From assembly GCF_027887165.1 (NCBI RefSeq), contig NC_077230.1:34485351-34549350 (forward strand): DNA of 64,000 nucleotides. Reading direction: 5' to 3'. How positions within the stretch are numbered: position 1 is the stretch's first letter; the number at the start of each line of letters is the position of its first letter. This DNA comes from Monodelphis domestica (taxonomy: Eukaryota; Chordata; Mammalia; Didelphimorphia; Didelphidae). Below, piece after piece: positions 1 to 64,000 of the stretch. The notes under the pieces are model-generated. The model searched no databases. It was given only the letters and a program-made list of their open reading frames with translations, and was not told where the DNA came from. The position numbers and the translations under genes are program-made.

Positions 1-1188
1 CTTCAGAGATTATTGAAATTTGACTATACAATAAAATAATTCCTGAATTGAGAGAGGGCTTCCTAGATATAGGAATGTAGGAATATACATTTAAAATATT
101 ACTATAAACTGCCCAAAGTGAATCCTTGAGAAAGGAAAAAAATAAGAAATGCAAATAGGTTGCCAAATCATAACTTTAACCTTGTAAGAATTTATTATGC
201 AACTGGGGTCAAATGGTACCCTCTATGTCCTTGCTCATGATGTAATTTTGGACTTTAAAATAGAATTCTTCCTGAGATGACACTCTGTTACATAGAACTG
301 AAAGCAAAAAACGCCATCAGGCTTTCTGTTTCAAAGCCTGAGGCTCATTACTTCTTCATCCCCAACTCACTTAGCCCAGATGGTTTTAGAATTTTTTCCT
401 GCTTCCTAGATTGTAACAGAATTGATTTCTTTAGCTGTCCATCCTGAATATCCCAAATAAATGGTGGAAATTTTCTCCTCTTAACCTCCCAAAGTTGTTT
501 TCTTTTCCTCAGTTTCTATGATGACATTTATCTGTTTATTATCACCCAAGGTCTCTACAATAAAAATATCAACTAGAAGTTTCCTTCTGAATTATCGTCT
601 CCTTACTCAGTCTTCAGTCAGTGGGGCATTGTCTGATACCTCAGAAGAATCATTTGTTTTAGTTTCTGCAGATCCTATTGACTTTCTGAAGAATATTAAA
701 ATTGAAACAATACTCTGATAATTGTTTGTAGGAGGGCATCTGTGTTTGTGGATGATTTCTCTTGGATCCTTCTCACTGTGTTTTCCAAGATCTGCCAAAG
801 TCCTTTCCTTTTTCAATCTCATTTCATTATTGAGACTTAGCCAGCTGGAAAGGCTTGGAGTACAGACCCAGTAATGAACACTAATCATCCTTGAAGCCTA
901 CTTAAAAAAAAAAATATTCAGGGATGAATCCCTGGAAGAATCCCCAGACAGGCTGCACGGTAATGAAATTATTGAGACACACCAGCCCTCTAAGTCTTCT
1001 GATTAATTTGTAGAGAAGTGGTGACTGAAAAATTTGTAAGTGGCAGCCATTATAGTAATGGTATGATGAGTCATTGAAGTCTATCTCTTAAATTAGTACC
1101 ATATCTTCTAATCATACACATGCATTGGACTTTTAGGTCATAAAAATCTTCAATGTAATTTTAATTACTATGCAATTCTATTTTTCAG

Positions 1189-1296
1189 TATCCGTGTATT
1201 TGACCAGATTATTAAAATAGGTGACATCAATCTAATTGGATTGGATGAAGCAGAAATCGTCTCTACTTTTAAAAAAATGGACGATTCTCCTTTCCA
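1189..1296 (+). CDS. Unit A exon 3: middle of PDZ domain
   Basis: A 108-bp exon with acceptor TTTTTCAG and donor GTAAGT. It starts by completing a codon (TG|T) and ends in phase 2. The peptide begins [20 protein letters not shown], which aligns with the PDZ segment IQVNDQIVEVDGISLVGV as I recall it from neurabin and spinophilin. It is identical base for base to 56849-56956 in unit C. Confidence 0.82.
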
Positions 1297-1636
1297 GTAA
1301 GTAAATTTTCCCACATTTCTTTAAGATGCAGAGATTGCTAGATGATTGTTTTTGATTTGGAAATTTCTTTAGCAATGTGTTCAAACAGAAAAATTGGGGA
1401 GAAAGAAAGCCTAATTAACATGTTTAAATAGTTTCTCTTTTTGTCTTCTTTTGCTAAGAAATGACCCTCTTTTTTTCTGTTCAGCAGTTCACAAGATATT
1501 TTAGGACCCATTTGCACCTTCCTTTCTGAATACTCTATCACATCTCAAGCAAACCCTTGATTTTCATTTGCATTTATTTTTAGTTAATGAATTTTTATTT
1601 TCTTGGCAAATAATGCTCCTTGAACCTGAAGAGGTT

Positions 1637-1667
<31 letters not shown>

Positions 1668-4600
1668 GTAAGAATGAAAGCTTAGCTGAATTTCCCCATT
1701 CTGCTCTTTGCATGGCTATGTCTTAATCCAATGTACATAAATTAAATGTGGATATTTTGTACCTAGGATTGAAATTGGCCGCGAACCACCTGAAGTGAAG
1801 TCAGAACTTATCGAACTCCTCGAGTTGTCAGAGGAAAGGAAGAAATATTTTATGGATTCGCTCATAGTACAGGTATTATGTGAATCAAATAAAAAAATGC
1901 AGAAACGCAAAATTCTTTCTTTTTTTATCATAACAATATTAAAATAAAATTTTTGTTCTTTAAAACGTTTCCTTTCCTACTCTTCAGTAACTTCATCTTA
2001 ATTTATTACATACTTTTTTATTGTTGCTCTTTTATGCAATTTTATCAATGTCTCTGAGATTTACATTCTAATCTTCTCTGATGTACTCCAACCTTCACCA
2101 CTGAATTATCATTTGTAGTATAGAGAATGAATTAAGCAAAACTGAACAATAAATACAGCAACTGAATCTGATAGTTTTGCTCCTTTCTGAACAACGGAGA
2201 TATATACATGTGTGTATGTGTATGTATATTTTTATATCTCTAGCTTTTGTCCCAGTCTAAGATTTTCCATTACAATTAGTCAGAGGATGGCAATCTTTTA
2301 ATGCTGCTTTAATTTACCTTAGTTTTAAAGAGCCTTCTGTTTCTGCTTACTTTACATTATTTAATATGGGTTTTTTAATGTCTTGTAGAATTCTTATTGT
2401 TAATTTCAAAAACTTAATAATATCTCATTATATAATATATCACAGCATTTGTTCAGGTTTTCCCAAATTAACGGACACTTTGTATTCAGACAAAGAATGT
2501 GTAAGTGTACACATATTCCCTTGATTTCCTGCCTTTGATGACTTTGGGGTTTCACTTCTATTCTAGTTGCATTGATTTTGTTCGTGTTAAATCTTTCTCA
2601 GTAGTGCAAAATTCCTATTTTTTCTTTTATTATGATCACAAACCCCCTAGTTTTTTTACCATCAATATGCCTCACAAATATTGGTCTAAGAGGTCTTATT
2701 CCTGTTGTTTTTCTAATTTTGAATGCTGTATGGGTATTGGTTGATATTAAGGTTGTATATGCAACTTGAATTCATTATGGTAAATTTTATAGCCCTTTCC
2801 TATTCAAACTTTCATTTGTATCACATGATTTCCAGTTTTTCTCAGGCCTTCCAGAATACAGAATCCTTCCTCTCTCATTTTTGTTTTTGGGTTTTTGAAC
2901 ACCTGGATTGCCGAGTTAATTATCTTCTGGGACTTCCTCATGGTAGAATATTTTATGAACTCTTAATTATTGTCAAGTAATCCTGAGTAATTTTATTAAT
3001 TTTGAAGGTTCAGTTTGAGGACCTGTTAATTTTAGACCTCTTTTATTATTCTTGTTTTTAACATTTCCATTAAGATTACTTTTCACAACAATCTCTGACC
3101 AACAATCTTTTTTCTTATGTCTTTCTGTATCCTATCTCTAAGGCTTTCCCCAAAATGCTGGTCTACCAATCTGTAAGCCCCTGGAGGTGAAGGAATGTTT
3201 TATCTTTATATCCCCAGGACAACACACGGACTTGCACTTTTTAGATGCTTAAGAAATTATGATAGAATTAGTTGTTCATGTTGTTATGCTGATGCATAAG
3301 CAGGCTCTTGCTTTTTATTCTGTGCTATTTTGCTAGATGTTTTGGCAAACTCTTTAAAATGTTTTACTATAATTTTGAAATGACCATCCTTCCTCTAATA
3401 ATGATAATGTCTTTGGAAGAAAGATCAAAGAATATATTTAATCTTTCAAAGTGTGTATATGGGTATATTGGTATATATTTCATTTTGCAAAAAGTATAAA
3501 AGTATTTACTACTGCCTCCTTAAAACCTCTTTCCTATCCAATTATGAAATCTTTAAACATTAGCACATTAGGAGAGTGGATTTTGTTTGTTTATTTTAAG
3601 CATGTTCTTGAGATTTCTTAGCTTTAGGCCTATATTGTAATTACACTTTCTAAACATTTTCTCCATTTAAAGGAAAAAATTAGAGATATCACTATTGTGA
3701 GAGGACAAGCAAGTATTTGTAGAAGTCCAAGAGTACCATGGTACTGGATGGCCAGGTATATATATATGTGTATATATAGGTATAAAGATATATATGTAAG
3801 CTTTTATTGAATATGTAAACTAGTGGTTTTTTTAGACAAAACTTAGTGAAAGGTTAATAATAAAATAACAATATGCTTTTGCCTCTAAATTCCATTTACT
3901 GGGAAGATTTCCAAATTGGAGACTCAATTTAAAAAATGTATATATTCAGTGGGTTTTTTGGATAATATTTTCCTGATGAGGAATGGCCTCATCATTTCTG
4001 GCTTATAAATATATAGAATGAAATAATATAATGCATTAAAATAAGTAAATATCAGGAATAGAAGAAATCTCGAAACATCTTGATACACTTTGATGTATAG
4101 CAAATAGAACAGATAAAAACAAAAACAAAAAGAATGTTTTTTTTAACTTTACCTTCTGTCCTATAATTGAAGCTAAGTGTCAGTTCCAAAGCATAAGAAC
4201 CAGCTCTCCTCCCACTACTGCTGCTGCCACCCACCACCAGATCTTAGCAGTGGTTTCTCCTCCCCCTGCATGCTCTTGGGAAGAGTGCTCAGCTGCAGTC
4301 TCCCACTGCTATTTCTGATTCAAGTGTCTGCACAGAGGGTGAGATTCCCGAATTTTTGGCCAGTCTTTTCCCCACTCCAGGTGGGTTTTTGAGCCTGTGC
4401 TAGCCATTTTTCAATGAGGAAAAGTGACACCATGCTATTCAGCACCACCCCCTTTTAGTTTATAAGCTGAATTTCTTAAACTGACACTTGGCACCCGGCT
4501 TGCAACTCAGGATTTTTTTCACAGGAAAGGGGACCCCTCTGCTGTTTTTTTTTTGAGAGCACATTAACACAAATCAATGGATTTTAGATTTTATTTTTCT

Positions 4601-7600
4601 GCCTCCTACCCAAAACATCGAGGACTAATCTTTCTTTCATATGAAAATATGCTATTGTTCTCCCTTGAAGTTTTGCCCTACTTTGAATTTACTCTTTAAA
4701 TAAAATCCATTCAGTCTTCCCTTTTTTTTTTTTTTGGGAGGAAAAATGCTTTTACAAAGCATGCTAGGTATTCTCACAGAACAGTTTGAATTGCTTGATC
4801 TCTAACTAGTGCATATTAGTTCTTGTTTTTTTTTTTACTAGCAGTTTGTATTTGCACTGCATATTTCCCATTTTGTTTGCTTCTCAAGAATATGTAACAG
4901 GCTAGGGGGCAGCTGGGTAGCTCAGTGGATTGAAAGCCAGCCCTAGAGACGGGAGGTCCTAGGTTCAAATCTGGCCTCAGACACTTCCCAGATGTGTGAC
5001 CATGGGCAAGTCACTTGACCCCCATTGCCTAGCCCTTACCACTCTTCTGCCTTGGAGCCAATACTCAGTATTGACTCCAAGAAGGAAGGTAAGGGTTTAA
5101 AAAAAAAAAGACTATGCAACAGGCTAGACTGCTTAAATTAGAGACCAAACTGAAATATTCTGACAAAGTGTTATGGGGTTCAGATGTGTACCCCTGGGGT
5201 TCAGGAAGGATACCTTTGGCAAGAATGCAAGACTCCAAAATTTAGCTTAAAAACAAAACGAGAAATTTATTAGTTTAGGAGGCAATGTTGAGAATGGCCA
5301 GGAGGATAGCAAGGTTGAGCAGCAAGATGGGGAGCAGTTCCTTGGGAGGACAGCATGAAAGGAAAGGCTGCTCCCCTAAGGACAGCATAGATGGAAAAGC
5401 TGTCCCCCCAGACGACATCAGTTCTGGGGATTTTGTACTCTTTACAACAGATGCTATGTCATGGTGTGGACATGACCTAGAGTGTTAATAATCACTTAGG
5501 CATTTGGTGGGGTTGAGGTGGTCATCTGACTTGGGTCTGCCTGGAGGCATGAAGATTCCTTAACAAAAAGATATCTTGAGATATAGCCTGATAGGATCTT
5601 GGTGTAGCCTGGAGGTGCGTCTCTCTGTCCAAAATAGTTTGCCTGAGGTTCTTGGGGTACAGTGCCCATGTCAAAAGTTTTGATATTCTTAAATATTCTC
5701 AACACACAGAGTAGAGAATCCTGCCCATTGCTTCTATCAGAAATTTCCGAGTTCTGACAAATGAAGTGCAAATAGTTAATAAATAGTGCGGAGGGGAATA
5801 AACTTTAAAAGAGATCTGGAAGTTTATTGTTTCCTAACTACTTTTAATTTATTAACCTCCATGAGAGTTAAAAGAAGTCTATTGGAATTGGAGAAAAGGA
5901 TTTTTCACGTCCCTGCCTATGTATTTGTTACGCTTATTTGCTGATTGCTTGTGTTGAGTTAATTTTTTTAAAGTTCATATGTTAATCAAATCAATATCTT
6001 TCTGATATACTGAATCATTTCAAGCTAATGTTTTTGCCTATTAGATATATTCTATTATATTGATTTTTGTACCTTTCCCCTCTGACTGTACTGAAGAACA
6101 TCATTATGAAAGCCCATAAACACCTTTTTCAGTGGCAAAATCATAACTCATTAGGGGTGTGCTGCATTTGTCACATAGATAATGGATGGACTTCATCACA
6201 ACTGGTTACAACTTGTATACAACCTTTAGAGAATTTAATGAGCTAAGAATTTCAATTGCAATTTTAAGAGGTCTACAGAAATTACTTTAGATATCTAGGA
6301 GATTTCTGGAATGATATTTAAAATATATATGCATACATATATTTTAAAAAATGTTGAACTAAAAGGTAGAGAACCAAATAGATGTTCCTACCTAGCCTAG
6401 AAAGGCTAAGTGACTTGCCCAAGTTAATACCACTAATTAGTGGCAAGTTACAACTAGGTTCTAGAACTAGAACTTGAGTCCAAATCTCTTTAATTCCAAG
6501 ATGGTTTGATTGCCAGTTGTATGAAACTGCTACCTTTTCTTCCACAGTAACCTGAAATTTGTTATTGGGGCACTGAAAATATTAATAGAAGAAGATCAGG
6601 GATGTAGAAAAGACTTCCAAGCTATCTTTGAGCAGGTAAGACAGCACAGTTCCTCCCCATTAATCAAGTTTTATTGAATGTTAGTTGTGTTCACAGTGAT
6701 AAAAGTGGTGGAAAGCAAAGCAGTCAGTGAGAATGGTGCCCATAATAATGCATGAAATAAATGCTTCCTATTTCATTCATCCATTCTTTTGATCAGTCCA
6801 AACAAAACTTTTCAATCTTACTAAAACTCTTCTTGGCCTAAGAGGACTGTTTTATGATAGGTGAATTGACCAAAACTCCCATATCACTACTCTCTGCCTA
6901 GTTCTACTTATGACTCTTTAGAAAATCCAGTATGGAAATCATTTGGGAACCCCAGCCTACTACTACTACTAATCCATGAATTGTGTCTACTTGATCAAGA
7001 GAAAGGATCATCGGCTGGGGTATCCTTCTTCCTTGCTTCCCTTACTCCGTTGCAGCTATTAACTACTCTTACGTCTTAAGATGTGAATCAGTAACTTTCT
7101 TCCTTCTGAAGTGAAGAAGGCCCACCAGGCTTTTTTTATTATTATTTTCTCTGTGAATGTGCCTCTGAAGTCTGCTAGAATGTAGGCCTTACAATCGATT
7201 TCCCCTACTTTTATGCTATCATTGTAACTACTAATTGAAGTACCTCTGGATGTGTGCAAAATGCTGCTAAGCGCTGGAGACATAAAGAGAAAAAATGAAA
7301 CATTTCCTGATCTTGAGACACTCTTACTCGATACTCTAAGTGGAAAGTACAACATTTAAAATAAGGTTCAGCTGAAGCACAAGATGGAATGCTTCAGAAG
7401 TCCTGGGGTCTCAGTGGTAGAATGGATGGAATGGATAGCAAGCGCCATTTGGAAATGATTTCACAAAGATTAGTTAGACTGGTTCTGCCATCTATCACAT
7501 CAATAAATTCTTTTTGTATTTGAGGATTAAACCCAGTGTCTCGGTCACATATTATCAAGGCTTTCCTGTTGTTATTGGATAAAGTCTAAACCCAGTACCT

Positions 7601-10600
7601 TCCATACTCTGACACCAGAGGGTTCCATACTTAATTCCCAGAGTACCATGACATAAATTTTTTATTATATATATATGCATATATCTATATCTATATCTTT
7701 GTAGTCATATAAATCTTATATACCCAGAGCTTAGCTGAGGACCAGAAGACCAGACATGGAAGAAGCTCTTAGTAGTGAATATCATTTTTCCTTTTTTCTA
7801 TACACATGTAAATCTGTGTGTCTGTATATACATATATATGCACATAAATGCATGCACACATTTATTTATATATGTGTATGTGTGTATGTGTCGATATCTA
7901 TACCTCTATCTAAGGCCAGGTTACTTACTCATCAGACCTGCCCTAACATTCTTCTAGTTTGCAAAAGGGCTTGTCACTGTAATTTCTCAGCTATTATGGT
8001 ATTTCCACTGACTGTTTTTGAACATCTCTTGGAGTCCATTTTACTAAATTACAATCCTCCTAGAAGCAGAAACTCTCTTTCCCCCTGTATATACAGAACT
8101 ATGCAGGAAGAGAAGCTTCATTTTGTAGTGTTAGGAAGTGATATGTATTGAAGTGGTCCCCCTGATGTCCATCCTGGATGTCTGAAGCTCACCAGGTCAG
8201 TAACATCTTACTGCTTTTGGCAGCTTCCTGCAACTAAATGGCAGTGAAGGTGTCACCTTGCCTTGAAAAACACAATTCTTAACTGGGAGAGCTTTTAAGC
8301 TTTGGATTCTATCCCTAACCTCATTCCTATCTACATGATATCTCTTTCCCTCTTCCCATTCCCATCCATGTCCCCATCTCAGTTCCCAAACCTATCCCTG
8401 TCTCTAATCTCATGTAAATCTCTCGTCCTATCCTGATTGGTTTTACTCAATAGCTACTAGTCATGGAATTTGTGCATATGTTTTTGAATGTAATAGATCT
8501 GAAGGGGTCATTTGAGAATAAAGAGGTCAGATAAGTGGCTAGCAGGAATAAATGAGATGGTTGTGACTGTTGGAGAGGAAAAGGATTGAATAACGTGTAA
8601 TTAATAGATTTATTTTGGTTCATTTGGTAAATTTCAGGCTAACATTTTTCAAGACAAATATAAAGACATGAACACATACAAAGTGAATATGGAACAGAAA
8701 CCTGATGAATCAAATAAAGAAGGCACATTTTTACCATTGGCCCCAGAAGAAGAATTATTACTAGAACAATTTAAAATAAAACCTAACGAGATAAAAAATG
8801 AAGATTTATCACCAGGGCAATTATTAGCCCAAGGGGATTTCAATTCAGGTAAGACATATATCCTTGCTCAAAACATTTGACCCTAAAGTTTTCTGATAGA
8901 AAAGAGAAATTTGGAACAAATGTTTCTATCACTCACCGAATCTCTGGTCTCTATTCCTTTTCCCTTCATATCTCTAATAATGAGAATGCTAGCTGCTTTA
9001 TAAGGCTTTCTCAACTATTGGTGATCCCTCTCTTGGTGATTGAACTATAAGGGACCTTGGAAATATTCTACTATAACATTTTAATTGCTATAGAAATCTA
9101 TCCTATATGTATGTCAGAATGTCATTTAGCTTCTGCCTCAAAATATGCCGTGATAGGAAACTCATTTTCTCAACATCCAGGCCACACTATTGCTAAATTA
9201 CTTAAGCTTTTAGAAAAGATTTCAGTACAATTTTTTTTGCTCAGGCTTTTTTTTTATAATTTAGTCCTTTTCCCTTCTTTTGAAATAATACAGAAAAAGA
9301 TCTTGTTCCTCTTTCCCTATTACTATCCATTTGACCTATAAAATCAACTTATTTTCCACCTAAGACTTTTTTTTAATCTCTATGATCATGTTTAGCCTGA
9401 AGACAATCTTTATATGATTTCTTATTACATCGTTGGGACATGGTTTTGTTTAGAGTCTATTATCCATCCTACTTTAATGACATCCATTTTGGTTTATCAA
9501 CATTCTGTTGGTCTCATTGCAACAAAATCTTTTTTTTTTAATTCAATTACTTATAGGAATAATTTTGGCCATTTCTTTTGACATTTTAAAATTCAGATAC
9601 CCCCATCTCCCTTTCCCTACCTGAGGGGGTGAAGAATCTGATATAGGTTATACTCATACTATTATGTAATACCTATTTCCATATGGTTCCCATCATGATA
9701 GACACATAACACACATGTTCAATAGAAATCTCATGAAGATTTATAATATAACTTATAATTTATAATATAACTATTATAGTGGAAGATGTCAAGTTTTGAT
9801 CTACACTCAGATTTTTTTTTTGTAGCTTCCTTGACCATTGATAGTATGTTATTCATGTGTTACCTTGGAAGCTTAATGATAATGATTTAGTCCTTCACAG
9901 TTGATCATTGTATAATATTTCTGTTATAGTCTCTAGTTATAGTTGTTCTGCTCACTTTTTCTGAATTCATCCTGTTCATTGTTCCTTATGGCATAATAGT
10001 AATCCATTACAACCATATTCCACAGCTTGATCATTCAACCACTAAATAATGGACAACCCCTCAGTTTCCAATTCTTTGCCACTATAAAAAGAGCTGATAA
10101 TAATATTTTGGCACAGTTAATTCCTTTTATTCTATCTTTGATCCATTTGGGTGAGATTGTTGTATAGACCTTTGGGTATTGTTTCATATAAGTCTCTAGA
10201 ATGGTTGTATCGATTCACACTATCACCAATGAAGTTTATTAGTGTTCCAATTTTCCCACCTCCTCTTCAACATTTATCATTTTCCATTTTGGTCATGTTA
10301 GCTAATCTGAAGGGTATGAGATCATTTTGCAGAGTTGGCTTAATTTTCATTTCTTTCATCAATAGTGATTGGGAATTTTTTAAAATATGGCTATGTAAAG
10401 TTTTAATCTCTTCTGAGAAATGCCTATTCAAATCCTTTGACCATTTCTCAATTGAGGAATGTTGTGTATTATAAATTTGACTCAGTTCTCTTTATATTTA
10501 AGAAATGAGACTTTTATCAAAAATTGCTATAAATTTTTCCTCAGAATTTGTTTTTTCATTTCTAATCTTAAGTACATTTGTTTTATTTGTGCGAAACCTT

Positions 10601-13600
10601 TTTAATATAATGAAATCAAAATGCCCTTTTAATCAAGTATGCCGATGATTTATTTATTTTATTTTTTCATAAAACAAACTATTTGTCTTATTTTATTAGT
10701 TCTATGGTTTTCTTACTTTCAATCTATTCATCCCTTGCTTGATTTTCATGATTTCCAATTTGCTGTTTAATTGAGGATTTTTAAATTTGTCCTTTTCTAG
10801 GATTTTTAGTTGTATCACCAATTCGCTTATGACCTGCTTTTTTTCTACTTTACCTGATATAAGCAATAAGAGATGTGAATTTTCCTCTAAGTACGGCTTT
10901 GGCTACATGCTAAAAAATTTGATATGTTGTCTCCTTATAATCATTGTCTTTAATGAAATTATTGATTGTTTCTATGATTCATTCTTTGACCCATTTATTC
11001 TTTAGGCAAAAATTTGTTTATATCTATCATATGCCATACGCCATAAATTTATTTATTGGCAAATAGAGAAGGTTTCCTATTTTAGCTATAAATATCACTT
11101 GTATAAATTGTTCATTAGAAAACACCTTTTTCCTGGGTGCCATCCATTACTTGCATTCCTTTTGCACTGTGAATCTGTGAACATTTGGAGTATCACTGTC
11201 ATTGCTAACAGAAGGAAATCTGGTTCAGCCTTATGAATCTGAGATCTGGAAGAATGAATACTGGTGAATTGAGCAACAGTTGGAAAATGAATGCTGTACT
11301 TCAGGGGCTGACTTTTTTTTGGCTGCCAAGTACCAACAATTAATATGATTGTTGTTCAGAGAATATTAGAACCTCTAGTGTGAGGGCTTGCTGAACACTT
11401 TTCAGGGCTGCTTATCTACCTTTGGTGTCTACTTGTCACTCAGCTCTCACCTGTGGTTCCAAAAAGTTGTAGCATGTGGAGCAGCCTGTTAAAACTGAAC
11501 AGATGGGTTAAGTTAGGTTGATATCTACTCCAGGCTTGTGAAGACCTCCTCCTGGAATAGGTGGATGAGAAAATTTGCTTCAGTAGCCATGAATGTAGCT
11601 GAAGTAAGCACTGTGGAGTGCGTAGAGTTTGGTTGGACATCTAAGACACTAAAGTCATTTAGGTTCAGTGTCAATCAACTAGGTTCAGTGTCAGTTATCC
11701 AGACTTTTGTCTTGCCAAAGGATTTAGATGATTCTGCAAGAAAGAGTGAGGCTGACAATTTTGTGCAACTCACTTAAATCCAATTCATACACAAGTGAAG
11801 ATATTACTCTGTGATGTCACTGGTACTTTTCAAACATAAGGATCACCACCACCACTGCCAACTGATTAATCAACATTTTTGACTGTCTCATCCTTTTAAG
11901 TCTTCTTCAATCTAGCTTTACTTGTTTTAAACTGCCCTTGCAGCGGGACTAGTATTTTCTTGGTAGATATCCTAGATCATCAGTCTTAGAAGGAACCTCA
12001 AAGACCACCCACTTTAATCCCTTCATTTTGTAGGTGAGAAAAATGAGGCCCGGAGAAGATATTCAGATAGTTACCTTCCCAGCGGTGACTTCATGGCTTC
12101 TGGCTCTAAAATCAAGGCCAAAGGTAGGTTCTTCACTTTATAAGATGTCTAAGCCTTGGTCAGCAATAGTAACCAATGAAAGATTGCTGTTGTCCCTTGC
12201 TAATCCTAGTAAAATATTTGTGTACTGTTGTACTCATTGAATTATTTATTTTTCTTAGAGACCCAAATAAAAAAAGAAAAAGAAGAAGAAGAAATAGTAG
12301 TGGAGGAAGAGATTATTAGCACTGGAAAACCTACAGAGGGAAAGGCTAAAAAGGGATTTTCCTGGTTCCGGTAAGAGATGTACTTTTTATATATGGATAA
12401 CAATATTCTTAATAAACAAAACATTTTATTTCTCCTGGAATTTACCTCTTTGGCTACTGTTTGCTATGTTTTTTGCCCCTTTCTACAAAAGAACTTCATT
12501 ATTTATATGAATTTTCTCAGTTGTTCACATCTTCCTCAAATGGGTGCTGGCATAGAGTAAAGGTGTCAAATTCACAGTTTATGGATGTGACCCAGAGAGA
12601 TCCATTTCTTTTTGAGTCTGATAATAACAACTTAGTGGGAAAAGTATAGGACATGGAATCTGAGTTATCTGCATTCAGACTGGAGTTTTATCACCTAGTC
12701 ATGTGTTCAAATTCAAGTATTTTCTGATCAATAGGTTACAGACTTCCCATCTATAAAATATTACAAGTTGACATCTAGCGTTACTTCAGATCTAAATCAG
12801 TGACCCCCTCGCTCCTTACAAGACAAATCATGTATTAGTTGTGGTTAATGTGGAGGAGGAAGAAGTAGAGAAATGATATTGTGCCATACGCACACATATT
12901 TAACTTAACTGGCTTCCATATCTAGTTTTATATTTTTACCTATAGCGCCAAATTTGATCTTGCCCCTTCTCTAATACATGTGCTGACATAGCACGTATCC
13001 TACAAAAAGTGTAACTCCAAACTCTTTGAACATGTAGCTTTGTCTTTTTTTTCAGAATTGAAATTCATGAAATTTTTATAGTGTGCATCTATTTAAGATC
13101 TTTTTTTGTGTCATAGTAGAATGTATTTTTGTGTTTTAATAATTATTTCCCTTTCAAATGTTGTATGATTCTAGCAATATCAAAGAACGCAAGCTGTGGA
13201 ACTTCTTTCATTTTAAAAAACATGACAAACAAGTAAAGAATGTGCACAAGTGGGAAGAAATTGATCAAGAGGTAAATTTTCATTATGTTAAATTTATCAA
13301 AGATTTAAGTTTGTTTCCCCATTTAAATTACTAGAGAGTGAGCTTTTTCTTGAATTAGAAAACTATAATTTACCTTGGATTGAGGAGTTAACATTCTGTC
13401 ATAATTAATAATCAGTATTAATCAGGAATAAAATTACCCGAGTAAGGAGCCAAAGTACCATAGCGGCAACTGTTTGGCCTTGAAGTCACTTTTTTGTTCC
13501 CAGAGATCATTCAAGAACCTCTCTCAAGAAAAGGGAATGATTAAGAACTCTTAAAACATTTGAATTCTCTGTATTTGGATGTTCTAAGGACAAAGGATAA

Positions 13601-16600
13601 TTGATTCAACTTTTGGCCTCAGAATATTGTTGGCTGAAAATTTTCTAAAATGATGGCACAGAGTATTGAAATACACTTAACCTAGAGAAAAGTGCAAGTT
13701 GAATTGTTATGGGCTGATGCAGGTAGGAAGTGATAACATATTAGGATAATTTTCCCTCCATGAGACAGAAGGGGTCTCTGAAGGGGCTGTACAATATTTA
13801 AAAAATAACAGGTAGGTAAAATGGTAAAAGTTTACCAAGAAATACCACTGTCGGTTGTTGGCAAAATAAGAGGAGAGATTGCATGTGTATGTCTTGATTG
13901 ACTGTGCCTGTGTTACTGAGCAAAAAAAGAACATGAGAGCCACAGATGGGCCAATATGACAATGAAGGAAAATAATAAATGTTGAAGGGGATATGGCAGA
14001 ATTGGGACACTAATGCATTGCTAGTGGAGTTGTGAATTAATACAAGCATTCTGGAGGGAAATTTGGAATTATGAGCAAAGGGCTCTAAAAGAACACATTT
14101 GATCCTTTGATCCAGCAATACCACTGCTGGGTTTGTACTCCAAAGAGATAATAAGGAAAAATGCGTATACAAAATATTCATAGCTGAGCTCTTTGTGGTG
14201 GCAAAAATTGGAAAATGAGGGGATGTTCCTCAATTAGGGAATGACTAAACAAATTGTGGTATATGTTGGTGATGGAATACTATTGTGTTATAAGGAATGA
14301 TGACCTACTTGATTTCTATATGAACTGGAAAGACCTCCATGAACTGAAGCAGAGTGAAATGAGCAGAACCAATCGAATGATATACACTGAAAGTGAAACA
14401 TTGTAGAACTATCCAACATAATGAACTTTACTACTCGCAGCATACAATAGTCCAGGACATTGCTGAAGGACTTATGAGAAAGAATCCTATCTATATTCAG
14501 AGAGAGAACTATGGGAATAGAAATGAAAAAGAAAAACTTAAGACTTAACACTTAGAACTTGTTTATATGAATATATGATTTGGGGTTTGAGCTCTATGGT
14601 AAAAATGAATAATATAAAATTAGATATCAAGGGATAACATTTGTACAATCCAGTAGAATTGCTTATTGCTTCTGGGAGGGGAAAAGGTAAAGAAAATGAA
14701 TCATATAAACTTGAAAAAATATTAAAAATAAAAAAAGAATATGAGGTATGAGGTCAATTGAGAAAATATCTATTGATCTTCACACACATATTTTTACACA
14801 TACATAAATAAATAGATACACATGTACATATGATTAAGTCCAACTAAAGATTTCATCACCCACCAGGCATTAGGAGGTATTTCTGACCTGCCCAATTTTG
14901 TTTGTGCTCTAGCTAGCAAGAATAAAATTCTGAATTGCCTCACATTTGGAATTCTTTTGAATCCTCCAAGGATGGTCCCATCTCTTAATAGATACTGAAA
15001 AAGGACCCCCACCACACTGTCTAATGGAGATGGGCATATTTTTTTCAATTTTCTTTTACTTATAAAATAATGAATGGCAATAAAATACAAGCTTTCCTCC
15101 AAACCTAAAGGTGACAACATTGAATATATTTAGTATTTGTAATCATGATGGTCAAATTGCCAAAATCTTGTAAAAAAAGTAAGATTTGTTTCCATTTACT
15201 TTCTAGAAATATTACCCATCAGTAGAAATAGACAAAAAACTAGGATGCACTTTAATAGTTCCTGACCAGTTTCTCAACTGATATGGTAACCTCAATTGGA
15301 AAGTTATGGATATCAGACACTGGAAGATGGAATTGGGGACTTGAGGGTTCTTTGCCTTTATAAGAACCATCACTAGATTCTAAAGTTAGCTAACACCTAG
15401 CTAATCTAACTTCTAGTCTTAGAACCTGATGATGACTCTTCCTCTGCCTCCCATGACCCAGAAACCCCAGCAGCTCCTACCAGGCCAAGTTGCCTCAACT
15501 TCCTTCCTGGGTGGATATTGGGTAAAGTGGCCTGTGTTCCTGGCCAAAGAAGAGACAAAACTACCTGGGTAAAGGTAGATTTTAGTTCAATTTATTTTGG
15601 CCATGGAGAATAACTGAATACACTTTGGATGTAGATAATTTTCCTCTCATCTTGTCTTAACTTGGATTAGGTGGAAACATTTTAGTATTAATACATTCCC
15701 TTACAAAGTCATCACTCCTTAAGTGAAAATATATCGAGTATTTTGCCTGTTTTAGAATACTGCTATTTTTAAAAAGGCTCCAAAGTATTTTCATTGCAAA
15801 AAATAAAGTTTTTTCCTGGTTTACAAAACTCACTTCAGATCTCTTGTTGTTCTGTGAATTTTTGACATACAGATGAAAGAAAAGGGTGGTGGGGATAAGA
15901 AATACAGCAGCCTTGAAAAGCAAAAATTATAAAAAAACGAACTGTGAAAGGAGGGATGATTTTGGAAAAATGGTCTCTAAGGCTCCTTTGAGTTTTTGCT
16001 GTCTATGGTTATATTAACATATAGCCATGGAAGCTTTTTAAATATTGTGTCTCTTGATCTCTAGGTATTGGATGATTACTGTCCTTATTCTACTGAAGCC
16101 CCTAAAACATTGCCAACACAGTGGACAAATATTGAAGTTGGTAATTGGTTATGGAGCATTGGAATGGAGGAGTATGTTGTAAAATTTTATTGTAAAGGAA
16201 TAAATGGTGGAAAACTCCTTATACTGGACAATCGCTCGCTAAAAGTAAGTATGCTAATCTAGGTGATATAGATGAATGTTTACAAAAATATAAATTGCCT
16301 AGATTAACATATGAAGAAATAGAATTCTTAAATAATCCCATATCAGAAAAAGAAATTGAACAAGCCATCAAGGATCTCCTTAAGAAAAACATCCCCAGGG
16401 CCAGATGAATTAACAAGGGAATTCTATCAAACATCAAAGAAAAGCTCAAAGTTCTTTTGGAGAAGAACAAAAGATCAAGGATATCCAGGGAAATAATGAA
16501 AAAAAAAAACGCAAAGGAAGGTGGCCTTTGTAGTACCAGATCTCAAACTATGGTAGCCTTTTTAGTACCAGATCTCAAACTATACTATAAAGCAGTGGTC

Positions 16601-19178
16601 ATCAAAACAATTTGGTAATGGCTAAGAGGGAGAAAGGAGGATCAGTGGAATAGACATGGGTTAAGTGACCTCAGCAAGACAGTCTATGACAAGCCCAAAC
16701 ATCATAGCTTTTGGGACAAAATGTAAAATAAATAATTTTGATTACATCAAATTAAAAAAGTTTTGTACAAACAAAATCAATGCAACAAAAATTAGAAGGG
16801 AAGTAACAAATTGGGAAACAATCTTCATAACAAAATCTCTGACAAAAGTCTAATTACTCAAATTGACAAAGAAGTAAATCAATTGTCCAAAAAAATCAAG
16901 CCATTCTATAATTAATAAATGAGCAAGGGACATGAATAGGCAATTTTCAGTCAAAGGAATCAAAACTATTAATAAGCACATGAAACAGTGTTCTAAATCT
17001 CTAATAATCAGAGAAATGCAAATCAAAACAACTCACCTCATACCTAGAAGATTGGCTAACATGACAGCAAAAGAAAGTAATGAATGATGGGGAGAGGGGG
17101 TGTGGAAAAGTTGGGATATTTGCAATGCTGGTAGACTTGTGAATTGATCCAACCATTCTGGAGGGCCATTTGGAACTATGCCCAAAAGGGGCTAAAAGAC
17201 TGTCTGCCCATCGATCCAGCCATAACACTGCTGGGTTTGTACCTCAATGAGATAATAAGGAAAAAGACATGTACACGAATATTCGTAGCTGCACTCTTTT
17301 TGGTGGCAAAAAATTGGAAAATGAGGGGATGCCCTTCAGTTGGGGAATGGCTGAACAAATTATGGTATATGTTGGTGATAGAATTACTATTGTGCTCAAA
17401 GGAATAATAAAATAGAGGAATTCCATGGGAACTGGAAGAGCCTCCAAGAAGTAATGCAGAGTGAAAGGAGCAGAACCAGGAGAACATTGTACACAGAGAC
17501 TGATACACTGTGGTACAATCGAATGTAATGGATTTTTCCATTAGTGGCAATTCAGTGATCCTGAAGAACCCAGAGGGATCTATGAGAAAGAACACTATTC
17601 ACATTCAGAAGAAAAACTGTAGGAGTAGAAACACCAAAGAAAAACAACTGCTTGATTACATGGGTCTAGGGGGATATGTTTGGGGATGTAGACCATAAAG
17701 GAACATCCTAGTGCAAACATCAACAGCATGGAAACAGGTTATGATCAAGGACACATGTAATACCCAGTGGAATTGAGCATCAGCAATGGGAAGGGTGGGA
17801 AGGGGGAGGGGAGGGAGGAATAGTATATGATTTTTGTAACCAAGGATTAATGTTTGAAATTGACCAAATTAAAAAATAAATAAAATGAAATGAAATGAAA
17901 AAAAAAAGAGTATATAAGGCCACATTTGAATTAATGACTTTTTAAAAAATTTAATTTATTTAGTCAATTTTTAGAACATTATTCCTTGGTTACAAGAATT
18001 ATATTCTTCCCCTCCCTGCCCTCTCCCCACCCTTCCTGAATCTGTTGCTCAATTTCATTGGGTATTATATGTATCCTTGATCAGAACCAATTTCTATGTT
18101 GTTGGTGTTTGCATTATGATGATCATTTAGAGTCTACCTCCCCAGCCATATCTGAGTTAAGGACCTCTTGTTTCTAGGCCTAGCTCTCAATTTGCTAAGC
18201 CACCTGTCATTCTTTTTTAGAACTCTGTGCATTTAAAAAAAAAAACCCACTCTTAACCAGGAAAGCAGTTTTGTAGTTTTTGAACAGTCAGATTAATTTC
18301 ACTGAAACAGATTAAAAAACATTAATCATGGAAAATGGCAAAATTTCATTTAATTTATAGTAAATAGAATCTCATATTTTATAAGGCCTAAATTGCAAAT
18401 CCTGGTTAGTATGATACCTTTGTCTTTGACTAGAGATACTTGATCCATGAAATATGATAACTTACTAGACAAAAAAAATTCTTCTTGGATTCATTTATTT
18501 CCTAAGAGAATAGAATTTTTAGGGTTTTAAAATATACTTTCTCTCATAACATGTTTCTAGGATTTTCCTAAAATATAGTATTTGATTTAAGTTCCTTTAA
18601 GCTGTAAATGTCTGATATTCTGAGCCTTCAATTTTAATTTAATTTTTAATTTTAAAAATAAATTAATAATACATTTAAGTATTGATTGATTTTATTATTC
18701 ATTCTTTTACTTAAGTAAACAGGAATGTTTTAATTAATTTAATTTTCCATTTAATTTTTTTTCAATTCCGGATTGTTTCAATAGCACAAGCATCATTGGA
18801 CTCCCATCTAGATAAATAACAATTAATGCATGAAATCCCAAAATGTTTCACAAAGGCAAACTATTATGGTAGTTCCTTAATGTATTTTAGGATTGTACGA
18901 TGTAATTTTTTACTTCATCCAGACCTAGGGAATATTTTTCTATTGTTGGAAAATCTGTGTTCTTTAAAATGATCCTATAGCAGCTTCATTTTCAGGTTCA
19001 TTATGTAAAGAATTAGAAAATCTATTCATCTGAATAAGTAGATGCAAAATTACACTTTTAATTTTTCTTTCCAAAGGAAATCGAAGTCAACAGGAAGAAA
19101 GACCGCCGGAAAATACTTAAGGCTATTAAGAAAAATAGAGATTTTTTGGAAAAAAATCATATTTGGGTCTTACTATAG
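1189..19178 (+). CDS. Unit A: neurabin-like PDZ-SAM gene, exons 3-11 (5' end outside window)
   Basis: Nine exons (1189-1296, 1767-1872, 3673-3755, 6548-6635, 8638-8848, 12259-12370, 13175-13271, 16065-16244, 19077-19178) join in one frame with GT-AG introns and a terminal TAG. They encode the second half of a PDZ domain, a short helical linker, a Lys/Glu-rich stretch and a C-terminal SAM domain. The best family match I can recall is neurabin (PPP1R9A): same PDZ, coiled-coil and SAM order, an IGREPP motif at the PDZ end (IGREKP in neurabin), and a similar lead into SAM (VLDD; neurabin EILDD). The visible coding length is 1087 bp; with exons 1-2 like those of unit C the protein would be about 420 residues, far shorter than neurabin. 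A scaffold role (PDZ peptide binding, SAM association) is inferred from the family. The sequence is too diverged to be the conserved PPP1R9A orthologue. Expression is unknown. Confidence 0.75.
1767..1872 (+). CDS. Unit A exon 4: end of PDZ and following helix
   Basis: A 106-bp exon whose first base completes a Gln codon left by exon 3, then reads [20 protein letters not shown] and a charged helix, ending in phase 0 at GTATTA. The IGRE motif at the last PDZ strand and the Glu/Arg-rich helix after it are the strongest neurabin/spinophilin signatures in the window. It differs from the unit C copy at one synonymous site (a Val codon). Confidence 0.82.
3165..3262 (+). repeat. L2-type 3' end, ancient
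   Basis: Contains the GTAAGCCCCTGGAGG ... ATCCCCAGGAC ... GATGCTTAAGAAAT pattern typical of L2 3' ends. The copy at 59785-59884 came with the segmental duplication. Confidence 0.5.
3673..3755 (+). CDS. Unit A exon 5: linker exon
   Basis: An 83-bp open segment after TTTAAAG. It starts in phase 0, matching the end of exon 4, and ends in phase 2, exactly the phase exon 6 needs; without it exon 6 would begin with a stop. It ends in a Trp-Tyr-Trp-Met run that can be aligned with a Tyr-Trp pair in the neurabin coiled coil. The donor GTATAT runs directly into an AT microsatellite. No homology was recognised for the first two thirds. The same exon is present in unit C. Confidence 0.62.
4199..4890. 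other. Unit A intron 5, unassigned sequence
   Basis: Follows the right boundary of the duplication. GC is higher than nearby at 4200-4540, then T-rich runs. I recognise no gene or repeat family here. Confidence 0.4.
4891..5127 (+). mobile_element. Marsupial tRNA-derived SINE with target-site duplication
   Basis: SINE body 4906-5109 with a tRNA-like Pol III A box (TAGCTCAGTGG) and B box (GGTTCAAATCT), the GGGCAAGTCACTTGACCC core and an A-rich tail. It is flanked by 15-bp repeats TATGTAACAGGCTAG (4891-4905) and TATGCAACAGGCTAG (5113-5127) with one mismatch. This family, common in opossum, is the main clue to the organism. Confidence 0.88.
5128..6389. other. Unit A intron 5, unassigned sequence
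   Basis: No exon seen. The block 5168-5760 has moderate GC and the look of a dispersed repeat, possibly a fragment of a long terminal repeat, but I cannot name a family. The rest is AT-rich and featureless. Confidence 0.35.
6390..6500 (-). repeat. MIR-like SINE fragment, ancient
   Basis: The antisense core GGCTAAGTGACTTGCCCAAG followed by decayed sequence is a MIR/THER signature. It lies about 50 bases upstream of exon 6. Confidence 0.5.
6548..6635 (+). CDS. Unit A exon 6: coiled-coil remnant
   Basis: An 88-bp exon with acceptor CTTCCACAG and donor GTAAGA. One base completes a Ser codon with exon 5, followed by 29 codons, ending in phase 0. The encoded segment ([18 protein letters not shown]...) is helical and acidic. 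The matching exon in unit B (29699-29795) has the same phases but more heptad-like Leu/Glu/Lys spacing, so the A version seems to be drifting from a coiled coil. Confidence 0.68.
6636..8637. other. Unit A intron 6
   Basis: No further exon found. It contains TA-rich microsatellite sequence near 7660-7700 and 7800-7910 and an L2-like piece near 8045-8110. Parts of 7530-8630 resemble 29870-30916 in unit B, confirming the intron is shared by both units. Confidence 0.5.
8638..8848 (+). CDS. Unit A exon 7: acidic linker
   Basis: A 211-bp exon (acceptor ATTTCAG, donor GTAAGA) entering in phase 0 and leaving in phase 1. The product is rich in Glu, Lys and Asn and ends in a [11 protein letters not shown] motif that matches GQLLAAEDISL in unit B. 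It is 78 bp longer than its B counterpart, an in-frame difference of 26 residues that includes an EEELLLEQ patch. Confidence 0.75.
9525..11030 (-). mobile_element. Old L1 fragment in unit A intron 7
   Basis: Antisense L1 3' end: a T-run at 9530, a 3' UTR, then ORF2 C-terminal and further L1 sequence, heavily mutated. Intron 7 of unit B has a related old L1 at 31272 with the same 3' UTR words (AAATCTCATGAAG, GTTTTGATCT), so the insertion probably predates the A/B duplication. Confidence 0.75.
11965..12115 (-). repeat. MIR/THER-like SINE fragment, ancient (unit A)
   Basis: Antisense MIR words GAAGGAACCTCAAAGACCA and AATGAGGCCCGGAGA. A related fragment stands at 43985-44140 in unit B at the same distance from exon 8, so it predates the A/B split. 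Confidence 0.6.
12259..12370 (+). CDS. Unit A exon 8: Lys/Glu-rich linker
   Basis: A 112-bp exon after TTTTCTTAG. Two bases complete a Glu codon; the exon leaves in phase 2 at GTAAGA. It encodes a run of Lys and Glu, then [17 protein letters not shown]-type sequence (first residue supplied as ST), matched by SSGKPAMGKAPMQFSWF in unit B (44267-44369). The conserved Gly-Lys-Pro and Phe-Ser-Trp-Phe positions across diverged copies support a real exon. Confidence 0.76.
12371..13174. other. Unit A intron 8
   Basis: An 804-bp intron, alignable with unit B 44370-45168 almost throughout. No additional feature seen. Confidence 0.5.
13175..13271 (+). CDS. Unit A exon 9: basic segment before SAM
   Basis: A 97-bp exon (acceptor TTCTAG, donor GTAAAT), phase 2 in and phase 0 out. 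It encodes an aromatic and basic segment with [14 protein letters not shown], matched by [14 protein letters not shown] in unit B exon 45169-45265, which has exactly the same length. No domain was recognised. Confidence 0.76.
13948..14745 (+). mobile_element. 5'-truncated L1, 3' end, in unit A intron 9
   Basis: L1 ORF2 C-terminal coding remnant on the plus strand (GCATTGCTAGTGGAGTTGTG, CATTCTGGAGGGAAATTTGG), 3' UTR and an A-rich end. Several mutations put it among the middle-aged copies. Intron 9 of unit B lacks it. Confidence 0.82.
14746..16064. other. Unit A intron 9, unassigned sequence
   Basis: No exon or named repeat seen. Only the last 100 or so bases before exon 10 match the short intron 9 of unit B. 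Confidence 0.4.
16065..16244 (+). CDS. Unit A exon 10: SAM domain, helices 1-4
   Basis: A 180-bp phase 0 exon (acceptor GATCTCTAG, donor GTAAGT). It reads VLDD, then a SAM domain with the usual Trp-Leu near helix 1, Ile-Gly-Met-Glu-Glu-Tyr, Phe, Ile-Asn-Gly and Leu-Leu-Ile-Leu positions. This pattern fits the neurabin C-terminal SAM domain. An L1 fragment begins about 12 bases after the donor. Confidence 0.8.
16257..17912 (+). mobile_element. L1 with internal deletion, directly after unit A exon 10
   Basis: Begins in the ORF2 region before RT (compare TTTACAAAAATATAAATTGC), jumps over most of the RT region, and continues through the ORF2 C-terminus and 3' UTR to an A-rich tail. The ORF is interrupted. 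The first L1 base lies about 12 bases after the splice donor. Confidence 0.82.
17938..18158 (-). mobile_element. L1 3' UTR fragment, antisense
   Basis: Starts with a T/A-rich tail and carries the antisense of the L1 3' UTR that ends the element just upstream (TTATTCCTTGGTTACAAGAA, GGGTATTATATGTATCCTTG). The two elements stand tail to tail about 25 bases apart. Confidence 0.78.
18159..18220 (-). repeat. SINE remnant shared with unit B
   Basis: Antisense SINE words TCTAGGCCTAGCTCTCAATT followed by GCTAAGCCACCTGTC match the fuller antisense SINE of unit B intron 10 (45868-46050). It predates the A/B duplication and was cut by the L1 to its left. Confidence 0.6.
19077..19178 (+). CDS. Unit A exon 11: SAM helix 5 and C-terminus
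   Basis: The terminal exon after CTTTCCAAAG, entering in phase 0, 33 codons and a TAG. It carries the basic last SAM helix ([13 protein letters not shown]). Where SAM domains usually have Leu-Gly-(Ile/Val) before this helix, unit A has Ile-Glu-Val, while unit B keeps Ile-Gly-Ile. No PDZ-binding motif is apparent at the very C-terminus. Confidence 0.77.
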   Translation, partial: EIEVNRKKDRRKILKAIKKNRDFLEKNHIWVLL

Positions 19179-19234
19179 AAATTGATGGAAAGAAGACACA
19201 GAACCTGAAATATATGGCAAAAATGGAAAATGCA

Positions 19235-20632
19235 ATTACTTTTATTATATTGAATTTTCATCATTTTACTTGTATGTTACTTTTGCTATATGAACTTTTA
19301 ATCATTTTATTACTGTTATTCTGTTATAATTAACTTTTAATCATTTTGTTACTGTTACTTTTGTTGTTATTAACTTTTAATCATTTCACTTCAATGTTAC
19401 TTTTGTTATATGAACTTTTAAGGGATTTACTTCCATGTTACTTTTGTTATATGAACTTTTAATCATTTCACTTCTATTTTACTCTTGTTATATGAACTTT
19501 TAAGGGATTTTACATCCATGTTGACTTTTGTTATATGAACTTTTAAGGGATTTTACTTACATGTTACATTTGTTCTATGAACTTTTAATCATTTCACTTC
19601 TATGTTACTTTTGTTATATGAACTTTTAAGGGATTTTACTTCCATATTACTTTTGTTATATGAACTTTTAATCATTTTATTACTGTTATTCTGTTATTAT
19701 TAACTTTTAATCATTTTATTACTGTTACTATTGTTATTATTAACTTTTAGTCATTTCATTTCCTTGTTACTTTTGTTATATGAACTTTTAAGGGATTTTA
19801 CTTCCATGTTACTATTGTTATATAAACTTTTAATCATTTTATTACTGTTATTCTGTTATTATTAACTTTTAATCATTTTATTACTGTTACTTTTGTTATT
19901 ATTAACTTTTAATCATTTCACTTCCATGTTACTTTTGTTATATGAACTTTTAAGGGATTTACTTCCATGTTATTTTTGTTATTATTAATTTAAATCATTT
20001 CACTTCTATGTTACTTTTGTTATATGAACTTTTAAGGGATTTTACATCCATGTTGACTTTGGTTATATGAACTTTTAAGGGATTTTACTTCCATGTTACT
20101 TTTGTTATATGAACTTTTAATCATTTTATTACTGTTACTTTTGGTATTATTAACTTTTAATCATTTCACTTTCATGTTACATTTGTTCTATGAACCTTTA
20201 AGGGATTTTACTTCCATGTTACTTTTGTTATATGAACTTTTAAAGGATTTACTTCCATGTTACTTTTGTTATATGAACTTTTAAGAGATTTTACTTCCAT
20301 GTTACTTTTTTTATTACTAAGTTTTTAATCATTTCACTTCTTTGTTACTTTTGTTATATGAACTTTTAAGTGATTTACTTCCATGTTACCTTTGTTATAT
20401 GAACTTTTAATGGATTTTACTTCCATGTAACTTTTGTTATATGAACTTTTAAGGGATTTTCTTCCATTGTTAATTTTGTTATATTTACTTTTAAGGGATT
20501 TTACTTCCATGTTACTTTTGTTATATGAACTTTTAATCATTTTATTACCGTTACTTTTGTTATTATTAACTATTAATCATTTCACTTCTATGTTTCTTTT
20601 GTTTCATTATTAACTTTTAATTATTTCATTTT
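19235..20632 (+). repeat. Minisatellite of about 42-bp units after the unit A stop
   Basis: About 34 imperfect units over 1.4 kb. Two unit types alternate: one with ACTTTTAAGGGATTTTACTT then CCATGTTACTTTTGTTATATGA, the other with ACTTTTAATCATTTTATTAC and TGTTATTATTA. The array starts 57 bases after the TAG and would be 3' UTR. The matching place in unit B holds about 60 bp of single-copy sequence, so the array grew in the A lineage. Confidence 0.92.
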
Positions 20633-21539
20633 TAAGTAAGTATTATTTTGATAGAGGATAATTTTTGCACAGGTTAATAATTGTTAGTATCATACATATA
20701 AAATTTGAAAAAATGGTTATAATATGCACGTATACTTTTTTATAAGAACCAATATGGAATTTCCTCCATATGACCATAATGTAAAAAGCAATCATTCTAA
20801 TCTAACAAAATATTTAGTTATTTTTCCTTTTCAACTTTTCATTGCCACTGCCACCAGCTTTAAAGAATCTGTCTCAAGTATTCTTTATTAGTTCATCATC
20901 CCAGAGAACTCAATAGGCTTTAGTCAAGCCCTCATGATGCTCTCTTACTTTTGTTTCAGAATCTATTTAAACAAAAGAAATGCATATAAAAATCTGTACA
21001 TGTTATAGATTTCCTGTAAGGATACATATTGTTCATGAGAATCTCCTTATTACCTTACTTTTTTGTCATAATCCTCTCCAAATCATATTTTAAGAGCTAC
21101 AAAGTATAGTTTTATATTCATCACTCTCTTATAGAATTTAGTTTAAATTTCTATCAAAGTATTTTAAATAACAATGAAAATAACTTCATAAAACTTTCCC
21201 CCTTAAAATTTCAGTTCATTCTCTCATAAAGGTATAAAAGCTCAGTGGAATAAGGATACCTCTATAGGAATACAGGCAGCACTTATGCTTTGGGACATGG
21301 GTGAACAGAACACGTTGGAGGGCAATGAAATTAGAGCTAAGAGATATCCCAAAACTATCCTCATTAAGGACATTGTAACATGTAAGGCATCCATTGATGT
21401 TAAGTGAGCAGCCTAGATGTAATCATAAAACTGACTGGACAGGACCCTTCCTCCTGATAGGGAATATTTTAATATGGATACTTGCACACACATATGTATT
21501 TCCATTTAAGTGTGTATACACATATATACAATAATCTAT
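20633..21539. other. Intergenic, downstream of unit A
   Basis: The first part (20633-21250) aligns loosely with 47030-47700 downstream of unit B, so the duplication includes 3' flanking DNA. No gene seen. Confidence 0.45.
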
Positions 21540-22330
21540 ACTAAAAAATAAGCATCATATGAAACTGAGAAACACTAGCAGTTATACCAATAAATATAAG
21601 AGTAACGAAAAAATACCAACTCTCCCCAATACTATTTGAAATTTTTCTGGAAATCCAATAGTAATAAGAAAGACAAATCCAGGACCTAAAGGGATGAAAA
21701 CAGGAGTATATCTAGTTATTCTTATTTGCTTATAACTGACAGATGTCTTAGAAAATCCTAAAAAATCAGGAGATATTGTAACTGAGATGAGAATTTATAG
21801 CAAATTTCCATTCTACAAAGTAGACCCTCAAAAATCAATTCTATTTCTATATAATAGCCAAAAAGATTCAATGGGTAGTAATAGAGATAAAAATCACATT
21901 GTAAATAACTATAAATAGCTGCAAATAACATGTTAGGAACAAACTACTGAAATATACAAACTAATTGTATAAACAACATTATAAAGTGATCCTTCAGGAA
22001 GAAAAGAAAACTGTAAATAGCTGGAGGGGAATATTCATTATTCATGACTGGTGATCATAATTTAGGGGAAGTGTCAGTGCTACTCTACTTAACCAATTTC
22101 TAGTGCTATGGCAATCAGATTTTTAAAGGTTACATTATGAAATTCAATAGAATTATAACAACTCAAATTAAAAAAATATATATAAAGGGGAATAATGAAT
22201 GAAGACTGGGAAATATAAAGTCTGTAAATTAAATACTGAGTCCAGACTTCATACTGTTATATGGAAGCAATCACCAAAGCCATACTCTAATGATTAAAAT
22301 ATTGAAAATGAAATTTTGTATATATAGTCA
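21540..22330 (+). mobile_element. Old L1 ORF2 fragment, sense
   Basis: Translates in broken frames to the stretch of L1 ORF2 after the RT core. Highly mutated and much older than the other sense L1 pieces. Confidence 0.6.
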
Positions 22331-22349
22331 GTGAAGGGTGGTTTAGCAT

Positions 22350-23350
22350 AAATGTTTGTTGTATTGTGACAAAGGCTTTTTTCTATATCAAAAAATTATG
22401 TGGTTTAGGTCGTTTTTCTTTTCTATATGATTGTCTTTACTCTTTTCCTTATGTTAAACTATCTTTTGTATTCCCCGCATAAATCTAATTTTTTTAATCA
22501 CAGATTGGTTTTTGGATCAATCACTGTATTTTGTTGACAGAATTTTACTAAAAATTGTTAAATTAAAATTCATTAAAAGTCTGGACTTCTGTAATTTTTC
22601 CTTCCCTTGTTTAAGTGTTAGGATTATAATTATTCAGTGAAATTTAATAGTGCTTTCTCAATGTTTTGAAAATATTTTATGTGTATAGTAATACTATAAT
22701 TATTCTTTGAAAGTTTGACTCAATTCAAGACTAGGAATTTTTCACCAATATCCCCTGAATTCCCACTTTGGCATGGCATTTCATTTATACTTTGATTTCT
22801 TTCTCTCAATTTGATTATTAAAGAACTTTATATGGGATTCTGTTAGTTTGGATATTTAACATGCTCGAAGATTTTTCTCTATTTTGTATTTTCAGTTTTA
22901 TCATCATAAAATCATATAAAGTTGGAAATTATTTGATTCCAGTTTTGTGTTTTATTATATTTTCTAGATTCTTAATTGGATTTTCTTCCATCTTTCTAAT
23001 CATGTTGATGATTTGTCAAATTTGTTCATCTTTTTCAAAAAATCAACTTGTAGTTTTATGCATTATTTTCATCATTTGCAAAGTGGATTTTTTACTTAGT
23101 TTTCTCTAATTTTTCATAGTTCATTTTTCTATATTTTCTATTTATTAGCTGCGTTTCAGATATTTTAGTATGTTATTTCATCCTTACAATTTCCAATTGC
23201 ATTTCCTGTTTTACCTAAAAGTTTATCAATTAAAAAGTCATGTTGGTTTTCCAAGTTATGTCTCTTAAAATTGTTTTATATTATTTCAAATTTTTTAAAT
23301 TGTCTTTTCTTTTTCCTATAAAATGTGGGAAATGAATAATAAACTCTTTT
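22350..23350 (-). mobile_element. Old L1 ORF2 fragment, antisense
   Basis: Antisense of the L1 RT region (CAAAGGCTTTTTTCTATATC ... TTATGTGG, matching the same region of the intact L1 near 36345). Decayed, with many indels. Confidence 0.65.
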
Positions 23351-23359
23351 ATGAATTTA

Positions 23360-23790
23360 TATTGTCAATCAAATTTCTATATCGGCCATGTTGAAAAAAT
23401 ACGAATGTCTTATTCTGTACTCTTGAGTCTTTAATTCATCAGGAGGTAAATAGTATGCTTTTTCATTAAGCATCTTGAATGATGGTTGGTCATTACACTG
23501 ATTAGAATTCCTAATTTGTTCAATGTTTTTGTCATTACCATATTGTTCTCCTTGGCTCTGTTTACTTGTCTCTCCTTCACACTTTACAAGTCTTCCCATT
23601 ATTTTCTCAAACCTTCTTCCGTTATTTATTGAAATACAATACCATTCTATCATATTTCCATCACATAACTTTCAGCCATTCCCCAATTTGTGGGCTTGCC
23701 TTCAAATTTCTATCCCTAGCCACATTAAAAAGGTATATAATATATTTTAAAATATGTATGCAAATACATATATGTGATATATATCTTTAT
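23360..23790 (-). mobile_element. Old L1-type 3' end, antisense
   Basis: The antisense words CAGCCATTCCCCAATTTGTGGG near 23676 match the L1 ORF2 C-terminal coding region; the flanking 3' UTR-like sequence is weak. Family assignment is tentative. Confidence 0.45.
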
Positions 23791-23904
23791 GTATATGACT
23801 ATCACTCCCTTCCTCTGGCCTCCCTCTAATTACCCCATTTTCCCACAGTAAGGCCAGCTACATCTCTCACTATGAGTTCTAAGGGGGTAGTATCCTTTTT
23901 TATA

Positions 23905-24056
23905 CTTTTTAAACTTTTACCTTATATCTTAGTACCAATACTAAGTAAAAAGTTCCAAGGCAGAAGAACAGTAAGGTCTAGGCAAAGTTGCCAAATTTGA
24001 ATGCAGGTCCTGTCTGTAGGTCTGGCTCTCTAACCATTGAAAAACCCAGCTGTCCT
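23905..24056 (-). mobile_element. Marsupial SINE, antisense, decayed
   Basis: Antisense of the tRNA-derived SINE: TTACCTTATATCTTAGTACC, CAAGGCAGAAGAACAGTAAG, TCTGGCTCTCTAACCATTGA. About 20 percent diverged from the copy at 4906. Confidence 0.72.
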
Positions 24057-25249
24057 GGTATGATCCCTTAATAATAAAGTCTTCAGCCATCATATCAGTG
24101 TGTTATGTTTACCCTATTAGGTGATTAGGAGCTGGTTACTTTAACACTATGAACATCAATTAGACTTTGGTAAGAGATATTTGCTTCAACAATATAGTAA
24201 GAAAAGAATTCCAAATATTACCCCAATACCTTTTCTCCTATTTCAACACAATCACAGGCAAGGATGAGATCATTCTTAACTTGGATTTGATCCACCAAAT
24301 TTACTTACAAATCTCTCACTGAACAATGGAAGACTCTCTCTCTCTCTCTCTTTTTTTTTTTTTTTGCTTTTAAGCATAGCCCAGCCTGGACCCCAGGCCC
24401 CAGACTTTCTGTAAGTGGCTAGAGCTTCTGAACTTTTAAAATGCACAAGGCCTGGCCATCTGCATTCTCTTTCACCTAAAAGAAGACAAAAAAGACACAA
24501 AATGACAAAAGTCACAGCATGGCATGTACTCCCAACTTTAGCTCAAATCCAGGTAAGACATGATCTGAGAGCCCTATGGCAACTGGCCATCCTCACACAC
24601 TCTACAGGAAGGGAAGGGCCTTGACCATGTTTCCCGTTGGATACTTTTGAGTATACCCCAGTTCTACAGCCCATCAAAAAGGCTCCTCTTCACCACATTG
24701 TCAGAGGACCCAAAACAAATACCTTGCAAATACTCCACAGCCTGCAGGGAGATCAACCTATGCCAGTTCATAGATGGGTCTGTTTGGTTGGCTTTCCATT
24801 ATGATCACAATAAATGTTTCTGAAATAAGAAAAGTACCCCAAATGCCTAAGATTAACCACTATTTCATGATGGAAAATCCTTCATCAAGGGACTGAAACT
24901 ACAGTTCTCAAAAGAAAAATTGTAAGTTATCATCAACTTTATTAAACATGATTGCAAATCATTAATAAAATTGTATGCATTAACAGAATGGGGGCTCTAC
25001 CTCAGGAGGTAGCATTACAAAAGGTCAGAACTGCCAATTTTGGAGAGGATATATAAAAATTAGCACAATGAGTTGTTCTACCTTTGACATGGCATATCCA
25101 TTTGGGAAAACAATTTGGAATTATAATTTTGAAAAAGTGACTTAAAATGTCTATGCCCTTTGAATATTTTACTCTCAAGCATACATTCCCAAGAAACAAA
25201 AAAACTAAAAAGGTCCCCCTGACATCTAAATATTCATTATATCCTTTAC
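24057..25249. other. Intergenic, unassigned
   Basis: A CT run and T run at 24343-24365, then about 450 bp of higher GC (24370-24820) that could be an old repeat; no family recognised and no splice-consistent exon. Confidence 0.35.
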
Positions 25250-25365
25250 GTTGTTGGAGGCAATTAGGGGAAGAAGTGGTTAGCATGCCGGGCATGGTGT
25301 CAGAAGACACAAGTTCAGATCTAGTTTCAATTACTCATATCCTGGGCAAATCGCTTAAATGTTAT
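25250..25365 (+). repeat. SINE core, MIR/WSINE-like
   Basis: Sense-strand words GTGGTTAGCATGCCGGGCAT, ACACAAGTTCAGATCTAG and CTGGGCAAATCGCTTAAA fit the tRNA-derived head and core of an old marsupial SINE. Confidence 0.5.
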
Positions 25366-25689
25366 ATTGTCTGTGTCTTGGTTCAAATTTTGCTCAAATA
25401 AACTCGGACAATATAACATTTAAATGAAGTAGCTTCTGGGAATTTTTTAAGGTTTACAATCCTAACCTTATGAAGTAGGTTCTGAGTATTTCTAAGGTTT
25501 ACAGCACCGAGAGGGCAACCTGGACAGAGCTACAAAGACTCCACATATTGCTCTAGCCTTCCAGGAGGTTTTGGCCTCAGGACATATCCAGTAGAACCCA
25601 GCTGAATTTAATCCCATCAAAAGTCTTCAGAGGTCAGGGAAGTCCAAACTCCAAGATCCCTTCCTCACAGACTTCTGGACTTTAATATA

Positions 25690-26966
25690 AAGAGGGAAAC
25701 AATAAGTAAATTAGGTGAACACAGAATAGTATACCTGGTAGACCTTTTGGAAGGGAAAGATTTTAAAACCAAGCAGGACATAGAAAGAGTCACAAAATAT
25801 AAAATAAATAATTTTGTCTACATCAAATTAAAAAGTTTTTGTACAAACAAAACCAATGTAACTAAAATCAGAAGGGTAACAACAAATTGGGAAACAATCT
25901 TCATAAAAACTCTGACAAAGGTTTAATTACTCAAATTTACAAAGAGCTAAATCAATTGTACAAAAAACCAAGCCATTCTCCAATTGATGAATGGGCAAGG
26001 GACATGAACAGGCAGTTCTCAGCCAAAGAAATCAAAACTATTAATAAGCACATGAAAAAGTGTTCTACATCTCTTATAATCAGAGAGATGCAAATCAAAA
26101 CAACTCTGAGGTATCACGTCACACCTAGCTGATTGGCTAACATAACAGCTATGAAAAATAGTGAATGCTGGAGTGGATGTGGCAAAGTAGGTACACTAAT
26201 TCATTGCTGGTGGAGTTGAGAATTAATCCAACCATTCTGGAGGGCAATTTGGAACTATGCCCAAAGGGCAATAAAAGAATGTCTGCCCTTTGATCCAGCC
26301 ATAGCACTACTGGGCTTGTACCCCAAAGAGATAATAAGGGAAAAGACTTGTACAAGAATATTCATAGCTGCACTCTTTGTGGTGGCCAAAAATTGGAAAA
26401 TGAAGGGATGCCCTTCAATTGGGGAATGGCTGAACAAATTGTGGTATATGTTGGTGATGGAATACTATTGTGCTAAAAGGAATAATAAAGTGGAGGAATT
26501 CCATAGAGACTGGAACAACCTCCAGGAAGTGATGCAGAAGGAAAGGAGCAGAACCAGGAAAACATTGTACACAGAGACTGATACATTGTGGTACAATCGA
26601 AGGTAATGGACTTCTCCATTAGTGGAGATGCAATGTCCCTGAACAATCTGCAGGGATCTAAAAAACACTATCCACAAGCAGAAGATAAACTGTGGGTGTA
26701 AAAATACCGATGAAAAGCAACTGCTTGGCTACAGGGGTGGAGTGGATATGACTGAGGAGAGACTCTAAATGAACACTCTAATGCAAATACCAACCACATG
26801 GAAATTGGTTTGAATCAAGAACACATGTGATACCCAGTGGAATTGCGTGTTGGCTGTGGGAGAGGTGGTGGGAGTGGGGGAGGGAAGAAAAGAAAATGAT
26901 CTTTGTTTCCAATGAATAATGTTTGGAAATGACCAAATAAAAATTAAAAAATAAATAAAAATAAAA
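25690..26966 (+). mobile_element. 5'-truncated L1, sense
   Basis: Starts in the ORF2 C-terminal third (compare the cysteine-bearing [16 protein letters not shown]-type region near 26170) and continues through the 3' UTR to an A-rich tail at 26930-26966. Reading frame interrupted. Confidence 0.88.
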
Positions 26967-27689
26967 CCCTTTTCTCTCCCTACTCAAGTTTGGGGGAACT
27001 CAAGCTTTGGCATCCTGAGTCCCTTGCTAGTCAAGTTGACTGACCCTGGGTTTGGCCCCTTGGCCACAGTTCAGAAACAGGGCAACAGGAGCTGAGGTAA
27101 AGCCTGACAGAATCAAAATGCCTTTTTTCAGGTTTCTCTTCCCTCAGTCCCTTCAATTGAGAAGTGTTGGGGGGAAATTTCCTGTCACAAGCAGGAAAAA
27201 GTGGGTAACCCTCAGGATAAAGTCTTATTCCACCTTCTCTCTTCAGCTTCTCCCCACTGAAAGACCAATTGCTCTTCTGAAGATAACCTTCTCTTCCTCA
27301 AGATTCCAACCTCCTGCTCCTGGCGCCCCTTCCCCAATGAAGTGATCAGATCCACACACTCTTCAGCCTGGCACTTTTTGTTTAGTGCCTGCCTCTGTCA
27401 CAAGATCTAATGTTGGGCATTTTAAGTGAAAAATTCAATTATTTAGTTTTTTATTTAAAATTATTCATCTAGTGTGTCATAGAATGATTGAAAATATTTC
27501 TTTATTCTGAACTTAAGCATTACATAAAGTGAGCATGTCTCAAAGTAGAAAAGTGGTTTGTATATAGAATTAAGAATCTCTACCATATGGAGCTAGAATT
27601 ATTTTTATTGGTATATAATACATTCAAAATGTTTCTTTCAAATTTATCCTGTTTCTATGGTTTATAAAAAGGTTAATTCTGGGCTTCCT
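26967..27689. other. Intergenic, unassigned
   Basis: 26967-27420 is GC-richer with a pyrimidine-rich centre, then AT-rich. No coding or repeat assignment made. Confidence 0.35.
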
Positions 27690-29673
27690 TCTGTTATCTT
27701 TTATGGAGATCCTAGGTTTTTTTTTTTTATAAGAACCCAATATTTGATCAATTACCCCAAATCTATACCACTGAGTCTCCAATGTCTCTTAGACAGTACC
27801 ATAATGTTGAGATGATCACTGCTTTATAGTACAGTTTAAGATCTGGTACTGGTAGGCTCCCACCATTCACATTTTTCCCCCATTAGTCCCCTTGATATTC
27901 CTTTGTACTTCCAGATGAATTTTGTAATTATTTTTTCGAGTTCAATAAAATAGTTTTTTTGGTAGTTTTATTAATATGGTACTGAAAAAGTAAATTAATT
28001 TTTAGGTAGGAAGTATCATTTTATTATGTTAATTCATCCTAGCCATGAGTCATTGTACTTTCCCAATTATTTAGATCTAGTTTTAATTGTGTGTTTTGTA
28101 ATTGGGTTCATATAATTCCTGCTTGTCTTGGCAAGTAGATTGCTAAATATTTTATATTGTCTAGGGCAATTAAAATGAAATTTCTTTTTCTAAGTCTTGC
28201 TGCTGAATTGTTGTTGGAAATATGGCTGGCAGAGGGTTTCTCCCACTCCCATCTTCTGTGCTAGTTTTGTTGATTTCAGAATCTTAGCAGTAGATAGAAA
28301 GCAAACAAGAACAGTTCTAACTTTCAGAAACTGGTTGGGCCTGTGTCTTTGGGCTGAATTGAGAAGAGGCACTCGGAATCAGGACTGGGAAGCCAACACT
28401 CCTCCCACCTCCAACACCAGGAAGGAAGTAACAACCAGGCAGGAATAAGGGCTAGTCACAAGACCCAAATGCCACTCCCAGTTGCCCCTTCCCCCACCAA
28501 CTATCAGTCTTGTTTCCTTTCCAAATAGCCTTCTTACCCTTCCCCCTAACTTTTTGATTTTAGTCAGTCTCTCTCTTTTCCCCTCCCTAATGTTACTCCC
28601 TTTCCAATGTCCTCCCCTCTTATTTATTCCCCTCTTACTATAGTGCCTTTTAAATGACCCCCCAACCTCTCCCTCTCTTGTGTAGCGCCCCTCCCCACAT
28701 GCCCATTTATTATCCTTCTACTTCTCCATAAGAAACAATACAATTCTCTGCCCCAATGGATCTGATTGTTCTCTCTCTGAGTCAATTTCAGTGTGTATAA
28801 GATTTAAGTATTACATGTTGCCAAACTCTTCCATTCTTCCATTGAATTGATCTTCTCCCCCTCCCCCATGAGCTTCTTTATGAAAAATATATTTACCCCA
28901 TTTTATCTCTTTTCCAATTTCTCTTAGTATTAACCTATGTTTACACCTAGTTTTTTAAATACATTTTGACATATCATCCTATACAGTTTGTCACTGTACC
29001 CTCTTTCTAGCTAACCTGATGAAAATAACATTTTTTAAGTGTTATCAATATCTTTTCTTATAGAAATACAAATCATTTTTACCTCATTGGGTCCCTTAAA
29101 AAGTTTGGTTTTCTTTCTTTTTTCTTTCTTACCTTTTGGTGATTCTCTTGAGTTCTGTTTTGGGGTATGACATTTTCTGTATAAGTCAGGTCTTTCCTTT
29201 AGGAATGCTTGGAAGTCTTTTTAAAATTAAATTACCAAAATTTCCAGTGCATGACTATAATCAATATTGCTGGGTAGTTGATTCTTGGTTGTAGACCCAG
29301 TTTCTTCATATTCTGTAATATCATATTTTTTGCCTTGCAGTCCATCAGAGTGGATGCAGCCAGTTCCTGTGTTATCCTAACTGTGCATCCATGATATCTG
29401 AATGGTTTCTTTGTAGCATCTTTTCCTTAATCTGGAAGTTCTTGAACTTGGCTATAACATTCCTTGGTGTTGTCAATTAGCTATTAAATGCAGCAGGTGG
29501 TCTGTGGATTCTTTCAATCTCTACTTTATCCTCTTGTTCAAGAATGCCTGAGCAGTTTTCTTGAATAATTTCCTATAGAATGATATCCAGACATTTTTCT
29601 TTGGTCATGATTTTCTGGTAGTCCAATGTTTCTTAAATTGTCTCTTCTGGATCTATTTTTTAGGTCTTTTTTC
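27690..29673 (-). mobile_element. Old L1, antisense, with internal gap, abutting unit B exon 6
   Basis: Antisense ORF2 C-terminal region (27690-28220, parallel to 35400-35920 of the intact L1), then a jump to the inter-ORF spacer (about 28500-28900) and ORF1 (29080-29673, with GTCCAATGTTTCTTAAATTG matching the intact ORF1 near 39180). It ends about 25 bases before the exon. Confidence 0.78.
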
Positions 29674-29698
29674 CCAACGATCCCTTTTTCTTCTGCAG

Positions 29699-29795
29699 AG
29701 AACTGGAATTAAAAAATGAAGAGATGGAATTGAAAAGAATAATAGAAGAAGAAGGTCAGAAATATAAAAAAGACCTCAAGGAAATTGATAAAAGT
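29699..29795 (+). CDS. Unit B exon 6-like: coiled-coil segment
   Basis: A 97-bp open segment after CTTCTGCAG, one base plus 32 codons, phase 2 in and phase 0 out as in unit A exon 6. The product is Leu/Glu/Lys-rich (ELKNEEMELKRIIEEE...) and could form a coiled coil as in neurabin. Old L1 sequence ends about 25 bases upstream of the exon, and a long AT palindrome starts 7 bases after the donor GTGAGA. Confidence 0.65.
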
Positions 29796-29802
29796 GTGAG
29801 AG

Positions 29803-29807
29803 TACAG

Positions 29808-29853
<46 letters not shown>

Positions 29854-29858
29854 CTGTA
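29803..29858. repeat. Perfect AT palindrome beside unit B exon 6 donor
   Basis: TACAGTTC, 40 bases of alternating AT, then GAACTGTA: a 56-bp perfect inverted repeat. It starts 7 bases downstream of the exon 6-like donor and could form a hairpin in RNA or a cruciform in DNA. Confidence 0.85.
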
Positions 29859-30916
29859 TCTATGATTAAAAACCCAGTGTCTGGCTCAAATATTTTCCCT
29901 CTTCTTTGTGAATAAAATCTAAATTCTGTGACTTCCAAATTGAAACCAGAGGGTTCTACAATTAATATCCAGTGTACCTTGAAATAAATCTTATTATATA
30001 TACATATATGCATATAAATCTCATATACTCACAGCTTAGCAAAGGACCAGACACATAAAAAGCATTAATAAAGGTCATTTTTTTCTTTCTATATACACAT
30101 GACAAGATGTATAAATATATACATACACACATTTATATATGTGTCTCTGTGTGTGTAACTTACATCTATATATACACCTCTATCAAAAAACAGGATACTT
30201 TTTTTTATCAAACCTCTCCTAACATCATTCTAACTGCAAATGGTCTGGTCCCTGTAATTTCCCAGTTCTTATGGCACTTTCACTAATTTTGTCTTTGAAC
30301 ATCTTTACTAGTCCATTCTACAAAATTATAATCTCCCTGGAGACAGAATCTGTCTTTTCCCTTTCATATACAATACTACACACAGAGAGTGGTTTCATTT
30401 TATAATATTAAGAAGGAAGACCTACAATGAAGTCCTCCTTCTAATGTCCATCCTGGATGTCTAAACCTCACCAAGTCGGTAACATCTTAGTGCTCTGGGA
30501 AACTCTCTGCAACTAGAGAGCAATGGAAGTGACACTTTCCTTCAAAAAGTTAATTCTTCACTGGGAGATCTTTTTGCCTTTGAATTCTATCCCTAACCTC
30601 ATCTACTATGTCTATTCCTATCCCCTTTCCCTTTCCAATCCCCATTTCGACCTCTATAAGAATGTCTATCCCTATCCCTAACTTCATGTTAATCCTTAAA
30701 TCTATTTTGATTATTATTCCCTGACAACCTATTCATGGAATTTGTGTATAAGTCTTTTTCATGTATAGTATTAAGGGGTTAATTGGAGAGCAGAGAGGCC
30801 AGATAAGTGGCTAGCAGGTACAAATGAGTTATTTATGGAATAGTTATGAATGCTGGAGAAAAAAAGGATTGAATAAATTGAAATTAATAGAATTATTATG
30901 GTTGCACAAATTTCAG

Positions 30917-31049
30917 ACTAACAACTTGATAGAGAAACTTAAAAAATATGTGAACATATCTGAAGTGAATATCGGAAATCAGCCTGAGGAGACAGTAAAA
31001 GAAGATATAACAACAGGGCAATTATTGGCCGCAGAGGATATCAGTTTAG
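30917..31049 (+). CDS. Unit B exon 7-like: acidic linker
   Basis: A 133-bp segment (acceptor ATTTCAG, donor GTAAGA), phase 0 in and phase 1 out. It ends in GQLLAAEDISL, matching [11 protein letters not shown] of unit A. It lacks the 26-residue block present in the A exon. Confidence 0.66.
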
Positions 31050-31271
31050 GTAAGAGTTTGATTCTTGATTAGGCTGAAAGGAATCAATTAGTGTCAAGAA
31101 AAGAGGCAGCAGAGGTTATAATGTAAATATGGAATTTTAGCTGATAAACATTCTGTAGGTCTATTAACACAAATATTTTTAATTTTTTAATTGTACAATT
31201 TTAATTTTAAATTAAAAAATTTTTTAAAATTAAAAAAAATTTAAATGTTACATGGAGAAACAATTTTTGAC

Positions 31272-34012
31272 AAGTTTTTTTTTTTACCGTTTTAAAATTC
31301 AGATTTGCTACTTACCCTCCTCCCGCTCCCAGACAAGATGATTAATAGGAGAGAGGAGGATATACCCATACTTTCATGTTATACATACTTCCATATTATT
31401 TCTGTCCATAGATGATAGAAGACACCTATCACTCTTACAATATAAATCTCATGAAGTTTATATTATAGGAGCAGATGTCAGGTTTTGATCTGTCCTTAGC
31501 TTCTAAAATTCTGTCTTTGGCTACAGACACTATTTTCTTCATGTTTTGTATTCTTATAAATTTGACTTGGTTCTCTATATATTTGAGAAATGAGGCTTTA
31601 GTCAGATACTTTATATAACCCCCCCCATTGGTTGTTTCCTAGATTTGTTGTTTCCTTTCTCATTGGTTTTATTTCAGTAATATCTTTTAAATTTAATTAA
31701 ATTAAAATACTTTTTAAAATTAAGTAAGCCATGATTTATATATTTGATTTTTTTTCACAAAACCAAATTTTTTTCTTATTTGTTAGTTCTATAGTTTTAT
31801 TTCAATTTATTCATATCTCCCTTGATTTTCAGGATTTCCAAATTGCCGTTTAATTATGGGCTTTTAATTTGTTCTTTTATAGTTTTTTTACTTGCCTAAG
31901 CAATTAATTGATGTTCTGTTTCTCTATTTTATTAATATAAGCTATGAGATATGAATTTCCTTCTATGTAGTACTTAGTTACATCCCATAAATTTTGTTTG
32001 CTTTCCATAAATGTTGTTAATGAAATTGTTATTTGTTTCTATGATTTAATCTTTGATCCATTTGCTCTTTAGGAAAAGATTGTTTCTAATTCTAAAAATT
32101 AGTTTCTAATTTATTTTTAGTCTTCTGCATTTTGTGTCACTTTTCTAGCATTCTGGTCTGAAAAGTATGGATTTAATATTTCTGTTTCTTAACATTTGGA
32201 TGTGAGGCTTTTATGACCACTTATGTGGTTGATTTTTGTGAAAGTCACACATATTGCTGAGAAAAAGTGCTTTCCTTTCTATTTCCCTTCAGTTTTCTCC
32301 AGAGGTCTATCATGTCTGGGTTTTCTAAAGTTCTCTTTACCTTCTTAACTTCTTTCTTGTTTATTTTCTGGTTGGATTTATCTACTTTTGACAGGGGAAC
32401 GTTGAGATATTCCCCACTAGTAATATTTTTATTTTATTTTTCCTTCTGTAACTTCTTTAATTCTTCCTTTATGAATATGGATGCTATGCCATTTGATGCA
32501 TAAATGTTTAATAATGATATTGTTTTCATTATCTATCAAACCTTTTATCATTATGTACTTTCTTTCCTTATTTCCTTTGATCAGATCAGTCTTTGCTTTT
32601 GATTTGTCTGAAATCAGATTTGCTATCCTGGCTTTTATTACTTTATTTGAGGCATAGTATATGCTACTCGAGCCTCTTTTATTCTGTGTGTGTTGTCTCC
32701 ATGTTTTAAATGTGTTTCTTGTGGGCAGAATAATGTGGTGTTCTGGTTTTTTTAAACAACTCTGCTATCCTTTTCTGTTTCATGTGTAAATTCAGCCCAT
32801 TCATAAATCCACATAATCATTACTAATTGTGTTTTCATGCATCTTATTTTCCCCGTTTATTTTTCTCTTTCTCTCTTCTTAGCCTTTCCATGTTCATAGA
32901 TGTTTTGTTATTGACTATCACCTCCCCCAATTCAACCCTCCTTTTTTGTTCACCCTCAACCCCTTATTCTCTCTAACCTCCTACTTCCCTATAGGGTAAG
33001 ATAAGTTTCTACAGATGAATATGGCTGTTATTTCCTTTTTGAGCTAGTTCTGATGAGAGTAAGGTCCAATCAGAGTTAAAGCACATCTCCTCCACTGGAT
33101 TTGCTGTTTATGTGCCTGTTAATGAGAAATAGTTTGCCTCCTTCTAGATCTCCTTTTCTCTCTTCTCCATTTATTCTTCTTTCCCATTCCCTCCCATTTA
33201 ATATCATCCCATCTTATTTAGCTTCCTTTCTTTGATGCATACCCCTTTTATTGCTCCAATATTAAGTATTTTAGATACTTTAATCTTATGTATTATTTTC
33301 AATATTAAGTATTTTAGATTCTTTAGCTTTAGCTTGCCTTTGAAATATTATAGATGTCTTAATTATTTCAATGATCATCTTGCCAGGTATGAATGAACTC
33401 AATTCAACTTTCGCAAAACTATCAAGTATTATTCCTCTCTTGAGTTTTGAATTTAGTCATCAAATTTTGTTTTCAACTTTTTTGCATGAGAAAATTCCAA
33501 ATTTCTCTATTTCATTAAAGAGCAGTTGTTACCTTTTGGAAGTTTAATCTTGGTTTTACTCGGTGTATAATTCTAGGTTGCAGTCCTTTGAATCTTTGCT
33601 TTTCAGAATGTCATATTCTGTGCCTTCCAGTCCTTTAATGTAAAAACTGCTATGTCCTGGAGAATCCTGACTATGGCTCCTCAATATTTAAAATGTTTCC
33701 TTCTGGCAGCTTCTACTACTTTTTCTGTGGCCTGAGAGTTCTGGAATTTGGTTATAGTAGTACTGGGGTATTTTATTTTGGGTTCTCTTTCAGGAAGAGA
33801 TTGGTGGATTCTCTCTATTTCTATTTCCCCCTCTTGTTTGAGGATATCGTAATATTCCCTGAGGACTTCTTAAAATATGGAATTCAGGATTTTCTATTGA
33901 TCATGGTTTTCAGGTATTCTGATGATCTTCAGATGATTTCTCCTGGGTCTATTTTCTAGGCTGGTCATATTTACAATTGAAGTATTTCAGACTTTCTTCT
34001 ATTTTTTTTTTT
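31272..34012 (-). mobile_element. Old L1, antisense, left part, split by a younger L1
   Basis: Antisense L1 from its tail (T-run at 31277) through 3' UTR, parts of ORF2, the C-rich spacer (about 32880-33250) and part of ORF1 (33400-34000). It resumes at 40451 after the inserted full-length L1. Related to the old L1 of unit A intron 7. Confidence 0.75.
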
Positions 34013-34349
34013 AATATATTTTATTTGATCATTTCCAAGCATTATTCGTTAAAGACATAGATCATTTTCTTTTCCTCCCCCCCATCCCCCATAGCCGACG
34101 CGTAAGTCCACTGGGCATTAGATGTTTTCTTGATTTGAACCCATTGCTTTGTTGATAGTATTTGCATTAGAGTGTTCATTTAAAGTCTATCCTCTGTCAT
34201 GTCCCCTCAACCTCTGTATTCAGGCAGTTGCTTTTTCTCGGTGTTTCCACTCCCATAGTTTATCCTTTGCTTATGAATGGTGTTTTTTTTTCTCCTGGAT
34301 CCCTGAAAGTTGTTCAGGGACATTACACCGCCCCTAATGGAGAAGTCCA

Positions 34350-37300
34350 TTACGTTCGATTATACCACAGTGTATTAGTCTCTGTGTACAATGTTCTCCT
34401 GGTTCTGCTCCTCTCGCTCTGCATCACTTCCTGGAGGTTGTTCCAGTCTCCATGGAACTTCTCCACTTTATTATTCCTTTGAGCACAATAGTATTCCATC
34501 ACCAACATATACCACAGTTTGTTCAGCCATTCCCCAATTGATGGGCATCCCCTCGTTTTCCAGTTTTGGGCCACCACAAAGAGCGCAGCTATGAATATTT
34601 TTGTACAAGTCTTTGTGTCCATTATCTCTTTGGGGTACAGACCCAGCAGTGCTATGGCTGGGTCAAAGGGTAGATATTCTTTTGTCGCCCTTTGGGCATA
34701 GTTCCAAATTGCCCTCCAGAATGGTTGGATCAGTTCACAGCTCCACCAGCAATGAATTAATGTCCCTACTTTGCCACATCCCCTCCAGCATTCATTACTT
34801 TCCTTTGCTGTTATGTTAGCCAATCTGCTAGGTGTGAGGTGATACCTCAGAGTTGTTTTGATTTGCATCTCTCTGATTATAAGAGATGTAGAACACTTCT
34901 TCATGTGCTTGTTAATAGTTTTGATTTCTTTATCTGAGAACTGCCTATCCATTTCCCTTGCCCATTTATCAATTGGAGAATGGCTTGATTTTTTGTACAA
35001 TTGATTTAGCTCATTATAAATATGAGTAATTAAACCTTTGTCAGAGGTTTCTATGAAGATTTTTTCCCAATTTGTTGTTTCCCTTCTGATTTTAGTTATA
35101 TTGGTTTTGTTTGTACAAAAGCTTTTTAGTTTGATGTAGTCAAAATTATTTATTTTACATTTTGTGATTCTTTCTATATCTTGCTTGGTTTTAAAGCCTT
35201 TCCCCTCCCAAAGGTCTGACATGTATACTATTCTGTGTTTACCCAATTTACTTATGGTTTCCTTCTTTATGTTTAAGTCACTCACCCATTTTGAATTTAT
35301 CTTGGTGTAGGGTGTGAGGTGTTGATCTATTCCTAGTCTCTCCCACACTGTCTTCCAATTTTCCCAGCAGTTTTTATCGAATAGTGGATTTTTGTCCCAA
35401 AAGCTGGGATCTTTGGGTTTATCGTATACTGTCTTGCTGAGGTCTTTTTCCCCCAGTCTATTCCACTGATCTTCCTTTCTGTTTCTTAGCCAGTACCAAA
35501 TTGTTTTGATGACTGCTGCTTTGTAATATAGTTTTAGGTCAGGGACTGCAAGGCCCCCATCATATGTGTTTTTTTTCATTAATTCCCTGGATATCCTTGA
35601 TCTTTTGTTCTTCCAAATGAACTTTGTTATGGTTTTTTCTAAATCAGTGAAGAAGTATTTTGGTAGTTCAATGGGTATGGCACTAAATAGATAAATAAGT
35701 TTGGGTAGGATGGTCATTTTTATTATATTGGCTCGTCCTATCCATGAGCAGTTAATGTTTTTCCAATTGTTCAAGTCTAGTTTTAGTTGTGTGGCGAGTG
35801 TTTTGTAGTTGTGTTCATATAGTTCCTGTGTTTGTCTTGGGAGATAGATTCCTAGGTATTTTATTTTGTCTAAGGTGATTTTGAATGGGATTTCTCTTTC
35901 TAGTTCTTGCTGCTGAGCTGTGTTGGAGATATATAGAAAAGCTGATGATTTATGTGGGTTTATTTTGTATCCTGCAACTTTGCTAAAGTTGTTGATTATT
36001 TCAATTAGCTTTTTGGTTGAATCTCTAGGATTCTTTAAGTAGACCATCATGTCATCCGCAAAGAGTGATAACTTGGTCTCCTCCTTGCCTATTCTGATAC
36101 CTTCAATTTCTTTATCTTCTCTAATTGCTACTGCTAGTGTTTCTAGTACAATGTCAAATAGTAGAGGTGATAATGGGCATCCTTGTTTCACTCCTGATCT
36201 TATTGGGAATGCCTCTAGTTTATCCCCATTGCAGATGATATTAGCTGTTGGTTTTAGATATATACTGTTTATTATTTTTAGGAATGACCCTTCTATTCCT
36301 ATGCTTTCTAGTGTTTTTAATAGGAATGGGTGTTGTATTTTATCAAAGGCTTTTTCTGCATCTATTGAGATAATCATGTGGTTCTTGCTAGTTTGCTTGT
36401 TGATGTGGTCAATTATGTGGATGGTTTTCCTAATGTTGAACCAGCCCTGCATCCCTGGTATGAATCCTACTTGATCATGGTGAATGATCCTTCTGATCAC
36501 TTGCTGGAGTCTTTTTGCTAGTATCCTATTTAAAATTTTTGCATCTATATTCATTAGGGAGATTGGTCTATAGTTTTCTTTCTCTGTTTTTGACCTGCCT
36601 GGTTTTGGAATCAGTACCATGTTTGTGTCGTAAAAGGAGTTTGGTAGAACTCCCTCTTTGCTTATTATGTCAAATAGTTTGTATAGTATTGGGGTCAACT
36701 GTTCTCTGAATGTTTGATAGAATTCACAGGTGAATCCATCAGGCCCTGGGGATTTTTTCTTAGGAAGTTCTTTGATGGCTTGATGGATTTCAATTTCTGA
36801 TATGGGATTATTTAAGAATTTTATTTCCTCTTCTGTTAGTCTAGGCAGTTTGTATTTTTGTATATATTCATCCATTTCTCCTAAATTGGTGTATTTATTG
36901 CCATATAATTGGGCAAAGTAATTTCTAATGATTGCCTTAATTTCCTCCTCATTGGAGGTGCTGTCCCCCTTTTCATCTTTAATGCTGTGAATTTGCTTTT
37001 CTTCCTTCCTTTTTTTAATTAGATTGACCAGTACTTTGTCTATTTTGTTTGTTTTTTCAAAGTACCAGCTTCTTGTCTTATTTATTAAATCAATAGTTCT
37101 ATCACTTTCGATTTTATTAATTTCTCCCTTAATTTTTAGGATTTCTAATTTGGTTTTCTGCTGGCGGTTTTTAATTTGATCGCTTTCGAGTTTTTTCAAT
37201 TGCATTTCCAATTGATTGATCTCTGCTCTCCCTTGTTTGTTAATATGAGCTTTCAGGGATATGAATTTGCCTCTGATTACCGCTTTGGCTGCATCCCAAA

Positions 37301-38156
37301 AGGTTTGAAAGGATGTTTCGCCATTGTCATTTTCCTTGATGAAATTATTAATTGTTTCTATGATTTCTTCTTTAGCTAAACGGTTTTGGAGTATCATATT
37401 GTTTAATTTCCAATTGGTTTTAGATTTGGTTTTCCATGTACCATTACTAATCATTATTTTTATTGCCTTGTGATCTGAGAAGGCTGCATTCATTATTTCT
37501 GCTTTTTTGCATTTGTGTGCTATGTTTCTGTGACCTAATGTATGGTCAATTTTTGTGAATGTGCCATGTGGTGCTGAGAAGAAGGTGTATTCCTTTTTAT
37601 CCCTATTTATTTTTCTCCATATGTCTATTAATTCTAATTTTTCTAAGATTTCATTCACTTCTTTTACCTCTTTCTTATTTATTTTTTGATTTGATTTATC
37701 TAAATTTGATAATGGTTGGTTTAAGTCTCCCACTAGTATGGTTTTATTGTCTATTTCTTCCTTCAATTCTCCTAGTTTCTCCATTAGAAATTTGGGTGCT
37801 ATATTATTTGGTGCATACATGTTGATTAATGATATTTCCTCATTGTCTAGAGTCCCTTTTAACAAAATATAATTACCTTCCCTATCCCTTTTGATCAGGT
37901 CTATTTTTGCATTGGCTTTATCAGATATCATGATTACCACTCCTGCCTTCTTTCTATCAGTTGAGGCCCAGAAGGTCTTACTCCATCCTTTAATTCTGAC
38001 CTTGTGGGTGTCAACCCGCCTCATGTGTGTTTCTTGAAGACAACATATGGTAGGGTTTTGGATTCTAATCCATTCTGCTATTCGTCTACGTTTTATGGGT
38101 GAGTTCATCCCATTCACGTTCAAAGTTATGATTGTCATTTGTGGACTCCCTGGCAT
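34350..38156 (-). CDS. L1 ORF2 protein: endonuclease and reverse transcriptase, intact
   Basis: 1268 codons, close to the 1275 of human L1 ORF2. An APE-type endonuclease at the N-terminus shows QETH near residue 41, GDLNQPLS near 143 and SDHK near 227. The reverse transcriptase shows GPDGF near 471, SIDAEKAFD near 597 and the catalytic FADD at 699-702. A C-terminal cysteine motif [18 protein letters not shown] is present. It nicks target DNA and reverse-transcribes L1 RNA in place. No interruption was seen; whether it is active cannot be told from sequence. Confidence 0.95.
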
Positions 38157-38687
38157 TTTGATTGCCTTCCCTAATTCTAACCTTTTCTTCTTCGGCTCTA
38201 CCTTTTAGTCCAGTGATTTACTTTGAATCAGTCCCCCTTGTCCCCTCCCTTGATGTTTCCCTTTTTAGTCCCTCCCTTTTTGTTCCCTCCCCCTCCCCCC
38301 TCTCTTTCCCTCCCTTTTTGTTCTCCCTCTCCCCCTCCCCCCCTTGGTTTTCCCTTCTCCTTACCCTTGTTGGGTAAGATAGAATTCAAGATCCCAATGG
38401 ATCTGGATGTTTTTCCCTCTCAGAGTTGATTTCCCTGAGATTGAGGTTTAAGTAAACCCCCCCCCCTCTCTTCCTCTCCTTCTTATAGGAGTTTTCTTCC
38501 CCTCCCCTTCCCCTGTGAATCTTTGTGTGAGAACCATTATTCTATTTGGTCTTTCTTTACCCCCTATTTATACATTACATTTTCCCCACATATTAGTATA
38601 CATAGGTTGATATAAATGTAGTCCTTATAGAAGAGAGTTTGAGTAAAAGAAGATAACATTTTTCCCCTTTCCTTAATATTTACCTTT

Positions 38688-39653
38688 TCAGGTATTCCTT
38701 GCTCTTTGATTTTCGGTATCAAACTTTCCACAGAGCTCTGGTCTTTTCTTTGCAAAAAGTTGGAAGTCTTCTATTTTGTTGAATGCCCATACTTTCCCTT
38801 GGAAGTATATAGTCAGTTTTGCTGGGTAGCTGATTCTTGGTTGGAGACCCAGCTCTCTGGCCTTTCTGAAGATCATGTTCCATGCCTTACGATCATTCAG
38901 AGTAGAACTTGCAAGGTCTTGGGTGACCCTGATTGGCATTCCTTTATATCTAAATTGTCTTTTTCTGGCTTCCTGTAGGATTTTTTCTTTTGTTTGATAG
39001 CTTTGGAATTTGGCAATTACATTCCTGGGAGTTGTCTTTTGGGGGTTTAGTGTAGAAGGTGTTCTGTGAGCTCTGTCAGTGGATGTATTGCCCCCTTGTT
39101 CTAGAATCTCTGGGCAATTTTCTTTGATTATATCTTGTATCACCATGTCCAGTTTGGTGTTTATTTCTGGCTTATCTGGGAGTCCAATTATTCTTAAGTT
39201 ATCCCTTCTCCCCCTATTTTCCAGATCTATCACCTTGTCGGTGAGATATTTTATGTTCTCTTCTAATTTCTTGGTATTTTGGCTTTGCTTTATTGATTCT
39301 TGCTCTTTTACACGATCATTGTCTTCCAGCTGCCTGATTCTGGCCTTTAAAGCCTGGTTTTCTTTTACAGTTTGGTCAAACTGGTTTTGTAGATGCGTGA
39401 ATTTCTTTTGCATTATTTCTAACTTTTCCTCCCAGAAGGCTTCCATCTTTTTGGTCATTTCTGATTCAAATTCTTCATAGGTTTGTGGAGAGTTTCCATT
39501 TCCTTTGGAAGGTTTTGGAGCATTTTCTTTTATATTATCTTCTGTCTGCTCTGTATTTTGTATTTTGGCTCCATAGAATGTGTCCAAAGTCGCCCCTTTC
39601 TTCTTATTTTTCTTGGTATTTTGGGGCTTCTGTGGTTCTGTGGAGTTTGCCAT
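38688..39653 (-). CDS. L1 ORF1 protein: RNA-binding chaperone, intact
   Basis: 321 codons. A basic, Lys-rich N-terminus is followed by a long coiled coil (about residues 55-145), then RGRRDNLRIIGLPDK, the usual start of the ORF1 RRM domain, and a C-terminal domain ending near RARNT. The protein forms trimers that coat L1 RNA. It starts directly after the 5' UTR; a 531-bp spacer separates it from ORF2. Confidence 0.93.
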   Translation of the reverse strand: MANSTEPQKPQNTKKNKKKGATLDTFYGAKIQNTEQTEDNIKENAPKPSKGNGNSPQTYEEFESEMTKKMEAFWEEKLEIMQKKFTHLQNQFDQTVKENQALKARIRQLEDNDRVKEQESIKQSQNTKKLEENIKYLTDKVIDLENRGRRDNLRIIGLPDKPEINTKLDMVIQDIIKENCPEILEQGGNTSTDRAHRTPSTLNPQKTTPRNVIAKFQSYQTKEKILQEARKRQFRYKGMPIRVTQDLASSTLNDRKAWNMIFRKARELGLQPRISYPAKLTIYFQGKVWAFNKIEDFQLFAKKRPELCGKFDTENQRARNT

Positions 39654-40450
39654 TTCTGAATGTGGAGGATTAGTTTTTCTTGTCTCTTTCTGGTGTTCAG
39701 GGGCTTTAGTCCTGGGCAGATAGTTCTATGAGCTTTCCCTGGGTTAAACTGAATATGCCTCACTGGAACTGGAATGGAAGGGTCGGACCACGAGGCCACA
39801 CTCTCCCCCTGGCTCGATTTCCGGAAGTTGCCTTCAGAATCGCTGGCCGTGAGGCTGTTTCGTCGGCCTGCAGGGGGATGGGCTGCCGCTTCCCCAAGCT
39901 CCGAGAGCACAGACTTTCACTGAGACTTGGATAGCAGGATCCAGCCCGTGAGGCTGTCTTGCCCGCCCTGAGGGTTGCTGTTGTTTTGACCAGCTCTCTG
40001 CAGCGGAGGCCCCAGGCAGTAACTTTCACCCGGACTGACCAGCTCTTTGCAGCGGAGGACCCAGGCAGTAACTTTCACCCGGACCAACGGGCTCTCTGCA
40101 ACGGAAGCCCCAGGCAGTAACTTTCACCCGGACTGGGACTTGGGTAGAAGACCCTGAGGGTTGTTGTTCCTCAGACCCTGCTCTCTGAGCCCGGCGCGGC
40201 TGCCGCTTCCGGGAGCCTTGGACTCTGCGCTCCTACCCCTGAGGTCCGAGTGATCTCGGGTTCTGGCTTTTAAGGGGAGCCGTACCTTTTGAACCGGGTC
40301 CAGGTCCAGGAGGAGGGTTCCCAGGGTCTGTGCTGTTGATCGTTTTGAATTTCGGCGCCTTAGGAGCTTCTAGTTTGAGATCGGTCGGGAAGGGTTTTCC
40401 GGAGATCTGAACTTCAGCTTTCTCTAAGCCGCCATCTTAACCGGAAGTCC
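39654..40450 (-). promoter_or_regulatory. L1 5' UTR / internal promoter with three 49-bp repeats
   Basis: 797 bp, CpG- and GC-rich against an AT-rich background. It contains three tandem 49-bp units at 39988-40036, 40037-40085 and 40086-40134. At its outer end, read on the minus strand, AAGATGGCGGC fits a YY1 site and ACTTCCGG an ETS site. Promoter activity is inferred from L1 families in which YY1 and short tandem units drive transcription. Confidence 0.72.
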
Positions 40451-41640
40451 TCTATTTTTTTTTTTAATTTTGGATTTTGTTTTATTGTTTCTTGCTTATG
40501 GTTTCATTAACTTCTATCAGTCCAATTCTAATTTTAAGGAGTTTTCTTCCTTGAGTTCTTGGGTTTCCTTTTCCACTTGACTGTCTTTTCTTTAAAGGGT
40601 TGTTTCCTTCAGGTTCTGTTTTGTTTGTTTTGGTTTGGGATTTGTTTTTTTGTTTTGTTTGTTTGGTTGTTGTTGTTGTTTTTTGGTCTCTATTCCCATT
40701 TGGTGGATTCAATTAATTAGGAAGTTTTTTTCTTCAATGATTTTTTCCCCCAGCTGTTGAGTTTTTCAATTAATTCCCTTATATTTTTTAACTTCTTCCA
40801 GGGATTCTTTTTAAGATCTAAACTCCTTGCCCACTTTCTTTTGAGGCTTCACATGTTTCCTTTATGGCATTGTTGTCCTCTTCTGAGCCCATATATTGAT
40901 CTTCCTTGTCACTAAAGTACATTTCCCAGGTCAGTTTTTTCTTTTTTTACTTGTTTTTCCATTTTTTTCTTTCCTTTGTAACCATATTTATCTTTTGAGA
41001 TCCTTCTCTGTTCCTGGAGTAAAAGGGTATATTGTTCTAAGATTACAGAGTACTCTTCTCTGGTATTTGGTGTAGGACTAGCTGCCCTTGTTCCTCGTGG
41101 TTTGTCTGTCAAGGAGACAGCAGTACTGGCATGTTCTGGGGAGGTTGTCAACTGTTTCATCCAATTATATTTAGCATAATGACTTACCAGTTCCCCCATT
41201 GTTTTGTGGGTTAGTCTGGTCCCCACTATGTTGCTTCACTGCCCCTACCAAGTAGCCTGGGTGGAGAAGGCTCCCTGTTTTGATTTCTACTGCCCCAGGC
41301 TTTCCCCCACCACATGTAAGTAAGCAAATTACTTCACTGTATTTCTAGTTCCCCCTTCTTGCATCCCTGTAACCTCAAGATTCTTTTGCCATTTGGAAGT
41401 GGATAGTTCATTGTTAATTCTAGTTCCATCTTTACTCCTTTGGAGTCCCAAGGCTCTGATGTCACATGAGAGTTTGAAGGTTCCTTACCTTCTCTACCTG
41501 TATAGAGTGACCCCAGCTGGGTTCCAAGATCTGCCAGTACTATCAGATTTCTCTCTTCTCCTACCTGCAGTGAGATGTTGCTCCAGCTTTTCTTTGTTTT
41601 GAGGCAATTTGTTTTGTTTTGTTTTTGCATTGAGGAAATG
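40451..41640 (-). mobile_element. Old L1, antisense, right part (ORF1 N-terminus and 5' region)
   Basis: Continues the older L1 interrupted by the full-length element, beginning with the second copy of the target duplication. Lys/Gln-rich coding remnants and 5' UTR-like sequence; right end uncertain. Confidence 0.55.
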
Positions 41641-41749
41641 GAGTGCCTTTTCTTCCTACATCTTATCTTTCAGCATGCAATTTTTGTCTTCATGCAAAAT
41701 CTGAATAAAAGTGAAGAGGGCAGTTCTAAAGAGAGGAAGCTGCTGAGGT

Positions 41750-41850
41750 ATCTATACACATAAATGTACATATACACATATGTACACATATATACATCCA
41801 TATATACATATACATATACATATCTATATGTCTGTACGTATATGCATGTG
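41750..41850. repeat. ACATAT microsatellite
   Basis: Irregular TACATA/TATACA repeats. Part of unit B intron 7. Confidence 0.7.
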
Positions 41851-41896
41851 TGAGCATAGAATGCCTTCCGCATTTTAAAGATTTTTTTCATAGACA

Positions 41897-42015
41897 TTGA
41901 AAATGTTTTTTTTTCACCAAGAACTCCTTGAGAGCAGAGATTGACTTTTTTGTCTTTTTCTGTATCCTTGGTGCTGTACCTGGAACACTTGAGGCACTTA
42001 CTAATGATTGTTGAC
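41897..42015 (+). repeat. L2-type 3' end, ancient
   Basis: ACTCCTTGAGAGCAGAGATT, then GTATCCTTGGTGCTGTACCT and a GACTT end match the L2 3' consensus pattern. Confidence 0.55.
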
Positions 42016-43984
42016 TTATTCAAAACCTAGAATTTGTTTTTTTAAGATATATTATCTATAAAAAGAAGAATGTGCATTTTTCAAAGACTTTCAAGTTTTT
42101 GAACTATAACACTCAAGGATGAGATAGAACACTTTATCATCCCTATTACTACAAGAGGAAACTAAGAATCAGAGCTGATGATTACCTTTGGCTTATATGT
42201 TTCTGTGCCAAGAATAATCCCATGTGTCTTACCACAAAGTTTATATTCTGCCTGATTATAAGTAAATTTTCTGGGAAAAAGAAACATATAGACATACACA
42301 CACACATACATAGAAAACACAAATACAAATACAAATGGTATCTAGGCTGGTGAAAAAACTGAAGCTAGTGAGTGGGGAAAAGATTGCAAAAACAGAAAAT
42401 TACTCATAAATATATAAATTACCTATCGTTAAGATCAACGCTGCCATACTCTTAAGAGATGTGCATTATACAATGTCACATGTATCTGATTTCTTTTAAT
42501 GTAAAATACTCTCCGTAAGGCTTATTATCTTGTTTTATCTTCATGACAATTCTGTGGAGGAGGTTACATAAATATCATTTTCCAGATTTTCCGGAAAACA
42601 AAAACAGGAAGATTCTGGAAATAAGACAGTACTTGTTCAAGTACACCCAGCTAGTAAATGGACAAGCCAAGATTCTGTAGAAAGAATGCATTGTCACTTT
42701 AAAGATATATTACAGAATCCAAATTGTAAGAAGGAATGGAATACATTCTCTCCCTAGTTAATCTGTCACCCTAAGATTTTATTAAGCGTGGGACTCACTC
42801 TAATTCCCTACTTAAAATGAATGTGTAAACTCTAGCTTGAGTCTCTAGCTGCCTTTCTAATGAGACTCACCATCACCTTTGTCAGAGTTATGCAGAAAGT
42901 GAGGCAGGTCAAGATTCTTTTGAGAAAAGTGAGGTGGGGGGAGGATTCAGTCTATTTCGCCTTCTGCAGATTTGACTATACCATTTACTAGCTGTTTGGA
43001 ACTTTGAACAACTTACTTAACTACTCATGTTCTTTAAATCTCATATGAAAAGTAGTACTGTGAGAACACCAATCTGACCTTTTGGTGTACATAGTTTCAA
43101 AGGAGAAATGCTTGGAAAAAATATTGGACAAATTAAATAAAGAAGTATTATATATACATTTACATATACATATACATATATACATATTCTGAAAAGAATG
43201 AGTTCCACATACCAACCAGTGAAGTTTTTTAAAGAATACAGTTCTTTCAGAACAAAAATGACACAATAGAGAAAAGAGAAATGGATCCTATTTTGACTCT
43301 GGCAAAGGTACAGGTAAATTTAGAACAACGAATGCCCAGGTGCCAAGAAAAGGAAAAGATCATGAAAAAGTGGTTGTAATGGAACAGAGAGGATATTATA
43401 GAACAGAGATGATGTTATAAGCATCAGTGTTTGATATTAATAAACATTTTAATCACTGACATAGATAAAAAATAGATTCCATATGAAATTTGCAAATAAC
43501 TTATTTTAGCTATAATTTTCCCAAACCTAGTACAATGGAAAATATATTTTTGAATGTTTTAAATGAATAATATTTTAGATATATCTGTATCTATCTCTTT
43601 CGATCTATATGACTGTCCATCTAAATTTAACTGTTGGCAAATAAGTTAGAGATGGCTTCCTTTCTTAGCTATAGATGTTAGACAACCTATATAGATGTTA
43701 GACAACCTATCTATATAGAAGGTTCATTAGAAATCACTTTCTTGGGTGTCATCATTTACCTGAATTTGTCTGGTATTGTGAATATGACAACTTTTGGAGC
43801 ATCATTGCCATTGCTAACAGTAGGCAATCTGGTTCAGCCTTTTGAGTCTGGGGTGAATGAGTCACAGTGGGAAAGTGGATGATGCACTTCAGGGGCTGTT
43901 ATTTTTTTGGCTGCTGAGTACCATTATTATGGTGATATGTTCAGTTGGTGGCCCTTGCAGCTGGCTAATATTTTCTTATAGATT
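42016..43984. other. Unit B intron 7, unassigned part
   Basis: No exon seen. There is a possible MIR fragment near 42530-42680. 43630-43980 aligns with 11050-11960 of unit A in pieces. Confidence 0.4.
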
Positions 43985-44140
43985 CCAAATGATCAGTTTT
44001 TCAGAAGGAAGCTCAAAAATTATCTATTTAATCCACTCATTTTGTAGGTGAGGAAAATGAAGCCCAGAGAATACATATAGATGACTAGCTCCCCTGCTAA
44101 GATTTCAAGTGTCTTGCCTCTAAATCCAATGCTCTATGTT
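43985..44140 (-). repeat. MIR/THER-like SINE fragment, ancient (unit B)
   Basis: Antisense MIR words GTGAGGAAAATGAAGCCCAG. Same relative place as 11965-12115 in unit A. Confidence 0.58.
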
Positions 44141-44266
44141 CTTACCTATGCATGATAATATAGAGGGTCATTAGCAATAGGAATCAATTAAAGGTTGCTG
44201 TTGCCTCTGGTTAAACCTAGGAAGAAACTTATACTGTTCTACTCATTGAATTATTCATATTCTTAG

Positions 44267-44369
44267 ATATCACAATTAAAAAAGAACAAGTAGAAGAATT
44301 ACTAGAACAGGAGATCAGCAGTGGCAAACCTGCAATGGGAAAAGCTCCAATGCAGTTTTCCTGGTTTTG
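44267..44369 (+). CDS. Unit B exon 8-like: linker
   Basis: A 103-bp segment (acceptor ATTCTTAG, donor GTAAGA), phase 1 in and phase 2 out. It keeps the SSGKP and FSWF positions of unit A exon 8. Flanking intron sequence is also similar to that around the A exon. Confidence 0.7.
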
Positions 44370-45168
44370 GTAAGAGATATGCTTTTTATAAATGGATAAC
44401 AAAATTCTTAACAGACAAAATGATTTATTTTCTGCTGGATTTTACCCCATTGGCTACCATTTTGCAGTGTTTTTCCTTTATATAAAAGAACCTCATTATT
44501 TCTATATGGTTTCTCAGTTGTTCACATCTTCCTCAAATGGACTCTGGCATAGAGGTATCTAACTCACAGCCTATGGAGTGGCCCCAAGAGATCCATTTCT
44601 TTTTGAGTTTGATAACACCAACATAGAGGAAAAAATATAGGACATAGAGTGTATCTAGGGTCAAATTGGAGCTTTGTCACTTCAACTTGTGTGATTGAGG
44701 TTATGTGATTTCTGATCAATACGTTTGAGATTTCTCATCTATATAAAATGAGGGGATGGCACAAGTTGACATCCAGTGTTACTTCCAAATCTACATCAGG
44801 GAAACTTCAACTCCTTACAAGACAAATCATGTATTAGTTGTGTTTAATGTAGAGGAGGAAGCGGTAGGGAGAGATGATACCATGCCACATGCACAAAACT
44901 TTTAACTTAATTGACTTACATTTCTTGTTTGTTTCTTTTTTTTAACATAAAAGTCAAGTTAGGTTATACCTATTGTCTTCGATATATGCCAACATAGACA
45001 TGTGCCCCATAAAAAACCAAAGTTCCTTTAACATATGGCTTTATCTTTCTTATGGAATTGAAATTTATGAATTTTTATAGTGTGTTTCTCTTTAGGTAAC
45101 TTTTTGCATCATAATAGAATATATTTTATGCTTTAATTATTTCCCTCTCAAATCTTGGATGATTCTAG

Positions 45169-45265
45169 CAATGTCCAAGGATACAATTGGCGGAGTTTCT
45201 TTTGTTTTAAAAAACATGATAAACAAGTACAGAATGTGCGCAAGCAGGAAGAAACTGACCTAAAG
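45169..45265 (+). CDS. Unit B exon 9-like: basic segment before SAM
   Basis: A 97-bp segment with the same length and phases as unit A exon 9 and the conserved KKHDKQV core. The following intron is only 176 bp, against 2793 bp in unit A; its two ends match the two ends of the A intron. Confidence 0.72.
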
Positions 45266-45479
45266 GTAAATTTTCATTATGTGAAATTTGTCATTAAGAT
45301 TTATGTGCGTATCTCCATTTTAATTACTAGGGAATGAGCTTTTAAAATAATCTCTGAGACCCTTTTGCAGTTTTCACTGTCAAGGGTTATATTAGCATAG
45401 GCCAATCTAAGCTTTTAAATATTGTCTCTCTTGATCTCTAGCTATTTGATGACGCCTCTGCTTCTTTTATACCCCAAAG

Positions 45480-45617
45480 CTGCTGGTGTCTGACTGGACA
45501 GAAACTCAAGTTGGCCATTGGTTAAAGAGTATTGGAATGAAAAAATATATCCTGAAATTTGATTATAAAAGAATAAGAGGTCAAGAACTTCTTGAATTAG
45601 ACAATGATGCATTAAAA
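45480..45617 (+). CDS. Unit B exon 10-like: SAM domain, in frame only from an alternative acceptor
   Basis: From the acceptor at the position homologous to unit A (exon start 45442) the frame breaks and stops within the exon. From the AG at 45478-45479, preceded by a pyrimidine-rich run, the exon is 138 bp, phase 0 at both ends, and reads SDWTETQVGHWLKSIGMKKY and the rest of SAM helices 1-4. This would also remove the residues that correspond to the lead into SAM in unit A. Use of this site is inference. Confidence 0.5.
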
Positions 45618-45867
45618 GTAAGCTTCAGAATTGGCTCTTTATATATGCTACGTACAATTATATATTAACTTATTTTATGGTGGGCATTGGATGAAAAACA
45701 GTACAAAATAATGGGATTCCTATATATGGCCCATTTGACAACCTTATGGTTTTAAGGAAAACATGTTAACTACATTTTGAATGTAGTTTCAAGAAATGTT
45801 TTTTAATGTGATTTGCTCCCCCTTTTTTTAGTATTCAGGCCATATTCCTTTTCATTTCTATTTATTT

Positions 45868-46050
45868 ATTGAAACCTTATACCTTCCATCTTAGAATATA
45901 TAACATGTAAGTTTCCAAAGAAAAAGAATTTTAAGGGGTGGGCAATGTGAGGCAAGTGACTGTCTCAGCATCATACTTCTAGGGGGTCACATTTGAAACC
46001 AGGTCCTCTTTTCTCTAGGTCTGGTTCTCAATCTATTGAGCCACCATTCT
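45868..46050 (-). mobile_element. Marsupial SINE, antisense, in unit B intron 10
   Basis: Antisense SINE with ACCTTCCATCTTAGAATATA at its left and CTCTAGGTCTGGTTCTCAAT near its right end. Shared with a remnant in unit A (18159-18220). Confidence 0.7.
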
Positions 46051-46863
46051 TTTTTTTTCTTTTTTTAGAATTCTATCTATTAACAAACACTGGAAAGCAG
46101 AAAAGCAATATTTTAATTTTGTACCAGGCAGATTAACTTCACTGAAACAGATTAAAAAACAGTAATCATGGGAAATGGCAAGCTTTCATTTCATTTATAG
46201 TAAATAAAATATCAATATTTTAAGCTTTAAATAGCAAATATTGGTTAGAATAACATCTTTGTCATTGACTAGAGGTACTAGAGGAATATGATAATTGACT
46301 ACACAAAACCCTGAAATATATTCTACTTGGATTCATTTGCCACATAAGAAAATATTAGGAGGATTTTTTAAAATGTAGCTTCTTTCACAATTATTTCTAA
46401 AATGTTCCTAATGTATTCTACTTAAGTACCTCTAAGCTGTAAATTTCTGATATTCTGGGTTCTTCAATTTGAAGACAAATGAAAATTATGCAATTAAAAA
46501 TAATAAAAAAAAAATGTATAGTGTTTCAAATGCAACCATCTCTGGGCTCCCAACCAGTTAAGCAAATAAAAATTAATAGATGAGAAATGTAGCTTCAAGT
46601 ATAATTATGATACCAATAAGAAGGACCAACACTCTTCTTAGAAAAGATAGTTTTTATGTGAATTCCTTAATGCATTTTAGAGTTCTACAATGTAATTTTT
46701 TTACTTCATTCAGAGATACTGAATATTTTCATAATGTTGTAAAATCTGAGTTCTTCAGAAATGATACTTAATTTAATGTTCAGGCTCATTATGTAAAGAG
46801 TTATAAAATATATTCATTTGAATGCATGCATGTAAAGTAACAGCTTTAATTTTTTTTCCAAAG

Positions 46864-46953
46864 TGCATTGGAATCACTAAGAAAAGAGATTGCAAGAAAA
46901 TCCTTAAGGGAAAAAGAAAATTCAACAGACAGAAAAAAATTAATACAATCTAA
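46864..46953 (+). CDS. Unit B exon 11-like: SAM helix 5 and stop
   Basis: After TTTTCCAAAG, 29 codons and TAA. It reads CIGITKKRDCKKILKG and a basic tail, keeping the Gly before the last SAM helix that unit A has lost. The C-terminal tail differs entirely from that of unit A. Confidence 0.65.
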   Translation, partial: CIGITKKRDCKKILKGKRKFNRQKKINTI

Positions 46954-47138
46954 CAATTAAATATATCAAAAAGATAATTCTGGAAGATACAGCAAAAATG
47001 AGAAAAAATATAATTACATGATATTTACCTTTAATCTACTACTTCAACATATTATTTTGATATAGAATAATTTTTCATTGTTGAAAAATTATTAATATCA
47101 TCCATAATAAGCATTACACATATTATACTGTATTTCTG

Positions 47139-47144
47139 AATAAA
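47139..47144 (+). terminator. Possible polyadenylation signal of unit B
   Basis: An AATAAA hexamer 186 bp after the unit B stop codon, in sequence homologous to the region beyond the minisatellite of unit A. The matching A position reads TATAAA-like sequence, so the signal is intact only in B. Cleavage here is inferred. Confidence 0.4.
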
Positions 47145-48409
47145 CTGATTATAATATACACATATGCTCTCATTTTTGTAGGAAATGGATATGGAATTTC
47201 CTCAGTACAACTGAAGGAATAGTGCTAAAAGCAATTTTCCTAGTATAACAGAAACTCTTAGATGTTTTCAATCTTGTTCAACTTTTCATTACCTCTGCCT
47301 AGACCACCTGTAAAAAATCTGCCTCAAACATTGAATTGTTGCTTTCTTATTGTCCCAGAGTCCTTAATAGACATTAATTGCAGAACCTTAATGTTCTTCT
47401 CTCCAAGTCCAGCCCTCTCTATTCTTTGTTAATTTTGCTTCAGAATCCAAATATGAACAAAAGAAATAAATGTATATAAAAATGTATACATATAATAAAT
47501 ATATATCTATAAGGTATATATGATATGTGTGTGTGCATACATATATATTGCCCATGAGACCTCCTTCTTACCTTCTCCCATTAACTACTACATTGACTTC
47601 TCCATAGTTTTTTGGTCATAATACTCTCCAAATCATAGCTCAAGTGCTCCAAAATACTGTTTTACATTTATCAATCTGTTAAAGAATGTTATTCAGTTAA
47701 ACCAATGGCCAACGAGGTGCTTTTGTTGTCCTCTCCCAGGACAATATCTTTAACAACTCTGCCCACTTCTGCTCCCAAAGAGATAAAAGGAAAACGTGCT
47801 TTAGGACATCGACAACATGAAGCAATAGTTGTAAAGAGTGAAGAACTATAGAAACATGCATGGACTATACGCTATAGCACCCTTGAGCTATTTAGCTTTA
47901 GAATCTTTGTTTTTTAATTCTTACTATAAGTTTTTAATAGACACAAGGATCATTTGTTTTAGTTTTGTTTTTAGACCTGTGGCCTGAAGGAGCCATGTGC
48001 ACTAGGAAAGAAAATAGGAAAAGTTACTTGGTTTAGAGGATCATATGTGTCATCTAAGTTTCCCTAGTGCATATGGAAATATAAATGATCCAAGATAATT
48101 TCTTGGGATCTGAGAATGTCCATGAGAATAATAATCCACAGGAAGATCTCCATTGACTGCTGTTGCTGAAAGTAAGGACAAACTTGAGAACCCAATGACA
48201 GTTTTATTCTAAAGGCTAAAGCCAGAGATAGGGACTTGTGTATTTCTAAAGGGACCGACTTCTGTAGGCATGATGTGGCCTAGGAAGAAGAATCAAATTT
48301 CAGTTCAACAGGACTAAAACAATAGGAGATTCAAGAATGCCTGATTCCCTTTTACATGTGAATAAATTCTGTCACAAAGGTAAGTTTAATTAGAAGTTAA
48401 GGTGGCAGC

Positions 48410-48411
<2 letters not shown>

Positions 48412-48484
<73 letters not shown>
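48412..48484. repeat. (TG)n microsatellite
   Basis: Seventy-odd bases of TG with one C interruption. Confidence 0.95.
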
Positions 48485-48487
<3 letters not shown>

Positions 48488-49384
48488 GAATCATTTTCAA
48501 TTGCAAGCAATATTTAATACTAAATCTAGGAGGAGATAGGAAATCTTTACAGACTACTGTGTAGAAAGACAGACATAAGGTGACATAGTTATATCTTTCT
48601 TTGAAAGCTCAATGCTGGAAGCACTGGATTAGGGAAGGATATGGCAGATTTTGCAGCAAAAATGCAGGCTTCAGGGGAGAAAGACCTGCTAAGAAGTTTT
48701 GTGTGACAGAAGGGCAGGCCATGTTAGAGAGAAATGTTGGAAACGTCTCCACAGATAAGCTTTGGCAACTGGCTGGATGGAGGAGGAATGATGGACTGAG
48801 CCTGTGAAGAAGACAATAGTTGGTGAGGCAGGATGATGAAATAGTGAGAGAGAGAAGAGGAAGAGGGGAGATTTTCTGATTAGAAAATAAGAATTTCACC
48901 TTTGGAAATACTGAATATCAGATGTTTATAGGACAATGGTATAATTTAGAGAGGCATCACCTACCAAAAATTCCAGACTGGGATCTGGAAAGCTTACCAC
49001 AATCTCAACACCCAAAGATTAAAGCCCAAATATTTGGAGAAGAAAAAAAAAAACCCACCCCAATATACTTCTTTTTCACTGTCCTCTGATCAGGACTGAT
49101 CTTCCTTCACCACTCTGCCTACTGCTGCTGTCATAGAGCTAGAGAAAACATGCTTTTTGATGTCAGCAATAATTCACATTAGCTGTTGGGAGTGGAGCTA
49201 TGTGGCAACGTGAGAGTGGTTTGGGTTCCTGAGTTGATTACATTAAAAAATTCCTTTAAAAAATCTTTTTCTCAACACTTTTCACATTTACATAAAAGGT
49301 TTTTATTCTTTTTAATTTTACATAGTTACAAGAGCCTTAGTTTAAAAGCCCTGGTTCACTTAAAAAATAAAACAAACAAAAAAC

Positions 49385-49560
49385 CCTTACCTTCTCACTT
49401 AGAATCAATGCTGTGTATAGTTTCCACAGCAGAAGAGTGGTAAGGGCTAGTCAATGGGGTTTAAGCGACTTGCCCAGGGTCACCAAGCTAGGAAGTGTCT
49501 GCGGACACATTTGAACCCAGGACTTGGCTCTCAATTCACCGAGTCACCCAACTGCCTCCA
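49385..49560 (-). mobile_element. Marsupial SINE, antisense
   Basis: Antisense SINE: CTTACCTTCTCACTTAGAAT, GCAGAAGAGTGGTAAGGGCT, GACTTGCCCAGGGTCACCAA, ending at ACCCAACTGCCTCC. Moderately diverged. Confidence 0.82.
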
Positions 49561-50849
49561 AAATGGTTCATTCTTGAAAGAAAATTGAAAAAAGTTACTT
49601 TTCTTTTGATGAGTTACATGAATGATTCCAGTCATCCAAGTATCCCTGAAACTCATAAATTCTTTTAGATGGTTTCTGAGGAACTGAAGCTAACATGAGA
49701 AAAATGTTCCCTAGAAACTTACCCAGTCACCTGTGGGGAAACAATAACAGCAGATTCTAAAGAATGCCAGAAAAATGAGTCCATGGATTTGTAAGAACAC
49801 ATATTTCTATATATATGATATGTCTGAGGAAGCAGAGACAGTTCTGTTCTTGCTACCTCTGGGCTAAGCCATATTATCCTCCTTGAGGGCTGGTTGTTTC
49901 TCTCAAGCTCGGTGCCCACCATAAATACTTGTTGGCTAACTGGATTGATAAATGGAATTGTTTACACACTCGTTGCTAGGGGAGCTTGTTTTGAAACTTA
50001 GGAAGTAAAATTATGTAAGTCTCAAGAAAGAAAAAGAAGTCTAAATATTAAATGTATAAAGGTGGTAAAATGGAAAGATTGGTAGGCCTAAGCTGAGGTA
50101 TCTGTTAACTTTTACTGCTGCTTTTTGACTGCTGGCTGACCATTCTGAGTTTCAAGGCAACTGAAGAGTTGATTCAAAAGAAATGACTGGTGGTTCCCTT
50201 AAGAGGGCCAAACACTCAACAGCCAATAAGAGATCATAGAACATAGAACAACTGTCAGGTTACCAAGGAATCAGGAGGATTATAAATAAAGGGAGGAGAC
50301 TGGGGAGGTCATTCCTGCAAAGGAAACCAAGGAGGTAGGATGTGTTAAGGGTTGGAAGGGTGGCAGTTTGATAAATTGTGGAATTATTTGTTTTAGAGTA
50401 GTTGCTGGGGATTTCTTTTTGTTGTGGAATGGTTTGATATGGAATTGGTGATTTTTGATGTATACATTTTTAAAAAATATTGATAAACAGAATTCTAAAG
50501 GGGATCTCAGAGATTTTGTCCATTTTCAAAGGAATTGAAGATTATTGAGGAATCTATAAATATTATAAAATACTATGGCAGGTTCCAGGGGGAAATATAT
50601 CCTAACCAATATCTTCTAACGTGTTTTCTTTTTTATTTTAATTCTTTCTCTTTTTAACTTTTAAACATTACTTCATGTTTTCTGTTTCATATGATTTTCA
50701 CAATTTTGGTCAGTCCTCTAGTGAAAAAATATAAGAATATTGGGGAAAGAAGGAGTGGGATAAATCGTGGAAATTCATCTTTATATAAATATTTAGAAAC
50801 AGAAACCAATCTATATGTATGTACTACATTTAAATAAATATATATAAGT
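49561..50849. other. Intergenic, unassigned
   Basis: No exon, named repeat or RNA gene recognised. Confidence 0.4.
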
Positions 50850-52390
50850 CTGAATATAAAGATTATATCCAATTAATATCAATTATTAATTAATGATTAT
50901 CAATTAGTAAATGTCACTAATCAATAATTGATTAATTAATGATCATCAATGTGTAATAATGAAAAATTAATAATTGGTTAATATAAATTATTTATTATAA
51001 ACCACTAAATTATTGAATTATTTTATTTTTATTTATATACATTTGATTAATTTATTTATTTTTAATAAATTTTATTTTTATATATTTATATATTATTTAT
51101 TAAATTGTTTATTTTAATTTATTTTAACATAACTTATTAATTCATTTAATTTAATTTTTAAAGTTAATTTAATTCAATTATTTATTAAAATAATTAATAC
51201 AATATAATATTATTTATTAATTAGTGACAGCCATTAATTGATGATCATTAATTAATGACTGGCAATGATTATTATTTTTAACCATCATTAATATTAAACA
51301 ATTATTGATTAATCAGAATTGATTAATAATTAATCTAAATCAATTAATAATTAATGATCATTAATGAATCTATCCATGATCATTGATTACTAATTATATT
51401 AAGTGAATTTAATGGATGGTCATTAATTAATAATTGATCATGATTATTATTCATAATAATTATTAAGTGATATTAAGTAATTATTGATTAACGAGGATTG
51501 ACATTAATTATTTTATAGTCATTATTATTAATTACATCAAAAAATTATTGATTTATTTCATGAATTAATATTAACCAATTATTATTTGATAGTGTTTAAT
51601 AATTAATATTAACAGATTATTGATGATCATCAATTTATCCTTATTAAATAATTGTTTAATATAAAAAATAATAATGATTGTGGAAAATAATAATTAATAA
51701 TGATCATCAATTAGTATATGTCCCTAATTAATAATTGATTAATATTAATTATTGATTATTAAATTATTGTATTTTAGAGTATATTTAATTGATTTATTTA
51801 TTTTTAAATACATTTTCTTTTTATATATGTATATATAAATATATTTTATACATTTTTAAATTTAATATAATTTATTTATTTATTTATTTATTCAATTTAA
51901 CTTTTAAATCAATTTATATAAAGTATTTATTAACTTATTAAAATAGTAAAGAATTAATAATTAAATATTGATTGATATTATTACTAATTAATAACAATTG
52001 CTAATTAATTATTATTTATTAATAATCTTTTAGTATTTATTATTAATTAATTAAGAATAATTAATGATTGATTCTTAATAATTATTGTAAGTAATTAATA
52101 TCAATTATTAATTAATGGTTGAGAATTAATAGTCAATTAATAACAATTATTAATTAATAACAATTATTAATGATAATCAATCAATAATTGATTATTTAAT
52201 AATTAAATTATTATAATATAATGTGTTATGTTGTATAAATATAATAATATGATAGGATAGGATAGGATAGGATATAATCATTATATTATAAATTCTGATT
52301 AATTGAAAATAATAATTTATTAATGATCATTAATAATTAGAATTCATTAATTAATATTAATATTTAATTAACATTAAAGGATGGTTTTAG
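50850..52390. repeat. Extremely AT-rich TTAAT/ATTAAT low-complexity block
   Basis: About 1.5 kb made mostly of permuted ATTAAT, TTAATTAAT, TGATCAT and AATTATT words, on both strands, with many small palindromes and a GGATA run near 52250-52273. No fixed unit length is visible. It separates unit B from unit C. Confidence 0.85.
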
Positions 52391-52768
52391 AATATAAAGA
52401 AAAGAATGTGAGTCAATGTGCCTTGTACCACTTACCATAAACATTAATTAGGCTATAGCAAAATTGTATATACCTTTAGAATTCCTCCCCTTCCATTAGG
52501 TATAATGCTGATTTTTCCCCCTCAAATTTAATCAACATACAGGAGTAAATTTGAACATATGAGATACATTGTGAAAGGAAATATCATTAGTGTGTATCTT
52601 GGGGTGTAACACTAAGATAAAAAGAATTTTTAAGGGGTGTATCAATTAATGTCAAAAGACTGATCAAGAAAACTAATTTTTCTAAATAAAATTAACACAC
52701 CACTGTACTTTGAAATTATTTATATTTTGTTGCCCATGCACTTAAATTTTTTTTTTATTTTTTTCAAG
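52391..52768. other. Sequence upstream of unit C exon 1
   Basis: No clear TATA-Inr-CpG promoter. It ends in a strong pyrimidine tract and AG, which suggests exon 1 as drawn may be an internal exon. Confidence 0.4.
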
Positions 52769-52887
52769 TAAAGATCGAATATTTTCTTGTTCAAGAAGCT
52801 TGTTGATAGCTTTTAATCTTCTCTGTGAAAAAATGATGCAAAGAAGAGTCCAGAACCTCGATTTATTTTCTTGTCAAATAGACAAAG
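52769..52887 (+). CDS. Unit C exon 1: lead into PDZ
   Basis: The frame is open from a strong pyrimidine-tract acceptor (AG at 52767-52768) through the ATG pair at 52833-52838 to donor GTAAGC, ending in phase 1. If translation starts at the ATG, the part before it is 5' UTR. If an upstream exon is spliced on, an extra 21 or so residues are encoded. The segment after the ATG aligns with the neurabin residues just before PDZ. Confidence 0.62.
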
Positions 52888-54742
52888 GTAAGCTTTAACT
52901 ATAAAATTGCTTATTTCATACATGTATGCCATTTTTCATCAATTTTATTTTTATTAATTTGTTTTTCTCATCAATAAACATCAAATATAGAAAATATTAA
53001 ATGATTAGGAATAATTCCCAAATGAAGATTAAGGAGTGTAAGTTTAACTGATAAATATTTTTGATATCATAACTTTTAAAATAATTTCACAAAGGTGAGT
53101 TATAGCAATAAGGCACTATTTCCATTGATATTCTTGTCCTTGTTTAGTGAAAAATAATATGATAGAAGATGATCTAACCATACCAGATACCAAAGTGTAT
53201 TATTATAAAGTACTTATCTTCAAACTAATCTATTATTGATGAAGAAAGAGTAGTGGATCCGTGGAATAGAGTAGGTACACACAATATGCACAGTAGAAAT
53301 GACTTTAGTAATGTTGTGTTTCTTACATGCAAAAATCCATATGTTAGGGTCAAGAACTCACTGGGTCAAAAACTGCTGAGAAAACCAGAAAGCATTTTGG
53401 CAGAAACTAGATGTAGACCAATGCCGCACATCATGTATCAAGATAAGGTCAAAGTGGCATTCGATTTATGCATTCAGGGTAATGCCAGATTTAAATTAGG
53501 GGGAAAAGAATTATCAAATAAAGACAGAGAACATTATAGGAGGTGCAATGGATCATTTTCATTACCTTTAAAAGTTTTCCACACAAAACCAATATAGCTA
53601 AGACTAGAGGGAAAGAAGAAAAATGGGGAAAAATTTAAAGATCTGATTAAGGCCTCATTTCTCAAAGATATAGAGCACTGGATCAACTTTATGAAGAATA
53701 CAGGCTGTTCCCCAATTCATAGATCCTAAAATTATATGAATAATCAGTTTTCAGATGAAGAAATAAAAACTGTCTCTAGCCACATAAAAAAGCACTAAAT
53801 CACTATGAAGAATACAAATTTAAACAACTCTTACTTTTCATGCCTATCAAATTTTCTTAACGAGACAGGAAAGGAAAATGAAAAATGTTGGAGGTGATGG
53901 GGGAATATTTGAGACACTAAGGTACAGATGGTGGAATTGTGAACTGATTCATCTATTCTAGAGAACAATGTGGACATATGATCAAGGAGCTATGCAATTG
54001 TGCATATTCTTTGACTTGGCAATATCACGACTAAGACAGTATCCCAAAGAGATTAGAAATTTTTAAAAGATGAAACAAAAATCCCTATATGTACAAAATA
54101 ATTTATGGCACTTCTTTTTTGTGTTGAAGAACTTAAAATTTCAGGGATAACATTCAATTGTGAAATGGCTGAAAAATTTGTGGTATGTGATTGCAACAAT
54201 ATTATTGTGCTACATGAAATGATGATTAAGATGATTTCAAAAAACCTGGAACACTTATATAGAACTGATGCAAAATGAAGGGAACAGAAGCAGAACAATG
54301 GGTGCATGAACAGCAATGCTATGCAATGATCAACTGTAAATGACTTTGCTATGCCCAGAAATACAAAGATTGAAAGACAGTTCTGAAGAACTGAAAAATG
54401 TTATCCACTGACAGTGGAAAAGGTGATGGAATCTAAATGCAGAGCAAAACATATTTTTTTTACTTTATTTTCCTTTTTTCCTGGTATGTTTTATTTCTCA
54501 ACATGATGAATAAGGAAGGAAATATTTTTTACATGACTGCATATGTATAATCTTTATCAAATTGCTTACCTTTTTAATGAGGTTGGAGACCAGGGTGAGC
54601 AGGAAAGAATTTGGAACTTAAAATAGATTTTATATGTCCTTAGAAAAAATTTTAATCATTAAAAATATTTTAATGTGCTTACATGCTGAAAGTTAGAAAG
54701 TTCAGCAAAATCATTGGTCTAGGGCAGACTGTAAACAGAGTC

Positions 54743-54808
<66 letters not shown>

Positions 54809-57800
54809 CTAATTATTAAGGAAAAGATACCAGTAAAGTATAAGTGGATGGCTTATAATTCCATTGCAAAGCTAGAGTGACCAGGCCAACTGTACTGGGA
54901 GGAAATTTTATTCTTACTGTTGCTTCAGATGTTTTAGGCTTTCATTATTATTACTATTATTATTTTTGTATTTATAGGTGACAACGAACTGGGGCTTTGT
55001 ACTTGTATCTTCTTTGATCCAGCAGATGAGGATGGAAAGGAACCAGGGGTTTTTATAACTGAAATTATTGAAGGAGGTGCAGTTCACAAACTTGGATGGT
55101 GAGTTTGGTTTTGTAATTTTATAAGAATTGACTTTGTAGGGAGGATTTAACATCATTCTAAAAAGGGTTAATATTGTAAACATGGAAAGTGACTACACAA
55201 ATAAAATCTCTGAAAAATACAGAAATATCAACTTTAAAAATATTGTCATGACCAAGCTAGTAAGGAAATGGAATTGGCTTGGAAACAAAGATTCTATAAT
55301 TCCACTCCAACTTGGTCTGTAAACTATGACTTTATTCTTGATCATTGAGAAGGTCTTTAATAATTGCCATAATGAGCCCATTGTAAACATGTGCCCAGCT
55401 ATTTCCAAATCAGGTCAAATTAACAAGTATTTATAAATCTATACCATTCCAGAACCTGTGCTCTCCATGAAGGGATATAAAGAAAGTGGGAAAATAGTTC
55501 TTGATTTGGAGAAATGAAAAACTGAATTGACTAGGCAACAAACAAATTACTATTGTGTGCAGAAAAGATCTATACTAAATAAATGTGAGAAAATCTGGGT
55601 GTGGTGGATACTTTGGTTGTATTAGAAAAAATGGTATCCATGAGACACTGGCAACTATCTTCAGAGATTATTGAAATTTGACTATACAATAAAATAATTC
55701 CTGAATTGAGAGAGGGCTTCCTAGATATAGGAATGTAGGAATATACATTTAAAATATTACTATAAACTGCCCAAAGTGAATCCTTGAGAAAGGAAAAAAA
55801 TAAGAAATGCAAATAGGTTGCCAAATCATAACTTTAACCTTGTAAGAATTTACTATGCAACTGGGGTCAAATGGTACCCTCTATGTCCTTGCTCATGATG
55901 TAATTTTGGACTTTAAAATAGAATTCTTCCTGAGATGACACTCTGTTACATAGAACTGAAAGCAAAAAACGCCATCAGGCTTTCTGTTTCAAAGCCTGAG
56001 GCTCATTACTTCTTCATCCCCAACTCACTTAGCCCAGATGGTTTTAGAATTTTTTCCTGCTTCCTAGATTGTAACAGAATTGATTTCTTTAGCTGCCCAT
56101 CCTGAATATCCCAAATAAATGGTGGAAATTTTCTCCTCTTAACCTCCCAAAGTTGTTTTCTTTTCCTCAGTTTCTATGATGACATTTATCTGTTTATTAT
56201 CACCCAAGGTCTCTACAATAAAAATATCAACTAGAAGTTTCCTTCTGAATTATCGTCTCCTTACTCAGTCTTCAGTCAGTGGGGGCATTGTCTGATACCT
56301 CAGAAGAATCATTTGTTTTAGTTTCTGCAGATCCTATTGACTTTTTGAAGAATATTAAAATTGAAACAATACTCTGATAATTGTTTGTAGGAGGGCATCT
56401 GTGTTTGTGGATGATTTCTCTTGGATCCTTCTCACTGTGTTTTCCAAGATCTGCCAAAGTCCTTTCCTTTTTCAATCTCATTTCATTATTGAGACTTAGC
56501 CAGCTGGAAAGGCTTGGAGTACAGACCCAGTAATGAACACTAATCATCCTTGAAGCCTACTTAAAAAAAAAAAATATTCAGGGATGAATCCCTGGAAGAA
56601 TCCCCAGACAGGCTGCACGGTAATGAAATTATTGAGACACACCAGCCCTCTAAGTCTTCTGATTAATTTGTAGAGAAGTGGTGACTGAAAAATTTGTAAG
56701 TGGCAGCCATTATAGTAATGGTATGATGAGTCATTGAAGTCTATCTCTTAAATTAGTACCATATCTTCTAATCATACACATGCATTGGACTTTTAGGTCA
56801 TAAAAATCTTCAATGTAATTTTAATTACTATGCAATTCTATTTTTCAGTATCCGTGTATTTGACCAGATTATTAAAATAGGTGACATCAATCTAATTGGA
56901 TTGGATGAAGCAGAAATCGTCTCTACTTTTAAAAAAATGGACGATTCTCCTTTCCAGTAAGTAAATTTTCCCACATTTCTTTAAGATGCAGAGATTGCCA
57001 AAACTATTAACAAGCACATGAAGAAGTGTTCTACATCTCTTATAATCAGAGAGATGCAAATCAAAACAACTCTGAGGTATCACCTCACACCTAGCAGATT
57101 GGCTAACATAACAGCAAAGGAAAGTAATGAATGCTGGAGGGGATGTGGCAAAGTAGGGACATTAATTCATTGCTGGTGGAGCTGTGAACTGATCCAACCA
57201 TTCTGGAGGGCAATTTGGAACTATGCCCAAAGGGCGACAAAAGAATATCTACCCTTTGACCCAGCCATAGCACTGCTGGGTCTGTACCCCAAAGAGATAA
57301 TGGACACAAAGACTTGTACAAAAATATTCATAGCTGCGCTCTTTGTGGTGGCCCAAAACTGGAAAATGAGGGGATGCCCATCAATTGGGGAATGGCTGAA
57401 CAAACTGTGGTATATGTTGGTGATGGAGTACTATTGCGCACAAAGGAATAATAAAGTGGAGAAGTTCCATGGAGACTGGAACAACCTCCAGGAAGTGATG
57501 CAGAGCGAGAGGAGCAGAACCAGGAGAACATTGTACACAGAGACAAACACACTGTGGTATCATCGAACGTAATGGACTTCTCCATTAGTGGTGGTGTAAT
57601 GTCCCTGAACAACTTGCAGGGACCCAGGAGAAAAAAACACCATTCATAAGCAAAGGATAAACTATGGGAGTGGAAACACCAAGAAAAAGCAACTGCCTGA
57701 ATACAAAGATTGAGGGGACATGACAGAGGATAGACTCTAAATGAACACTCTAATGCAAATACTATCAACAAAGCAATGGGTTCAAATCAAGAAAACATCT

Positions 57801-57907
57801 AATGCCCAGTGGACTTACGCGTCGGCTATGGGGGGATGGGGGGGGGAGGAAAAGAAAATGATCTATGTCTTTAACGAATAATGCTTGGAAATGACCAAAT
57901 AAAATAT

Positions 57908-57943
<36 letters not shown>

Positions 57944-58253
57944 TGCAGAGATTGCTAGGTCATTGTTTTTGATTTGGAAATTTCTTTAGCAATGTGTTCA
58001 AACAGAAAAATTGGGGAGAAAGATAGCCTAATTAACATGTTTAAATAATTTCTCTTTTTGACTTCTTTTGCTAGGAAATGACCCTCTTTTTTTCTGTTCA
58101 GCAGTTCACAAGACATTTTAGGACCCATTTGCACCTTCCTTTCTGAATACTCTATCACATCTCAAGCAAACCCTTAATTTTCGTTTGCATTTATTTTTAG
58201 TTAATGAATTTTTATTTTCTTGGCAAATAATGCTCCTTGAACCTGAAGAGGTT

Positions 58254-58284
<31 letters not shown>

Positions 58285-60370
58285 GTAAGAATGACAGCTT
58301 AGCTGAATTTCCCCATTCTGCTTTTTGCATGGCTATGTCTTAATCCAAAGTACATAAATTAAATGTGGATATTTTGTACTTAGGATTGAAATTGGCCGCG
58401 AACCACCTGAAGTCAAGTCAGAACTTATCGAACTCCTCGAGTTGTCAGAGGAAAGGAAGAAATATTTTATGGATTCGCTCATAGTACAGGTATTATGTGA
58501 ACCAAATAAAAAAGTGCAGAAACGCAAAATTCTTTCTTTTTTATCATAACAATATTAAAATAAAATTTTTGTTCTTTAAAACGTTTCCTTTCCTACTCTT
58601 GAGTAACTTCATCTTAATTTATTACATACTTTTTTATTGTTGCTCTTTTATGCAATTTTATCAATGTCTCTGAGATTTCCATTCTAGTCTTCTCTGATGC
58701 ACTCCAACCTTCACCACTGAATTATCATTTGTAGTATAGAGAATGAATTAAGCAAAACTGAACAATAAATACAGCAACTGAATCTGATAGTTTTTGCTCC
58801 TTTCTGAACAACGGAGATATATACATGTGTGTATGTGTATGTACATTTTTATATCTCTAGCTTTTGTCCCAGTCTAAGATTTTCCATTACAATTAGTCAG
58901 AGGATGGCAATCTTTTAATGCTGCTTTAATTTACCTTAGTTTTAAAGAGCCTTCTGTTTCTGCTTACTTTACATTATTTAATATGGGTTTTTTTAATGTC
59001 TTGTAGAATTCTTATTGTTAATTTCAAAAACTTAATAATATCTCATTATATAATATATCACAGCATTTGTTCAGGTTTTCCCAAATTAACGGACACTTTG
59101 TATTCAGACAAAGAATGTGTAAGTGTACACATATTCCCTTGATTTCCTGCCTTTGATGACTTTGGGGTTTCACTTCTATTCTAGTTGCATTGATTTTGTT
59201 CATGTTAAATCTTTCTCAGTAGGGCAAAATTCCTATTTTTTCTTTTATTATGATCACAAACCCCCTAGTTTTTTACCATCAATATGCCTCACAAATATTG
59301 GTCTAAGAGGTCTTATTCCTGTTGTTTTTCTAATTTTGAATGCTGTATGGGTATTAGTTGATATTAAGGTTGTATATGCAACTTGAATACATTATGGTAA
59401 ATTATATAGCCCTTTCCTATTCAAACCTTCATTTGTATCACATGATTTCCAGTTTTTCTCAGGCCTTCCAGAATACAGAATCCTTCCTCTCTCATTTTTG
59501 TTTTTGGGTTTTTGAACCCCTGGATTGCCGAGTTAATTATCTTCTGGGACTTCCTCATGGTAGAATATTTTATGAACTCTTAATTATTGTCAAGTAATCC
59601 TGAGTAATTTTATTAATTTTGAAGGTTCAGTTTGAGGACCAGTTAATTTTAGACCTCTTTTATTATTCTCGTTTTTAACATTTCCATTAAGATTCCTTTT
59701 CACAACAATCTCTGACCAACAATCTTTTTCCTTATGTCTTTCTGTATCCTATCTCTAAGGCTTTCCCCAAAATGCTGGTCTACAAATCTGTAAGCCCCTG
59801 GAGGTGAAGGAATGTTTTATCTTTATATCCCCAGGACAACACACGGGCTTGCACTTTTTAGATGCTTAAGAAATTATGATTGAATTAGTTGCTCATGTTG
59901 TTATGCTGATGCATAAGCAGGCTCTAGCTTTTTATTCTGTGCTATTTAGCTAGATGTTTTGGCAAACCCTTTAAAATGTTTTACTATAATTTTGAAATGC
60001 CCATCCTTCCTCTAATAATGATAATGTCTTTGGAAGAAAGATCAAAGAATATATTTAATCTTTCAAAGTGTGTATATGGGTATATTGGTATATATTTCAT
60101 TTTGCAAAAAGTATAAAAGTATTTACTACTGCCTCCTTAAAACCTCTTTCCTATCCAATTATGAAATCTTTAAACATTAGCACATTAGGAGAGTGGATTT
60201 TGTTTGTTTATTTTAAGCATGTTCTTGAGATTTCTTAGCTTTAGGCCTATATTGTAATTACACTTTCTAAACATTTTCTCCATTTAAAGGAAAAAATTGG
60301 AGATATCACTATTGTGAGAGGACAAACAAGTATTTGTAGAAGTCCAAGAGTACCATGGTACTGGATGGCC

Positions 60371-60372
<2 letters not shown>
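52769..60372 (+). CDS. Unit C: neurabin-like PDZ gene, exons 1-5 (3' part not found in window)
   Basis: Five exons (52769-52887, 54978-55098, 56849-56956, 58384-58489, 60290-60372) give the complete PDZ domain and the first linker exon. From the paired ATGs at 52833 the product reads [18 protein letters not shown], a fair match to the neurabin segment KRVEKLELFPVELEKDE, then a PDZ domain with ELGL as carboxylate-binding loop, [12 protein letters not shown] and GDINLIG. From intron 2 to intron 5 it is a near copy of unit A. Exon 6 and later exons are not seen before the window ends, and sequence after 60831 no longer matches unit A, so the gene may continue outside or be truncated. Confidence 0.72.
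53155..54660 (+). mobile_element. Old 5'-truncated L1 in unit C intron 1
   Basis: Plus-strand ORF2 C-terminal remnants (for example GATGATCTAACCATACCAGA and CAGTGGATCC-like sequence), a 3' UTR and an A/T-rich end. Heavily mutated. Confidence 0.68.
54745..54807. repeat. (AT)n microsatellite
   Basis: About 62 bases of uninterrupted AT, 170 bases before unit C exon 2. Confidence 0.95.
54978..55098 (+). CDS. Unit C exon 2: first half of PDZ domain
   Basis: A 121-bp exon (acceptor TTTATAG, donor GTGAGT), phase 1 in and phase 2 out. It reads [20 protein letters not shown], then [19 protein letters not shown]. The ELGL loop and GVFITEI strand are standard PDZ positions. The matching exon of unit A must lie left of the window. 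Confidence 0.8.
56849..56956 (+). CDS. Unit C exon 3: middle of PDZ domain
   Basis: Identical to unit A exon 3 over all 108 bases, with the same splice sites. Its intron carries a young L1 insertion 42 bases after the donor. Confidence 0.8.
56983..57955 (+). mobile_element. Young 5'-truncated L1 with target-site duplication in unit C intron 3
   Basis: L1 body 56999-57939 with the last 184 codons of ORF2 open, a 3' UTR and a long pure A tail, flanked by 16-base AAGATGCAGAGATTGC repeats (56983-56998, 57940-57955). The encoded segment differs from the intact L1 at two residues. The empty site is seen in unit A at about 1323-1338, so it inserted after the duplication. Confidence 0.96.
58384..58489 (+). 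CDS. Unit C exon 4: end of PDZ
   Basis: A 106-bp copy of unit A exon 4, with one synonymous change (GTG to GTC). It carries the IGREPP motif and the charged helix after it. Confidence 0.8.
59785..59884 (+). repeat. L2-type 3' end (copy of 3165-3262)
   Basis: Carried by the duplication; a few substitutions from the left copy. Confidence 0.5.
60290..60372 (+). CDS. Unit C exon 5: linker exon
   Basis: An 83-bp copy of unit A exon 5 with the same splice sites and phases. Two changes from unit A both alter the protein (Arg to Gly, Ala to Thr). The donor again opens an AT microsatellite, longer than in A. Confidence 0.6.
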
Positions 60373-60407
<35 letters not shown>

Positions 60408-60828
60408 TATAGGTATAAAAATATATATGTAAGCTTTTATTGAGTATGTAAACTAGTGGTTTTTTTAGACAAAACTTAGTGAAAGATTAATAATAATATA
60501 AAAATATACTTTTGCCTCTAAATTCCATTTACTGGGAAGATTTCCATATTGGAGACTCAATTTAAAAAATGTATATATTCAGTGGGTTTTTTGGATAATA
60601 TTTTCCTGATGAGGAATAGCCTCATCATTTCTGGCTCATAAATATATAGAATGAAATAATATAATGCATTAAAATAAGTAAATATCAGGAATAGAAGAAA
60701 TCTGGAAACATCTTGATAAACTTTGATGTAAAGCAAATAGAACAGATAAAAACAAAAACAAAAAGAATGATTTTTTAAACTTTACCTTCTGTCCTATAAT
60801 TGAAGCTAAGTGTCAGTTCCAAAGCATA

Positions 60829-60962
60829 AGAGCAGTAAGAGCTAGGCATTGGGGTCAAAAGACCAGCCCAGGATCACATAGCAAAGAAGAACCTGAGGCC
60901 AGATTTGAATGCAGGACCTCCCATCTCCAGAATCTCTCTATACACTCAGCCAATTAGCTGTT
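60829..60962 (-). mobile_element. Marsupial SINE, antisense, at the duplication boundary
   Basis: Antisense SINE words GCAGTAAGAGCTAGGCATTG, CCAGCCCAGGATCACATAGC, CAGGACCTCCCATCTCCAGA, ending near AGCCAATTAGCTG. Its first base coincides with the end of homology to unit A. Confidence 0.8.
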
Positions 60963-61454
60963 CATGAGAATATATTTTTTGTGAATTAAGACAAAAAAAG
61001 ATCTAGAGAGAGCAATGGATAAGCAAAAAAATGTTAGGCAGAAGAATAGATTTAAAAATGTTATTTTAGAGTGTTTAACTGACTCCCTATTATGTAAATT
61101 CATGTTCAACATAAATAGCACAAAAAGGCTAGAGTCTCCTAAGCATGATGATTGTTCCTTAGTTCCTAAAAGTGTTGAATCAAGCATGAAACTCCCTAGG
61201 TTTCTTCAAATGCACAATATATTTTAGACTCTTCATACATCTAGTGATAATGTCCAGTTCTGATTGTATCTCTCCAGGACTTCTTAAATATTGACACTGT
61301 TTTAGTGAAAAATTCAGAGTTTTTTGCACTCATTGCTTTCTAGCATTATTGAACATATAGAAGGATGAATTTTTTCAAATATCTATGGTCACTACAAGAT
61401 AGATGCAAAGTTAAGACAGTGTAGTTTCCTAGAGTCACAACTTATTGTCATATT
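60963..61454. other. Unassigned sequence after unit C exon 5
   Basis: No counterpart in unit A and no exon 6 found. Confidence 0.4.
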
Positions 61455-61695
61455 GTTGTTCAGTTGTATAATTCTTCCTAGGACACTCTTCAGAGTTTTC
61501 TTGGCAAAAATACTAGAGTGGTTTGCTATTTCCTTCTGTAGCTCATTTAACAGGTGAGGAAACTGAGGCAAACATGATTAAGTGACTTGCCTAGTGTTAC
61601 ACAGTTAATAAGTGTTTGATTTGATGACTGAATTTTAACTTAAAAGATGAGACTTTCCTTACTCTAGGCTTGACACATCCAGTGTGCCACCTACC
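61455..61695 (-). repeat. MIR/MON1-like SINE, antisense
   Basis: GTGAGGAAACTGAGGCAAAC, AAGTGACTTGCCTAGTGTTA and the CTTCCTAGGACACTC-type left part fit an old mammalian SINE of the MIR/MON group. Confidence 0.6.
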
Positions 61696-63179
61696 TATCC
61701 TTGCTGCCATTAATATTCACATTTTGAGTTGGATTACCTAGAGAAAAGAGTAAAATATAACTCAGCTGTGTTCCTGTGATATCAAATAGGGATAGGAATT
61801 TCCCAAAGAAGTATAACAGTGACAAAGGGTTGTAAAGTTTAAAATTAGCGGTTGGATGATGATTATATGAAATTATGTGATTGCCAGTACTTATTACAAC
61901 TTGAGTCAGAATTTATTTACAAATAGAGAGGAAACAATAAAGAAGAGAAATGTAAGGGGGATGGAGGAGTTATCTATCCTATCAATCTAAATGCTTTTCT
62001 CTGGGTCTGCTTAATCCAGGAAGAGATTAATTAGCTCTAACCAGGAACCTTGCAGCCTCCTCCAAGATGGAAGTTAGGCTCTCTAAAATCTAGGAGAGGG
62101 ATCAGCCTTTTACTCACCCAAGGGAATAATCCTAGAGTCAGAGTCCAATTAGAAGCGTAGTTCCAAACCCATGATCCAAGCAAGTCTCCAGCAAAGCTCC
62201 CTTGAAGACTATCTAAGACTATCTCCAGAAGACAATCTCTTCAGACTATCTTCTCAAAGACAATCACTCTGCCCTAAAGAAGTTCAGGGTTTGCTTTTTA
62301 TGGTGACTTCTTGTCCCCTCCCCTCTTCTCAGGGGTCAGTCACAGTTTCCAAATTGTCTAGCCCTGCCCATGGGGCAGTATGGGTAGGATCAACTTTTCA
62401 CCTTCTGAAGGTTAAATTCTCATCAAAAAGCTTCACAGATTCCTGGCTGACTGAGGTGTGAATTCTCTAAGTACCTTGCTAGATTCTCATCTAGTACTAA
62501 GTATGGTGTTTAATCTTTTGTTGGTTCAATTTAAAAGGAGACAAAGGAGAGTTAATCCGCTTTTTCCATCTAGTGAAGGTACTAAATAGGGGTACTTAAT
62601 AGTGTTAACTCAGGATAGACAGTAAAGAATTCCCTTTACACAGGATACTGGGGTCCAGAGTATTGGGATGATGCTGTGTCCTCTCCCTTTCCATTAAGGT
62701 CTTTCCTGTTTTCGACCTAAGCATGTAATGACTACTTTAGTCTTGGGGAGACCAGACCACTTGAAGGAAAGATCAGGCATTTCTCTCAGTCTTTGCTTCC
62801 TTTTGCCTCTACCCAGTAGCTCCAAGGAAAATTGAACAGAAAAATTTGGTCAAATACGGAAGTGCAAAAGTACTTGATCTACTCTGTGAGACAGCTATGT
62901 ATTTCCTCTTCATAAAACATAGGCTTAATAAACACAGGGTCTGAATGCAGTTCAGGCTCTCTGGACCTCTGAAATTCAGAATGTAGATTTTATGCAGAAC
63001 ACAATAACCTCAAGACTGATGTTGGATTATTTATGTAGGACAGGCAGTTAGAGGTTCAAGTTTGCTGAATTGAGCCCTAAAGATCTTGTGTCCACATGGA
63101 AAAAGCTGCCAGACTCTTAGAGTGGGGAGGACAGCCCATCCTCCTTCTGTTCAGGAGAGAATTATTTGCCAAATGCCCT
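61696..63179. other. Unassigned, possibly including an LTR fragment
   Basis: 61950-62700 has the composition of a dispersed repeat and may be a solo-LTR fossil, but I could not fix ends or family. No exon recognised. Confidence 0.3.
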
Positions 63180-63494
63180 ACAGTCATGATGGTACACCTA
63201 TGGCACATGTGCCAAAGATGGCACAGAGAGACCTCTCTGTGGACACACATATGACTTCCATGGAAGAGTTAATTACTTGAAAGGTAGAAGAACTTGGGGT
63301 AGGGGGACTGCTCCCTTCCCCTCTCTCCACTGTGCATCCTTACCCCTCAGTACTCACTCCCATTCCTGAGTGGAGTGCTCAGGCTACTCTCCTCTCTTTC
63401 TCCCTCCCCTGTCTGAGTAAGGGCAGAGGACACTTGGTTGCTGGGTGGCATGGTCTCTAAAAGGTTCTAAAAGGTTTGCCATCACTATCCTAGA
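63180..63494. mobile_element. Non-autonomous TIR DNA transposon, hAT-like, copy 1
   Basis: Starts GTCATGATGGTACACCTATG and ends AAAGGTTTGCCATCACTATC; the two ends are imperfect inverted repeats. The interior is pyrimidine-rich and non-coding. Assignment to hAT is from recall of marsupial repeats and is tentative. Confidence 0.5.
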
Positions 63495-63717
63495 GCCTTT
63501 TTGGTGAACCTATAGCAGGTGTGCTGGAGGGGCTGCTCCCTTCCCCTCTCCATGTGCGCAAGGACAATTCTTATATCACCTGCCCCTCAGCCTAGCAGTC
63601 AAATGGGAACATTTCCTCCTTCCCCTGTCTGGAGTAAAGTCAGTTGTTCTTACATGCATCATGAGGGTTTCAGTTTGGTCACTTGCTCTCTAAAAGTTTT
63701 GCCATCACTGCCCTGGA
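63495..63717. mobile_element. Non-autonomous TIR DNA transposon, hAT-like, copy 2
   Basis: Similar start (TTTGGTGAACCTATAGCAGG), interior (GGGGCTGCTCCCTTCCCCTC) and end (AAAGTTTTGCCATCACTGCC) as copy 1 directly to its left. Shorter, probably internally deleted. Confidence 0.48.
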
Positions 63718-64000
63718 GAATCAAAGGAGGAGATGCGATAACACCCCACACACACATACCTCCTCCTGTCACAGGGCTGGGACAGCTCTGAGCATGTTCC
63801 ATCTCCATTATCATGACATGACATTATCATGACAGGCAGATAGACAGGCAGACATAGTGCAAAATTCATTATTCACATTTCTTCTAAATGCAAGTTTAGG
63901 CCTTTCTTGCACCTCTAATATGAGAAAAATCACAATTCAAGTGAGCTGTGATTACTTTTGATACAGTGATTGGGAGAATCATGTGGCATAATTTTGGAGT

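Follow-up and report, generated by a model that had tools for sequence, protein, structure and literature searches.

Neurabin-1 (PPP1R9A) and spinophilin (PPP1R9B), the neurabins, are synaptic PP1 scaffolds encoded by two mammalian genes. PDZ and SAM domains are also found together in Shank, where the PDZ precedes the SAM, and in CNK (CNKSR), where the SAM comes first. PPP1R9 proteins feature an RVxF-PhiPhi-R-W PP1-docking string before the PDZ, and the neurabin PDZ, whose peptide-contact residues include L514, G515 and I516, selects substrates for PP1 docked just upstream of it (PMC12185105). The locus analyzed here, from the marsupial Monodelphis domestica, probably carries tandem copies of a gene that derives from neurabin and is predicted to encode a compact adaptor protein.

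The window, meaning the whole stretch of DNA analyzed, is 64,000 nt long (assembly GCF_027887165.1, NC_077230.1, positions 34,485,351-34,549,350 of the forward strand). It is AT-rich, with a GC content of 28-38% and a CpG observed/expected ratio of 0.05-0.26 per 4 kb, and carries many L1 pieces, among them a minus-strand L1 at about 34.3-39.7 kb whose ORF1 (345 aa) and ORF2 (1284 aa) are both long and open, a make-up in line with a marsupial genome. A viral contig scan gave a lone 12-residue match, taken as chance. The search for exons was seeded from peptide matches between parts of the window and from a neurabin-1 query sequence; the copies were then aligned and the exon borders placed. Twenty exons were recovered between 1189 and 60372 on the + strand (Table 1), nine in unit A (1189-19178), six in unit B (29699-46953) and five in unit C (52769-60372). 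All are preceded by AG and followed by GT, except for the stop codon in the two terminal exons. Within each unit a single frame is open across the joined exons, and equivalent exons have common phase and splice positions. The preliminary description of this DNA had announced 20 small exons on one strand sharing order, phase and splice positions, and these reappear at the same limits. Its three complete copies do not: A covers exons 2-10, B exons 5-10 and C exons 0-4, each unit in the window being partial. The A exons upstream of A2 lie beyond the window edge, base 1 corresponding to position 55659 of C, 681 bases past the C1 start. The compact protein of about 420 residues that had been predicted is reached as a composite of C and A: C0-C1 followed by A2-A10 code for 441 residues when counted from the first base of C0, and for 420 when counted from the first ATG.

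Table 1. Exons of units A, B and C and the recent A/C duplication (window positions).
Feature	Positions	Strand	Observations
A2	1189..1296	+	Middle of PDZ; AG/GT, phase fits; nucleotides identical to C2
A3	1767..1872	+	PDZ end and next helix; neurabin similarity runs through GRE.P..SE motif
A4	3673..3755	+	Linker exon; AG/GT borders, entered in phase 0 and left in phase 2; duplicated as C4
A5	6548..6635	+	Short helical linker exon, probable B5 equivalent; phases as B5
A6	8638..8848	+	Acidic linker exon; borders conserved with B6, length difference 78
A7	12259..12370	+	Linker exon; A/B alignment and borders
A8	13175..13271	+	Linker exon; A/B alignment and borders
A9	16065..16244	+	First SAM exon; Pfam SAM in spliced product
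A10	19077..19178	+	SAM end and stop codon; 2gle match extends into A10
B5	29699..29795	+	Linker exon, helical; old L1 debris stops ~30 bases before it
B6	30917..31049	+	Linker exon; aligned with A6
B7	44267..44369	+	Linker exon; aligned with A7
B8	45169..45265	+	Linker exon; aligned with A8
B9	45480..45617	+	First SAM exon via shifted acceptor
B10	46864..46953	+	SAM end and stop codon
C0	52769..52887	+	Pre-PDZ helix and first PDZ strand; possible start codon; phase joins C1
C1	54978..55098	+	PDZ carboxylate loop and second strand
C2	56849..56956	+	A2 copy; 0/108 bases differ
C3	58384..58489	+	A3 copy; 1/106 bases differs
C4	60290..60372	+	A4 copy; 2/83 bases differ, each changes a residue
Recent duplication, A side	1..4198		Partner 55659-60831
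Recent duplication, C side	55659..60831		Includes L1 insert

Pfam detects both predicted domains across exon joints and nothing else above cut-offs in the spliced products. The PDZ is found in the composite (4.6e-6) and in C (9.5e-7), the SAM as SAM_2 in the composite (2.3e-9) and as SAM_1 in B (2.1e-12). In the composite, PDZ, linker and C-terminal SAM follow each other in the neurabin order, as had been proposed, and the proposed source family is also supported, neurabin rather than another PDZ-SAM family being the best single-domain PDB match for both domains. For the complete PDZ with C0 this match is neurabin-1 9gsu (45.9 bits, E 5e-11); it begins at query residue 20, and it is the addition of C0 that raises the neurabin score to this value. 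Six further neurabin/spinophilin chains give 36-44 bits. Five DLG4 chains top the ranking at 51-56 bits because two or three of their PDZ domains are summed; the best single DLG4 domain has about 27 bits and the best non-neurabin single-domain chain, from DLG2, 31.6. Ranked by single-domain scores rather than by a tree, neurabin comes nearest to this PDZ among the PDZ families. A2 and A3 taken alone hit neurabin-2 at E 0.84, behind an unrelated protein at 0.2. The neurabin-1 query aligns over the PDZ and the helices just before and after it with a z of 22.6, a score reached by 0 of 1000 shuffles. C0 aligns to the neurabin helix that joins the PP1 string and the PDZ, which we take to read ..EYELEKRVEKLELFPVELEK.., and matches a neurabin pre-PDZ stretch in tblastn of an 8-kb region with E 0.017, or 0.54 with a longer N-terminal query. 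As read from the alignment, neurabin L514, G515 and I516 correspond to L, G and L here, and I518 and G520 to T and I. The likeness to neurabin-1 and spinophilin lies in the pre-PDZ helix, the LG-Phi loop and the GRE.P..SE tail, to which neurabin-1 adds a SAM C-terminal to the PDZ.

The cluster differs from both neurabins in its tandem arrangement, in a dissimilar linker that changes at about the neutral rate, and in the absence of a PP1-docking string from the exons recovered. The string was not seen in C0, and tblastn of 46960-54980 with the neurabin string gave C0 as the sole relevant match; further 5' exons may exist. The large actin-binding N-terminus had been described as missing, which is no more than a possibility: a neurabin-1 N-terminal query yielded no + strand match except C0 in three stretches, but the 5' end of A lies outside the window and that of C may extend further. 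The linker, of about 210 residues, is acidic and helical. It had been described as a greatly shortened neurabin linker, a view that did not survive the comparison: scored against the linker of neurabin, it does no better than shuffled sequences, with z of 0.3 for A and 0.0 for B, and it resembles no part of neurabin. Since it offers no coiled coil homologous to that of neurabin, the gene is filed as derived from the family and not as an ordinary PPP1R9 member. Between units, the A5 and B5 peptides are weakly alike (score reached by 7 of 1000 shuffles).

The SAM leads to the same family. That of B has neurabin-1 2gle as best match (46.7 bits, E 2e-11), with the next single-domain chain at 29.3 bits and a multi-domain liprin-beta-1 chain at 36.7. 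That of A also matches 2gle best (36.4 bits, E 4e-8), with the next single-domain chain at 24.3 and multi-domain chains of liprin-beta-1 (34.7 bits) and ANKS1A/EphA6 (33.4 bits) lying 1.7-3.0 bits below. A derivation of the domains from another PDZ-SAM family, for instance Shank or CNK, is scarcely credible. Shank does have the same PDZ-SAM order and a weak SAM match (Shank3, 19.4 bits with B and 22.3 with A), but its SAM scores 14-27 bits under that of neurabin, no Shank PDZ appears among the matches listed (60 of 212), and Pfam reports neither ankyrin nor SH3 in the spliced products of the cluster. Neither the SAM nor, among these listed matches, the PDZ has its nearest relative in Shank. 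CNK likewise has both domains but in the reverse order, and its SAM gives 25.6 bits against that of B. Neurabin leads all other single-domain PDZ and SAM chains by at least 12 bits, only the multi-domain liprin and ANKS1A/EphA6 chains coming near for the A SAM, and Shank, CNK and DLG were ruled out as source families on single-domain scores.

Duplication with retained introns, also part of the preliminary description, is evident at two levels. The duplicated stretch of A and C is 97.3-99.6% identical, and the shared exons differ at 3 of 297 bases, causing two residue changes. C contains a 5'-truncated L1 between 16-bp target-site copies (56983-56998 and 57940-57955), whereas A has no insert. 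The A/C mismatches number 3 in the first ~1250 bases (0-1 per 250) and vary afterwards from 0 to 10 per 250, and this step could reflect either later gene conversion or a history of two events. A continuation of C past 60831 matching A 4151-7600 was sought and dismissed, the matches being just an inverted shared repeat and short weak pieces; the linker and SAM of C are not visible because C diverges from A after 60831, inside a repeat. B is an older duplicate, the introns of A and B being 81.0% identical where they can be aligned (nine chosen blocks, 3659 bases). Of the GTs near the 3' end of B5, the one taken as donor was picked by phase. B9 keeps the frame only if it is spliced at an acceptor that lies 38 bases beyond the ancestral one. 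Read from the ancestral acceptor (exon from 45442), which is followed by a 4-base deletion, B9 is frameshifted and meets an early stop in the SAM region.

Coding is, on our reading of these comparisons, moderately supported. In a drift test, exons 6-8 together with the SAM-coding portion of exon 9 were mutated at the A/B intron rate in 20000 runs. The mean number of stops expected under neutral drift is 6.7 starting from A (184 codons) and 5.3 starting from B (155 codons); none is observed, and stop-free runs occurred with P 0.0007 (from A) and 0.004 (from B). The net length is in frame for four of the five internal exons 5-9, which is matched by 4.9% of intron sets, and for three of the four exons 6-9, matched by 12%, a weak support for coding. 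A wider variant that takes in the phase-fitted B5 and exon 10, whose frame is given by construction, overstates coding (0/20000 stop-free; 2.1%). Gaps give no coding support at a low gap penalty: 36 of 42 openings have a length not divisible by 3, and intron sets of equal length average 29.4 such openings; we judged exon alignments made in this way too fragmented for use. A filter for conserved pseudo-exons found none in 3727 intron bases, a zero of little weight because the positive control recovered just exon 7 of exons 6-9.

The dN/dS ratio between A and B is 0.63 (0.42-0.98) for exons 5-10, 0.58 (0.36-0.89) for exons 6-10 and 0.44 (0.25-0.75) for exons 7-10, or 0.55 (0.36-0.85) with another alignment. 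It splits into about 1.1 in linker exons 5-8 and about 0.28 in SAM exons 9-10, so that amino-acid constraint is seen in the SAM only; these SAM exons have high synonymous differences (0.57 and 0.72), measured on few sites. Non-synonymous difference over exons 6-10 amounts to 27.5% versus 19.0% in intron (p 5e-5), the latter figure coming from alignable blocks, which favour conserved intron, and being possibly low. The excess is not significant when exons 7-8 are compared to the whole intron between them (p 0.09), and it also fits relaxed constraint. We read these data as frames that were kept, a SAM under constraint and a linker that either drifted or was pushed; positive selection is possible. 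That the entire cluster is a pseudogene family without product is unlikely. The linker ratio near 1.1, non-synonymous change that equals or exceeds that of the introns and the one frameshift, in exon 9 of B, are what such a family could display, but it would have to account for the lack of stops in exons 6-9 at P 0.0007-0.004, for the ratio of 0.28 in the SAM and for PDZ and SAM domains that are still recognisable across exon joints. The neurabin-like cluster looks like a real gene.

Unit A is the likeliest working copy among the three. A stricter reading, to which we give somewhat less than an even chance, makes A the sole working gene; unequal exchange and L1 insertion would have reduced B and the C fragment to decaying pseudogene pieces. 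Several features of B point this way: peptides of three PDZ exons find no significant match in 20700-45400, L1 debris ends shortly before B5, and exon 9 is frameshifted behind the ancestral acceptor. The departure of C from A after 60831 and the near-neutral linker agree with it. Yet exons 6-9 of B are free of stops where drift would bring 5.3, and the B SAM is closer to neurabin than the A SAM (46.7 versus 36.4 bits), unlike what a long-dead copy should be.

A quite improbable alternative is that a single 5' PDZ module can be joined by in-frame splicing to either 3' linker-SAM module, A5-A10 or B5-B10, in which case B could do without a PDZ. The phase 2 end of exon 4 suits the start of A5 as well as that of B5, C0-C4 joined to B5-B10 can be read through 397 residues without a stop, and B retains open exons without PDZ exons. 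The shared phases are nevertheless explained by common descent alone, and the splicing would have to skip the terminal exon of A and reach over more than 25 kb. The corresponding view of the locus as a gene array, whose PDZ 5' module and alternative linker-SAM 3' modules might yield PDZ adaptors with interchangeable oligomerisation ends, is about as improbable.

We privilege the cluster of a neurabin-derived gene for a compact adaptor. Its product would act as a scaffold, the linker serving as a tether between two working domains. The PDZ may bind C-terminal peptides, as that of neurabin does, and the SAM could join the protein to itself or to other SAM proteins. A linker changing at about the neutral rate next to a SAM that is held would be as expected of a tether. 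Given that the exons seen have no PP1-docking string, the protein may hold neurabin-type ligands without PP1; our guess, which missing 5' exons could overturn, is that such ligands would be tied up or redirected without bringing the phosphatase. As a further guess from the sequence, the gene might have a tissue-restricted use in the germ line, placenta or immune cells.

Among the literature matches listed, no earlier description of such a gene appears. This neurabin-like PDZ-SAM gene may be undescribed, and genes of this kind may already figure in automatic annotation under an uncharacterised or neurabin-like label. A separate, fast-changing and tandemly duplicating branch with a new linker, possibly without PP1 docking, would mean that the neurabin scaffold has been reused outside its usual role. 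A natural PDZ-SAM protein of this kind would allow ligand binding to be studied apart from the recruitment of the phosphatase. If confined to marsupials, it would be a candidate lineage-specific gene; if shared more widely, a gene that was lost in other mammals.

Units A and C, two partial tandem units of the neurabin-like PDZ-SAM gene, share a recent duplication (1-4198 versus 55659-60831) whose 99.6% identity falls to ~97% near 1250-1340. This drop suggests gene conversion or two duplication events. The end of the duplication coincides with a repeat common to three places in the window, which may have mediated rearrangement there.

Repeated elements in and around the three units
Feature	Position	Remarks
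5'-truncated L1	56983-57955	unit C
Common repeat	60782-61015	
Common repeat	4852-5092	inverted relative to 60782-61015
Common repeat	23895-24055	
Minisatellite	19236-20626	~34 copies, unit of 41-42 bases
L1	34200-40300	minus strand; ORF1 and ORF2 frames long, open

Comparison of the two units reveals that the 5'-truncated L1 of unit C has no counterpart in unit A. It carries a 30-A run and a perfect 16-base target-site duplication, and is 97.8% identical across 724 bases to the full L1 of the window. The latter lies in the long intron of unit B between exons B6 and B7, has open ORF1 (345 aa) and ORF2 (1284 aa), and is possibly a young element.

The minisatellite starts 58 bases 3' of the unit A stop codon; no counterpart is listed 3' of the unit B stop. 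Synonymous difference between A and B in the SAM exons reaches 0.57 (16065-16244 and 45480-45617) and 0.72 (19077-19178 and 46864-46953), with the adjoining introns far below these values at ~0.16-0.18. The high synonymous difference possibly results from the few sites compared or, also possibly, from conversion by a more distant copy.
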